Source: Sinohyriopsis cumingii
Taxonomy: Eukaryota > Mollusca > Bivalvia > Unionida > Unionidae
Direction: 5' to 3'
Length of the DNA: 64,000 bases
NCBI GenBank assembly: GCA_028554795.2
Contig: CM068827.1
Span: 138,316,493-138,380,492 of the forward strand
Under the pieces are notes generated by a model. That model searched no databases. It had not been told where the DNA came from and saw nothing but the letters and a program-made list of their open reading frames with translations. A program made the position numbers and the translations under genes. Position 1 is the stretch's first letter, and the number at the start of each line of letters is the position of its first letter. Shown here one piece after another: positions 1 to 64,000 of this stretch.

Positions 1-59
1 TATGTATTTTTGTCTTTCGTATTCATGTTTAAAACATTCAATAAACGTGTCCTGAAAAA

Positions 60-69
60 AGTATATAAA
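60..69 (+). promoter_or_regulatory. TATA box of ATPase gene (copy A)
   Basis: TATATAAA lies about 47 bases before the ATPase start codon and is conserved in copy B at 26470-26477. An AATAAA just before it probably ends the preceding gene. Confidence 0.6.
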
Positions 70-115
70 CTCTTGTCTTGTTTGTTTTCGTGTCACAAGT
101 GACATTCCTAACACT

Positions 116-834
116 ATGGCTACTTCTGCTCCCTCTTCCTCAACTGTCAAAGTCATCGACGAACACTTAGATCGTGCCACTTCGGAGGCTTTGTATCTTC
201 GCCATCCCTTTAACATGCTCATTGCTGGACCTAGCGGTTCAGGCAAAACCGAATTTGTCAAACGTTTGATCGAACATAAACATCATTTGATCGATCGTCC
301 ACCCCAACGCATCATGTAGTGTTACAAAGAGTGGCAATCGGCGTACAGTCTCTTGCGAGAAAGTCAAGGCGATTCCATCGTGTTTGTGGAAGGCATTCCT
401 AAAGAAGACGATGACATCATCTCTGACTCCCGTCAAACCCATTTGGTCATTTTTGGCGACATGTTAGGAGAAGACGAAGAAGAAATTAAACTGTGGTTCA
501 CGCGCAAAGGGCATCATCGTAATGCCAGTGTCGTTTACATCACTCAAAATTTGTTTCAACAAAGTAAAGCAAATCGCATCATCAGTCTCAATGCGCATTA
601 CGTGGTCTTGTTTAAAAGCCCTCGAGATAAATCGCAAGTGCAAGTCTTAGCCAAACAGTTAGGAACGCTTTGGCTGAGTCAGGCGTACGACGATGTCACT
701 CACACTCCACACGCCTATTTACTCGTCGATTTGAAACCTACGACCCCGATGATTTGCTATTTCGTACCCACTTGTTTCACCACTGGGGTCAAGACGGAGG
801 GCCTGTCCTGTACACGTCTCCGTCTTCGACTTAA
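116..834 (+). pseudogene. Genome-packaging ATPase, FtsK-HerA type (copy A, broken)
   Basis: Family role: pumps viral DNA into the capsid. The Walker A motif GPSGSGKT is intact here. The coding frame is broken by a TAG at 317-319, at a position where copy B has a Trp codon, and by a one-base deletion near 747-752 that changes the C-terminus. The Walker B region reads HLVIFGDML where copy B has HLVIFDDML, so an acidic residue is also lost. Identity to copy B is very high over the whole length. This copy cannot make a full-length ATPase. Confidence 0.9.
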
Positions 835-852
835 CTTCACTCAAAAAAAATC

Positions 853-859
853 TATAAAA
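853..859 (+). promoter_or_regulatory. TATA box of core-protein gene (copy A)
   Basis: TATAAAA 39 bases before the start codon at 898. The same box lies at 27275-27281 in copy B. Confidence 0.55.
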
Positions 860-897
860 ACCTCAGACAGTTTTCGTCTGTCTCACACAGTGTCAAC

Positions 898-1863
898 ATG
901 ACGTCCCTTCAATCATATCTTCCCGTATAATTGATTCGTGCCTTGTATGGCATCAGTCGAGAAAAAAATCCACAAATACGAGCTCGTGTCTTAGAAGCTA
1001 GTCTCAAAGAAGTCTTACGATGGTTCACGGTGACAGCACGTCAATTACTCCAAGGAATCATTCAGATTCCTCATCAAACCAAACGCTTTTTCGATCGAAA
1101 CAAAGTCGCTTTGACCCAACTGGCCGATCCCCGCATCGACACTCAAACCAAAAAACAAATCATTTTGAAACCTGGAGGGAGCGGTACTCTAGGAGGGGTC
1201 ATCATTCGCTCTCTCCTAAGATGGGATCCTAATGCTCCCAAAGTTCTCCCCAAAAAAAAAGAAGTCAAACGAAGATCCAAGAAAAAGAAAAAGAAAAAGA
1301 CCAGGTCCCCAAAGAGACCCGTGTCTCCCAGAACTTCTCCAGTGGCGGGACCTTCCTCTTACCAGACACCACCCAGGAAAAAGAAAAGCCCCCAGAAAAA
1401 GAAACAGGGAAAAAGTACCCAGAAAAAGAAAAGTCCACAGAAGAAAACTAGTCGCAAGAGAGGTACTTCAGCCAGGACGCAACCTTACACTCGCAAACCA
1501 CGACCTGCAACGGCGGTGACCGCGTCTCCGGTAGCCTCAGGTTCAGTCACTTCTCCGATGATGTCACCAAGAACTGAACAGTACTTGGAGACGCTGATCA
1601 CACCAAGAACTTCTCCGTTGATGACCCCAAGAATTTTCCCAGTGGCAGGACCCTCCCATTTAACGTCAGTGGCTGCGGCACACAAAGTACCTGCTCCCAA
1701 AATCAAAGTCCAAGAAAGATCGGGCATGTTACAAAGTTTGCTGGATTTGTCCAAGCAAGAACTGGCTCGATTTAGTCCGTTACGTACCCCTACACGACGT
1801 GTCATGCCTGTGATCAAGTTGATAGCCGTAAAGACAATCAGTGGCTGCGAGTTCCAGTATAAA
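898..1863 (+). pseudogene. Basic core-like structural protein (copy A, broken)
   Basis: The N-terminal 100 residues look helical and carry a PGGSGTLGG stretch. The middle is very rich in Lys, Arg, Ser and Pro (for example KKKKKKTRSPKRP), which suggests binding to packaged DNA, like adenovirus core proteins; that comparison is by composition only. An in-frame TAA at 928-930 follows ten codons after the ATG. A one-base loss near 1825 diverts the C-terminus from the ending at 28227 in copy B. A TATA-like run at 1858-1866 overlaps the end and would serve the next gene. Confidence 0.7.
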
Positions 1864-1866
1864 AAA
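1858..1866 (+). promoter_or_regulatory. TATA box overlapping core-gene stop (copy A)
   Basis: TATAAAAAA lies 39 bases before the 62-residue gene at 1905. In copy B the same TATA run overlaps the TAA of the core gene. Confidence 0.5.
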
Positions 1867-1904
1867 GGCCTGGACCAAGTAGGGTATCAGTGAACTTCCA
1901 AAAG

Positions 1905-2093
1905 ATGTCACCTCCAAGAAGTCAAAAAAGAAAGAGACAAAGGCATACTCGTCATCCGAGAAAGCGCTTAGCCAAGCATCGACGTTACCCTAAGAAAAGA
2001 CACAGTCGTTCCAAGAAAAAGAGGCGTCACCAAAGGGGAGGATACCTTGGCGATTTTGGAAAAAACGTTGTCTCCTTTATGACCAAGCGATAG
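1905..2093 (+). CDS. Small highly basic protein, pX/mu-like, present only in copy A
   Basis: A 62-residue protein dominated by Arg, Lys and His with a C-terminal RGGYLGDFGKNVVSF segment. Size, charge and place next to the core gene recall the adenovirus pX/mu core peptide and the pX-like peptides reported in adintoviruses; this is resemblance, not proven homology. It has its own TATA-like box upstream and another (GATAAAAG, about 2109-2116) just after the stop. In copy B the segment is missing and the upstream TATA leads straight to the next gene. Confidence 0.65.
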   Translation: MSPPRSQKRKRQRHTRHPRKRLAKHRRYPKKRHSRSKKKRRHQRGGYLGDFGKNVVSFMTKR

Positions 2094-2179
2094 TCCCCCC
2101 AAAAAAAGATAAAAGGGCGTGTGTTAAGTCATCGATGTTAGTGTCTGTTTGGTGAATGTCCCGGAACCCACAAGCAAAG

Positions 2180-2581
2180 ATGTCCCCCTCCAGAAAACAT
2201 TCCTCTTCTAAACCCCATGGAAATAAAAGGAAATGACTGCCTCCACGTTTAGTCAAAAATGGGGACATGTTATCTGTCCTGTCCAAAGCTTCTCCACCCC
2301 TACGAAAAAAACTCATTCAAACGGCCTCCAAAGAGGTCATCGATACCGTGTGCGAATGTTGTTTGAACGTCTTGAAAGGCACGATCCCTTTGTCCAAACA
2401 CCAGAAACAATGCTTAGGCAAACATCGTCACGTTCTTCGCCAAATGGTTCAAAAGAAAATTCCCCTTCGTCAAAAAAAGAAGATGTTGGTCCAACGTGGA
2501 GGAATTTTACCCCTCTTGCTAGGTCCCTTACTGAAAGGAGTCTTGGGAACCGTGTTGGGAGGACTGATGGGAGCAAGATAA
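2180..2581 (+). CDS. Conserved Polinton protein with KKMLVQRGG motif (copy A)
   Basis: About 104-134 residues. A conserved helical part with a Cys-Glu-Cys-Cys stretch leads into KKMLVQRGG and a hydrophobic Gly/Leu tail (LPLLLGPLLKGVLG). Proteins of this shape recur in animal Polintons, but I know no established function; a virion or membrane-active role is a guess from the tail. If the ATG at 2180 is used, a TGA at 2234-2236 stops it. The internal ATG at 2267, also present in copy B at 28359, gives an intact 104-residue protein and may be the true start. Confidence 0.7.
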
Positions 2582-2629
2582 AAAGGCCCTCTGGAGTCCC
2601 AAGATCTCAGAATCGACCTCTGACATCCC

Positions 2630-3330
2630 ATGGAAGGACGAAAATTAGCTTTAGTGCCTTACAAACGATGGATGGAATACCATCGTTGGCAAGAACAACG
2701 CACCCCGCATTTACCTCCCAATCCCAATTTGAACGAGATGTCCCAGTTACAACACGAATTGCAGTCCTTAATGGATCGCCAAGATTTGTCCGAAACAGAA
2801 AAATCGCAAAGTACGGTCAACTCTTGCAACGACTGCAACTCTTTCACCAAAAAGCTTTAGACGAAACAGCTCTTCCCACTCTGAAAGATTTTAAGACCTT
2901 GATGAAAAGTCCATCCCCCACACCATCACCACTACCACCACCACTGCTACCATCCCCAAAGGTCACCAGAGATGCTACCCCACGAAGGTCTGAGGAAGAA
3001 GAGATACGAGAACTGTTTCAAACACCGTCAGCAGCTCCTATGTCTAGTAAGATTGCAGCATCCTTGTTGACCCCGTCCCCCACACCCCAACGAGAAGAAA
3101 TGAAAGCTTGGGTTAAAAAGATGGTGTCCACTCCTCCTTCGACAGAAGTAAAAAACAAAGAAGGGAAACCAGAAGTGAAAAAAGAAAAGAAGACCAAAGC
3201 CATTCCATTGGCACCTCCACCACTACCTTCGACTTCTACTCCCGTAGCCCATCGGACACGTAAACACGTTTCCAAACCAAACTTTCGTCCCACCCAAAGT
3301 AACATCACCGAAGAGTGGGTGACTTATTAA
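2630..3330 (+). pseudogene. Conserved Polinton protein, LVPYKRW family (copy A, frameshifted)
   Basis: Starts MEGRKLALVPYKRWMEY and is collinear with the intact 214-residue protein at 28722-29366. One A is missing near 2810, so the frame changes; the remainder reads open in another frame to 3330. The C-terminal half is low-complexity Pro, Ser, Thr and Lys. Position directly before the integrase is conserved. Function unknown. Confidence 0.75.
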
Positions 3331-3346
3331 CACATACACACACAAA

Positions 3347-4456
3347 ATGGAGAAGGTGTTAGCCAGCATTTACTACGATCCCTCCCATCCTGCAGGTTAC
3401 GCAGGAGTACAAAAATTGTATCGTGCTGCCAAAACTCGACTGAAAAGTCTCCGTTTACCTCAAGTGCAACGATGGTTACAAGAACAAGCTACCTACACTT
3501 TACACAAACCCATTCGACGCAAGTTCGCCAGAAGTCGCACCCGAGTGGAAGGCATTGATCATCAATGGCAAGCCGATTTAGCCGATGTCTCTCATTTGGC
3601 CAGCTACAATCGTGGCTACAAATATTTGTTTTGTGTCATCGACGTCTTTTCCAAATTTGCCTGGGTCGTGCCCTTGACTTCCAAATCGAGCAGCGAGTTA
3701 GTACGAGCCCTGCAACGGGTGTTGAAACAAAGCGGTCGTCACCCTCTTCGATGGCAAACGGACAAAGGCACCGAATTTCTGAATCAAGTTTTCCAAAAAG
3801 AATTAAAGAAACGTGACATTCATTTTTTTACCACCGAGAATCCTGAAACCAAAGCCAGCATCGTGGAACGTTTTCAACGCACTCTGAAAGAACGCATGTG
3901 GAAATATTTTACGCATCACCACACTCTCAAGTACATCGACATCTTACCGTACCTGGTGCAAGCGTACAACCAATCTTACCATCGAAGCATTGGACGTGCC
4001 CCGCAAGAGGTGACCCCTGACAACGAAGTGTTGGTATTTGAGCGCCTGTTTGGTACGTCCCCGACGAGGGCTGTCCCCAAGAAAAGTGGAGTGTTAACCG
4101 TAGGAGATTGGGTGTGCATTGGCAAAACCAAACGCACTTTCGACAAAGGTTACTTACCTAACTGGACTACCGAATTGTTTCGTGTCACTGGACGAGTGCA
4201 TGGCCGTCATCCTGCCGTCTATAAATTGGAAGACATCGACGGAGAAGTGTTAAAAGGAACGTTTTATTTGCCCGAGTTACAACGTGTCACCAAAAAAGAA
4301 GACGACGTGTACGACATCGAAAGCATTCTCGAACGCAGAACCCGTAAAGTGGGCAAACGACGTGTCAAAGAAGTCAAAGTACGTTGGAAAGGATATCCAC
4401 CCAGTTTTGATTCTTGGATCGACGCTTCGCAAGTCATCGACTATAAAAAGAAGTGA
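3347..4456 (+). CDS. Retroviral-type integrase with C-terminal chromodomain (copy A, intact)
   Basis: 369 residues. Inserts element DNA into the host chromosome. The rve catalytic core has D77 (QADLADV), D139 (QTDKGTEF) and E174 (ASIVERF); D139 and E174 are exactly 35 apart, the classic D,D35E layout. Residues about 318-369 form a chromodomain (VYDIESILERR, then VRWKGYPPSFDSW), which in other integrases tethers insertion to marked chromatin. The reading frame is intact although most neighbours in this copy are broken. Confidence 0.95.
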   Translation: MEKVLASIYYDPSHPAGYAGVQKLYRAAKTRLKSLRLPQVQRWLQEQATYTLHKPIRRKFARSRTRVEGIDHQWQADLADVSHLASYNRGYKYLFCVIDVFSKFAWVVPLTSKSSSELVRALQRVLKQSGRHPLRWQTDKGTEFLNQVFQKELKKRDIHFFTTENPETKASIVERFQRTLKERMWKYFTHHHTLKYIDILPYLVQAYNQSYHRSIGRAPQEVTPDNEVLVFERLFGTSPTRAVPKKSGVLTVGDWVCIGKTKRTFDKGYLPNWTTELFRVTGRVHGRHPAVYKLEDIDGEVLKGTFYLPELQRVTKKEDDVYDIESILERRTRKVGKRRVKEVKVRWKGYPPSFDSWIDASQVIDYKKK

Positions 4457-4461
4457 CCATC

Positions 4462-4872
4462 ATGCCCTTTCACACAGACGCAGCTACGTCGACCACTCCT
4501 TCACCTAGTTCTTCTCTGCAAGATTTACAAAAACAACCCTTGTGGGTGTGGTGTGGAGAACGTGTACCTAAAAGGCAAATCGTCTTTTTCTGTCAAATCT
4601 TCGTGGTGTATTGCGTCATCGTGGCAGCCATTGCCAATTTGAGTTTGCAACAAGGAGACAAACAATTGTGGACCATTTTATTGAACAGTTGCATCGGTTA
4701 CCCGCTTCCTAATCCCTCCCTGAAATTCACCTCGAACGGGAACAACGGGAACCTTGTGTCCAGCGCCAGTGCCAGTCACCACTCCAACAACAACAACAAT
4801 CCAATTTTGAGCGGAGACACGCCTCTGACGTCCAGTAAACCCTCGGACAGCCACAGAACTCTGGAATTATGA
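4462..4872 (+). CDS. Two-helix membrane protein (copy A)
   Basis: 136 residues. Two hydrophobic stretches, IVFFCQIFVVYCVIVAAI and LWTILLNSCIGYPLPNP, look like membrane segments; the WTILL...GY.LPNP signature matches a small protein that commonly follows the integrase in animal Polintons. The C-terminal part is Ser/Asn-rich. Its stop overlaps the next start (ATGA at 4869-4872). Function unknown, perhaps virion membrane or entry related. Confidence 0.75.
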   Translation: MPFHTDAATSTTPSPSSSLQDLQKQPLWVWCGERVPKRQIVFFCQIFVVYCVIVAAIANLSLQQGDKQLWTILLNSCIGYPLPNPSLKFTSNGNNGNLVSSASASHHSNNNNNPILSGDTPLTSSKPSDSHRTLEL

Positions 4873-5542
4873 GTCACTAAAACCAATTTTACTTAACCTT
4901 ACCTAGCGACAGTTCTATGGAGGTGTTTCCCAACAACACGTTGTGCTGTTACACAGCCAAATTACCTCAACCCATCCCATTAGATCACGAAGCCCATTGG
5001 GAAGTGGCTTTGGTAGAAATCATTCACCCAACCCAAGTCCTCAATGTCCTTCCCAATCAAATTTTTTTTTCAGTGGAAGTTCATGACCAACAAATGCGAG
5101 AGTACTTGGATAAGCAAGGCAAAAATCTCATAAAAAACCCTATCGCAAAGAACAACAAAAAGGCGAATCAGCAGTCATTTTCGACAACAAAAATTTTGCC
5201 AAGTATTTTCGTACCCCGGTAGAATTGAACGAAGGACTGAATTTGATGTTTGTGTATTCCGATGTGGTGGAGTATAACGTGGTGGGACACACCTCCGTGC
5301 CATTACTGCGTGTCATTCCTTTCAAAGTGGATTCTGTCACGGCCGCTGACGAGGAAGGTGGAAACACTTATCACGTACACCGCGAATTTGTACATCCTCA
5401 TTATTTGCCTGTCAGCAAGTCGTATTTGGACACGGTCAACATTGCTATAAAAGGAGATCTGGGACAAAATATTCCATTCACCAAAGGAAAAGTCACGGTG
5501 AAACTCCATTTTCGAAAACGGTTCTCTCACGATTCGTTAAGT
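4869..5542 (+). pseudogene. Penton-like minor capsid protein (copy A, broken)
   Basis: Single jelly-roll vertex protein of Polinton virions, recognised by the N-terminal FYLTLPSDSSMEVFP...NTLCCYTAKLP region. TAA is the fourth codon (4878-4880). Compared with copy B about 250 bases are missing near 5128-5200, and the frame changes there. The C-terminal part from 5225 remains readable. A TATA box for the next gene lies inside this gene at 5446-5452. Confidence 0.85.
5446..5452 (+). promoter_or_regulatory. TATA box inside penton gene, serving pVI-like gene (copy A)
   Basis: TATAAAA 98 bases before the start at 5544; the same box in copy B is at 31751-31757. Confidence 0.5.
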
Positions 5543-5543
5543 C

Positions 5544-5969
5544 ATGTATCCAGTGTACCGAGGGGTTGCACGACAGCGAGGACACGGTTTAGGAGATATG
5601 TTAAAATCAGCCTTTCGTTCGGTGGCCCCAGTCTTGAAACCGATAGTGACACGCGGATTGCACGCCTTGAAAGATGCGGCATTGACACACGGCAAAGAAT
5701 TTCTCCAAAATGTCATCATCGACAAACAAAACCCTAAAGAAGCTTTCTTGAGGGCAGGCAAAAATGTCTTGCTGCAAACGGGTAAAGACCTTTTGGGTCG
5801 ACGAGAAACACCTATAAATGCCCTGCACGCTAGCGAGTCAAGCATTCAGCAAGGACAAGGCAGAAAGAGACGACGAAGAAAACACCCTTTCACCAGACTT
5901 CACACTTCTAAAGCAAGAAAGACTAAGAAAAGAAGAACCGTTCGAGACTTAGACGTTTTCGATTATTGA
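5544..5969 (+). CDS. pVI-like minor virion protein (copy A)
   Basis: 141 residues beginning MYPVYRGVARQRGHGLGDML, a start typical of a conserved Polinton virion protein compared by others with adenovirus pVI. An amphipathic helical middle is followed by a strongly basic C-terminus (GRKRRRRKHPF, KKRRTV). Intact and closely matched by copy B. A role inside the capsid is inferred from family and place between penton and major capsid genes. Confidence 0.8.
   Translation: MYPVYRGVARQRGHGLGDMLKSAFRSVAPVLKPIVTRGLHALKDAALTHGKEFLQNVIIDKQNPKEAFLRAGKNVLLQTGKDLLGRRETPINALHASESSIQQGQGRKRRRRKHPFTRLHTSKARKTKKRRTVRDLDVFDY
5813..5819 (+). promoter_or_regulatory. TATA box for major capsid gene (copy A)
   Basis: TATAAAT inside the pVI-like gene, about 170 bases before the capsid start codon; conserved in copy B at 32117-32123. 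Confidence 0.4.
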
Positions 5970-5985
5970 AAAAAAACAGAAAAAA

Positions 5986-7308
5986 ATGATGCACCGAGGG
6001 TCTTGCGCTTGTTCCAAGTCGGAACTGGATCTGTTTGCCATGCCACCCACCATGATGACAATGCAAGAATCCCAATGGGTGGAATTTCATCCCGTCTCCT
6101 CTTTGACGGATTCTGCTCCCATCGAGTTTGAAATCAAAGGACAGCCCGAAGATTACATCGATCTGAATAGCAGTTACCTGTATTTGAAAGTGAAAGTGTT
6201 CGAACCACCCAACACTAACCTAGACGCTGAGGATGTAGTAGCTCCCGTCAATAATTTCATGCATTCCTTGTTCAGCGAAGTGGATTTGTACTTGAATAAC
6301 AAACTGGTCAGCAGCAGCATGGATACTTACCCTTATCGAGCCTACCTGGAAAATCTCTTGACGTATGGAAAAGAAGCCAAGAACACTCATCTGGATGCTT
6401 GTGTGGTATGGAAACCTGACAAAGCGTCTAAGTTCGACAGCATTACAGTTGCTGGGGATGCTACAAATTCAACGGGGTTTGTAGAACGAAGAAAGAAAAT
6501 TGCACTAAGTCGTAGTTTAGAACTGATGGATCGCTTGCATTTAGACATGTGGTTGCAAGAAAAGTATTTGCTGAACGGAGTGGATATCCGCCTGAGACTG
6601 AATCGCAGCAGTGCCGCTTTCCATTTGATAGCTGCTCATGATGCCACTTACAAAACCAAAATCGAAGAAGCCAGACTCTACGTGCGTCGTGTGGAAGTGT
6701 TGCCTAAAGTGGGAAACGACATCAGTCAGATGTTGAGTAGAACGACCTCCAAGTATCCCATACGACGTGTGGAAGTGAAAACGTTCACCATTCCTGCTGG
6801 ACAGCGATCCATGATCGAAGATCATCTGTTCCAAGGACAGTTACCCAAACGTTTGATTGTTGGTATCGTCAAGAATTCAGCCTTTAACGGAGCTTACCAA
6901 GAAAACCCTTTCAACTTTCAACACTACAAAGTGTCCAAAATCGAAGTCAGTCGCGATGACAAGGCCTTGTGTACCAGACCTTTTGAACCTGACTTTGTTA
7001 ACGCAAAGAATTACTTGAGGTCGTACTTGTCTCTGTACGAAGCCACCGGACAGTTAGGAACCAACACCAGTCACGGTATTACGCACGAAGATTATCCAGA
7101 AGGCTACGCTTTGTGGGCTTTTGATTTCACTCCAGACCAAGGCAGCGACGAGGGACATTTCCACCCTATAAAATCAGGCCAGATTCGTGTGGAAATTCAG
7201 TTTGTGGGTACACTGGAAGTAGGGCACACAGTGAACGTCATCCTGTATGCAGAATTTAATAATACGATAGAAATCAACAGTTTGAGAGAAGTCATTCTAG
7301 ATTATTAG
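5986..7308 (+). CDS. Major capsid protein, double jelly-roll (copy A, intact)
   Basis: 440 residues. Hexon-like protein that builds the icosahedral shell. Family features visible: an N-terminal MMTMQESQWVEFHPVSS leader, the conserved IDLNSSYLYLKVKV strand, NFMHSLFSEVDLYLNNKLVS, and a C-terminal GQIRVEIQF...NVILYAEF strand pair. Length fits Polinton major capsid proteins. Open throughout, whereas copy B has one stop codon. Confidence 0.93.
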   Translation: MMHRGSCACSKSELDLFAMPPTMMTMQESQWVEFHPVSSLTDSAPIEFEIKGQPEDYIDLNSSYLYLKVKVFEPPNTNLDAEDVVAPVNNFMHSLFSEVDLYLNNKLVSSSMDTYPYRAYLENLLTYGKEAKNTHLDACVVWKPDKASKFDSITVAGDATNSTGFVERRKKIALSRSLELMDRLHLDMWLQEKYLLNGVDIRLRLNRSSAAFHLIAAHDATYKTKIEEARLYVRRVEVLPKVGNDISQMLSRTTSKYPIRRVEVKTFTIPAGQRSMIEDHLFQGQLPKRLIVGIVKNSAFNGAYQENPFNFQHYKVSKIEVSRDDKALCTRPFEPDFVNAKNYLRSYLSLYEATGQLGTNTSHGITHEDYPEGYALWAFDFTPDQGSDEGHFHPIKSGQIRVEIQFVGTLEVGHTVNVILYAEFNNTIEINSLREVILDY

Positions 7309-7313
7309 AAGCT

Positions 7314-7793
7314 ATGGAAGACTGTTATCCCTCTTTACCTTGTGAAGAAACTTTGGACATGAAATGTGAGGAGACCGTAGAAGAATCCCAAGACAAAGAC
7401 GAAGAAGTTGTCATGATAAAGTCGAGATGGCCAGAACAAGAAGCCCATTTAGTCTCCTGTTTTGCCAAACACTTGGTCGAAAAAATGACGGAATTGATCA
7501 AGAAAAATTGCTATGGATGTCAAAATGATCATCCCAGTCAAATTCAACACGATAAATGCCTAATGCTGAGTCAAGAAGAAAAATTGGACGAGTATCTGGA
7601 CGAAGCTTGGAGTCTCATTTCGGACGAAGACGTGTGGCACCAGTGGTATAAAGACTTGCGTGAACATTCTTGTCCACCATTAACCACTCAAGAGATCCAT
7701 CGTATCGAAGCTCTCCTGAATCAGAGTGGGGAGACGAAGCGAAGAAACGGTTATTTGTCAGACATTTTCAAGCAAAAGTCAGGATCGAATTGA
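7314..7793 (+). CDS. Cys-rich acidic conserved Polinton protein (copy A)
   Basis: 159 residues with CYGCQNDHPSQIQHDKCLM in the middle, which could be a small metal-binding unit. It follows the major capsid gene by 5 bases, and a TATAAAA near 7168 inside the capsid gene may drive it. Intact here; shortened and frameshifted in copy B. A protein with the CYGC...PSQ..H signature is usual at this place in animal Polintons. Function unknown. Confidence 0.75.
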   Translation: MEDCYPSLPCEETLDMKCEETVEESQDKDEEVVMIKSRWPEQEAHLVSCFAKHLVEKMTELIKKNCYGCQNDHPSQIQHDKCLMLSQEEKLDEYLDEAWSLISDEDVWHQWYKDLREHSCPPLTTQEIHRIEALLNQSGETKRRNGYLSDIFKQKSGSN

Positions 7794-7839
7794 TAACTTA
7801 TTACTACCTGTGAAGAAGAAGAAAAAACCCACACAAAAC

Positions 7840-8375
7840 ATGGATACCTGGGAACTTTATTACCTTTTGAACCACAGTTCGTACACTGCTTCTTGGAATC
7901 CTGTCGTCGGTACTAAAGATGAACTCCCTCATCGCAAACCTCAAAACCATCTAGCTTATGTGATCAACACGAACGACAGTCATCTCCCAGGAACCCACTG
8001 GGTAGCCGTCTACTTTCCTCAAGAAGGATGTGTGGAATATTTCGATTCCTATGGATTGCCTCCTTTGGAAGACGATATCATTGACTTTATGAGAAGAAAT
8101 GCTCAGACCACCCGATTCAATAATGTGAAATTAAAGGCACAGATTCCTTGGTGTGTGGACAATATTGCCTGGGCTATTCCTTAGAACATTTAGTAACTCA
8201 TTTTGATCCTCGTTCTTCTTCTAGGAACGATGTGAAAGTAGATCGATGGTTTTGTGACCAGTATGCTTATCTTTTGTCTCAAGCTAGGAAACATAGTGTC
8301 CATCAATGGCCAAATGACTTCCAACAGTGGAAATCACAATTTCATTCACAATGTTGTCAGCCCTGTCCAAAATAA
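7840..8375 (+). pseudogene. Adenain-like cysteine protease (copy A, broken)
   Basis: Capsid maturation protease family. The His motif GTHWVAVYF and the acid motif VEYFDSYG are present. The region that carries Gln and the catalytic Cys is damaged: one base is missing near 8138 and about 30 bases are missing near 8168, so the frame ends at 8182-8184. The C-terminal part reads open separately to 8375. Copy B (34054-34614) is intact. Confidence 0.88.
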
Positions 8376-8619
8376 TGTGTGAATTGAAAAAAAATGTTTG
8401 GTATTTGAAAAAAATGTTTGATGTTATATTGTTTTTGATTATTGTTAAAAATGTTAGAGTTGTTTGTTAGTGTTAAGTGATTTTGAATAAAAAATGTTGT
8501 GTTTTGAAAAAAAATGCCTTTGTCTTTTGTTTTGCTACAAGAATTTTGATTCATGCGCTTTGACTTCTCTCTATCTCTCTCATGACACTCTTTAAACGTT
8601 CCGACTCGAAAACCGTGTA
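8376..8619. other. Spacer with A/T-rich repeats and poly(A) signal (copy A)
   Basis: No gene seen. Several GAAAAAAATG-type repeats occur, and an AATAAA at about 8485 follows the protease gene, so the capsid-side genes appear to use ordinary polyadenylation. The same layout is seen at 34615-34860 in copy B. Confidence 0.5.
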
Positions 8620-8657
8620 GGGATGTTTTCCTTCACGTCAGCGCTTTAACTTTAAGA
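8620..8657 (+). promoter_or_regulatory. Shared upstream box, right-block gene 1 (copy A)
   Basis: GGGATGTTTTCCTTCACGTC-type box (here TCACGTCAGCGC) followed by CTTTAAGAA. It recurs before every right-block gene of both elements at a similar distance from the start codon. This copy has no classical TATA. Confidence 0.7.
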
Positions 8658-8709
8658 ACCGGGTAGTTTCCAATCAAACCATTCATTGTCGACTCATCCT
8701 CCTACGAAG

Positions 8710-9096
8710 ATGTGCTCCAAACTAGCTAAGCTAAACGAAGCCTACGTGAATTTGCATAGGGTCAGACACAGTCTGATACCGAAGCCAGAAGAGGTAGAGA
8801 ATGTGAGAATGTTAAAAGTCACTGAAGACCTGATAGAAGAGCTCTTCAGAGAAGAAGTGAACAGGGAGAAAGAAGAATGGACAGAGAAGTACAGACTTCA
8901 GAGACAGCAGCAACAACAGCAACAACAACAACAACAATAGCAGCAGCAGCAGCATCCTGAACCTGACAGAGGCTTTGTCGATTGTCGTATCGAAACCAAA
9001 GAGTTCTTCTTCTCTTTCCGAAGAAGCAGACCTATCGTCAGAAAGTCTATCCTCAGAGGACATCGCATTCTTAGAAACCAAAAGATTGCCATAGCA
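8710..9096 (+). pseudogene. Right-block gene 1, Gln-repeat coiled-coil protein (copy A, stop in Gln tract)
   Basis: The N-terminus KLAKLNEAYVNLHRVRHSL is shared in pattern with right-block gene 2. A Glu/Lys-rich helix leads into a CAG/CAA Gln tract. A TAG at 8938-8940 interrupts the tract; the frame then continues to a basic C-terminus that in copy B ends at 35323. A histone-type hairpin follows at 9121. Function unknown. Confidence 0.65.
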
Positions 9097-9120
9097 AACA
9101 AAAAATCAAAAACAAAAAAC

Positions 9121-9141
9121 AGCCCTTTTCAGGGCTACCCA
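9121..9141 (+). terminator. Histone-type 3'-end hairpin, right-block gene 1 (copy A)
   Basis: AGCCCT/TTTC/AGGGCT hairpin then ACCCA, followed by CTAGAAAAGAAATAAC resembling a histone downstream element. The base pair at the foot is A-T instead of G-C; the second G-C pair is kept. Confidence 0.8.
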
Positions 9142-9442
9142 ATACTCTAGAAAAGAAATAACAATCGATTTGCCAATGTGTGTATGTAGAGTAGTGTGAA
9201 TATAAACACTGACTCTTTTTTCTTGGGTTTGTGAGTTTGTGTGTTTGTAAGCGCTCACGTACGTTTGTGTAGATAGTAGATTATTGGGTTTGATTTAATA
9301 GCTTTGCGTATGTGGATAGTATATTGAAGTGATTAATGAAAATTTTTAAATTAGTAATGGGTAGTATAAAAAAGTGAGTGAGTGTTTCTTTTAGGTCCGC
9401 GCGTTGTTTGGTCATGATCTAGATAATATCAATTTTGTCTTA

Positions 9443-9480
9443 GGGGATGTTTTCCTTCACGTCCGCGCTTTCACTATAAA
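9443..9480 (+). promoter_or_regulatory. Shared upstream box plus TATA, right-block gene 2 (copy A)
   Basis: GGGATGTTTTCC, then TTCACGTCCGCGC, then CTATAAAT. A partial extra copy (GGTCCGCGCG) lies at about 9395-9404. Confidence 0.75.
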
Positions 9481-9531
9481 TTAAAAATTGCTCGGCAGTC
9501 TAGCTACCTTTGTTGATTGATCAACACCAGA

Positions 9532-9849
9532 ATGAACACCAGACTAGCGAAACTGCTTGAATTTCATGTACACCTGGAATATGCCAGGCGTATAGTGAAT
9601 GAGCTGGCTGCAGAGGCCATAGTAGAAGAGGGAAGAATGTAAGAGGAGGCGAGAAGAAACAAAGAAGAGGAGGAGAGAAGAAACAAAGAAGAGGAAGAAA
9701 AGGAGAGAGGAAATTTCAGAATCCCAGAGACAGAAGATTGGGATTCTGAAGCCACTTATCCCGCCTCTGCTCTCCCCCAAAAAATAGTGAAAGGAGACTG
9801 GGGAAGAAGATGTGTGTGTGGTGCCAGGTCTGGAAGGTGCCATCATTAA
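9532..9849 (+). pseudogene. Right-block gene 2, Glu/Arg-rich coiled-coil protein (copy A, one stop)
   Basis: Starts MNTRLAKLLEFHVHLEY; the helix pattern LAKL.E..V.L...R..L matches gene 1, so the two look like duplicates. A long ERRNKEEE-type charged repeat follows, then a Cys-containing end (CVCGARSGRCHH). TAA at 9640-9642 interrupts the frame; copy B is open here. A hairpin follows 29 bases after the stop. Confidence 0.65.
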
Positions 9850-9878
9850 CCAGGTGTCATGGAGTTCAAAAAACAAAC

Positions 9879-9899
9879 AGCCCTTTCCAGGGCTACCCA
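9879..9899 (+). terminator. Histone-type 3'-end hairpin, right-block gene 2 (copy A)
   Basis: AGCCCT/TTCC/AGGGCT then ACCCA and CTAGAAAAGAAATAG. The loop differs by one base from the usual TTTC. Confidence 0.75.
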
Positions 9900-10093
9900 A
9901 TACTCTAGAAAAGAAATAGTAATCGATTTGCCAATGTGTGTATAGTTTGGGTTTTGTAACCGCTCACGTACCTTTGTGTGGATAGTAGATTAGGATTTGA
10001 TTTTGATGCTTGGCTTGTGTGAATGGTAGATTTTGGTTTGTTTCTTGCTACTTGGCGAATGTGGATAGTAGATAATATGAGATAAGAAAAGTA

Positions 10094-10131
10094 GGGGATG
10101 TTTTCCTTCACGTCCGCGCTTTAACTATAAA
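10094..10131 (+). promoter_or_regulatory. Shared upstream box plus TATA, right-block gene 3 (copy A)
   Basis: GGGATGTTTTCC, TTCACGTCCGCGC and CTATAAAA in the same order and spacing as the other modules. Confidence 0.75.
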
Positions 10132-10182
10132 ACTAACAGTGTTTGCCATTGGAGCCCATTCCACGGAATAAGCAAACAAGAA

Positions 10183-10844
10183 GATGCCAGCAGCTTCAGC
10201 TTTGTATAACAGCTTTGTATAACAACCTTATGGGAAGTTGGTACTGGATGGTGGATGGATTGAATGTAGCAGATAGGCTTGAACAGGAATGGAGGCATGC
10301 AGTGACAAAAGACTTCGTCTCAAGACAAGTAACAAGCCTCCACTTAGCAATCGATGTTGTGAAAGAAATGATAGAGGATGAGGAGAAGAGAATCAGAGGT
10401 TTCATTAACCCACCGTATGTGAAAGTGGGCAAGTTGAAAGAAGCCATAGTTTATGTGACGAGTGTAAGGTGTTTTTAAGAAGACATTGTAGAATGGACAG
10501 ATTGGTCTTTTGTGAAGTGGGGTTTAGACAAACTTAAGAAAACGGAAGAAGTAATGAGGAAAGTGCTGACCGAAGAGGTCAAGAACATCAAAGAAAAGTG
10601 GTCTAAGGAAAGAAAAGAAGAAGAAAATAGAAAGAAAAAGGAAGAAGTAAAGAAACTAAACGCTAACTGGATGAAAATCCAACAGAAGTTCCGAGCCATG
10701 GGTCACCCGGACTGGATACCGGAAAAAGAAAAGAAGAAGAAGAAAGGAATGATGGAAAAAATAAGGGGATGGATAAAGGAGTTAGAAGAAGAAGAAGCCC
10801 AAAGGCCCTTTTCAGGGCCACTCCAATCTCTCGAAAAGAGATAG
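10183..10844 (+). pseudogene. Right-block gene 3, charged coiled-coil protein (copy A, broken)
   Basis: A 13-base tandem duplication (AGCTTTGTATAAC twice, about 10198-10223) puts the ATG at 10183 out of frame with the long reading frame; a TAA at 10476-10478 is a second break. Readable parts: a Trp-containing N-terminal region (GSWYWMVDGLNVADRLEQEW), then a Lys/Glu helix and WMKIQQKFRAMGHPDWIP. The frame runs on through the hairpin to 10844. It is not the same protein as gene 3 of copy B. Confidence 0.55.
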
Positions 10845-11117
10845 ACTTTCAATTGCCAACCCTATTTTTGTTTTAAAAAAAAAACAAAAAACAAATCCCA
10901 TGTTAAATTCTCCTTGTCCCTAGAATTGCTTTTTTTCTCCCATGTTAAATTTCCCTTGTCCGTAGACTAACCCAAAATAGATTTCCATTTCAATTCCCAT
11001 TGTCCCCAGAGGGCCGCAACAATATCTCCCATGTTAAATTTACATAGTCCCCAGAGGGCCGCGACCCTGTTTTTAATGGTAAGTCCCATTGTCCCTAGAT
11101 CGCCCCACTTTACTACT
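10797..11117 (+). repeat. Right terminal inverted repeat of element A
   Basis: Inverse match to 16958-17290. After the hairpin come A-rich sequence and several degenerate units of the form CCATGTTAAATTTCCCTTGTCC...CTAG. The terminus ...CCCCACTTTACTACT is the inverse of the AGTAGTGAATAGGGG at the left end of element B. The left partner is outside the window, so a target duplication cannot be checked. Confidence 0.75.
10804..10824 (+). terminator. Histone-type 3'-end hairpin in right TIR (copy A)
   Basis: Perfect GGCCCT/TTTC/AGGGCC with AAA before and ACTCCA after, then CTCTCGAAAAGAGATAGACTTTC. It lies at the inner edge of the terminal inverted repeat. Confidence 0.85.
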
Positions 11118-11230
11118 CATATTGCCATGTTGCCAACTACATTACCGAATTTCTTACTATGTTGCCTTATTTCCAACAATCTTGTCCTGTTGCCGTGTAC
11201 GAGGCTATGGCGCGACTCACGTTGCCCCTT
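11118..11230. other. Flank right of element A
   Basis: Contains CATGTTGCC/ATGTTGCC-like short repeats that weakly echo the TIR units. No gene seen. Confidence 0.3.
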
Positions 11231-11346
11231 TTGCTACTCGGAGACCAAGCTGTCAGCTACATCGCCCTTATGCCAGCAGACAGAGGTGAGATGGCAGTGA
11301 TCCGTGACGGAGAGCGCTCTAGACCACTGATCCACTCGGGGCCCCT
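11231..11346 (-). mobile_element. tRNA-derived SINE fragment
   Basis: Read on the minus strand it opens GGGGCCCCGAGTGGATCAGTGG and TCTAGAGCGCTCTCCGT, matching the head of the SINE at 16159. The A-box region is clear; the B box is lost. Truncated. Confidence 0.6.
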
Positions 11347-13008
11347 GAATAACGTATTGTAGAATATTCAGTATGGCATAGCAAGCCTTGTTTTGGAAAG
11401 CGAGTTAATTCAAATGTTGTTAAACCTCACAACAACAATTTCTTTCAGTTTATGTGAGGAACATTTCAAACGTTCTCCAGTAGACTGAGAAAGCTCCGAG
11501 TGTGATTCACATAGGCTCACGTTAAAATATTTTTAAAAAAATGAAATCCACAATATAAAAAAAACATGTCATCTACATATACATTGCATTAACTTTCTAC
11601 TTCAATATAAATATGTTGAAAAGTAAAGTGACTATTATGTTTGTCCCAAACCCGGTATAATGTACCGAAAGTCCTAATATCCAAGATAGAAACTGAAATA
11701 GTAGATCCAGACGAGAGTGTGTAATTGTTTACAAATGATAATAAGATATTTAGTGCAGGATGTACATGTTATTGAGAACCTGATTTAGGCAATAAGTGTC
11801 TGTTTAAAATTTTATTAAATGTTTTATCCATGAATTATATACCAGTAAGTGTTCACTCTTCCAGGTAATGGGTTACGTAGATTTCTAGCACGTGACGTTT
11901 TCGTTTTAGATGTAATATCATTTAAAATTCGACATTTATCATGGGCAGAAACTGTGACATGGATTTCATCTAGAATTGTCATGTAGTTGGTCATTTAAAC
12001 AAAATGGTCAGTGTACATGCCGATCTCTTCATCGAGAAAATCCTGGATGTTTTATATGTATGCTCTTGTTCGTTCATGCTTTTCGTCGTTCTATAGGTGC
12101 AACAACACACGACACTCGTACCTTGGATGGATAATTTGAATTAAGTTAGAATTACATATATTTATATGGCATGTTTTAAAATAATAGTTAATAGCTGTAG
12201 ATGAAAACACCCCAGTTTGGAATGAGCCTAGTGACAAGGTATCAAAGTTAAGCCAATGCAAGGAGAACCTGCATTTTGTAAGTTTGGATGTTGTCTCCGA
12301 GTAAAAACAGTTGTATTCACTACAAAAACCTCAGGTAATAAATGTGTTCTTTTATCATTCATTTTAAATTTTAATATGAAAGTTTATTTGTACTTATCAT
12401 TAAAATCTGCCCCAGTCATTGTAAAAGTCAATCTATATTTCATTGATTCTGCCGAAGAAAGTTTATAATAAAAAAATTGTCATGTTTCGTTATGTTCAAT
12501 GTTCGATGCTCAATGGAAAGCGGTAATAGATTGGTAGGTAATTTAAACAGAGTATCGATATTGGTTAACTACAGACTCCTTGAACTTTAATACCAGCTGC
12601 AAAAAATTAAATTTCCACTTTGATGTATCCTATATAATCAATAAAAACTCACTGGTTGAAAGATAAAACCTAATCATGTGGACTACAATTAAACGTAAGA
12701 CAAGACAAGTTTCAAATGTTCTTGGAGAGGATTATTTTTGTACGGTGATTTGCTCACATTCATGATAAGTCAGTTGAATGATGCTAAATTTGCCTTCTGC
12801 CGCTTTCAATTTTTTTATTCTAGAGCTAAATATATTCGTGGTATGTATTTAAGAAAAAAGACACCTTAAGATATGTGACTCTGAGTGTATGATTGTTGCA
12901 TTAGATTTGACATGACAAACGGGTATGTTCCATTCATGTTTATCGACACTCCCGTAAGAGAAAAGACATATGCTATATAGGAATTTAAATTTAAACATAC
13001 TGCCGTAT
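11347..13008. other. AT-rich host DNA
   Basis: No supported gene, RNA or repeat. Open frames here are short and of random composition. Confidence 0.5.
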
Positions 13009-13245
13009 ACGTTTAATTATGATTGGATATAAACACTGAAGTGATATGTCTACGTTTAATTATGATCGGATATAAACACTGAGGCGATACGCCTAAGTTT
13101 AATTATGGTTGGATGTTAACACTGAGGTGATACGTATAAGTTTAATTATGATTGGATGTAAACACTGAGGTGATACGTTAAAGTTTAATTATGATTGGAT
13201 ATAAACACTGAGGTGATACGTATAAGTTTAATTATGATTGGATAT
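13009..13245. repeat. 43-bp tandem repeat, about 5.5 copies
   Basis: Units of about 43 bases with the core GTTTAATTATGATTGGATAT followed by AAACACTGAGGTGATACG. A further diverged unit (ATATAAACACTGAAGCG) stands alone near 14229-14265. Confidence 0.85.
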
Positions 13246-15119
13246 TCTTATGTCACTTGTTTAGGCACGAATAAACAGTAACACAAGAAAGAGTGAAAAC
13301 AACAAGGTTTTAAAAATACAATAATTTATTTACCTGAAAAATATCTGTTCGGTTTTATAGAATCAAATCCAAAAACAATCCGAGAATTATCCAAGAATAA
13401 AATTTTAGTAGACCTAATAACAAAATGTTCTACTGATTTCACGTTGGAATCACGAAGAAGAATCCAAGATAGAAGTCAATGACGTATGCTACAATCTGTA
13501 GTGTTGAAGTCTACTGTTCCTTGTAGAAATAAGAATTATCACTTCGGTTTCTGATAGCTGAATATTTTTTTAATAAAAAAGTGTCTTTGTTCCACATTAT
13601 TACACGAGCACACGTATTTTCCAGAAAAATAACAGAATTAATCTTTTTGAATCCAAGGAATTTGAAATAACTCCAAACCAAGTAATTTGAAATAACTCCA
13701 AACAGCACAAAATAAAACGATCAGTTTAACGGTCCAACTTCTACTGAGATTAATTCTCCAAATGAATAGGTTATATAGGCTTTCTAAACGTAAACAAGGG
13801 TCACGTGATCATCTTCTATAAGTTTATAGAAGCAAGTACTTGTTACAGCTCACGTTTACCCAGTGTGATCCTGACGAAAACCAATCAATTTTGCTCTAAG
13901 AAATAAATAAAAAATTGTTTATATCTTAAAGACAAGGTCCCATCATGACCTTGGAAAAAACCAATCATTTTAGCATAAAATAAAACTTGTTTACGAAGGT
14001 TTCTACAACTTCTGAAACAAGGTAAGGATTTAAATCAACATCTGGTGTTTATAAACTAACAGTCAAGGTCAACTATTTTCTACAACAAAAAAAAAATACC
14101 ATCACTAGTGAATAAATTTACATTCCAATATCATGTAATGAAAAATAAAAAAATTAAAACTGACAAACAATTAAATTGAAATAAATTTATATTAAATCAG
14201 ATATAATTAAATCAAATATACATAACAATATAAACACTGAAGCGAAAAGTCATAGTTTAACAATCAAGACTGTTCTTGTTATATTTATGTGTCACTCTTT
14301 CAGCCATTTCATTATATAATATGGACTGAACTAATTATCACGACAAATGAATAACTTTCGTACTTTGGTATCTTCACTATTAAGCATGACATATTTACAA
14401 ATGCTGATGAAATTATTAAAAGTGTAAAATAGTTACCTTCGTAAAACATGCATCTACACTCTCCCTTGTTTTCATCCTTCTAACAAGCTCCAAAATATGT
14501 GCCCATAGAATCAGGTCCAAGGTGACCAAACAATACAATTCACAACCGTGAATTCACCTTTTCATGTCCATTAAGTTTACATACGATCATACGGTGAGGA
14601 TCTCAATAGTTAATACTATTATTACACGAGTAAACTATTTTAAACTCTGAATAGAAAGGGACGAATACCTTCAGATTTGCTCTGACTGTAAGAACGATTA
14701 GCCATGCTGCTAAATACTCAGATTCGTCTCGTAACGTCATAATCTCACCCGAGCGTATTTTTTTTTTTTTGGGGGGGGGGGGGTATTAAAATGCTCGGCT
14801 GTTTCAGTAGAGATTGCATTTTGGTGACATTGGAATGACCATATCTATTAATCCAGTGAATGAATATGCATCTTGTCTTCCGAGAGCAGGTAAAATGTCA
14901 AACCGAGTAACATGACCGAAATTAGTATATAAAATTCAGGTGTACCTTAAAAGGTCTTTTGAAAATATGCAGTAAAAGAGAAGAAAAAACGCCAGAAGGT
15001 TTAAAGCTGAGCTGAGCGATATAATAAAACCTCAATGGCTATAAAAAAAATCTGCCAAACGTGATTTACTCTCACGGATTTCACTTACGTTACTCAGCAA
15101 TATAATAAAATCTTACTGG
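13246..15119. other. AT-rich host DNA with a T13/G13 run
   Basis: No gene supported. A run of 13 T then 13 G sits at 14758-14783. Confidence 0.5.
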
Positions 15120-16957
15120 CTTTAACCTAGCTGTGACATCTTCAATGTTAAATGTCAGCCTTGGTTTGACACAGATTGCAAAACCGCCAAAAGCAAAGCC
15201 TTAAGATATCTAAGACAGTTCAGATTAAAAGGCACAATTGAATCACTTGAATATTATAAATTGTATAGAAATATGTATAAATCTCTAACAAGAAACAAGC
15301 AGAGGCAATATGAATAAAAACCAAAAATAGCCTTTTATCTGCTTTATAGTCTAAAAATACACACATTTTACGTTGCCTTGTAAAGAACCAAAGTACTAGT
15401 ATGCAAAACAGTATCCCGTCTGCGACTTGGTATGACTATTGTTTCAGAATTATTTATCTTTTCCAGTTATGCAGACCAGATACAGGAAGATGAAAACATT
15501 CAATTAATTCATGAGACTTAAGATAGAACAATCACTAAAGTGGAGGTTCGCCTACCATTGAGTAAACTGAAAACATGACTAAGCTGGGGGAATAGATGCT
15601 TTATGGGCCAACATAAGAGTACCAACATTAACAATATTATTTAATAAACTAATTGATGATGGATATTATCCACAATATTGGTCAACGGCTGTAATCACAC
15701 CAATTTTGAAGAAAAGGGATGCAAATGAAGCCTCCAATTACGGATGTATTAGTCTATTAACTGTATAAAGCAAAGTGTAAATTTACATCGATTTTAAATA
15801 GAGGATAAATAAATGGGTGGAGGAAAACGAATTACTGGGCGAAGAGCAAGCAGGATTTTGAGCGGGATATTCTACAGCAGACAATATATTTATATACATT
15901 AATTTTTAAATATTTAAGAAAACGTAGGCGTAAATTCAATGCAGTATTAATTGACTATAACAAAGCCTTTGGTAGGATAGAGACACGTTTACTGTACCAA
16001 AAGGTAGTGAGCATTTTCATGGAGAAATGGTAAGAATTATTAAAGCAATTTATAATTATGTAAATGCATGTGTTAAGTTCAACAGTCTTATTACCGGTGT
16101 GTTTAATTGCCCTTTGGACGTCCACTAGGTTGTGTTTTATCACCTTTATTCTTTCCGTGGGGCCTCGAGTGGCCGAGTGGTCTAAAGCACTCTCCGTTAA
16201 GAAACACCACCATCTCACGTCGGTCTGCGTGGGTTCGAGTCTCAGAATCGGCCAATGTGGGTATGTGAGAAAGCTTTCAGTAGCTTCTCGAGGGTCGGTG
16301 GTTCTTTCCGGGGATTTCCCGGGTTCTTCCTCCACCATTAATACTGGTCGCCATGTATAGCCTATCGTGTGCTGAATAATGGCGGTAAACCTACAACAAA
16401 AAGGATTCTTTTCGTTATTTTTGAACCATCTGAAACCCGATTTAACCGAGGAAACTGGGGAGAAGCGGTAGAAACCTTGGACCTAATTTTACTGTTGTAT
16501 GCAAACAATTTATTTGTCTTTGCTGAAACTGCTCTCAAAATATTCTCAATAGGCTGCCTACATATATTGCCTAAGTGGAAATTGAAAAAGAATATGGAAA
16601 AAACAAGAGTGGCTGTGTTTCGCAGAGGTGGCCATTTCATAAGTCATGAAAAGTGGTACTATGGCCATACAGAGATAAAGAATTAATAATATTATAAGTA
16701 TTTTGGATGCATATTTTCTTAAAAAAAAAACTCATGGTATCTATGCAAAAATCTCTCCTTGCATGCGCTAAGGGCCATGCATATATTGAAGCAAAGTCTG
16801 TCAAATTTAGCAGATTACCCGTAACTAGATTGCTTCGTTTGTTTGATGCGAAGGTAGATTTGTGTGTATTGGAATCCCAGGTATGGTATGGGTCTGCTAC
16901 TTCAAGGTATGCCCTTTGAGATGCAGTATACCAGTACAAGCAAAAACAGAGATCGCC
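15120..16957 (+). mobile_element. Decayed non-LTR (LINE) retrotransposon, invaded by a SINE and by element B
   Basis: Remnants in several frames read as a LINE second reading frame in correct order: QPWFDTDC near 15158, YYPQYWSTAVITPILKKRDA near 15660-15725, GRPLGCVLSPLFF near 16115-16150, then after the SINE the catalytic-loop region LLLYANNLFVFAETA near 16490-16535 (family form YADD, here YANN), TRVAVFRRGG near 16600, and LLRLFDAKVDL near 16830. Many stops and frameshifts; inactive. The 3' end is missing because element B begins at 16958. Confidence 0.85.
16159..16404 (+). mobile_element. tRNA-derived SINE nested in the LINE
   Basis: A tRNA-like head (A box TGGCCGAGTGGTCTAAAGC, B box GGGTTCGAGTCT) is followed by a SINE body. 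It is flanked by near-identical 11-base direct repeats, ATTCTTTCCGT at 16148-16158 and ATTCTTTTCGT at 16405-16415, a plausible target-site duplication with one mismatch. It interrupts the LINE reverse transcriptase. Confidence 0.8.
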
Positions 16958-17290
16958 AGTAGTGAATAGGGGCACTAGAGCGACAATGGGAATTAGCATT
17001 AAAAACACCCCTGGGCAAATATAGCGACAATGGAAATTTAACATGGAGAAAAATCGTGGGCAAATATAGCGACAAGGGAAATTAACATGGAGAAAAAAAA
17101 TCGTGGGCCACTCTAGCGACAAGGGGAATTGAACATGGGGGGAATAAAGTGTGGGTCTATCTAGGGACAAGGGTGAATTGAACATGGGATTTTTTTTTTT
17201 TAAATATTTTTTTAAATTTAAAAAAGGGGTAGACAATTGAAAGTCATTCTCTTTTCGAGAAATATGGGTGGCCCTGAAAAGGGCCTTTGG
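16958..17290 (+). repeat. Left terminal inverted repeat of element B
   Basis: Outer part has four degenerate units containing CTAGCGACAAGGGGAATTGAACATGG-like sequence; then an A/T-rich run and an outward-facing histone-type hairpin. The inner about 170 bases match 36996-37172 in inverse; the outer units are missing on the right side. Confidence 0.85.
17265..17285 (-). terminator. Histone-type 3'-end hairpin in left TIR, facing outward
   Basis: On the minus strand: GGCCCT/TTTC/AGGGCC then ACCCA, then ATATTTCTCGAAAAGAGAATG. AAA precedes the hairpin. It would end a minus-strand transcript coming from about 17.6 kb. Confidence 0.85.
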
Positions 17291-17600
17291 GTTTATGTTA
17301 ATGTATCCATTAACATAAAGGGCATCTGCGGCATCTTCTTGTCCTCAAGCTGCGTCTTACTCGAGGACCATAAATCAGTGTCCTCTTGAGGCAACCTTGT
17401 CTTTCTACGTACACTCTTCGTATCCACAGACTGGTGTCTGACTTGTCGACAACGGTCCACTTGGACCGGACATACATGAGCATGTCCGTCCTAAACATCA
17501 AGGGAGACACAAGGGTGGATGATTCGACTGTGGTTTACATCTTGAAGCGACGAGAACAGGTAAATCAATGCAGTGAACTGCGCTTATTTATAGGTAGAGG
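17291..17600 (-). other. Possible decayed minus-strand terminal gene
   Basis: A minus-strand TATAAATA lies at about 17586-17593 and the outward hairpin follows at 17285, the same promoter-gene-hairpin layout as the right block. The frame is uncertain: the first ATG is followed directly by a stop; a frame from 17498 to 17310 encodes about 62 Arg/Cys-rich residues. I cannot name a product. A plus-strand frame over the same bases (17386-17619) is the alternative. Confidence 0.35.
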
Positions 17601-17705
17601 AAGGATTGAAACGGATTGAGTTCATTCACCAATCCAAACACGCGTTACAAAATTCAGTCAGTCCGCATCCAATCTGAAGAGAGCAGTCTGTGACGTCACG
17701 TGGTC

Positions 17706-17712
17706 TATATAG
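17706..17712 (+). promoter_or_regulatory. TATA box of left coiled-coil gene
   Basis: TATATAG 48 bases before the start at 17760. Confidence 0.5.
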
Positions 17713-17759
17713 ATTCGCTAGCGCTTGTGTGCAGTCAATCTATGTGACAGTGATTCAAC

Positions 17760-18329
17760 ATGACGGAAACTCAGAAAACGATTCATTGGGGTGCACCAGC
17801 AGGGGAGACTGCCCAAGGGAACCCGGACTTACTTTCAGAAGAGGTGAATTGGGATTTTGTGGATTTTCTTACCTCGCAAGAATTTGTAACGGAATCTTCG
17901 TTACCTTCTTCATTACCGCAAGTGGAGAATTTTAGACAGAGACAGAAAGAAGAATTGGAGAAATTTATACAACGACAAAAGGAAGCGGAACAAGCTTTTC
18001 TCCTACAGCAACAGCAGCAAGAAGAAGAGGTAAGAAAAAAACAACAACAAGAAGAAGTAGCAGCAGCAAAGAAACAAGAGGGTGAAAATCAAACGGTCAA
18101 GGTACTGTTAGACATTTTAGCGGAGTTAAGAAGTCTGAAACAAATGTATCAGACTTCTTTATTACGACCGAAGAGAATACGACCTTCCCAAGCTACACAC
18201 GTTAACCCTGTGACTAAGCCTGTCGTACCACCCTTAGTGATTTCAACCAAATCATCATCAACAGTACGCAGTCCAGAATTAGGCCTTGGCCGTGGCAAAG
18301 GCTTAAGGCAGTTAAAGTTGATTGCTTAA
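17760..18329 (+). CDS. Left terminal coiled-coil protein, intact
   Basis: 189 residues. Residues about 55-110 are a Gln/Glu/Lys-rich helix (RQKEELEKFIQRQKEAEQAF) ending in Gln runs; a second helix ILAELRSLKQMYQ and a basic Pro/Ser-rich tail follow. It has its own TATA box, and a histone-type hairpin comes 27 bases after the stop. Composition and layout resemble the right-block genes. No recognised domain; function unknown. Confidence 0.7.
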   Translation: MTETQKTIHWGAPAGETAQGNPDLLSEEVNWDFVDFLTSQEFVTESSLPSSLPQVENFRQRQKEELEKFIQRQKEAEQAFLLQQQQQEEEVRKKQQQEEVAAAKKQEGENQTVKVLLDILAELRSLKQMYQTSLLRPKRIRPSQATHVNPVTKPVVPPLVISTKSSSTVRSPELGLGRGKGLRQLKLIA

Positions 18330-18356
18330 ACTCACCCCTACACCAAAAAAACCAAA

Positions 18357-18377
18357 GGCCCTTTTCAGGGCCACCCA
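18357..18377 (+). terminator. Histone-type 3'-end hairpin after left coiled-coil gene
   Basis: AAA, then GGCCCT/TTTC/AGGGCC, then ACCCA, then CTCTCGAAAAGAAATAC. Full match to the metazoan histone consensus, and not inside a TIR. Confidence 0.9.
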
Positions 18378-18520
18378 CGTCTCTCGAAAAGAAATACAAT
18401 TTCAATTTGATAATAACTCAAAAAAAAACATTTTACCCCTATAGTACGTGTATATGAGTGCGTGAGTGTAGCTTCTTATTTTAAAATCAAAACTCAAAGA
18501 CACTTACCTTATATAATTAA

Positions 18521-18526
18521 TTTATT
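18521..18526 (-). terminator. Poly(A) signal of zinc-knuckle gene
   Basis: AATAAA on the minus strand about 85 bases beyond the stop of the zinc-knuckle gene. Confidence 0.5.
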
Positions 18527-18610
18527 CTTTTATCCATTGTTACAATCCAATTCACAATTCACAACAGAACACTTTAATATAAAGTTCATTGACTTCTTCT
18601 TTCTCCTTGT

Positions 18611-19077
18611 TTAGTCTCTCTGTTTTTTAAATTTCTTCACTGTCACAGGCTTTTCCTCTTCTTCCTCCTCACTTTCTTCCCTTCTTCTTTTCTTCTCCTG
18701 CTTCTTTTTCTTCACCTGTCTGCTTTCTTCCTCTGCAGAATCCCTCTCTTCTTCCCAATAATCCCTCTCTTCTTCTGAAGAATCCCTCTTTTCTTCTGAC
18801 TCCTCTTGTTTCTTTTTTGGGCAATCTGGAGACCAATGTCCTTTTTCATGACAATAATAACAGGTATCTTGACTTCTGTCATTTTAGCCCCTTTTTTTCT
18901 TTTTTGACGGTCTGGACACTCTGAAGACCAATGCCCTTTCTTCTGACAGATATAGCGAGTATCTTGACTTTTATCTCGAAAGGAAGGAGAGTAGTCCGTG
19001 GGCTGGTCTGAAGAGAATTTTCTGATGACCCCTCGCAAAGCTCTGACGAAACGTTTGATTTGGCTAGTCTCTTCCAT
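18611..19077 (-). pseudogene. CCHC zinc-knuckle protein, frameshifted
   Basis: From the minus-strand ATG at 19077 the N-terminus (EETSQIKRFVRALRGVIRKF) is basic and helical. Two zinc knuckles follow: YICQKKGHWSSEC, whose first Cys appears lost, and after a frame change near 18885 a complete CYYCHEKGHWSPDC. The C-terminus is Glu/Lys-rich and ends at 18611. Such knuckles bind single-stranded nucleic acid in retroviral Gag and CNBP-like proteins. A TATA at 19134-19141 (minus strand) and an AATAAA beyond the stop frame the gene. Divergent to the polymerase. Confidence 0.75.
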
Positions 19078-19133
19078 CGTTGTGCTCGGTTTGAGAGTGA
19101 AATGAATAGTGAAAGGACAAGACACACACCCTT

Positions 19134-19164
19134 GTATATACGCTGGTCTGCCATGACTATAAAT
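19134..19164. promoter_or_regulatory. Divergent TATA boxes, zinc-knuckle and polymerase genes
   Basis: GTATATAC at 19134-19141 for the minus-strand gene and TATAAAT at 19158-19164 for the polymerase, so both are served from one short intergenic region. Confidence 0.5.
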
Positions 19165-19212
19165 TAGTCCATGGTGTTTAAACTTGAGTCATTTTGACGT
19201 TTTGCACTCAAG

Positions 19213-22200
19213 ATGAAACGATCCTATTCATTCGAGAAGAAAGAAGAAGAAAGTAAGAGGCAGAAACGTGATCTATCGCCTCGTACCAGGGCTGAAATCT
19301 TGGCCCAAATTCATGCCAGTGATTTTGAAGAGGACATGAGTGAACCAGAATCCGAACCCTCTAAACCAAGTTCGCCACCCTTAGTCGACCCTGAAAAATA
19401 CTATTCCATTCGAGAGACGGAAAAGCGCTCCTCTAGAAAATTTAGAACCACGGCTTAGAAATACACAGTGAAGTTTAAAGATTTCAAGGCTGAAGAACCG
19501 TTAGAGAAAGCAGAAGTGTTCATCACTGGGGTGTGGGATTCTTTGCTCACCACACTCAAGCGACAATGTCAACCCAAAGAAGACGATCGCTAGAGACTTT
19601 CCATACAACATGACGGTTTGAAATCCCCTGTTTGGATCGAGTTTAGCACCCCTGCAGAATTGACCGCTTCCAAAGTCATGGACAAGATTCAACACGTGCA
19701 ACAATCTAATGACCAGTTTGACATCACCGATGGTAAAGCCACATTGGACATGACCCACGTCTCTCCTCCTCAAGGGACCGGACGCAAAAAGATGTTATTG
19801 GTGAACGAGCTTCGCAGCATTAAGCGTAGCCTTGTCCAAATTCACAATCCTCAAGACCAGGTGTGTTTAGCTTGAGCCATCGTGGTGGGACGAACCTATG
19901 CCAACAAGAACGACACGGCAAAATGGAAAAGAGCCTGGAAAACTATTCAACGATCCGATCGAGCCAAACAGCGAAACGAAGCAGAAATCCTCTTACAACA
20001 AGCCGGACTGTCCAAAGACACACCCTGTGGCATTCCTGAGATGCAAAAATTGCAAGATGCCCTAGCTCCACGCTACACCTTGAAAGTGCACCCTCAAGAA
20101 GTGCCCGGACTTCTGTTCTTTCGAGGCCAAGACTTTAAGGACGGAAAATACATTCATGTCTATTATCACGATGAACATTTCGATACCATTACCAGTATCA
20201 CCGGATTCCTGGGATACAGTTATTACTGTGAGAAATGTGACCATGGTTATAATAATCGAGAGCAACACAAGCATTGTGGATTAAAATGCTCAGGATGTTT
20301 GGCCTCTTCACCTTGTCTGAGCGAAGGACCAGTGCCTTGTTCAACTTGTCTGCGCACGTTTGTCAGCCCTACCTGTTACCAACAACATCTGAAGACGCAA
20401 GGTTCACAGCAGAAATGTATTTGTCAACTCCTGAGATTGTGCCCTACATGTGGACAAGGCATATGTACCAATGCTGCCAAGGCACACGTATGTCGAGGAA
20501 AGAAAAAATGTCACATTTGTCACCACATCGTGGACTTGGAACATCAATGTTACGTGCAAAAATACCAACCCCCACCAGAGAAAGAGGACGGTCACAAGAA
20601 GAAAGGCAATTTCATCTTGCTTGATTTCGAATGCATGCAAGAGACCGGCATTCACATTCCTAATTTCTGCGTGGCTCATCGAGCGTGCGAGAAGTGCATT
20701 CAAGAACCTATCTTCAGTCATTGCCCTCACTGCAGCAAGATTCCCGGAGGAAGTGAAAAAATCTTTCGGGGACCGAACACGTTAGCGGATTTTGCCCAAT
20801 GGGTCTTAGACCCCATCGACAAGACGTGGAGCCAAGAGGACATCGAACGTTACGGAGATTGTCATCGTCATGCCACGGTGATGGCTCACAATTTCTCCGG
20901 ATACGATGGACAGTTTCTTTTGAGGTACTATACGGAACATGGCACCGAACGTCCTAAAGTGACTTTGAACGGAGCCAAAATCATTTTCATGCAAGTGGGA
21001 CAAGTACAGTTTAAAGATTCGATGAGCTATTTGGGCATGCCTTTGAGCCGAATGCCTAAAACGTTTGGAATGACAGAAATGGCTAAAGGGTACTTTCCAC
21101 ACTTTTTCAATACGGAAGCCAATCAACACGCCGTTCTACCCCATTTACCTGAGGCTCACTATTACGACCCCGACAACATGCGTACCGAACAACGAGAAGC
21201 TTTCTACGCTTGGTACCAGGCTCACGCCTCGGACCCTTTCGACTTTCAGGAAGAAATGCTAAAGTATTGTCGTTCCGACATGGACAATTTACGGCGTTGC
21301 TGTGGACAATTTCGAGAACTGTTCATGGAACACTGAGGGGTCGATCCTTTGAAAGAAGCTTGCACCATTGCCAAAGCGTGTTCCTTAGGGTATCGACAAC
21401 GATTCATGCCTGAAAAGACCGTTGCTGTTATCAGTCCTCAAACGACCCACTTTGTCAAATGTCAATACTCGGTCAAAGCCCTACGCTGGTTACATTACTT
21501 GTGCGACAAGGAAGACAAATGGATTCAGCATGCCCGCAACGGAGGGGGTGAAAAGACCATCGGAACGTATTCGGTCGATGGCTGGGACTTAGAAAACCCA
21601 AAGATCGTGTACGAGTTTAACAGTTGTTTATTTCACTGATGTCCCGTCTGTTACCCTGACCGTGACACTAAAAATCAGTTTTTACAAAGAACCATGGAAG
21701 ACTTGTACCACGACACTTGTCAGCGGCGCCTAAAGTTGGAACAGCAAGGATACCAAGTGGTGGAAATGTGGGAACACGAGTACGATCACCGTATGAAAAC
21801 CGATCCCGAGTTTAAACGCCTCGTGGAAAGTTACCAGTTCATGGACCCGCTGAACCCGAGGGATAGTTTGTACGGAGGAAGGACCAATGCCACCTGTTTG
21901 CTGTACCAAGCCGACGAAGAGAAAGGAGAAGAAATCAAATACTTGGATGTGTGTTCGCTGTATCCCTACGTGTGCAAATATTGTCGCTTTCCTGTAGGGC
22001 ACCCGCAATTGTTCACGGAACACATCGACCTGAAAAACATTCGACAATACGAAGGCTTGATCAAGTGTAAAGTTTTGCCCCCCACGAACCTATACCATCC
22101 CGTCTTACCTCACCATTGCCAAGGCAAACTGATGTTTCCATTGTGCCGTACTTGTGCCGAAACGTGCAACCAAGATCAACCTTGTCAGCACACCCAGGAA

Positions 22201-23250
22201 GAACGTGCCTTGACGGGAACCTGGGTCAGCGTAGAATTGTTCAAAGCTCTTTACATGGGATACCAACTGTTAGAAGTGTACGAAATTTGCCACTTTCCCA
22301 AGACACAACAATACCACAAGGGTGATCCCAGTCAGAAAGGCATTTTCGCTGACTACGTGGATGCCTTTTTGAAACTGAAACAAGAAGCCAGCGGCTATCC
22401 TTCCTGGTGTCACACTCCCGAAGACCAAATACAATTCAAAGAGAAATACTATGAACAAGAAGGCATCTCTTTAGACCACATCGAGAAAAACGAAGGCAGG
22501 CGATCATTTGCCAAAGTGATGTTAAATTGCTTGTGGGGTAGAATGGCACAATGACCGTGTTTACCCAAGACGGAATATTTGACAGAACCTTCCCGCTACT
22601 TCCAGATGATTCACGACAAAACCAAATACATGAAACACGTGGACGTCGTTCGAGAGAATTTGATCTTGGTCAATTACGAAGAAGATCTGGACTTTGTACA
22701 ATACGACCCTTTTGGAAATGTCATCATTGCGGCTTACGTGACAGCTCATGCTCGCTTAAAATTGTACGAAGCTTTAGAACTGTTAAGGGAACGCGTCCTG
22801 TACTTTGACACGGACAGCTGCATTTACATCCATCACCCGAGTCAACAGCACCCTAACATCGAAGGAGACCGTTTAGGAACCTGGACAGACGAGCATCCCG
22901 ACGACAAGATTCTAAGTTTCGTCAGTGGCGGTCCTAAAAATTACGGCTACGAATACCGGGACAAACAAGGAGAAGTGCACACGACGTGCAAAGTGAAAGG
23001 ACTGACTCTGAATTATCGTACCAGTCGAGTGGTCAACTTTGGGGTATTGAAAGAAGCCTTGCAATCGGGAGAGGATGGAAACTTTAAAGTGACCACCTAT
23101 CAACCCAACAAGATTGTACGTTTACCCACTCACCACATCGTCAGTCGACCCCTGGAAAAAGTCTATCAAATTGTGTACCAGAAGCGAGTGCGACTTCCCA
23201 ATCATTTCACCTTGCCGTATGGACACGTTGGTATAAAACATTGGTTGTAA
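19213..23250 (+). pseudogene. Protein-primed family B DNA polymerase, six in-frame stops
   Basis: About 1345 codons in one continuous frame. Order: charged N-terminus, a Cys/His-rich region (codons about 338-450), exonuclease motifs LLDFEC (about 469), HNFSGYDGQF (about 558) and YCRSDMDN (about 684), polymerase motif A DVCSLYP (about 911), motif B KVMLNCLWG (about 1100) and motif C DTDS (about 1198). It would replicate the element by protein priming, as in other Polintons. Stops: TAG at 19456 and 19591; TGA at 19873, 21334, 21637 and 22552. No frameshift is seen, so the lesions are point changes only. Confidence 0.93.
23232..23238 (+). promoter_or_regulatory. TATA box of first BIR gene
   Basis: TATAAAA overlapping the last codons of the polymerase, 42 bases before the start at 23274. 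Confidence 0.5.
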
Positions 23251-23273
23251 GAGGATAGTCATCCACCAGAAAG

Positions 23274-23711
23274 ATGACTTCGCCACAGCAAGAATCGAGT
23301 GAGAAAGCCGATGAGAACTCCAAGTTCAAACCCTACCATTTTCCAGTCTTCTTACCTGACTATTGTGATTGTGCCCGTCGATTGGACACGTTTCAGAAAT
23401 GGCCTACGGATAGGGAAGGATTACCTTCTTCGCATGTTTTAGCTAGAACAGGATTTGTCTACTTGGGACCTGAGTCAGGATTGGGATACGAGGTACAGTG
23501 TTTCGCTTGCGGACTGAAGTTACGAATGGATCTATGTATCTATAAAGATTCAGCTATTCTGGAACATACTCGATGGTCTCCGCACTGCCCTTACCTTTCT
23601 TTGGCCTTTCCACCCATCACACTACGGTACAATGTTGACGGTACCTTAGAGACGGTACCTTCCGAAACAAGACATAAAAAACATAAAAAAGGAAAGATGT
23701 ACAAGCTATAG
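23274..23711 (+). CDS. BIR-domain (IAP-like) protein 1
   Basis: 145 residues with one BIR domain, about residues 22-112. Zinc ligands are C76, C79, H98 and C105. The R..TF..WP start, ARTGFVYLG and EHTRWSPHCPYL are typical of the family. The usual Trp between the second Cys and the His is not seen. There is no RING or CARD. BIR proteins bind caspases or IAP antagonists, so an anti-apoptotic role is likely but inferred. It has its own TATA box. Confidence 0.9.
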   Translation: MTSPQQESSEKADENSKFKPYHFPVFLPDYCDCARRLDTFQKWPTDREGLPSSHVLARTGFVYLGPESGLGYEVQCFACGLKLRMDLCIYKDSAILEHTRWSPHCPYLSLAFPPITLRYNVDGTLETVPSETRHKKHKKGKMYKL

Positions 23712-23727
23712 ACTGCATTGCGACTAG

Positions 23728-23735
23728 TATAAAAA
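23728..23735 (+). promoter_or_regulatory. TATA box of second BIR gene
   Basis: TATAAAAA 57-64 bases before the start at 23792. Confidence 0.5.
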
Positions 23736-23791
23736 GGGGGCTATGGTCAAGATCGATAGTTCATTGTGACTACCAAGACCGAGCGAACAAG

Positions 23792-24529
23792 ATGAATACT
23801 TTGAAAGAGACATCGTTCCAGTTTGGGGATTGTAAAAAAGTTGTATCTTCCTCTAGTGTGACTAATATTGGATGGATAAGACCCATGCATTGCGACGGAA
23901 AATGTCCGGAAGGAAACTGCGATTGTCCATGTGGTTACCATTGTAATTGCGTAACGGAGTTTGCAGACGAGTGCGATTGTGAGCCTTGCGATGGGTACGA
24001 TGCTGTACGTTGTGACCTGAGCGATGCCGTAAAGCATCATGGGAACTTTGTTCTCACTACCCCTGTCATGGAAAGTGATGCTGTGCGTGTCAAACCTGAG
24101 GGATGCGAAAGCGATGCCGCTCGTCCTCTTAGACATTTTACCGGGTTTAAAGGGGAATGTTCACCTTCACGTCTACCCCCCTATGGATGTCATCCAGCCC
24201 TGAGCAAACTCCTGTTCCTGTCACCCAACCCTCATCGAAACGAACCTGTGAAAAACGAATATTCGTTTCCTGTGCGTTTGTCGGAATACTGCGACTTTGA
24301 AAATCGTCTTCAATCGTTCAAAGGAAAATGGCCTAAGTATCTGGGAGGACCGACCCCCGAAGAATTAGCCAGAGCCGGATTTTTCTACTTGGGCGAAGGA
24401 GATAAAGTCAAGTGCTTCAGTTGCGGTGTGTCACTTCACCACTGGGAACCGCAAGATTCGGCCTACGTAGAACATGCTCGATGGTCACCGAATTGTCATT
24501 ACTTACCCTTAGTGGGACCGAGACATTGA
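23792..24529 (+). CDS. BIR-domain (IAP-like) protein 2 with Cys-rich N-terminus
   Basis: 245 residues. The C-terminal BIR domain has ligands C208, C211, H228 and C235 in canonical spacing and the usual Trp. Ahead of it, residues about 30-75 form a dense Cys cluster (CDGKCPEGNCDCPCGYHCNC) that could bind metal; I recognise no named domain there. Sequence differs clearly from BIR protein 1, so the two genes are old duplicates or separate gains. Likely apoptosis-related by family. Confidence 0.88.
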   Translation: MNTLKETSFQFGDCKKVVSSSSVTNIGWIRPMHCDGKCPEGNCDCPCGYHCNCVTEFADECDCEPCDGYDAVRCDLSDAVKHHGNFVLTTPVMESDAVRVKPEGCESDAARPLRHFTGFKGECSPSRLPPYGCHPALSKLLFLSPNPHRNEPVKNEYSFPVRLSEYCDFENRLQSFKGKWPKYLGGPTPEELARAGFFYLGEGDKVKCFSCGVSLHHWEPQDSAYVEHARWSPNCHYLPLVGPRH

Positions 24530-24551
24530 AGTAACTTACCATAATCTGTAC

Positions 24552-25011
24552 ATGGATACTTTACAAGAGAACATTCGTGCTTTGCCTGTGGAGTTGAGAG
24601 AACGCATTTACCGAGAGCTGGTCAAAATACAAGTGAAACGTAAAGAACAATTGCATCCGTTACGTCACCGGTGTTTGAACCACTGGTACCTGAAGGCTAT
24701 ACAAGGACTGATTCAATTGAAGGTGTTCCATTGGAAATGACATTGATCAACGATCCCCCAGTTTTAAAAAGGATTGGTTTGTTATGGACGATTCTATCTA
24801 CTACATCATTGTAAACGTACTACATCGAATTCCAGAGGAAGAGTTAACGAATTACCAACATCTTGAACACAATGTCAGCTTGGTGAAAGAGGAAACTTCT
24901 GAACGAATTGCAATGTGTAAATTAGTAACTAAACGATTTAGATTCGACACTGAAGTAAAACCATGTCTGTGCAAAGAGTACATTTCTTGTGTCAGACCAA
25001 AGAGGATTTAG
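24552..25011 (+). pseudogene. F-box-like gene, tandem copy 1 (broken)
   Basis: Starts MDTLQENIRALPVELRERIY; LP.EL...IY..L is the pattern of an F-box first helix. A stop at 24738-24740 and a frame change separate it from the C-terminal part (24784-25011, RIPEEELTNYQHLEHNVSLV), which aligns with copy 3. Confidence 0.65.
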
Positions 25012-25023
25012 TATGACCTATTC

Positions 25024-25140
25024 ATGGATACTTTGCTAGAGAACATTCGTGCTTTGCCTGTGGAGTTGAGAGAACGCATTTACCGAGAACTGATCAAAAT
25101 ACAAGTGAAATCAAACGCAAAGTTATTCAACCGTTTTTAA
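25024..25140 (+). pseudogene. F-box-like gene, tandem copy 2 (truncated)
   Basis: Only the first about 29 codons match copies 1 and 3 (MDTLLENIRALPVELRERIY), then the sequence diverges and stops after 38 codons. Confidence 0.65.
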
Positions 25141-25257
25141 ATTATGCTCTGTTCCAAACTATAAGAAGACTGATTATGAGTGGATATTACATCAGGCACA
25201 AAGGTAAACGAGGCTATTGGCCACCACCCAACGATTCCAAAAACAGTATATATACTT

Positions 25258-25737
25258 ATGGATACTTTACAAGAGAACATTTTGGGCTTGCCTGAGGAGT
25301 TGAGAGAAAGCATTTACCGAGAGCTGGTGAAAATACAAGTCAAACGTAAAGAACAATTGCATCCGTTACGTCACCAGATCTTTAACCACTGGTACCTGAA
25401 TGGTATCAAAGAACTGATTCGTCAGAAATTGTTTCAGTGGTCGGACCTTGTTAGTGAGTTAGTGAATGAACGAAATGTTCATCATTTTGGTTACTTCGAG
25501 ATTCACCTAGAGCAACGCATTGAGGAAGACGAGTTAAAGGATTACCAACATATGTTACATGGAATCTACTTAGTGGAAGAGAAAACTTCTAATCGAAGTT
25601 TGAACTGTAGGTTACAGTATTCTAGATTTCCTTCTGGAGAACGAAGATGTCTGGGTAGAATGTACGTGTATTGCTTCCGAAAAAAAGAGAGTACAAAAAC
25701 AGGAATCCATGCCACGGCTTATGTCACAAGTGATTGA
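25258..25737 (+). CDS. F-box-like protein, tandem copy 3 (intact)
   Basis: 159 residues. The N-terminal LPEELRESIYRELVKIQ pattern fits an F-box; the rest (NHWYLNGIKELIRQKLFQW, EEDELKDYQHMLHG) is unknown. F-box proteins recruit substrates to SCF ubiquitin ligases; whether this short match is a true F-box needs a profile search. The end overlaps the next gene by 29 bases. A TATATATA sits only 4 bases before the ATG and is probably coincidental. Confidence 0.65.
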   Translation: MDTLQENILGLPEELRESIYRELVKIQVKRKEQLHPLRHQIFNHWYLNGIKELIRQKLFQWSDLVSELVNERNVHHFGYFEIHLEQRIEEDELKDYQHMLHGIYLVEEKTSNRSLNCRLQYSRFPSGERRCLGRMYVYCFRKKESTKTGIHATAYVTSD

Positions 25738-26251
25738 ACAGATTCCGTGGAAGGAACTCAATGACCATATTCAAACCGTGGATCATTACCATCGATTATT
25801 ACAAGAACTGTATCCATTTCAATTGGGGTCGACAAGTGGTGTGTGTCTTAGTGACTTGTTTTCTGGGATTTCGTTTACCAGCCGATTCTTTGTGGACTCT
25901 TTACGATCAGTACTTACCACATCCCCCATGGCCTTAAATGATCACGAAAAACTCCTTTTGCTCAAAGCCTTGCGTTTTCATCCGGATACTTCTCGAACTC
26001 AACAGGAAAAAAAGATTCGTCAACTTTTAGCTACCCAAGACGTGTATGACGATGTGTGTGTAGCTTGTGACTTACATCCCCATTGGACAGATGTCCGTGC
26101 CTGGAAAGAATGGGATTTTGAGGCTTGGACCCAAGAAGTGGCCCAGTATGCACGAGAGTTGTTCAAAGAAAAAAGTTACTTTTCAACCCGTGTTAGTGAC
26201 GGTACCAGAAGAACCCGTCACCCAGGACGGGACCGTCGTGGACAGGCCTGA
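25709..26251 (+). CDS. Unrecognised protein of 180 residues
   Basis: Mostly helical by composition, with WKELNDHIQTVDHYHRLLQE near the start and two Trp-rich segments (HPHWTDVRAWKEW, DFEAWTQEV). No known motif. It begins inside the end of the F-box-like gene and overlaps the following small membrane protein frame. Function unknown. Confidence 0.55.
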   Translation: MPRLMSQVIEQIPWKELNDHIQTVDHYHRLLQELYPFQLGSTSGVCLSDLFSGISFTSRFFVDSLRSVLTTSPMALNDHEKLLLLKALRFHPDTSRTQQEKKIRQLLATQDVYDDVCVACDLHPHWTDVRAWKEWDFEAWTQEVAQYARELFKEKSYFSTRVSDGTRRTRHPGRDRRGQA

Positions 26252-26438
26252 AAGACACTTTCGGGCGGACACTTGTGTGACCTTACCCCCTACTATAGAA
26301 CTGGTTAGAACATTACCCAAAACATGTTGTTGTACAGACACTTGTGTTTATTCCACATTCATGGTTATCATGTGCCTTTTATCCTTGTACTTAAGCCTTT
26401 GGCTTTTATGTATTTTTGTCTTTCGTATTCATGTTTGA
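26148..26438 (+). CDS. Small membrane protein, C-terminal anchor
   Basis: 96 residues from the ATG at 26148. A polar N-terminus and a Cys cluster (PKTCCCTDTC) come before one long hydrophobic segment, TFMVIMCLLSLYLSLWLLCI, near the end. It overlaps the previous gene in another frame by about 100 bases. AATAAA just after the stop is a likely poly(A) signal. Could be an envelope or host-membrane protein; inferred only. Confidence 0.5.
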   Translation: MHESCSKKKVTFQPVLVTVPEEPVTQDGTVVDRPERHFRADTCVTLPPTIELVRTLPKTCCCTDTCVYSTFMVIMCLLSLYLSLWLLCIFVFRIHV

Positions 26439-26469
26439 AACATTCAATAAACGTGTTCTGAAAAAAAAG

Positions 26470-26477
26470 TATATAAA
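26470..26477 (+). promoter_or_regulatory. TATA box of ATPase gene (copy B)
   Basis: TATATAAA, 47 bases before the start at 26524. Confidence 0.55.
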
Positions 26478-26523
26478 CTCTTGTCTTGTTTGTTTTCGTG
26501 TCACAAGTGACATTTCTCACACT

Positions 26524-27252
26524 ATGGCTACCTCTGCTGTCTCTGCTCCCTCTTCCTCTACTGTCAAAGTCATCGACGAACACTTAGATCGTGCCAGTTG
26601 GGAGGCTTTGTATCTTCGCCATCCCTTTAACATGCTCATTGCTGGACCTAGCGGTTCAGGCAAAATCGAATTCGTCAAACGTTTGATCGAACATAAACAT
26701 CATTTGATCGATCGGCCACCTCAACGGATCGTGTGGTGTTACAAAGAGTGGCAATCGGCGTACAGCCTCTTGCGAGAGAGTCAAGGCGATTCCATCGTGT
26801 TTGTGGAAGGCATTCCTAAACAAGACGACGGTATCGTCTCTGACTCCCGTCAAACCCATTTGGTCATTTTTGACGACATGTTAGGAGAAGACGAAGAAGA
26901 AATTAAACTGTGGTTCACGCGCAAAGGGCATCACCGTAATGCCAGTGTCGTTTACATCAACCAAAATTTGTTTCAACAAAGTAAAGCCCATAAAACCATC
27001 AGTCTCAATGCGCATTACGTGGTCTTGTTTAAAAGCCCTCGAGATAAATCGCAAGTGCAAGTCTTAGCCAAACAGTTAGGAACGCCTTGGCTGACTCAGG
27101 CGTACGACGATGCCACTCAAACTCCACACGCCTATTTACTCGTCGATTTGAAACCTACAACCCCCGCGGATTTGCGATTTCGTACCCACTTGTTTCACCA
27201 CTGGCGCCAAGACGGAGGGCCTGTCCTGTACACGTCTCCGTCCTCGACTTAA
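26524..27252 (+). CDS. Genome-packaging ATPase, FtsK-HerA type (copy B, open but Walker A altered)
   Basis: 242 residues in one open frame. Walker A at residues 41-48 reads GPSGSGKI: the final Thr of the family motif, present in copy A, is Ile here. Walker B HLVIFDDML is at about 112-120. An Arg-rich segment (FTRKGHHRNASVVY) and the QNLF motif follow as in Polinton ATPases. Because that Thr/Ser coordinates magnesium in P-loop enzymes, this product is probably inactive despite the open frame. Confidence 0.93.
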   Translation: MATSAVSAPSSSTVKVIDEHLDRASWEALYLRHPFNMLIAGPSGSGKIEFVKRLIEHKHHLIDRPPQRIVWCYKEWQSAYSLLRESQGDSIVFVEGIPKQDDGIVSDSRQTHLVIFDDMLGEDEEEIKLWFTRKGHHRNASVVYINQNLFQQSKAHKTISLNAHYVVLFKSPRDKSQVQVLAKQLGTPWLTQAYDDATQTPHAYLLVDLKPTTPADLRFRTHLFHHWRQDGGPVLYTSPSST

Positions 27253-27274
27253 TTTCACTCCACATAAAAAAATC

Positions 27275-27281
27275 TATAAAA
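27275..27281 (+). promoter_or_regulatory. TATA box of core-protein gene (copy B)
   Basis: TATAAAA 40 bases before the start at 27321. Confidence 0.5.
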
Positions 27282-27320
27282 ACCTCAGACCCTTTTTCGT
27301 CTGTCTCACACAACGTCAAC

Positions 27321-28227
27321 ATGACGTCCCTTCAGTCGCATCTTCCCGTCAAATTGATTCGTGCCTTGTATGGCATCAGTCGAGAAAAAAATCCACAAAC
27401 ACGAGCTCGTGTCTTAGAAGCTAGTCTCAAAGAAGTCTTACGATGGTTCACGGTGTCGGCACGTCAAATACTCCAAGGAATCATTCAGATTCCTCATCAA
27501 ACCAAACGCTTTTTCGATCGAAACAAAGTCGCTTTGGTCCAACTGGCCGATCCCCGCATCGACACTCAAACCAAAAAAACAAATCATTTTGAAACCTGGA
27601 GGGAGCGGTACTCTAGGAGGGTCATCATTCGCACTCTCTTAAGATGGGATCCTAATGCCCCCAAACTTATACCCAAGAAAAAAGTCCAACGAAGCCCCAA
27701 GAAGAAAAAGAAAAAGACCAGGTCCCCAAGGAGAACTTCTCCAGTGGCGGGACCCTCCTCTTACCAAACACCACCCCGGAAGAAGAAAAGAAGCCCCCAG
27801 AAAAAGAAACAGGGAAAAAGTCCCCAGAAAAAGAAAAGTCCACAGAAGAAAACTGGTCGCAAGAGAGGCACTTCGGCCAGGACGCAACTTTACACTTGCA
27901 AACCAGTGACTGCGTTTCCGGCATCCTCACGTTCATCCACTTCTCCGTTGATGACACCAAGAACTGAAGAGTACTTGGAGACGTTGATCACACCAAGAAC
28001 TTCCCAGTGGCAGGACCCTCCAATTTAGTGGCAGTGGCTGCTGCTCACAAAGTACCTTCTCCCAAAATCAAAGTTCAAGAAAGATCGGGCATGTTACAAA
28101 GTTTACTGGACTTGTCCAAGCAAGAACTGGCTCGATTTAGTCCGTTGCGTACCCCTGCACGAGTGTCATGCCTGTCCTCAAGTTGATACGCCGTAAAGGC
28201 AATCAGTGGCGACTCGTTCCAGTATAA
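27321..28227 (+). pseudogene. Basic core-like structural protein (copy B, frameshifted)
   Basis: Same protein as 898-1863. Opens MTSLQSHLPVKLIRALYGIS without the early stop of copy A. One extra A near 27574-27580 and one lost G near 27620 shift the frame for about 15 codons and then restore it. A later frameshift near 28010 diverts the open frame to a stop at 28028; the C-terminal part resumes in another frame and ends at the TAA 28225-28227. Very rich in Lys/Arg/Ser/Pro. Confidence 0.7.
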
Positions 28228-28286
28228 AAAAAGGCCTGTGACCAAGTCGGGGTATCAGTGTTTTTGGTGCTCCTGAAGACACAAAG

Positions 28287-28673
28287 ATGTCACCCTCCAG
28301 AAAACCCCAAGGAAAGAAAAGGAAAGGACTACCACCACGTTTAGTCAAACATGGGGACATGTTATCTGTCCTGTCCAAAGCTTCTCCACCTCTACGAAAA
28401 AAACTCATTCAATCGGCCTCCAAAGAGGTCATCGATACCGTGTGCGAATGTTGTTTGAACGTCTTGAAAGGCACGATCCCTTTGTCCAAACACCAGAAAC
28501 AATGCTTAGGCAAACATAGTCACGTTCTTCGCCAAATGGTTCAAATGAAAATTCCCATTCGTCAAAAAAAGAAGATGTTGGTCCAACGTGGAGGCATTTT
28601 ACCCCTCTTGTTAGGTCCCATACTGAAAGGAGTCTTGGGAACCATGTTGGGAGGACTGGTGGGAGCGAGATAA
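28287..28673 (+). CDS. Conserved Polinton protein with KKMLVQRGG motif (copy B, intact)
   Basis: 128 residues from this ATG, or 104 from the ATG at 28359 that also exists in copy A. Contains the Cys-Glu-Cys-Cys stretch, KKMLVQRGG and a hydrophobic Gly/Leu tail. The TATA run at 28223-28231 overlaps the previous stop. The 62-residue basic gene of copy A is absent from the gap before it. Confidence 0.75.
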   Translation: MSPSRKPQGKKRKGLPPRLVKHGDMLSVLSKASPPLRKKLIQSASKEVIDTVCECCLNVLKGTIPLSKHQKQCLGKHSHVLRQMVQMKIPIRQKKKMLVQRGGILPLLLGPILKGVLGTMLGGLVGAR

Positions 28674-28721
28674 AAAGGCCTCGGAAGTCCCAAGATCTCA
28701 GAATCGACCCCTGACAACCCC

Positions 28722-29366
28722 ATGGAAGGACGAAAACTGGCTTTAGTGCCTTACAAACGATGGATGGAATACCATCGGTGGCAAGAACAACGCACCCCGC
28801 ATTTACCTCCCAATCCCCATTTGAGCGAGATGTCCCAGTTACAACACGAATTGCAGTCCTTGATGGATCGCCAAGATTTGTCCCAAAGAGAAAAATCGCA
28901 AAAGTACGGTCAACTCTTGCAACGACTGCAACCCTTTCACCAGAAAGCTTTAGGCGAGACAGCTCTACCCACTCTGAAAGATTTTAAGACCTTGATGAAA
29001 AGTCCAGCACCATCACCAGTACCAGTACCAGTACCAGTACCACCACTACCAGTGACCAAGACAGAAAAAGGAGAAAAAGAAGAAGAAGGGTTTCAAACTC
29101 CACCAGAAAACGTACGCAAGTTAACAACACCACCTACCTCCAGAATTGGATGGATTACAAAGATTATGGCCACCCCTTCTTCATCACAAGAGAAAAAGAA
29201 AGTGAAGACAGAAGTGAAGACAGAAGTGAAACAAGAACCGATATCCCCCGCTCAGACATCCTCCTCTTCAACACCTATTGCCGGTTGCACACGCAAAGCA
29301 TTGCAATCCAAGAAAATACCCCAAGAGAAAAAGAGTAGCATCCTCCAAGAGTGGGTGCCTTATTAA
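28722..29366 (+). CDS. Conserved Polinton protein, LVPYKRW family (copy B, intact)
   Basis: 214 residues. The N-terminal 90 residues (LALVPYKRWMEYHRWQEQ, then a helical stretch) are the conserved part. The remainder is low-complexity with PVPVPVPV and KVKTEVKTEV repeats and many differences from copy A. It comes directly before the integrase. Function unknown; the LVP start is typical of a protein family found in animal Polintons. Confidence 0.75.
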   Translation: MEGRKLALVPYKRWMEYHRWQEQRTPHLPPNPHLSEMSQLQHELQSLMDRQDLSQREKSQKYGQLLQRLQPFHQKALGETALPTLKDFKTLMKSPAPSPVPVPVPVPPLPVTKTEKGEKEEEGFQTPPENVRKLTTPPTSRIGWITKIMATPSSSQEKKKVKTEVKTEVKQEPISPAQTSSSSTPIAGCTRKALQSKKIPQEKKSSILQEWVPY

Positions 29367-29386
29367 CACACCAACCAACACAAAAA

Positions 29387-30496
29387 ATGGAAAAAGTCTT
29401 AGCCAGCATTTACTACGATCCCTCCCATCCTGCAGGTTACGCAGGAGTTCAAAAATTGTATCGTGCTGCCAAAACTCGACTGAAAAGTCTCCGTTTACCT
29501 CAAGTGCAACAATGGTTACAAGAACAAGCTACCTACACTTTACACAAACCCATTCGACGCAAGTTTGCCAGAAGTCGCACCCGAGTGGAAGGCATCGATC
29601 ATCAATGGCAAGCCGATTTAGCCGATGTCTCTCGTTTGGCCAGCTACAATCGTGGCTACAAATATTTGTTTTGTGTCATCGACGTCTTTTCCAAATTTGC
29701 CTGGGTCGTACCCTTGACTTCCAAATCGAGCAGCGAGTTAGTACGAGCCCTGCAACGGGTGTTGAAACAAAGCAGTCGTCACTCTCTTCGATGGCAAACG
29801 GACAAAGGCACCGAATTTCTGAATCAAGCTTTCCAAAAAGAATTAAACAAACGTGACATTCATTTTTTTACCACCGAGAATCCCGAAACCAAAGCCAGCA
29901 TCGTGGAACGTTTTCAACGCACTTTGAAAGAACGCATGTGGAAATATTTTACGCATCACCACACTCTCAAGTACATCGACATCTTACCGCACCTGGTGCA
30001 AGCGTACAACCAATCTTACCATCGAAGCATCGGACGTGCCCCGCAAGACGTGACTCCCGAGAACGAAGTGTTGGTGTTTGAGCGTCTGTTTGGTACGTCC
30101 CCGATGAGGGCTGTCCCCAAGAAAAGTGGAATGTTGGCCGTAGGAGATTGGGTGCGCATTGGCAAAACCAAACGCACTTTCGACAAAGGTTACTTACCTA
30201 ACTGGACGACCGAATTGTTTCGCGTCACTGGACGAGTGCATGGCCGTCATCCTACCGTCTATAAATTGGAAGACATGAACGGAGAAGTGCTCAAAGGAAC
30301 GTTTTATATGCCCGAGTTACAACGTGTCACCAAAAAAGAAGACGACGTGTACGACATCGAAAGCATTCTCGAACGCAGAACCCGTAAAGTGGGCAAACGA
30401 CGTGTCAAAGAAGTCAAAGTACGTTGGAAAGGATATCCACCCAGTTTTGATTCTTGGATCGACGCTTCGCAAGTCATCGACTATGAAAAGAAGTGA
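29387..30496 (+). CDS. Retroviral-type integrase with C-terminal chromodomain (copy B, intact)
   Basis: 369 residues, same length as copy A. D77, D139 and E174 in D,D35E spacing; chromodomain at about 318-369. The ATG at 29387 follows an A-rich leader and matches the start in copy A. Differences from copy A are scattered and leave all catalytic positions unchanged. Confidence 0.95.
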   Translation: MEKVLASIYYDPSHPAGYAGVQKLYRAAKTRLKSLRLPQVQQWLQEQATYTLHKPIRRKFARSRTRVEGIDHQWQADLADVSRLASYNRGYKYLFCVIDVFSKFAWVVPLTSKSSSELVRALQRVLKQSSRHSLRWQTDKGTEFLNQAFQKELNKRDIHFFTTENPETKASIVERFQRTLKERMWKYFTHHHTLKYIDILPHLVQAYNQSYHRSIGRAPQDVTPENEVLVFERLFGTSPMRAVPKKSGMLAVGDWVRIGKTKRTFDKGYLPNWTTELFRVTGRVHGRHPTVYKLEDMNGEVLKGTFYMPELQRVTKKEDDVYDIESILERRTRKVGKRRVKEVKVRWKGYPPSFDSWIDASQVIDYEKK

Positions 30497-30501
30497 CCAT
30501 C

Positions 30502-30918
30502 ATGCCCTTTCACACAGACGCAGCTACGTCGACCACTCCTTCACCTAGTTCTTCTGTGCAAGATTTACAAAAACAACCCTTGTGGGTGTGGTGTGGAGAA
30601 CGTGTGTCTAAAACACAAATCGTCTTTTTCTGCCAAATCTTAGTGGTGTATTGTGTCATCGGGGCAGCCATTGCCAATCTGAGTTTGCAACAAGGAGACA
30701 AACAATTGTGGACCATTTTATTGAGCAGTTGCATCGGTTACCTGCTTCCTAATCCGTCCCTGAAATTCACCTCGAACGGGAACCACGGGAACCTTGTGTC
30801 CAGTGCCAGTGCCAGTTACCACTCCAACAACAACCACAACCAGAACCCCATTTTGGGCGGAGACACGCCTCTGACGTCCAGTAACCCCTCGGACAGCCAC
30901 AGAACTCTGGAATTATGA
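30502..30918 (+). CDS. Two-helix membrane protein (copy B)
   Basis: 138 residues, collinear with 4462-4872. Membrane segments IVFFCQILVVYCVIGAAI and LWTILLSSCIGYLLPNP, then a Ser/Asn/His-rich tail. Stop and next start overlap (ATGA), suggesting coupled expression with the penton gene. Confidence 0.75.
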   Translation: MPFHTDAATSTTPSPSSSVQDLQKQPLWVWCGERVSKTQIVFFCQILVVYCVIGAAIANLSLQQGDKQLWTILLSSCIGYLLPNPSLKFTSNGNHGNLVSSASASYHSNNNHNQNPILGGDTPLTSSNPSDSHRTLEL

Positions 30919-31844
30919 GTCACCAAAACCAATTTTACTTAACCTTACCCAGTGACAGTTCCATGGAGGTGTTTCCCCACAACACGTTGTGCTGTTACAC
31001 AGCCAAATTACCTCAGGCCATCCCCTTAGATCACGAAGCCCATTGGGAAGTGGCTTTAGTGGAAATCATTCACCCGACCCAAGTCCTCAATGTCCTTCCC
31101 AATGAAAATTCTTTTGATGTGGAAGTTTATGACGAGCAAATGCAACAGTACTTGGATACCCATGGCAAATAGGACAAGAAAACCCGTTTACAAAATCAAA
31201 AGTACACCACCTATCACTTGTTCATTCCCCCAGGCTATTATTTTAGTGGTCAACATTTGGTGAGCACCATTACCTCCAGGTTTAATGTCGTGTTTCTGAA
31301 AGCTTTGGAAAGTGTCACAAAAAGTGTCACCATGGAATATCACAAAACAGCTCGTCGCTTCTTGATGAAATTTGACGGGAGTAAAATCCTGTCCATTCTA
31401 TTTTGTTCTGAATTGTTTGACATGTTGGGCGGAGACATGGACATGAGAATGGCCATGATCAAGAAAAACGAATTACCCATCGTTTACGACAACGAGTCTT
31501 TTAGCAAGTTATTTCGTGCCCCGGTAGAAATGAATCAAGGACTGAATTTGATGTTTGTGTACTCCGATGTGGTGGAGTACAACGTGGTGGGACACACCTC
31601 TGTACCGTTACTGCGTGTCATTCCTTTCAAAGTGGATTCTGCCACGAACGCTGACGAGGAAGGTGGAAACACTTATCACGTTCACCGCGAATTTGTCCAT
31701 CCTCACTATTTGCCTGTCAGCAAGTCGTATTTGGACACGGTCAACATTGCTATAAAAGGAGATTTGGGACAAAATATTCCATTCACCAAAGGAAAAGTCA
31801 CAGTGAAACTCCATTTTCGAAAACGGTTCTCTCACGACTCGTAA
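30915..31844 (+). pseudogene. Penton-like minor capsid protein (copy B, one stop)
   Basis: About 309 codons in one frame, interrupted only by a TAG at 31170-31172. Begins MSHQNQFYLTLPSDSSMEVF; later segments LFIPPGYYFSGQHLV and NLMFVYSDVVEYNVVG match Polinton vertex proteins (single jelly roll). Far more complete than copy A. Confidence 0.88.
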
Positions 31845-31847
31845 GTC

Positions 31848-32264
31848 ATGTATCCAGTGTACCGAGGGGTTGCTGGACAGCGAGGACACGGTTTAGGAGA
31901 TATGTTAAAATCGGCCTTTCGTTCGGTGGCCCCGGTGTTGAAACCGATGCTGACACGCGGATTGCACGCCTTGAAAGATGCGGCACTGACGCAAGGCAAA
32001 GAATTTCTCCAAAATGTCATCATCGACAAACAAAATCCTAAAGCAGCCTTCATGAGGGTAGGCAAAAATGTCTTGCTGCAAACAGGCAAAGACATTTTAG
32101 GCCGACGAGACACACCTATAAATGCCCTGCACGCTACCGAGTCAGGCATTCAGCAAGGACAAGGCAGAAAGAGACGACGAAGAAAACACCCTTTCACCAG
32201 ACTTCAAGCGAGAAAGGCCAAGAAAAGAAGAACCGTTCGAGACTTAGACGTTTTCGATTATTGA
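31848..32264 (+). CDS. pVI-like minor virion protein (copy B)
   Basis: 138 residues, begins MYPVYRGVAGQRGHGLGDML, basic C-terminus. Starts three bases after the penton stop; a TATA box at 31751-31757 inside the penton gene may drive it. Intact. Confidence 0.8.
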   Translation: MYPVYRGVAGQRGHGLGDMLKSAFRSVAPVLKPMLTRGLHALKDAALTQGKEFLQNVIIDKQNPKAAFMRVGKNVLLQTGKDILGRRDTPINALHATESGIQQGQGRKRRRRKHPFTRLQARKAKKRRTVRDLDVFDY

Positions 32265-32283
32265 GAAACAGCAACAAAAAAAA

Positions 32284-33597
32284 ATGATGCACCAAGAATC
32301 TTGCGCCTGTTCCAAGTCGGAACTGGACCTGTTTGCCATGCCCCCCACCATGATGACCATGCAAGAATCGCAGTGGGTGGAATTTCACCCCGTATCCTCA
32401 TTGACAGCCTCAGCTCCCATCGAGTTTGAAATTAAAGGACAGCCCGAAGATTACATCGATCTGAATAGCAGTTACTTGTACTTGAAAGTCAAAGTTGTCA
32501 ATAAGGACAATTCGCCCCTAGATCGCGATGAGGTAATAGCTCCCGTCAACAATTTCATGCATTCCTTGTTCAGTGGAGTGGACTTGTACTTGAATAACAA
32601 ACTAGTCAGTAGCAGCATGGATACTTACCCTTATCGTGCCTACCTGGAAAATCTCTTGACGTACGGAATAGATGCCAAGAACACTCATCTCAATGCCTGT
32701 GTGCTATGGGAAGCTGACGAAGCTGACAAGTTTGAAACATTCGAAACTAATGCAACCAAAGACAACAATGATGGATTTGTAGAACGAAGAAACAGAATCA
32801 TGGGAGCCAACAAAAGTTTAGAACTGATGGATCGTTTGCATTTGGACATGTGGTTGCAAGATAAATATTTGCTGAATGGGGTGAATGTTCGCCTGAGACT
32901 GAATCGTAGCAGTGCCGCTTTCCATTTGATAGGTACTACTGCTTGCAAAACTGTCATCGAGGAAGCCAGACTCTACGTACGACGCGTAGAAGTGTTACCT
33001 AAAGTGGGAAACGACATCAGTCAGACGTTAAGCAGAACGACCGCCAAGTATCCCATATGACGCGTGGAAGTGAAAACCTTCACCATTCCCAAGGGACAGC
33101 GATCCATGATCGAAGATCATCTGTTCCAAGGACAGCTACCCAAACGTTTGATCGTTGGTATGGTCGAGAATACAGCCTTCAACGGAGCTGCCGATAAAAA
33201 TCCTTTCTACTTTCAACACTTTGGTGTGTCCAAGATCGAAGTCAGTCGCGATGGCAAAACCTTGTGTACCCGACCTTTCGAACCTAACTTTGAGAAGAAG
33301 AACTACTTGAGATCGTACTTGTCCTTGTACGAAGCTACCGGACAGTTAGGAACCAACACCAGTCAGGGCATTACGTACGAGGATTATGCAGGAGGCTATG
33401 CTTTGTGGGCTTTCGATTTCACTCCAGACCAAGGCAGCGACGAGGGACATTTTCACCCTATAAAATCCGGCCAGATTCGTGTAGAAATTCAGTTTGCAAC
33501 CCGAGACCCTGATGTAACGGTGAACGTCATCCTGTATGCAGAATTCGATAATACCATAGAAATCAACAGTTTGAGAGAAGTCATTCTAGACTATTAG
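32284..33597 (+). pseudogene. Major capsid protein, double jelly-roll (copy B, one stop)
   Basis: 437 codons, collinear with the intact 440-residue protein of copy A, interrupted by TGA at 33058-33060 where copy A has a CGA codon. No frameshift. The variable loops between about 32500 and 32800 differ most between copies, as expected for surface loops. Confidence 0.93.
33469..33475 (+). promoter_or_regulatory. TATA box inside major capsid gene (copy B)
   Basis: TATAAAA 128 bases before the next gene at 33603; same place in copy A near 7168. Confidence 0.4.
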
Positions 33598-33602
33598 AAA
33601 CC

Positions 33603-34036
33603 ATGGAAGACTGTTATCCCTCTTTAGCTAGTGGAGAAACTTTGGACATGGAATGTGAGGAGACCATGGAAAAAGAAGAAGTGATCATGATGAAGTCAAG
33701 ATGGCCAGAACAAGAAGCCCATTTAGTCTGCTGTTTTGCCAAACACTTGGTCGAAAAAAGACGGAATTGATCAAGAAAAATTGCTATGGATGTCAAAACG
33801 ATCATCCCAGTCAAATTCAACACGATAAATGCCTGATGCTGAGTCAAGAAGAAAAATTGGACGAGTGGTATAAAGACTTGCGTGAACATTCTTGTCCACC
33901 ATTAACCACTCAAGAGATCCATCGTATCGAAGCTCTCCTGAATCAGAGTGAGGAGACGAAACGAAGAAACGGTTATTTGTCAGACATTTTCAAACAAAAA
34001 GTCAGGATCGAATTGACGACTTATTATTACCTGTGA
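33603..34036 (+). pseudogene. Cys-rich acidic conserved protein (copy B, broken)
   Basis: Collinear with 7314-7793 but has a one-base loss near 33760, a deletion of about 48 bases near 33868 and an extra A near 33995. The CYGCQNDHPSQ motif survives. Confidence 0.75.
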
Positions 34037-34053
34037 AGAAAAAAACCACACAA

Positions 34054-34614
34054 ATGGATACCTGGGAACTTTATTACCTTTTGAACCACAGTTCGTACAC
34101 GGCTTCTTGGAATCCCGTTGTCTGTGCTAAAGATGAACTCCCTCATCGCAAACCTCAAGACCATCTAGCTTATGTCATCAACACGGACGACAGTCATCTC
34201 CCAGGAACCCACTGGGTAGCCGTTTACTTTCCTCAAGAAGGATGTGTGGAATATTTAGATTCGTACGGATTGCCCCCTTTGGAAGACGATATCATCGACT
34301 TTACGAGAAGAAATGCTCAGACCACCCGATTCAATAATGTGAAATTACAAGGCACAGATTCTTTGGTGTGTGGACAATATTGTGTGTATTTTCTGCATCA
34401 TCGCAGCCTGAGCTATTCCTTAGAACATTTAGTGATTCATTTTGATCCTCGTTCTTCTTCAAGAAATGATGTGAAAGTAGATCGATGGTTTTGTGACCAT
34501 TATGCTTATCTTTTGTCTCAAGCTAGGAAACGTAGTGTCCATCAATGGCCTAATGATTTCCAACAGTGGAAATCACAATTTCATTCACAACGTTGTCAGC
34601 CCTGTTTAAAGTAG
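34054..34614 (+). CDS. Adenain-like cysteine protease (copy B, intact)
   Basis: 186 residues. H53 (GTHWVAVYF), D69 (VEYLDSYG), Q99 and C106 (VCGQYC) match the adenovirus protease catalytic layout; Q99 and C106 are seven apart, as in adenain. It cleaves capsid precursor proteins during maturation. The ATG is chosen because the copy A frame starts at the same codon. AATAAA follows at about 34727. Confidence 0.93.
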   Translation: MDTWELYYLLNHSSYTASWNPVVCAKDELPHRKPQDHLAYVINTDDSHLPGTHWVAVYFPQEGCVEYLDSYGLPPLEDDIIDFTRRNAQTTRFNNVKLQGTDSLVCGQYCVYFLHHRSLSYSLEHLVIHFDPRSSSRNDVKVDRWFCDHYAYLLSQARKRSVHQWPNDFQQWKSQFHSQRCQPCLK

Positions 34615-34860
34615 AGTGTGAATTGAAAAAAATGTTTGTGATTTGAAAAAAATGTTTGATGTTATATTGTTGGATTATTGTTTAAAAAATGTTAGAGTTG
34701 TTGTTTAGTGTTAAGTGATTTTTTGAATAAAAAATGTTGTGTTTTGAAAAAAATGCCTTTGTCTTTTGTTTGACTATAAGATTGTTGGATTCATGCTCTT
34801 TAATTTCTTACTATCCCTCTCATGACACTCATTGAACGTTGCGGCTCGAAAACCGTGTGG

Positions 34861-34898
34861 GGGATGTTTTCCTTCACGTCCGCGCTTTGACTTTAAGA
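34861..34898 (+). promoter_or_regulatory. Shared upstream box, right-block gene 1 (copy B)
   Basis: GGGATGTTTTCC, TTCACGTCCGCGC, then CTTTAAGAA instead of a TATA box, as in copy A. Confidence 0.75.
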
Positions 34899-34951
34899 AC
34901 CGGGGAAGTTTCCAGTCTAACCATCCATTGTCGACTCATCCTCCTACGAAG

Positions 34952-35323
34952 ATGTGCTCCAAACTAGCTAAGCTAAACGAAGCCTACGTGAATTTGCATA
35001 GGGTCAGACACAGTCTGATACCGAAGCCAGAAGAGATAGAGAATGTGAGAATGTTAAAAGTCACTGAAGACCTGATAGAAGAGCTCTTCAGAGAAGAAGT
35101 GAACAGGGAAAAAGAAGAATGGACAGAGAAGTACAGACTTCAGAGACAGCAGCAACAGCAACAACAACAACAACAGCAGCAGCAGCAGCAGCAGCAACCT
35201 GAACCTGACAGAGGCTTTGTCGATTGTCGTATCGACACCAAAGAGTTCTTCTTCTCTTTCCGAAGAAGCAGACCTATCGCCAGAAAGTCTATCCTCAGAG
35301 GACATCGCATTCTTAGAAACTAA
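34952..35323 (+). CDS. Right-block gene 1, Gln-repeat coiled-coil protein (copy B, intact)
   Basis: 123 residues. KLAKLNEAYVNLHRVRHSL helix, Glu-rich helix (EELFREEVNREKEEW), a run of about 17 Gln encoded by mixed CAG/CAA, then a basic C-terminus (FRRSRPIARKSILRGHR). The Gln tract differs in length between the two copies. The hairpin follows 29 bases after the stop. Confidence 0.7.
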   Translation: MCSKLAKLNEAYVNLHRVRHSLIPKPEEIENVRMLKVTEDLIEELFREEVNREKEEWTEKYRLQRQQQQQQQQQQQQQQQQQPEPDRGFVDCRIDTKEFFFSFRRSRPIARKSILRGHRILRN

Positions 35324-35352
35324 ATGATTGCCATAGCAAACAAAAAAAACCC

Positions 35353-35373
35353 AGCCCTTTTCAGGGCTACCCA
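35353..35373 (+). terminator. Histone-type 3'-end hairpin, right-block gene 1 (copy B)
   Basis: AGCCCT/TTTC/AGGGCT then ACCCA and CAAGAAAAAGAAATAAC. The purine box CAAGAAA resembles the classical histone downstream element CAAGAAAGA. Confidence 0.85.
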
Positions 35374-35741
35374 ATACTCAAGAAAAAGAAATAACCATCA
35401 ATTTGCCAATGTGTGTAGGTAGAGTAGTGTGAATATAAACACTAACTCTTTTTTTTAATAGTGCGAGTGTATGTGTTTGTGTATAGGATTGTGTGTTTGT
35501 AAGTGCTCACGTACATTGGTGTGGATAGTAGATTAAGATCATGTTTTTTTTGGTGTTTGAGGTGTGGGGAGAGTAGAGTTAAGGTTAGATTACTTTGCGT
35601 ATGTGGATAGTATATTGAAGTGATTAATAAAAAAATTTTTTAGAATAGTGATGGGAAGTATAAAAAAGTGAGTGTTTCTTTTAGGTCCGCGCGTTGTTTT
35701 TTTCTTGTCATGATCTAGGTAAGATCAATTTTATGTTTTTA

Positions 35742-35779
35742 GGGGATGTTTTCCTTCACGTCCGCGCTTTCACTATAAA
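35742..35779 (+). promoter_or_regulatory. Shared upstream box plus TATA, right-block gene 2 (copy B)
   Basis: GGGATGTTTTCC, TTCACGTCCGCGC, CTATAAAT. A partial box (TTTAGGTCCGCGCG) lies at about 35680. Confidence 0.75.
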
Positions 35780-35830
35780 TTAAAACTCGTTCGGCAGTCC
35801 AGCTACCCTTGTTGATTGATCAACACGAGA

Positions 35831-36184
35831 ATGAACACTAGACTAGCGAAACTGTTGGAACTTCATGTGCATCTGGAATATGCCAGGCGCCTGTTGAACG
35901 AACTGGCCGCGGAGGCCATTGTCGAAGAGGGAAGGATGAGAGAGGAGGAGGAAAGAAGAAACAAAGAAGAGGATGAGAGAAGATACAAAGAAGAGGAAGA
36001 GGAGAGAAGAAACAAAGAAGAGGGGGAAAAGGAGAGAAGAAAAAGGAATTTCAGAATCCCAGAGACAGAAAATTGGGATTCTGAAGCTATTTATCCTGCC
36101 TCTGCTCTCTCTCCCAAAAAAGTAAAAAGCAACTGGGGAACAAGATGCGTATGTGGCGCCAGGCCTGGAAGGTGCCACCATTAA
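35831..36184 (+). CDS. Right-block gene 2, Glu/Arg-rich coiled-coil protein (copy B, intact)
   Basis: 117 residues. RLAKLLELHVHLEYARRLL is like gene 1; then about 50 residues of ERRNKEE-type charged repeat, then NFRIPETENWDSEA and a Cys/His end. The hairpin follows about 35 bases after the stop. Function unknown. Confidence 0.7.
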   Translation: MNTRLAKLLELHVHLEYARRLLNELAAEAIVEEGRMREEEERRNKEEDERRYKEEEEERRNKEEGEKERRKRNFRIPETENWDSEAIYPASALSPKKVKSNWGTRCVCGARPGRCHH

Positions 36185-36218
36185 CCAGGTGTCCATGAAG
36201 TTCAAAAAAAAAAAAAAA

Positions 36219-36239
36219 AGCCCTTTTCAGGGCTACCCC
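36219..36239 (+). terminator. Histone-type 3'-end hairpin, right-block gene 2 (copy B)
   Basis: AGCCCT/TTTC/AGGGCT then ACCCC and CTAGAAAAGAAATAACC. Confidence 0.8.
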
Positions 36240-36450
36240 AATACTCTAGAAAAGAAATAACCATCAATTTGCCAATGTGTAGGTAGAGTAGTGTGAATAT
36301 AAACACTGACTCTTTTCTCATAGTGTGAGTGTTTGTGTTTGTAACTAATAACGTAAGTTTGTGTGAATAGTAGATTATGGGTTTCTTTATTGTTTCTTAG
36401 CATATGTGGAGAGTATAGTTAGGGTTTTATTATATGAAATGAGAAAGTAG

Positions 36451-36560
36451 GGGGATGTTTTCCTTCACGTCCGCGCGTTGTTGGGTCATGATCTAGGTAA
36501 GATTAATTTTATGTTTTTAGGGGATGTTTTCCTTCACGTCCGCGCTTTTCGTATAAGAAC
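36451..36560 (+). promoter_or_regulatory. Doubled shared upstream box, right-block gene 3 (copy B)
   Basis: Two complete boxes: 36451-36478 (ending GTCCGCGCGTTG) and 36520-36560 (followed by GTATAAGAA). The segment between them repeats sequence found before gene 2, so this looks like a local duplication. Confidence 0.7.
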
Positions 36561-36607
36561 CCACAGTATTCGTCGTTCAAACCATTCTACAAAGAATAAA
36601 AAAGAAG

Positions 36608-36937
36608 ATGGCTTCAAACCACCTTTACAAAATGCAAAAATTACAAGACGTTTTGGACAATTTAGGAATAATGGAGCAGATGTTAGTGAGACTCAATGAA
36701 GACCACTATTCCTATAGTCCCCATCGAGTAAAGATGGAGATTAATAACTTAAGAAAAGAAAAGGACATAATAAGTGGTGTCATGAAAGAGATAAAGGAGG
36801 AGGAGGAGGATGAAGAGGAAAGGATAAGGATAAGAAAATGGAACGAAAAAATTGAAAAAGAAGAAGAAAATGAGAAGAGGAAGAAGAGGAGGAGAAGAAA
36901 GAAGAGGAGGAGAAAAAAAAGAAGAGAAAGAGTGTAG
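36608..36937 (+). CDS. Right-block gene 3, charged coiled-coil protein (copy B)
   Basis: 109 residues: LYKMQKLQDVLDNLGIMEQM helix, Glu-rich middle, and a C-terminus of Lys/Arg repeats (KKRRRRKKRRRKKRR). The hairpin follows about 64 bases later. Different protein from the third gene of copy A, though in the same slot. Confidence 0.6.
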   Translation: MASNHLYKMQKLQDVLDNLGIMEQMLVRLNEDHYSYSPHRVKMEINNLRKEKDIISGVMKEIKEEEEDEEERIRIRKWNEKIEKEEENEKRKKRRRRKKRRRKKRRERV

Positions 36938-36995
36938 GAGAGAAAATAAGAAGTTGGTTGAGAAAAAGAAGAAATTAGAAGCAGAAGAAGAAGAA

Positions 36996-37172
36996 ACCAA
37001 AGGCCCTTTTCAGGGCCACCCATATTTCTCGAAAAGAGAATGACTTTCAATTGCCTACCCCTTTCTTAAATTTAAAAAAAAAATTTAAAAAAAAAAAAAA
37101 ATCCCATGTTCAATTCCCCCTTGTCCCTAGATAGACCCACATTTTATTCCCCCCATGTTCAATTCCCCTTGT
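36996..37172 (+). repeat. Right terminal inverted repeat of element B (shortened)
   Basis: Inverse of about 17121-17290. It breaks off at CCCCTTGT, where a GT microsatellite begins, so the outer part and any target duplication are lost. Confidence 0.85.
37002..37022 (+). terminator. Histone-type 3'-end hairpin in right TIR (copy B)
   Basis: AAA, then GGCCCT/TTTC/AGGGCC, then ACCCA, then TTTCTCGAAAAGAGAATG. Exact mirror of the hairpin in the left TIR. Confidence 0.9.
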
Positions 37173-37200
37173 GTGTGTGTGTATGTGTGTGTGTGTGATT
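37173..37200. repeat. GT microsatellite at right boundary of element B
   Basis: (GT)n with one TATG, joined directly to the truncated TIR. Confidence 0.8.
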
Positions 37201-37295
37201 TGGATTTTTAACGTAGCTTTAACAATTTTTCCTAACACTAACCTCTTAATGCTAAGCGCCAAGCGAGGCAGCTATTAGTACCATTTTGTAAGTCT

Positions 37296-37354
37296 ATGGT
37301 ATGACGACCTCCCGCATCCAAGGCGGATGCTCTAACCACTAGGCCACCGTAGCG
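37296..37354 (-). mobile_element. tRNA-like SINE head (minus strand)
   Basis: On the minus strand, GTGGCCTAGTGGTTAGAGC (A-box-like), then CATCCGCCTTGGATGCGGG and a weak B-box-like GGTCGTCATACC. Too diverged to be a working tRNA; typical of invertebrate tRNA-derived repeats. Confidence 0.45.
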
Positions 37355-39173
37355 GTTTCAACCTAGGAGATAATAGTTGACAGTTATCTTGTACATTTGT
37401 ATATCTACAAATGATGATAGTGTTGTTGAATCCAGAGGCAGTAAAATAGCTCTCCTAAAAAAATGTCTGGTTTGGAACATTTGTGGCAATCACACACACA
37501 CACACACACACATATATTTGTGGCTCAGAACACCAGTAAGTTGGTACTGAGGTGTATAGTGTCTTGTCAAAGAACATATCACAGTTGCTGACCACGGCTG
37601 ATCTAATGGTAGGAATTGAACTTGCAGTCTTTTGCTTGCAACTTCTGCACACAACCAATGAGTGTTTAATTTCTTACTTGATAGAGGTTAACAAAAAACA
37701 TGTATAATTATTATCTAGATTTTACAGCATTTTATTAAATTAATTCCAAATAATGTAACAATGAAAGATTTTCTTTTCTTTTCCTGAAGTAATTTCAAAT
37801 AATGTAACAATACAAAAAAGTTCTTTCTTTCGTCTGGGTAATTCCAAATAATGTAGCAACGAAACAAGTTATTTTTTTATATTTTTTTTTTAAATCAAAG
37901 TAAGTCCAAATAATGTAACAATACAAAAGTAATTATTTTATACATCTAAAGCTGCACCACACTGCCAATAACAGTTCATGTATATAAAGTACATTACCAT
38001 AATATATTTTAATAAAGAAAATACCCCAATATGCCTTCACATAATGTGCTGGCAGATCAGGGTATATATTGTTTGCCCTGCTTATTATTCCTAACAAACT
38101 GCATCGACCCAGATCTGTTGGTGCATTATCCAACTGTAGACTTGGGTCTATGCAGTCTGCAGTTGAATCTCATTTTAAAGCAGGTATACACAGTAATAAG
38201 GAAAATCATAAAAATAATTTTTGTATCATGTCATTCACCATGTTTTGTGTACATGCCTAAAAAGAGAACTATACCATAAATATACAATAGAATTTTCAAT
38301 GAGAACTGTGAAATCTATGTTATTCTATTTGCAAGTTATCAACATTCCTCAATCAGACTGACTGTAATACTTCACATACAATTAAAAGACAGAAATTCTG
38401 GCCAGTCTTTGATAACTTTATGTTTCTGTTAAACACAAAGAAAGAAAAATAATACTGAAATAAAAAAGACAACCATTTCTCATATATAGCACGAAAACAA
38501 AACGTGATATTTGACATAAATGAACTCTTTCTACCCCTCAATTTTTTTCTTGAAAAATAACTTAAAACTTAGGACTTTCCATTTAGGATAAGTATGTTTT
38601 GCTATTACATAATAATATAGACACCTTATAGCCATTATTGTGCTGATTTGCCACTAACCAGAATACATAATGGTGGAAGAATAAGAAGATGCTTCTTTAA
38701 AAAAAATGACTGAGGGTTAATAACTGCTAAACAAACTAACTTGCTTCGACCAGAAGCATTTGAATTAAAAATACAACTGTTGAAAATGTTTTTAATCATC
38801 AACTTTTTGGCATCCATGCCGACTTTAACTAGGGCATACAGATTCATCATGTTATGTTAATTGCTTTTTTTATCAAGATTGTATTGCTTGCAAAATTTAA
38901 AAAATACCTCGCACCTAATGCAAGATCTTATAGTTAAACATTCAATCACTCGTAGATTATTTTTCCAATCTATAGAAAACTGCTTCGGACAGAATTTTAA
39001 AATAACAGAGCAGTATGTATATGTCCAGAAAAACCTTTTGATTCATCTTCTTATTCTCTGTTCAAATAATGAAGTTCGATAGATACTGACAAAAGAATTT
39101 CAGTAAAACTGTTTTAGTATAAAAAGCTGTACATTGAACTGAACAACATCTACAAATTCTGTAAGATATATTG
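37355..39173. other. AT-rich host DNA
   Basis: No gene supported. A CA microsatellite lies at about 37492-37511, and a phrase AATTCCAAATAATGTAACAA recurs three or four times between 37740 and 37925. Confidence 0.5.
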
Positions 39174-39290
39174 CACCACAAAATCTACAAGACATGTTTA
39201 GCCACATACTCATGTACCACAAAATCTACAAGACATGTTTAACCACATACCATGTACCACAAAATCTACGAGACATGTTTAACTACATAC
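39174..39290. repeat. About 40-bp tandem repeat, three copies
   Basis: Units containing CCACAAAATCTACAAGACAT then GTTTAACCACATAC, nearly identical. Confidence 0.85.
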
Positions 39291-41470
39291 AATTAAATTA
39301 GGCCCTATGCTCTGTAGAAGCTGGAAATGTGCAAACAAAACCTAAATTACTCCAATTCTAGAAATGCTTTAGACTGTCAGAGGTATTTGTCGGAGAAAAA
39401 ACTTGCCTTTTAATACAAGAGTCCATTGAAAATCTCATGATCTAGTGGCTGAAAAGAATTTCCAGCAGTTTACCATTTCTTCTTTTAAACAACCAAGTGC
39501 TGAAACCATTTGGATAATTTTAAAAGATAAACTTTCACATAAACCACTGTGGCAGCCATGTAGAATGCAAGATCTGCACCATTTTCATTTAGGACAAACT
39601 TGGCACAATTAAAAGACTTTTGGTGAAAACCCTATATAGATATCACCACCCACTCAAGAAATTTAATGACAATATTTTCAATATATTCATGTGGCAGCTA
39701 TATATGAGGTCAGATCAGCACCATTTTCATTTGAGAACAACTAGATATCATAAGAAGATTTCTGGTGAAAACTAAATATTAATACGACATTCCATTTAGG
39801 TAGCGTAGCAATATTAAGATGCTCAAGATGGCTGCTGTCATTGCCATACTGGATGTCAGATCAACACCATTTTCATTTAGTGCCAAACTAGACATCATAA
39901 GAAGTTGAAAACCCCAAACTGATATGACTTTCCATTTAAGATAAGTGCACATGTAGAAACAAGATTTTCAGGATGGTTACTGCTGTCCTCATACTGGGGC
40001 TTAGATTGGCACAACTTTTCTTCAAGACTATCTAGCAATGGACAGACTGGATTTTAGACTGGATCAATTTCCATTAGGGCCAACTAGACATCAAAAGATG
40101 TCTTCCTGTGACAAGTTGATGCTGATGTGCCACTTTCAGTTCAGGAAGAGAAGCAATAATAACATGGTGGCCATCAGATCAGCACCATTTTGATTTAGAA
40201 TGTGCGTGTCAAATTTCATAGCAATCGTCCAAGTAGTTTAGAAGTACCAATAACTTTTGCTAATGGACATATGATGGACAACAGGCCATTCCATAAGTTC
40301 TCTGAATCATGACCAGTAGAAGAAATAAAACAAATCCTGATATTTGAAAAATAAATTCCTAGACTACATGTGAAATTAAAAAATAAGTATTCCTTTTTAC
40401 CTCCCGTTAAATAATTTACATGTTGCACAAGATTGTTAACAAGGCTTCTATGGAGAACAGCATTATATACACTAAGTTACCTTTAGGAAATAAAGCATTA
40501 ATATTATTATTATAAATGACAAAACCCACATTATAACAGGAAACAGGTTATTTCTTTCGTATTTGATTATTTAACGTCAACTTTTGATCAGTCTAGTTTA
40601 CCTGACCCACAACCTATATGGTAGATGTCTCTTGACCCTCTCCCATATGTTTCATTATGAAATAGGTCTAAAGGTGAATGACAAACAAGCAGAAATACAT
40701 CACATTTCATTAACTGTGATGTCATTTGGTTGAATTATGAGCAAAAATAGTATAATAATGTTAACTGAAGCTGATGACTCCCAAGGAACTGAAAACAAGA
40801 TCGTCTTTGCTTAATTGGCTGCGATGTTAATGTGCTTGTAAATAATCATGGCATACAACTTTGACTATCCTCAACATTGTCGACAGAACATGATAGACTG
40901 TGGTCCCCTGGATTGTTATTCAAAGTTTCCATGGTAGTAATTATTGGCAAGGGAATTTACTCATTTGTCATGAAGCTACTAGTACCAAAGACATGTCCCA
41001 TAAAAGAAAGAAAATATTTACTTCAGGTACTTTGCAAACTGGCATTTTTTTTACCATGAACTAACGATACCCAACTTTTCTCTAATTGGTCACCTTTTTT
41101 CTAAGTTTCATGAAATAACAGAACATGGAGCTGCGTTTAATTTAGTGGATAAGAAATTTTGATATTTATTGGTGCATTGTCAATCTTTGACAATTAATCA
41201 CCGAAATTTCTCCACCATTAAACAAACAAATCTAAATGGTAAAAAATACAGCTATAATCAATATTTAAATAAATTAAACTCTCAATTATCCAAAGACTGG
41301 GGTATAAAAATAAAACTTCAAATATTACCATGGTTTGAATGACTTAAGGTCATGAAGGTGTAAGTATGCATGAAGTTGAATATGTTTCTTTTCCTACATA
41401 ATGGTGTTTAAGATATTCTCGGTTTAGTTTGAGGAAAATCTTAACATATCTCAGAAGACGAAACCCAATC
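39291..41470. other. Host DNA with degenerate repeats
   Basis: From about 39540 to 40210 the phrase ATCAGCACCATTTTCATTTAG recurs four or five times at about 130-170 base spacing with variable surroundings. No gene supported. Confidence 0.45.
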
Positions 41471-43871
<2,401 letters not shown>

Positions 43872-44108
43872 AGCAGCAGGGGGGGCGAATCGGACATTTT
43901 GTCCAATCGTTATTTTGCTTAATTATTACTTTCTGCACTCAGCGGATCCGGTGTCGTCAGCGCCTGGTAAAAAAAAAACGACGACGTCGTTGGGGGATCG
44001 TCCAAACGTCATTTGGTTTAATTAACACCTTCTGCGCGCCGATCCCCAGCGTCGTCAGCGTCCGGTAAGCACATCGACGACCGCGTCGATGTCATCGCCC
44101 CCCCTGCT
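43872..44108. repeat. Inverted-repeat-bounded left end of element C
   Basis: Opens AGCAGCAGGGGGGGCGA and closes with its exact inverse (17 bases each). Inside are two diverged direct copies of about 105 bases, each with TTAATTA, TTCTGC and CGTCAGCG.CTGGTAA/CCGGTAA. Could be the terminal repeat of element C or a small separate foldback element. Confidence 0.55.
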
Positions 44109-44143
44109 GCTAAGAAGTTATTTACAATGAAAATTATTTACAA

Positions 44144-44818
44144 CTAACCGAATATTTGGTCAAGTCCGATACGATATCGTGTCCGAGGATCATGTAAATT
44201 TATCGTTACGAATCCATGTGGGGTCGACTGAGCATGACTAAAAAAGTTTCGAAAAACATTGAAGTCCATGTCACCGCCGCACCATGTCTGCCAAATATTT
44301 CGTAGCGTGTGTGTATCAACGCCGTTGAATACAGCAAGAATATTACAGTTATCTCTGATTACTTTTGGAATCTGAGCATACCGTTGAGTGACATATATCA
44401 CGTCAGTGTTTTTATGCCTGCCTCTGGAAAATATCCTAGCTGGGTTTTTTTGATTGTCTAACATAACATCATCGTACACGACTAGATTGTTAACGTCGCC
44501 ATCAATATCATCAATACCTGGTGCATCATTGATATCCGTAATAAACTCAATAACATTTTTTTTAGCGATCGCTGATGCATTCTCGTTGAAATCTTTCAAC
44601 ACCTCGTAGCATCGTTGATCATCTACGCTAGGAGCAACCAAATACAACTTATCCCACTTCATCCATCTCATTATTAAATTGAGTAACAATTGCGTCTTGC
44701 CGGATCCAGATGGTCCGATGATAATCATCCGGATCGAGTTTGGTAACGCTGCAACATGCTTAACTGGTTCTCTTGTTTTAGTCGCCGAAAAATCAATTAT
44801 ATTCATATCTCTATACAT
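44144..44818 (-). CDS. Genome-packaging ATPase, FtsK-HerA type (element C, intact)
   Basis: 224 residues. Walker A GPSGSGKT, Walker B NLVVYDDVM, then the Arg-rich FSRGRHKNTDVIYVTQRY segment seen in Polinton and virophage-type packaging ATPases. Reads away from the zinc-ribbon gene, which starts 5 bases beyond its start codon, so the two share a very short divergent promoter region. Only distantly like the A/B ATPase. Confidence 0.93.
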   Translation of the reverse strand: MYRDMNIIDFSATKTREPVKHVAALPNSIRMIIIGPSGSGKTQLLLNLIMRWMKWDKLYLVAPSVDDQRCYEVLKDFNENASAIAKKNVIEFITDINDAPGIDDIDGDVNNLVVYDDVMLDNQKNPARIFSRGRHKNTDVIYVTQRYAQIPKVIRDNCNILAVFNGVDTHTLRNIWQTWCGGDMDFNVFRNFFSHAQSTPHGFVTINLHDPRTRYRIGLDQIFG

Positions 44819-44823
44819 AAATT

Positions 44824-45102
44824 ATGGATCTATATTGTGTAAAGTGTAGAGTGCGTACTGGCACAAATGATATGACAACCGTTACAACAAGAAATAATAG
44901 ATCGGCGCTTACTGGCAAGTGTGTACAATGCGGTACAAAGAAATTTAGATTTATTTCTATTAGACCCGGAGATGTTTTAAAAAAAAGCGAGGAGGTGACA
45001 TCGCAGCCAAATTGGCAAAACTCCCCGGAACACCGTGGGCAAAGTATCCAGGAGAAAAACACCTCCCAGGATATAACTACTGTGGCCCCGGAACACGATT
45101 AG
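44824..45102 (+). CDS. Zinc-ribbon protein (DUF5679-like), N-terminal part of a possible fusion
   Basis: The first about 45 residues carry CVKCRVRTG...CVQCGTKKFRF, two CxxC pairs of a zinc ribbon, in the pattern of DUF5679 proteins found in Polintons and large DNA viruses. After KKFRFISIRPGDVLKK the frame becomes unlike any family and ends at 45102. At 44976-44985 the zero frame reads T_TTA_AAA_AAA, a classical -1 slippage sequence, and the -1 frame is the phospholipase frame. Confidence 0.75.
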   Translation: MDLYCVKCRVRTGTNDMTTVTTRNNRSALTGKCVQCGTKKFRFISIRPGDVLKKSEEVTSQPNWQNSPEHRGQSIQEKNTSQDITTVAPEHD

Positions 45103-45362
45103 ATATTAGACTCGATGATCAAAATCAGCCCAAACCCGGTGAGTATCCAATAAACGCTATCGATAAGGCGTGTCAAGCTCATGATGTTGCTTACAAAAGT
45201 AGCGATCTGCAACAGCGTCATATCGCGGATGTAAAATTAATTCACGCATTAAATGCTATTCCTGATAAATCCGTCAAAGAAAAATTGGCCTCATGGTTGG
45301 TAAAATCGGCTATGAAAGGTAAATTAATGATTGGAAGCGGAGCTTCTGGCGCTGGTAATTGA
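44964..45362 (+). CDS. Parvovirus-type phospholipase A2 domain protein
   Basis: Open from 44964 but without an ATG before the domain. Contains the calcium-loop motif YNYCGPGTRLD and the catalytic ACQAHDVAY, the signature of the PLA2 domain in parvovirus VP1, also known in Polinton-like viruses, where it is thought to breach the endosome membrane. A KKKRGGDIA stretch precedes it. Production needs a -1 frameshift from the zinc-ribbon gene, a non-ATG start (TTG at 45012), or the locus is broken by one base in the A run. Confidence 0.8.
   Translation, partial: TRRCFKKKRGGDIAAKLAKLPGTPWAKYPGEKHLPGYNYCGPGTRLDIRLDDQNQPKPGEYPINAIDKACQAHDVAYKSSDLQQRHIADVKLIHALNAIPDKSVKEKLASWLVKSAMKGKLMIGSGASGAGN
44976..44985 (+). 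promoter_or_regulatory. Candidate -1 ribosomal slippage site
   Basis: T_TTA_AAA_AAA in the zinc-ribbon frame; slipping back one base enters the phospholipase frame. A simple indel in the A run is the alternative. Confidence 0.4.
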
Positions 45363-45387
45363 AAACGATAGCGTTTATAATAACAAC

Positions 45388-46332
45388 ATGGAATCCATCT
45401 ATTATTCTCCGAGAGGATACTGGAAGGGGAAGGCCGCAATTGGTAAGCTTGCAAGCGCTGCAAAGGTAACAAAGACCACTGCGGCTAATTGGTTATCCAA
45501 ACAGGCTATATGGCAAATCTATCTACCACCGCCTAAACAAATCAACTTCTCGCGCTTTGATGTCAGCGTACCTAATGAAGTTCATCAGGCTGATATACTA
45601 TTTTTGCCGCATGACAACGGTTACAAATACGCGCTAACCGTAGTTGATGTTGCGAGTCGATACAAACAAGCGGAGCCGTTAAAAACAAAGTCGGCAACTG
45701 AAGTAGCCGCTGCGTTTGAAAGAATTTATCGAAGAGGCCCTCTGCGCTGGCCAAATCTATTACAAGTTGATCCCGGTAGTGAATTTCGCGGCGCTGTTTT
45801 ATCAACGCTGAAACATCATAGCGTCGCGATACGACGAGGTCATACTGCGCTACATCGTGATCAGGCAATTGTTGAACGATTCAATCGGACTCTCGCTGAA
45901 CGGTTATTTGGATATCAATACGCGAAGGAATTCATCCAAGAAAAACGATCTCGTGAATGGGTTAAAAGGTTGCCAGGTGTAATTGCAGCGTTAAATAACG
46001 AGATTACCCGAGCAATCAACATGAAGCCCAGCGACGCGATTAAATACAAGTATATACCCGGAAAATCAAAAATAAATAGCGTTTCCAAGCCGATTCTTGG
46101 CGATGTCACTGTTAGATATCTATATGAACCAGGAGAGCTTGAAGGCGGTAAAAAAAGGGCTACCGATCCTATTTGGAGTGTTACCACACATAACATATCA
46201 ACGATAACACGATCAACTGGTAGACCACCGATCTACAGACTGGATTCAACTGCTCCTCAGCGCGGATTTACACGCGAGCAACTACAAGTGATACCTAACG
46301 ATACTCAATTGCCCCCACGTGGTCTTAACTAG
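45388..46332 (+). CDS. Retroviral-type integrase without chromodomain (element C, intact)
   Basis: 314 residues from the ATG at 45388. Catalytic D69 (QADIL), D128 (QVDPGSEF) and E163 (AIVERFNRTL); D128 and E163 are 35 apart. The C-terminal part (DVTVRYLYEPGELEG, YRLDSTAPQRGFTREQL) ends without a chromodomain, unlike A/B. The last 8 bases overlap the end of the convergent helicase gene. Confidence 0.93.
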   Translation: MESIYYSPRGYWKGKAAIGKLASAAKVTKTTAANWLSKQAIWQIYLPPPKQINFSRFDVSVPNEVHQADILFLPHDNGYKYALTVVDVASRYKQAEPLKTKSATEVAAAFERIYRRGPLRWPNLLQVDPGSEFRGAVLSTLKHHSVAIRRGHTALHRDQAIVERFNRTLAERLFGYQYAKEFIQEKRSREWVKRLPGVIAALNNEITRAINMKPSDAIKYKYIPGKSKINSVSKPILGDVTVRYLYEPGELEGGKKRATDPIWSVTTHNISTITRSTGRPPIYRLDSTAPQRGFTREQLQVIPNDTQLPPRGLN

Positions 46333-48361
46333 CGCCGTTGCGTCTATTGCACTCAAGACAGGTCAACCTCACATTGTTTTTGACATGACCGAGACTGTTA
46401 TCGATCCTATCCACGGTAAATTGGCGAGTGTCTTTATCCGAATAACGCCAACTCATTATACAATTGCAACTCGCGCAGTGATTATTCTGTTGTTGTCGTA
46501 GCGAGATTATTAATTCGGCATCAATATCAAAACGCCGCTGTTTTTTTTTATCCTGTTGGCGGTAACCCGAGAGTTTTCTATCAATGACGCTTGCATCGAT
46601 GGTGACTTTGTCGCCGGCTTCGTCAGTGACTCCGTCACCGGCTCCGTCAATAACAATTCTTCGAAGCTGATTTATCCTTCGTACTCTGGACACTGCAAGA
46701 TAGACTAGATTCGACCATTCGATGCGATTATCAACTATCCAAACAATTGTGTCCGTGATGGTTAGTCCCTGCGAGGAATGTATTGTTGTTGCGTATCCTA
46801 GCGTCCACGGGGATTTATCAGCACGTAGCGCGTCCTCGACGACACCGATATCAACGAGCACGATATCATTCAGCACGAGAATTTGTTTTTTTGTCCCCGA
46901 CGCTGTCGGGGCTGGAATTTCAACTTCAATGTTCTGCCGCCGTGTGTCCGCGGGTCTATAACATAACGGCACTGGACGCGTTGGAAACTTTTCCTTATGC
47001 AACGTAAACAACTTCCGCTGAAGTGTGTCTCTGACTATCTTTCTACTCGCTACAATCAAATCGTTTGGTCTCCATGTTTCCCAGAATTCATTCAACGGCG
47101 TTTCCGGAATTACCTCGCGGATTATTTCACACTGAACTCTATCCGGCTGTAATCTGATTAGTTTTTTAACCTCGCGCAGTTGTTCATCAAGTGCTCGGTA
47201 ATCAGTATCGGTTTCTTCATAATAGTCCACAAAATTCTTTAACCAATCATGTGGACCCTCGCCGACAAATGGTGGTGGTTGGCCATGGTCCCCACACATG
47301 ATTACCGCTGTATTCGCGCGCAGCAACCACTCAAGAAACATTTGTAAAGTATCTAACGAAACAGTACATATCTCATCCCAGATGATAACCCCAGGAATAA
47401 ATTTTTCACCCATTCGATCAGGAGTCCACTCACCGCCGCTGTATCGAAAAAAGCTGTGATAAGTAACGGCGTCAACATTTCGTTGTTTTATCTCTCGCGC
47501 TAGTCTATGGGTCGGTGTAAGCACGATTATACTTGCCCGCGTTCGAAATAATTCAATTGCCCGAGTCGTCTTTCCTGACCCGCCACAGCCGCTTAAATAA
47601 ACCGTCTTGTGTCTACAAATTGGATCAGAACACGATGGTGCATTAGACCATTCTGACAATTTATCACCGCGTAAGTAGTTGTTCTCAACGGTGACATCTG
47701 CTGACGGGGAATAATCGCGTCGTATTTCATTTTTAATTCTCCATGTACCCCAACTCTCGTCCGGACTAGTAAACTCGGCTACGTTTCCCTTATACGCTAC
47801 GTCAATATAAAATGAATCAACGGCTACTCTAACCGCGGTATCGGGGAATCTATTTATCATCGAGAATAAATTGATAGCGGCATAACCCAGCATAGACGCC
47901 CTCAAATGTGGATATGCCAGGCTGTCTCCATCGCTGTAAGTAACAACTGTGCCCAACCTTGTTCCATTGGACAAGAAAGCTGTTTTGCAGTTCACGTATC
48001 TATTTTTGGCCACTGCGTCCTTGATTACGAAATCATATTCTGCGTCATCTATAATCAGCCGTGAGCAATATCGTTTGTAGTCGTGGTTTTTTCCACCTTG
48101 TGTGAACTTACCAATTATTCTTCTACCGAGATCTTTTGCCTCGCGGTTTCGTTGGTTGAATATCCTCCTGGACCATTCGATGATATATTCCTCGTCGGCA
48201 TCAATGTGTTTTCTGGACTCGTCAATTATGCTATCTAGACGCTCCGGTTCTGGTAACCAGACTTCAGTCTGCTCCCGGTATGATATAATCGCGTCACTGA
48301 CAATCAACGATACAAGCATGCTACAATCAATCATATACCGTAGCAGCGCTATTGAAAACAG
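46325..48361 (-). CDS. Family B polymerase palm remnant fused to SF1 helicase and HNH nuclease
   Basis: 669 residues from the ATG at 48334; the frame is open to 48361. Residues 1-20 (YMIDCSMLVSLIVSDAI) resemble polymerase motif A in altered form, KDLGRRIIGKF (67-77) motif B, and RVAVDSFYID (169-178) motif C with one Asp replaced. Then an SF1 helicase of PIF1/RecD style: Walker A GCGGSGKT (249-256), IIWDE (317-321), GDHGQPPP (348-355), GYATTIHSSQG and YLAVSRVRR. The last 50 residues are an HNH nuclease: CASC, VDRIDNSLGHVKNNVRLTC, CNRRN. The polymerase part before motif A is missing. Confidence 0.8.
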   Translation of the reverse strand: MFSIALLRYMIDCSMLVSLIVSDAIISYREQTEVWLPEPERLDSIIDESRKHIDADEEYIIEWSRRIFNQRNREAKDLGRRIIGKFTQGGKNHDYKRYCSRLIIDDAEYDFVIKDAVAKNRYVNCKTAFLSNGTRLGTVVTYSDGDSLAYPHLRASMLGYAAINLFSMINRFPDTAVRVAVDSFYIDVAYKGNVAEFTSPDESWGTWRIKNEIRRDYSPSADVTVENNYLRGDKLSEWSNAPSCSDPICRHKTVYLSGCGGSGKTTRAIELFRTRASIIVLTPTHRLAREIKQRNVDAVTYHSFFRYSGGEWTPDRMGEKFIPGVIIWDEICTVSLDTLQMFLEWLLRANTAVIMCGDHGQPPPFVGEGPHDWLKNFVDYYEETDTDYRALDEQLREVKKLIRLQPDRVQCEIIREVIPETPLNEFWETWRPNDLIVASRKIVRDTLQRKLFTLHKEKFPTRPVPLCYRPADTRRQNIEVEIPAPTASGTKKQILVLNDIVLVDIGVVEDALRADKSPWTLGYATTIHSSQGLTITDTIVWIVDNRIEWSNLVYLAVSRVRRINQLRRIVIDGAGDGVTDEAGDKVTIDASVIDRKLSGYRQQDKKKQRRFDIDAELIISLRQQQNNHCASCNCIMSWRYSDKDTRQFTVDRIDNSLGHVKNNVRLTCLECNRRNGAS

Positions 48362-48375
48362 TCACTGTCAGCCGC
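48354..48375. repeat. 22-base direct repeat, copy 1
   Basis: Identical to 49697-49718 (starts GAAAACAGTCACTGTCAGCC). It lies exactly where the minus-strand polymerase frame is cut. Confidence 0.85.
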
Positions 48376-48459
48376 TGTCAGCCGGTTTCGGCGCTGAAAC
48401 AATCCGCGGAAACGACCGCCGCCGACATAAAAAAACTAATTGAGGATGAAATCGCTGAT

Positions 48460-49335
48460 ATGTTGAATCTAACAAGTGTTGACCCGGGCGAAATAGTTGT
48501 ATTTCAAGACCGCCAGGGTAAATTGAAATCCGGTAATGTGTCACTGAATGACGTTTTAATACGACAGCGTGATGCCGCCGAGGACACTATCGCGCTGTAT
48601 ACCAGCGACGGACGACTCAAACCGGGTGAATCCATCTTGACGATAAATGGAAAAATAAGTACACTTGGCAACAATTATGTAACCATGTCGGATTCGTTAA
48701 AGGGTTTACGTGGTGAATTTAACTTGCAGGGAGAACAGTTCAGGTCGATAATAACGCACATCGGCGAAATGCGAGACATTGTCGAAAGATTTTTTCGGGG
48801 ACCCCCGACGGCAGACGAACCAAATCTTGTAAAAATAAAAAATGCTATTTCGGATCTTATGGAGATGTCGGCCAATTTACCCCCGTTGCGAAAAAATGTT
48901 AACAGGATCGATGACAACTTTGATAAATTCTTTGGTAAAAAAAATACCAAGCCGGATGAGATTACAATAACTATAAATGATATCACTGCGTATGGACAGG
49001 AAATAAAAACAATCAAAACTGATGTTGCAACAAACAAAAGGAGTGTAGACGCGCATGAACGGGAAATAGAAATAATCGGCGCTAATGTTGCAACGATCAT
49101 AAATAATGTAGACTCGCATGGACGGAAAATAGAAACAATCAAAACTGATGTTACAACGATCATAAATAATATGGACACGCATACACAGGAAATAGGAACA
49201 ATCAAAACTGATATTGAAGCGAACAAAAAGGGTGTGGACGCGCATACACAGGAAATAGGAACAATCAAAACTGATGTCGAAGCGAACAAAAAAAATGTAG
49301 ACGCGTATTGGCGGGGAATAGGATTCACTTCTTAA
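48460..49335 (+). CDS. Coiled-coil fibre-like protein with internal repeats (element C)
   Basis: 291 residues from the ATG at 48460 (the frame is open further upstream without ATG). The N-terminal part has Gly-containing segments (FQDRQGKLKSGNVSLNDVL, YTSDGRLKPGESILTINGK). The C-terminal 120 residues are five diverged 20-22-residue repeats of the type IGTIKTDVEANKKNVDAHTQE, a long coiled coil. A virion fibre or spike is a reasonable guess from the shape, but no homolog is recognised. Confidence 0.65.
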   Translation: MLNLTSVDPGEIVVFQDRQGKLKSGNVSLNDVLIRQRDAAEDTIALYTSDGRLKPGESILTINGKISTLGNNYVTMSDSLKGLRGEFNLQGEQFRSIITHIGEMRDIVERFFRGPPTADEPNLVKIKNAISDLMEMSANLPPLRKNVNRIDDNFDKFFGKKNTKPDEITITINDITAYGQEIKTIKTDVATNKRSVDAHEREIEIIGANVATIINNVDSHGRKIETIKTDVTTIINNMDTHTQEIGTIKTDIEANKKGVDAHTQEIGTIKTDVEANKKNVDAYWRGIGFTS

Positions 49336-49352
49336 ATACTTGTTTTAATTAT

Positions 49353-50288
49353 ATGGATGAGTTTGAGAGATTAGCAGTAATTAAGCCCTGGAAAAATATT
49401 AAGTTCAATCTCGATAGAGTCCTCAAGGACACACCAAAAGCGTTAATAAACGATAAAACCCTGTTGAATAAAATACGCGATTGTATCAATGAATTCAAAC
49501 GTGATGGTGCATCTCATAGTTGGTCAACATTTCGAATTGATGGTGTTGTTGATGCTACCATGAACGACAACCGCGCAGCAATGATAATATCACAACTTGA
49601 CAGTAAAAGGTATTTCTTCAGAGTAAAATTCATTGTCCGGGTGGAATCAGGCGATTGGATCATACGTGATAAATTTGAACCAGTTTTCAGCGACAAGAAA
49701 ACAGTCACTGTCAGCCGCGACTCCAAGCCGGGGTTGTTAACCGGAATTGACAGACCATACTATGAACGAGCGTATCCTGAAACAGCAGTTGTTTATGGAA
49801 TATACCCGTTAAATAAGAAACCTGATATCGGAAAACTGAAACCGATGAAACAGTCAACGGGGATAAATTGTGTAGCAGAACGAATAATAGAGCATTTTAC
49901 AAATGCATGTCGAGGAAACAAATTGACTGATTTACGACGTAGCAAAATCAACCAGTGGGAACTAACCGTAAAAGAGCGTGGAGCGACCATCAGCGACATA
50001 GCGAGATTAGAAACATCGCTGAGATTTCCAATAACCGTTACAACGATAACCGGTGAAGTATTACACGAATCAAAGTACAAATCAAAGGGAGCCCCAATCA
50101 AAATTATCGATCATAACGAACACGCATGGACGCCCGTGATCACAATATTTCCACGGAATAGAACAGTAAAGTATATACCCGAAGAATTCCTGGGAGAACA
50201 ATTCTCCAAGGACGGTTTTCTCGCGGAGAGGAAACTATTTGATGCTATTGCCTACTTGTGTAAAAACGACCCTGTATCAGTGTGGTTA
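49353..50288 (+). pseudogene. Large protein N-terminus cut off by satellite DNA (possibly polymerase N-terminus)
   Basis: About 312 residues from the ATG at 49353 before satellite sequence begins at 50289. Contains KQSTGINCVAERIIEHFT and IKIIDHNEHAW. A Cys-containing start and HN.HAW region also occur ahead of the exonuclease domain in some large viral-type family B polymerases, as I recall them, so this may be the missing front of the polymerase-helicase gene on the opposite strand. That link is an inference. Contains repeat copy 2 at 49697-49718. Confidence 0.5.
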
Positions 50289-51925
50289 GCCAAAAAGGTG
50301 CACCTTTTTGAATTCGTTCCATTTTTACCAAGGGCTTTGTACCACGGCCAAACCCTCGATTCCCCAAGCCTTTCCTCACTCTCTCTCGCACCTTGCTAGC
50401 TACCAGAGAGAGAGAGAGAGTGTGTGCCTGCCTCTCTCTCTCTCTCCCTTCTCGCTTGTCCTGTCCTAGGTAAGCTAGCCTTCGATCGGACCTAGCTAGC
50501 TACCAGAGAGAGAGTGTGCCTGCCTCTCTCTCTCTCTCCCTTCTCGCTTGTCCTGTCGTAGGTAAGCTAGCCTTCGATCGCACCTTGCTAGCTACCAGAG
50601 AGAGAGAGAGTGTGCCTGCCTCTCTCTCTCTCCCTTCTCGCTTGTCCTGTCCTAGGTAAGGTAGCCTTCGATCGCACCTAGCTAGCTACCAGAGAGAGAG
50701 TGTGCCTGCCTCTCTCTCTCCCTTCTCGCTTGTCCTGTCCTTGGTAAGCTAGCCTTCGATCGGACCTAGCTAGCTACCAGAGAGAGAGTGTGCCTGCCTC
50801 TCTCCCTTCACGCTTGTCCTGTCCTTGGTAGGCTAGCCTTCGCTCGCACCTAGCTAGCTACCAGAGAGAGAGAGAGAGTGTGTGTCTGCCTGCCTGCCTG
50901 CCTGCCTTATCGGCCTCTCTCTCTCTCTCGTCTCGATTCACTTTCAATCGAGACCATAGGAAACGCATTTTTTCCTATATAATAGTGCCAAATACTATGT
51001 GTGGGTAGTTGGTCAAAAAGTTGCCAAAAAGGTGCACCTTTTTGAATTCGTTCCATTTTTACCAAGGGCTTTGTACCACGGCCAAACCCTCGATTCCCCA
51101 AGCCTTTCCTCACTCTCTCTCGCACCTTGCTAGCTACCAGAGAGAGAGAGAGAGTGTGTGCCTGCCTCTCTCTCTCTCTCCCTTCTCGCTTGTCCTGTCC
51201 TAGGTAAGCTAGCCTTCGATCGGACCTAGCTAGCTACCAGAGAGAGAGTGTGCCTGCCTCTCTCTCTCTCTCCCTTCTCGCTTGTCCTGTCGTAGGTAAG
51301 CTAGCCTTCGATCGCACCTTGCTAGCTACCAGAGAGAGAGAGTGTGCCTGCCTCTCTCTCTCTCCCTTCTCGCTTGTCCTGTCCTAGGTAAGCTAGCCTT
51401 CGATCGGACCTAGCTAGCTACCAGAGAGAGAGTGTGCCTGCCTCTCTCTCTCTCTCCCTTCTCGCTTGTCCTGTCGTAGGTAAGCTAGCCTTCGATCGCA
51501 CCTTGCTAGCTACCAGAGAGAGAGAGTGTGCCTGCCTCTCTCTCTCTCCCTTCTCGCTTGTCCTGTCCTAGGTAAGGTAGCCTTCGATCGCACCTAGCTA
51601 GCTACCAGAGAGAGAGTGTGCCTGCCTCTCTCTCTCCCTTCTCGCTTGTCCTGTCCTTGGTAAGCTAGCCTTCGATCGGACCTAGCTAGCTACCAGAGAG
51701 AGAGTGTGCCTGCCTCTCTCCCTTCACGCTTGTCCTGTCCTTGGTAGGCTAGCCTTCGCTCGCACCTAGCTAGCTACCAGAGAGAGAGAGAGAGAGTGTG
51801 TCTGCCTGCCTGCCTGCCTGCCTTATCGGCCTCTCTCTCTCTCTCGTCTCGATTCACTTTCAATCGAGACCATAGGAAACGCATTTTTTCCTATATAATA
51901 GTGCCAAATACTATATGTGGGTAGT
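50289..51925. repeat. Satellite 1: about 94-bp subunits in a duplicated 0.73-0.9 kb higher-order unit
   Basis: The higher-order unit starts GCCAAAAAGGTGCACCTTTT at 50289 and again at 51023. Within each, about 94-base subunits (GCTAGCTACCAGAGAGAGAG, then CTCTCTC, then CTTGTCCTGTCCTAGGTAAG) are repeated six times in the first and eight times in the second, closing with CTATATAATAGTGCCAAATA. Confidence 0.9.
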
Positions 51926-52355
51926 TAGTTAGGGAAGTTTCAACTTCCTAACCTTACACACACTACCCAAGCCATATCGCGACTAGAGCGAGAGAGGGTG
52001 CCCCTGCCTCTCTCTCTCTCTACCTTTCGCTCTACTCCTAGCACTCCTGGCTAGATCGGCATTGCATGCTGGCTGGGACGACCTATCCAACGAGGGGTCG
52101 ATCGTCCCGATGCGACCAGGCGATCGGTCGCAACAGGGAAGAAACCAGCTATCGTACTACGTCTCTAATGCAATGTATAGGACCCCAAAATCACTTCTTC
52201 CCTATATATAGTGCCAAATTCTATATGGGGGTAGTTGGTCAGGAAAGTTTCAATTTTGAAATCATGCCTTTGATACCAACGGCTTTGCACCAAGGGAAAG
52301 CCAGGGATACACAAGGACTAGCGCCACAGTCTCACTTCTCGGTTTTATTTTATTC
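51926..52355. repeat. Related dispersed-repeat segment
   Basis: Shares CTATATATAGTGCCAAATTC and GGGTAGTTGGTCA with satellite 1, and GGCTTTGCACCAAGGGAA with a segment at 62228-62246. No gene. Confidence 0.6.
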
Positions 52356-53395
52356 ATTATCTCGGTAACGGATAGGAATTTTTTGATGGGGTTTGCTTTG
52401 GCAGATCGGCCATTACGAGAGCTATAAAGCAATGTCAACTGCGAGATTCGAACTCTTCTCTGTTGGTCGGGGCGGTGGGTGCGTCAAAACATATGACTTT
52501 TCAAAAAATCGACTTTATGCCGTTTCACTAAATGCTGATTATCTCGGGAACCCCTTGATATTTTTCCATGGGGTTTGCATTGGAATATTGGCCAATGAAA
52601 GGTGTAGATAGCTATGTCGGCGGCGGGATTCGAACTCGTGCTAGGTAGTTTTTACAGTAAAGAAACCGATGAAGAAATGACTTTTTTGGCAATATCTCCG
52701 TAACAAATGGGAATATTTCGACGGGGTATATGTCGGCAAGTCGGCCTGGATAGCCTGTATCAGAAAATAACAAGTTGCCTGGCACAACTCCTCCCCAATC
52801 GTCGGGGCGGATGGTGCGTCAAAACATATGACTTTTCAAAAAATCGACTTTATGCCGTTTCACTAAACGTTGAATATCTCGGGAACCCCTTGATATTTTT
52901 CCATGGGGTTTGCATTGGAAAATTGGCCAATGAAAGATCTAGATTGATATGTCGGCGGCGGGATTCGAACTCGTGCTAGGTCGTTTTCACAGTGAAAAAA
53001 CCGATGAAAAAATGACTTTTTTGGCAATATCTCCGTAACAAATGGGAATATTTCGACGGGGTATATGTCGGCAAGTCGGCCTCGATAGCCTGTATCAGAA
53101 AATATCAAGTTGCCTGGCGCAACTCCTCCTCAATCGTCGGGGCGGTGGGTGCGTCAAAACATATGACTTTTCAAAAAATCTTTATGCCGTTTCACTAAAC
53201 GTTGAATATTTCGGGAACCGCTTGACATTTTTCCATGGGGTTTGCATTGAAATATTGGCCAATGAAGGGTCTAGATTGATATGTCGGCGGCGGGATTCGA
53301 ACTCGTGCTAGGTCGTCCTCACAGTGAAGAAACCGATGAAAAAATGACTTTTTTGACAATAACACCGTAACATATGGGAATATTTCGACGCGGTT
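52356..53395. repeat. Satellite 2: about 335-bp units, three copies
   Basis: GTGCGTCAAAACATATGACT recurs at 52478, 52814 and 53149. Each unit has a TATCTC...GGAAT.TTT...GGGTTTGC core and, on the minus strand, a B-box-like CGAGTTCGAATCCCGCC, which hints at a tRNA-derived origin. Confidence 0.85.
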
Positions 53396-56300
53396 TGCTG
53401 CAGCGTGTCGGGGCCACGGGGCCACGTCGGGGAACGGGTGCCACCCGGACGCCACCGGGCGAGGTGGTGCCAAAATGGCGGAAAAACCGTTGGGTTCCTA
53501 GAATGAAGTGGTGGAAGGGAAGGTGACATTGGCACGTTTCACACCTCGGCAGACGCGCCTGGTCGAGACGAAGACATAGAGTGGTAGATGTTGAAAATCG
53601 GTGCAGGTTTGGCCGAGTTAGGGGCTATTTTGTCACCCGGCAGGGGCCACAAAACGACAAAGTCCGAAAAGCTACAGTTTCCCCCATATCTCCAGAACGG
53701 CTGGGAATATTTTCAAGCGGTTTGCTGCAGCGTGTCGGGGCCACGGGGCCACGTCGGGGAACGGGTGCCACCCGGACGCCACCGGGCGAGGTGGTGCCAA
53801 AATGGCGGAAAAACCGTTGGGTTCCTAGAATGAAGTGGTGGAAGGGAAGGTGACATTGGCACGTTTCACACCTCGGCAGACGCGCCTGGTCGAGACGAAG
53901 ACATAGAGTGGTAGATGTTGAAAATCGGTGCAGGTTTGGCCGAGTTAGGGGCTATTTTGTCACCCGGCAGGGGCCACAAAACGACAAAGTCCGAAAAGCT
54001 ACAGTTTCCCCCATATCTCCAGAACGGCTGGGAATATTTTCAAGCGGTTTGCTGCAGCGTGTCGGGGCCACGGGGCCACGTCGGGGAACGGGTGCCACCC
54101 GGACGCCACCGGGCGAGGTGGTGCCAAAATGGCGGAAAAACCGTTGGGTTCCTAGAATGAAGTGGTGGAAGGGAACGTCACATTGGCACGTTTCACACCT
54201 CGGCAGACGCGCCTGGTCGAGACGAAGACAGAGAGTGCTGGATGATGGAAATCGGTGCAGGTTTGGCCGAGTTAGGGGCTATTTTGTCACCCGGCAGGGG
54301 CCACAAAACGACAAAGTCCGAAAAGCTACAGTTTCCCCCATATCTCCAGAACGGCTGGGAATATTTTCAAGCGGTTTGCTGCAGCGTGTCGGGGCCACGG
54401 GGCCACGTCGGGGAACGGGTGCCACCCGGACGCCACCGGGCGAGGTGGTGCCAAAATGGCGGAAAAACCGTTGGGTTCCTAGAATGAAGTGGTGGAAGGG
54501 AAGGTGACATTGGCACGTTTCACACCTCGGCAGACGCGCCTGGTCGAGACGAAGACATAGAGTGGTAGATGTTGAAAATCGGTGCAGGTTTGGCCGAGTT
54601 AGGGGCTATTTTGTCACCCGGCAGGGGCCACAAAACGACAAAGTCCGAAAAGCTACAGTTTCCCCCATATCTCCAGAACGGCTGGGAATATTTTCAAGCG
54701 GTTTGCTGCAGCGTGTCGGGGCCACGGGGCCACGTCGGAGAACGGGTGCCACCCGGACGCCACCGGGCGAGGTGGTGCCAAAATGGCGGAAAAACCGTTA
54801 GGTTCCTAGAATGAAGTGGTGGAAGGGAAGGTGACATTGGCACGTTTCACACCTCGGCAGACGCGCCTGGTCGAGACGAAGACAGAGAGTGGTAGATGTT
54901 GAAAATCGGTGCAGGTTTGGCCGAGTTAGGGGCTATTTTGTCACCCGGCAGGGGCCACAAAACGACAAAGTCCGAAAAGCTACAGTTTCCCCCATATCTC
55001 CAGAACGGCTGGGAATATTTTCAAGCGGTTTGCTGCAGCGTGTCGGGGCCACGGGGCCACGTCGGGGAACGGGTGCCACCCGGACGCCACCGGGCGAGGT
55101 GGTGCCAAAATGGCGGAAAAACCGTTAGGTTCCTAGAATGAAGTGGTGGAAGGGAAGGTGACATTGGCACGTTTCACACCTCGGCAGACGCGCCTGGTCG
55201 AGACGAAGACGGAGAGTGCTGGATGATGGAAATCGGTGCAGGTTTGGCCGAGTTAGGGGCTATTTTGTCACCCGGCAGGGGCCACAAAACGACAAAGTCC
55301 GAAAAGCTACAGTTTCCCCCATATCTCCAGAACGGCTGGGAATATTTTCAAGCGGTTTGCTGCAGCGTGTCGGGGCCACGGGGCCACGTCGGGGAACGGG
55401 TGCCACCCGGACGCCACCGGGCGAGGTGGTGCCAAAATGGCGGAAAAACCGTTGGGTTCCTAGAATGAAGTGGTGGAAGGGAAGGTGACATTGGCACGTT
55501 TCACACCTCGGCAGACGCGCCTGGTCGAGACGAAGACATAGAGTGGTAGATGTTGAAAATCGGTGCAGGTTTGGCCGAGTTAGGGGCTATTTTGTCACCC
55601 GGCAGGGGCCACAAAACGACAAAGTCCGAAAAGCTACAGTTTCCCCCATATCTCCAGAACGGCTGGGAATATTTTCAAGCGGTTTGCTGCAGCGTGTCGG
55701 GGCCACGGGGCCACGTCGGGGAACGGGTGCCACCCGGACGCCACCGGGCGAGGTGGTGCCAAAATGGCGGAAAAACCGTTAGGTTCCTAGAATGAAGTGG
55801 TGGAAGGGAAGGTGACATTGGCACGTTTCACACCTCGGCAGACGCGCCTGGTCGAGACGAAGACAGAGAGTGCTGGATGATGGAAATCGGTGCAGGTTTG
55901 GCCGAGTTAGGGGCTATTTTGTCACCCGGCAGGGGCCACAAAACGACAAAGTCCGAAAAGCTACAGTTTCCCCCATATCTCCAGAACGGCTGGGAATATT
56001 TTCAAGCGGTTTGCTGCAGCGTGTCGGGGCCACGGGGCCACGTCGGGGAACGGGTGCCACCCGGACGCCACCGGGCGAGGTGGTGCCAAAATGGCGGAAA
56101 AACCGTTAGGTTCCTAGAATGAAGTGGTGGAAGGGAAGGTGACATTGGCACGTTTCACACCTCGGCAGACGCGCCTGGTCGAGACGAAGACAGAGAGTGG
56201 TAGATGTTGAAAATCGGTGCAGGTTTGGCCGAGTTAGGGGCTATTTTGTCACCCGGCAGGGGCCACAAAACGACAAAGTCCGAAAAGCTACAGTTTCCCC

Positions 56301-58208
56301 CATATCTCCAGAACGGCTGGGAATATTTTCAAGCGGTTTGCTGCAGCGTGTCGGGGCCACGGGGCCACGTCGGGGAACGGGTGCCACCCGGACGCCACCG
56401 GGCGAGGTGGTGCCAAAATGGCGGAAAAACCGTTAGGTTCCTAGAATGAAGTGGTGGAAGGGAAGGTGACATTGGCACGTTTCACACCTCGGCAGACGCG
56501 CCTGGTCGAGACGAAGACAGAGAGTGCTGGATGATGGAAATCGGTGCAGGTTTGGCCGAGTTAGGGGCTATTTTGTCACCCGGCAGGGGCCACAAAACGA
56601 CAAAGTCCGAAAAGCTACAGTTTCCCCCATATCTCCAGAACGGCTGGGAATATTTTCAAGCGGTTTGCTGCAGCGTGTCGGGGCCACGGGGCCACGTCGG
56701 GGAACGGGTGCCACCCGGACGCCACCGGGCGAGGTGGTGCCAAAATGGCGGAAAAACCGTTAGGTTCCTAGAATGAAGTGGTGGAAGGGAAGGTGACATT
56801 GGCACGTTTCACACCTCGGCAGACGCGCCTGGTCGAGACGAAGACAGAGAGTGGTAGATGTTGAAAATCGGTGCAGGTTTGGCCGAGTTAGGGGCTATTT
56901 TGTCACCCGGCAGGGGCCACAAAACGACAAAGTCCGAAAAGCTACAGTTTCCCCCATATCTCCAGAACGGCTGGGAATATTTTCAAGCGGTTTGCTGCAG
57001 CGTGTCGGGGCCACGGGGCCACGTCGGGGAACGGGTGCCACCCGGACGCCACCGGGCGAGGTGGTGCCAAAATGGCGGAAAAACCGTTAGGTTCCTAGAA
57101 TGAAGTGGTGGAAGGGAAGGTGACATTGGCACGTTTCACACCTCGGCAGACGCGCCTGGTCGAGACGAAGACGGAGAGTGCTGGATGATGGAAATCGGTG
57201 CAGGTTTGGCCGAGTTAGGGGCTATTTTGTCACCCGGCAGGGGCCACAAAACGACAAAGTCCGAAAAGCTACAGTTTCCCCCATATCTCCAGAACGGCTG
57301 GGAATATTTTCAAGCGGTTTGCTGCAGCGTGTCGGGGCCACGGGGCCACGTCGGGGAACGGGTGCCACCCGGACGCCACCGGGCGAGGTGGTGCCAAAAT
57401 GGCGGAAAAACCGTTGGGTTCCTAGAATGAAGTGGTGGAAGGGAAGGTGACATTGGCACGTTTCACACCTCGGCAGACGCGCCTGGTCGAGACGAAGACA
57501 TAGAGTGGTAGATGTTGAAAATCGGTGCAGGTTTGGCCGAGTTAGGGGCTATTTTGTCACCCGGCAGGGGCCACAAAACGACAAAGTCCGAAAAGCTACA
57601 GTTTCCCCCATATCTCCAGAACGGCTGGGAATATTTTCAAGCGGTTTGCTGCAGCGTGTCGGGGCCACGGGGCCACGTCGGGGAACGGGTGCCACCCGGA
57701 CGCCACCGGGCGAGGTGGTGCCAAAATGGCGGAAAAACCGTTAGGTTCCTAGAATGAAGTGGTGGAAGGGAAGGTGACATTGGCACGTTTCACACCTCGG
57801 CAGACGCGCCTGGTCGAGACGAAGACGGAGAGTGCTGGATGATGGAAATCGGTGCAGGTTTGGCCGAGTTAGGGGCTATTTTGTCACCCGGCAGGGGCCA
57901 CAAAACGACAAAGTCCGAGAAGCTACAGTTTCCCCCATATCTCCAGAACGGCTGGGAATATTTTCAAGCGGTTTGCTGCAGCGTGTCGGGGCCACGGGGC
58001 CACGTCGGGGAACGGGTGCCACCCGGACGCCACCGGGCGAGGTGGTGCCAAAATGGCGGAAAAACCGTTGGGTTCCTAGAATGAAGTGGTGGAAGGGAAG
58101 GTGACATTGGCACGTTTCACACCTCGGCAGACGCGCCTGGTCGAGACGAAGACAGAGAGTGCTGGATGATGGAAATCGGTGCAGGTTTGGCCGAGTTAGG
58201 GGCTATTT
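53396..58208. repeat. Satellite 3: 327-bp tandem array, about 14.7 copies
   Basis: Near-identical 327-base units. Two variants differ at GTGGTAGATGTTGAAAATCG versus GTGCTGGATGATGGAAATCG; from about 55216 they alternate, giving a 654-base higher-order unit. The period is divisible by three, so the same open frames recur in every unit, but most units contain a stop and codon use is not gene-like. Confidence 0.97.
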
Positions 58209-59690
58209 TTCACCCATGCCGCAATAGTCAAGGTCAAGGTAGGGAGCGTGGGAAAATAGCGTTTTTCTCCCAAACGTGAAAAGATATGTTAAAGTTTGAC
58301 CCACCGGCGCCTAGGTCTGGATGAGTCGCACCTGCCTGCGTTATCCCCGTGCATGCCGCTGTGTCCGTTCGTGCGTACGCCTTCGCGTAGCAAACGCTTC
58401 GGTGCCAAGTCGGTAGCTTAAAGTTGGTTTTCTCCGAAAGCCTACGAGCGATCTTAAGGTGCGACCCATCGGCAGATGGGCCTCGACGAGACGCAGCTGG
58501 CAGTGAAAACCCCATGGATCTCGGCTCGTCCGATCGTCCGTAAGTCAAAGAAAACGAATTCAATGGAATTCGCAATGGTCAGCTCGCTGCGAGAATCGGA
58601 TTATTTTTTTTCCTGGCCAAACGGGTGGATCAATGGGCAATTGCAAGACGTCATTCGATCTGGCGTGACGAGAGGCGTCTTGGAAAAAAAAATAAGTCCG
58701 TTGGACCTGTACGTTCGTCCGTAATGGTAAGAAAACCGATTTTTGGAACCCCCCTCCAATGTTAAAGTGAAAATGTCCATTAAAAAAAGTTTTCTCGCCG
58801 ACGGGTAGAGGTATTGTCCCGTGTCGTAGTTCGACCGCTCGGGCTCGACGAGACGCGTCTGCCGGTGCCAGGCGTGGTCGAGTAGGCGTGTCCGTTCGTC
58901 CGTGCGCTCTGGAAAACGTTTTCAGCCGCGCCGAACCATACGAGTGCGAAGTTGGCTTAAATCGAGTTTGCTCGAGAAGTAATGGACCGATTTTGACATG
59001 CGACCTACCGACAGATCGGTCTCGGCAAGACACGTCGGACGGTGTGAAAGACATGGAATTCCCATCGTCCGTTCGTCCGTCCGGGGAAGAAAACGGGCCC
59101 GTTGATGTCAATGTCGGAAGCGGGCGACATTGGGTCGAAGCGAGTTTTGAGCATCGCCACTTAAAGGTATGTTGCCATGCCCTACGTCGTAAGATGGGCG
59201 TGGAAGAGGCGCATCTGGTGGTGCAAACCGCATGAAAATCGGCTTGTCCGTTCGTCCGTGCGACCCGTCCAGGTGCATGTCGCTAGAGCGCGACATGGGG
59301 TTGAAGCGAGTTTTCAGCATCGCCACTTGGCAGGATGTTGACGAGCCATACGTCGGACGATGGGCCTGGAGAAGACGCATCTGTCCGTGCAAACCCCGTG
59401 AAAATCTGCTGGTCCGTTCGTCCGTACGGCTGAGAAAATGCGTATTTCAAGGTCAAGGTCGGGAGCGTGGGAAAAAAATGGCTTAGGTGCCGTTTTCTCT
59501 GGAACGGGAAGAGCTATCTTGAAGTGGGAAGCACCGGCAGATCGGCCCGGACGAGTCGCATCTGCCTGCGAAAAGGGCATTTGAATCACCGTGTCCGTTC
59601 GTGTGCAGGACGAGGAAAATGAATGGTTTGACTGTTGCGGAGAAGACGGATCCGTACTTGGAGTTAGTATGTGATTTACGCTGGCGCACA
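58209..59690. repeat. Degenerate satellite region
   Basis: Many diverged copies of GTCCGTTCGTCCGT and CAGATCGG.CTCGACGAGACG at irregular spacing of about 150-190 bases. No gene supported. Confidence 0.75.
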
Positions 59691-59707
59691 AAGAGAGATG
59701 TGAATAC

Positions 59708-59795
59708 CAAGAAGAAGAAGAAGAAGAAGAAGAAGAAGAAAATTAGAAAATAAAAATAACAAAGAAGAAGAAGAGGGAAGGCGGGAAGAAAGAAC

Positions 59796-59848
<53 letters not shown>
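59708..59848. repeat. GAA and AAT microsatellites
   Basis: (GAA)n at about 59711-59740 and (AAT)n at about 59797-59847. Confidence 0.95.
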
Positions 59849-59849
<1 letters not shown>

Positions 59850-60640
59850 CCCGCAATACAAGTTGATATTGTACGATACTATTTAAAAGACTTTATGGAA
59901 GCGTTCGATTGTCGTTTCTATGCATAAACTTGGCAATTGTAATCCATTCCACTGCATTTTTCATGATGGGAAAATATTGTCCCACTTGGGCAAAGATTGG
60001 CCCAAAATCTACCTGGCATTGGAAGCACTTGGCTTCATTCCCCTTAGGACCCCAGCGTTACCTTGTCGTACAGACAATATTGTGTAGGCATGTTTGTCAA
60101 ATTCCTTGGTTTGACATTAAAATCACTTCATACAAACAATATTATAAGTGATTTCGTCCAATTGCGCTCTTTGACAAATTTCAAAATTGTGTGCAATTCG
60201 ATCATGTGGCATTGATAACACTTTACAGAAGCGTTTAATTATGTTCTGTCTGCATGAAGTTGGCATTTTCCATGATGGGAAATATTTGCCCAAAACCTAA
60301 ATGTTATCTGGTTTTGAGCCCCCCAAAAATTGCCAAGAAATGTAGCAAAAAGTGGCCAAAAACCTACGTTATTGGGTTTGGGGCAAAAATTTGCACAACA
60401 ATGTTCCGAAAGGTGGCCAAAAACCTACCTAAACTTTTCCGAGACACGCTCGACAGTGTCTTCTTTCCGCACCGTTTGTGTCAAGCCCGTTCCCTTGGCT
60501 GTGACGGGAACAAAAAAATTTAAAAAAAAAAAAACAAAGAAAGAAAAAAAAAAAAAAGAAAGGAAAAGAAAAAATCGTATTTGTAGAACGGTAAAAGATA
60601 TTCTCATGCGGTTTGCGGTGGCTGCTGCGTCCTAGACAGA
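59849..60640. other. AT-rich interlude between satellites
   Basis: Contains repeated phrases such as TGATGGGAAATATT and AGTGGCCAAAAACCTACGT/AGGTGGCCAAAAACCTACCT and an A-rich run near 60520-60570. No gene supported. Confidence 0.5.
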
Positions 60641-60647
60641 GCTATTA

Positions 60648-60678
<31 letters not shown>

Positions 60679-60735
60679 ATGTATGTATGTATGTATGTAT
60701 GTATGTATGTATGTATGCATGCATGCATGCATGCA
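60648..60735. repeat. Tetranucleotide microsatellites TGTC, TGTA, TGCA
   Basis: Three successive tetranucleotide runs grading into one another. Confidence 0.95.
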
Positions 60736-60764
60736 AATCAATAAATAACCAAGTCCAACCAAAC

Positions 60765-64000
<3,236 letters not shown>

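Follow-up and report, generated by a model that had tools for sequence, protein, structure and literature searches.

Short accessory genes at the two ends of a Polinton-type mobile element of the bivalve Sinohyriopsis cumingii appear to use the 3'-end signal of histone mRNAs, a reading to which we give a probability of roughly three in four, judged from sequence. The DNA analysed, hereafter the window, is a stretch of 64,000 nt (GCA_028554795.2, contig CM068827.1, 138,316,493-138,380,492 forward). The signal follows as many as five short genes in an element: M and L on the left, and T1, T2 and T3 on the right. The interpretation offered by a first-pass annotation of this DNA is thereby partly supported, as the hairpins it had described fit the histone model and end real genes.

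The window holds two elements, which are Polintons, as had been proposed, with PolB, an integrase with rve and chromodomain, an A32-type ATPase, a double-jelly-roll capsid and inverted repeats. Polinton B (16958..37172; ~20.2 kb) has its left terminus, AGTAGT, at 16958, where several genomic copies cease aligning, and at its right end enters a (TG)n repeat in which its last bases may be missing; its inverted repeats (17119-17293 and 36994-37172) share 93-94% identity. Polinton A (1..11117) is represented by its right part only, since its start precedes the window; genomic copies align up to its right terminus at 11117, and its gene order is that of Polinton B. This type of element has been amplified and is present in many copies in the host genome. 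In Polinton B the plus strand carries PolB (20041..23250; three separate frames in this copy, with DNA_pol_B_2 on two of the three pieces), two BIR (IAP) proteins (23274..24529; PF00653), the A32-type packaging ATPase (26431..27252; PF04665, 27.8 bits), the integrase (29387..30496; PF00665 and PF00385) and the major capsid protein (32284..33597; two frames). The capsid gene has an open homologue at 5986-7308 in Polinton A, for which the Foldseek matches of an AlphaFold model include the capsids of iridovirus, PBCV-1, Sputnik and mavirus; by this predicted structure the major capsid protein is of the double-jelly-roll type. Capsid identity is 53% to a Mercenaria protein and 47% to an Ostrea protein. 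A probable adenain-type protease follows (34054..34614, plus strand; a weak PF00770 match, E 0.026, below cut-off), with AATAAA at 34726, and a homologue of this candidate is positioned after the capsid gene in six of nine related contigs.

The eight hairpins of the window were confirmed at the positions, and with the stems and loops, that the first-pass annotation had listed. A search with the pattern RGCCCTTYYMAGGGCY that allowed <=2 mismatches returned eight matches, all exact, with the loop TTTC in seven and TTCC at 9879, where chance would give 0.40 (maximum 2 in 100 shuffles). In a scan with RF00032, the Rfam model of the histone 3' stem-loop, which had been proposed as a check, four of the eight scored at or above gathering and the other four matched below it (24.7-31.0 bits, E 6e-5 to 0.014). 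A chance origin of the hairpins is rejected by the excess of exact matches over expectation and by E values of ~1e-8 to 1e-6 for the best four. The purine box, said to lie 10-20 bases past each hairpin, was present in all eight, the purine run beginning 13 nt on in seven and 14 nt on in one (36219).

The hairpins had all been assigned to the interval of Polinton B, and five of them do lie there; those at 9121, 9879 and 10804 belong to Polinton A. On the plus strand of Polinton B they follow gene L (18357..18372, 27 nt past the stop; 37.3 bits over 18352-18396), T1 (35353..35368; 28.7 bits from 35348, below gathering), T2 (36219..36234; 29.7 bits from 36214, below gathering) and T3 (37002..37017, in the right inverted repeat and 64 nt past the stop; 40.8 bits over 36997-37042), and on the minus strand one in the left inverted repeat ends gene M (17270..17285; 40.8 bits over 17245-17290). 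On the plus strand of Polinton A they follow T1 (9121..9136; 31.0 bits from 9116, below gathering), T2 (9879..9894, the TTCC loop; 24.7 bits from 9874, below gathering) and T3 (10804..10819; 35.9 bits over 10799-10844). Because 17270 (minus) and 37002 (plus) are mirror copies within the terminal inverted repeats of Polinton B, and because 9121/35353, 9879/36219 and 10804/37002 are corresponding sites of two related elements, the eight are not independent. The likeness of the inverted repeats, in which two of the Polinton B hairpins sit, is maintained by another process. No such hairpin was found in the 15.5-kb core or in the remaining 32.7 kb of the window, which belong to neither element.

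That the plus-strand hairpins end small genes was borne out, and the minus-strand hairpin likewise ends a gene, M, which had gone unlisted. Gene M (17310..17540, minus strand) encodes a ~77-aa basic protein with a Cys-containing C-terminus, has a TATA-like box upstream and stops 24 nt before its hairpin; the window copy is interrupted by a stop at codon 2, and open copies exist elsewhere. Gene L (17760..18329, plus strand) encodes a 189-aa Q-rich protein and is preceded by TGACGTCA (17691) and TATATA (17706). The tail genes, all on the plus strand, are T1 (34952..35323; 123 aa, with nine homologous protein clusters), T2 (35831..36184; 117 aa, C-terminus RCVCGARPGRCHH) and T3 (36608..36937; 109 aa in this copy, against 126-130 aa in most of those that have the same version), and other copies have a dissimilar version, T3b, in place of T3. 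The T1-T3 proteins are under purifying selection (dN/dS 0.07-0.21), with values of 0.09 for T1 (11 ORFs), 0.21 for T2 (16 ORFs) and 0.07 for T3 (12 ORFs of the same version). A repeated promoter-like motif precedes T1 in Polinton B (34863..34885, plus strand) and recurs at 35745 (T2) and at 36454 and 36523 (T3), as well as at 8622, 9446 and 10097 in Polinton A. In a Pfam scan of T1, T2, T3 and L nothing exceeded the cut-off, and the weaker matches included no histone.

Giant viruses and virophages end their mRNAs, which are polyadenylated, at hairpins that follow the viral genes and are not known to require a fixed sequence or a purine box. The hairpins described here could be 3'-end marks of this kind, setting the polyadenylation site for virus-type enzymes, as their location at gene ends and a capsid like those of virophages and giant viruses would suggest. 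We consider this very unlikely, since the giant-virus rule is not known to call for a fixed sequence, a TTTC loop or a purine box; the core region is without this hairpin, and no poly(A) polymerase was found among the Pfam-scanned proteins (18 window ORFs and one ORF of the distant Polinton L076).

The histone-type signal recurs across genomic copies: of 20 copies chosen via the integrase list, 18 retain one to three hairpins, 49 in total, and for 48 of these the distance to the start of the first A-run that ends in G is 13-15 nt. When tail genes were sought by N-terminal probes, themselves derived from gene kinds first seen beside hairpins, 44 of 45 had a hairpin within 700 nt, 41 of them with all six pairs. 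Among rows selected by a loose hairpin pattern, hairpin identity among copies was 0.99, as against 0.33-0.67 in the preceding 200 nt for A-type hairpins (stem starting AGCCC) and 0.49-0.88 for G-type hairpins (stem starting GGCCC). Downstream of A-type hairpins conservation remains at 0.85-0.92 up to ~+100, so the hairpin is not the sole constrained stretch. The outer stem pair is A-U in seven and G-C in four of 11 distinct rows and is never mispaired, with covariation confined to one stem pair.

Both this conservation beyond the purine box in A-type modules and the presence of two hairpins within inverted repeats could be read as marks of a DNA or RNA element of the Polinton's own (a terminator, packaging or recombination site) that spread by duplication of a terminal block and resembles the histone signal by coincidence. 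Duplication does account for the mirror pair in the inverted repeats. Such an element is nevertheless unlikely: the histone model fits the hairpins including their flanks, with the purine box at near-constant spacing, the two stem types have a compensated outer pair, and the hairpins lie mostly 15-35 nt past the stops of unlike genes (38 of the 41 testable among the 49 of the integrase-list copies, behind dissimilar ORFs of 89 to 193 aa). The same layout is seen in L076, whose capsid is 31% identical, where a hairpin with a purine box lies 28 nt past an unrelated small zinc-finger gene. One duplicated terminator, which the first-pass annotation had named as an outcome that would overturn its interpretation, therefore does not suffice by itself, given that the signal occurs after dissimilar genes and also in a distant element.

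Among the copies, 20 of 30 A-type hairpins have a poly(A) hexamer in the 300 nt that follow, and in Polinton B one lies at +273 from T1; a polyadenylated form is therefore possible. These hexamers would also fit a histone gene 3' end that was captured once and is now a passive relic, with read-through to downstream poly(A) sites. However, only two of 15 G-type hairpins have a hexamer within that distance, copies with diverged flanks retain both the hairpin and the purine box, and tblastn gave no histone match in the 3-kb loci around the 20 top-scoring hairpins, so that we regard a relic as the least probable of the accounts considered. These loci stem from a genome-wide RF00032 search in which the best 20 of 75 scored matches fall in copies of the Polinton-type element, 14 of them assigned via blastn (among the matches listed) and six via ORFs.

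A search for the signal in other Polintons, suggested by the first-pass annotation, found it in related elements, including the distant L076, which speaks against the other refutation named there, an absence of such hairpins from related elements. At E<=0.5, RF00032 had no match in eight of nine related Polinton contigs, which are mostly partial, L076 being the exception. Among these eight, L073, L074 and L077 continue for several kb past the capsid or protease gene. In six whole records the model gave, besides L076, one match, in L082 (24.6 bits, below cut-off), a record in which we found no Polinton protein matches. IMG/VR scans with the integrase, the capsid, a capsid profile, T1 and two hairpin patterns returned nothing, nor did a PDB search by capsid profile. 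The supposition that the signal is without precedent in Polintons is weakened by a count of six histone 3'UTR stem-loops across a set of genomes of Polinton-like viruses and virophages (PMC12220804); section 16 of that paper gives the count only, with no discussion there of genes, positions, purine boxes or function. Among the papers listed by our literature search there was none on histone-type ends of the small terminal genes of Polintons.

On the host side, we located the histone repeats by 114 H4 matches. The genome-wide RF00032 search placed no match at any of them; this may be a limit of the search, which scored only 75 of 589,472 candidates. A search for the host U7 snRNA gave no convincing match (best 29.3 bits, E 0.27, no Sm site seen, and judged a chance match; 65 of 801,960 candidates scored). 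The motif AAAAGAG is complementary to CUCUUUU of vertebrate U7.

From these signals and the known histone pathway, we consider it quite probable that the mRNAs are processed by the host SLBP/U7 machinery. Host SLBP would bind the hairpin and U7 snRNP would pair with the purine box; the pre-mRNA would be cleaved immediately 3' of the hairpin, and the resulting mRNA, lacking poly(A), would be exported and translated. In cycling cells, histone-type 3' processing is coupled chiefly to S phase; for that reason the accessory genes would be expressed mainly during host DNA replication, their mRNAs being removed afterwards. The histone-type ends thus suggest that the element may tie its small accessory genes to the dividing cell. 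The likeliest use would be for early genes whose activity is confined to times when the element finds a replicating nucleus for its own PolB-driven replication and integration, and we lean toward S-phase gating as the purpose of the processing. With slightly less confidence, we favor a division into two mRNA programmes, in which core genes would have poly(A) ends and terminal accessory genes would be processed via SLBP/U7, so that the element would sense S phase by way of RNA processing.

The histone 3' end has so far been regarded as private to histone genes, and a 2009 paper states, in a passage on SLBP, that it has never been implicated in the direct regulation of genes other than histones (PMC2781718). 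If the proposed reading is true, these Polintons would hold genes other than histone genes that are wholly controlled through their histone-type 3' ends, a set ancient enough to be common to elements with such divergent capsids, and would show how a virus-like mobile element reads the host cell cycle via RNA processing. It would also account for a possible absence of Polinton genes from RNA libraries made by poly(A) selection. The element family offers many natural variants of what would be a working signal for study, and a concrete route into the open question of the timing of Polinton expression.

In comparison with known systems, the elements resemble bivalve Polinton/Maverick (adintovirus-like) elements in their PolB, rve integrase with chromodomain, A32 ATPase, double-jelly-roll capsid and inverted repeats, and differ from them in tail genes with histone-type ends, of which the eight mostly partial relatives showed none. 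The hairpins of giant viruses and virophages likewise sit at gene ends but, unlike those of the Polintons, are not known to be defined by sequence or purine box. The stem-loops counted in PMC12220804 bear the same name and come from related viruses, and there the section supplies their number, six. A further likeness is to the replication-dependent histone 3' end, with which the Polinton signal shares a six-pair stem, a four-base loop, an A-rich 5' flank, an ACC-type 3' flank, a purine box 13-15 nt on and a hairpin soon after the stop codon. The Rfam consensus stem is GGCUCU/AGAGCC, whereas the stems of the elements are GGCCCT/AGGGCC or AGCCCT/AGGGCT, and, unlike replication-dependent histone genes, the genes so ended encode small accessory proteins of a mobile element.

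The two related Polintons in the window are element B, which has inverted repeats and lies at 16958 to about 37172, and element A, which begins before the window and ends at 11117. We found all eight hairpins that the first-pass annotation had described as histone-type 3'-end signals, at the coordinates given there, both by reading the window directly and by pattern search. Each matched the Rfam histone 3' stem-loop model (RF00032), four at or above the gathering score and four below it (24.7-31.0 bits; E ≤ 0.014). The proposed purine box was also borne out, as a purine run starts 13-14 nt past the hairpin in 8/8 cases, which is the geometry of animal histone pre-mRNAs. A stem-loop and a purine-rich downstream element are the two parts of the histone signal in the portion of PMC2781718 drawn on here. 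With two mismatches allowed, no such hairpin was found in the 15.5-kb core of element B or in the 32.7 kb of window DNA outside both elements. The window also carries a tandem array at 53340-58217, in which a 327-bp unit occurs 15 times with 90-94% agreement across 300 bases. At 60761-63228 there are five copies of a 319-bp repeat, interrupted by a gap, which contain internal repeats at 156/163-bp spacing.

Polinton proteins were matched to DNA_pol_B_2, an rve and chromodomain integrase and the A32 ATPase, with a protease match below the Pfam cut-off; AATAAA lies 112 nt past the stop of the protease gene. The modeled capsid (mean pLDDT 80.8) matches the double-jelly-roll capsids of iridovirus, PBCV-1, Sputnik and mavirus, and its closest named relatives, among the 120 of 1331 listed, are bivalve proteins (Mercenaria, 53% identity; Ostrea, 47%), which suggests a bivalve host. 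In a structural alignment against a viral fold library, the Cotesia bracovirus protein R9XLG5 was 36% identical to the capsid. PolB of element B is split over three reading frames and its capsid over two. Two BIR (inhibitor-of-apoptosis) proteins are encoded within the Polinton at 23274-24529.

Up to five genes per element end in a hairpin. M (minus strand) and L lie at the left and the tail genes T1, T2 and T3 at the right, with T3 occurring in two versions unlike each other. In element B the hairpin follows the stop codon by 29 nt in T1, 34 nt in T2, 64 nt in T3 and, as taken from coordinates, 27 nt in L and 24 nt in M. The tail reading frames of element A are broken, and the corresponding distances are 180 nt, 325 nt and none. 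Upstream of T1-T3 we observed a repeated promoter-like motif of 23 bp, GATGTTTTCCTTCACGTCCGCGC with one variant (8622, 9446, 10097, 34863, 35745, 36454 and 36523), with two copies preceding T3 of element B; perhaps it is a shared promoter element of the tail module. Where TATA-like boxes were seen before T2, L and M, they mostly lie 52-63 nt upstream of the start.

We searched the host genome (2.9 Gb, 1138 contigs) for further copies. The best 111 of 44,666 integrase candidates were 96-100% identical to that of the window and 110/111 were stop-free, a family of near-identical integrases that probably reflects a recent, large amplification. In 20 copies hand-picked, non-randomly, along this list, we examined the region from 5.0 to 8.5 kb past the start of the integrase, where (≤2 mismatches) 14 copies had three hairpins, three had two, one had one, and two (L056 and L068) had none. 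The first A-run ending in G, a measure slightly different from the purine run used in the window, lay 13-15 nt past the hairpin in 48/49 cases and 17 nt in one. N-terminal protein probes, made from kinds of gene initially noticed next to hairpins but detecting each gene independently of its hairpin, found 45 tail genes; 44 had a hairpin within 700 nt and 41 had one with all six pairs. Of the 49 hairpins in these copies, 41 could be tested for their distance from the stop codon: 38 lay 15-35 nt past it, one lay at 52 nt and one at 93 nt, and the last had no ORF reaching 60 aa.

Copies and window together gave 30 A-type (stem beginning AGCCC) and 17 G-type (GGCCC) hairpins, with a pairwise hairpin identity of 0.99, a value biased by the loose hairpin pattern that selected the rows. 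Purine-box identity was 0.93 and 0.90, and mean identity across the 200 nt upstream, in 20-nt steps, was 0.33-0.67 for A-type and 0.49-0.88 for G-type. Constraint extends past the signal, as identity between +40 and +99 downstream of A-type hairpins was still 0.85-0.92. In a chosen set of 15 hairpins, which gave 11 distinct rows (L076, a distant contig, among them), the outer stem pair was A-U in seven, G-C in four and mispaired in none; four pairs were invariant and one was broken in one row. Covariation at one pair is modest support. Mean dN/dS was 0.09 for T1 (11 ORFs, 55 pairs), 0.21 for T2 (16 ORFs, 120 pairs) and 0.07 for T3a (12 ORFs; 62 of 66 pairs, the others removed for dS out of range), and T1 has nine homologous clusters in the protein database. 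The hairpin signals are real, and three of their gene kinds are under selection.

In the host genome, the best U7 candidate was unconvincing. The histone genes of the host are arranged in repeats of roughly 8.3 kb, with 114 H4 matches, and none of the RF00032 matches scored genome-wide (75 of 589,472 candidates) lay there; host signals may score lower or have been passed over. A poly(A) hexamer lay within 300 nt downstream of 20/30 A-type and 2/15 G-type hairpins in the copies, counting up to the next promoter motif. These hexamers are compatible with histone-type processing because, as the relevant part of PMC2781718 describes, Drosophila histone transcripts switch to cryptic downstream poly(A) sites upon SLBP loss.

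A capsid profile search returned nine loci, all in bacterial MAG records and taken to be eukaryotic or viral contaminants. One, L076 (CALIZB010000033.1), had an RF00032 match of 35.8 bits, and the other eight had no RF00032 match at E ≤ 0.5. L076 encodes a capsid 31% identical to ours, with integrase, PolB and protease matches; an 89-aa C2H2 zinc-finger ORF stops 28 nt before its hairpin, a purine run follows the hairpin after about 12 nt, and further on are CCATTGTCC-like repeats similar to ones that lie near the ends of the window elements. Several of the eight contigs stop close to the protease gene; L073, L074 and L077 continue for several kb beyond the capsid or protease gene and count as genuine negatives over that length. 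The trait is therefore patchy, either retained in some lineages or gained multiple times. L073, from a Bathymodiolus symbiont record, has a weak twister-P1 ribozyme match past the capsid match (11734-11798; 28.9 bits, E = 0.033, below gathering).

Judged from sequence, the best interpretation of the hairpins is that they serve Polinton accessory genes as histone-type 3'-end signals. We infer that SLBP and U7 likely process these mRNAs and, one step further, that the genes may be coupled to S phase. A literature search covering few subscription journals found no report of Polintons with histone stem-loops. According to PMC2781718, no non-histone gene was known as of 2009 to be directly regulated by SLBP. 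Section 16 of PMC12220804 counts six histone 3'UTR stem-loops among the genomes of Polinton-like viruses and virophages gathered there, without discussing them.
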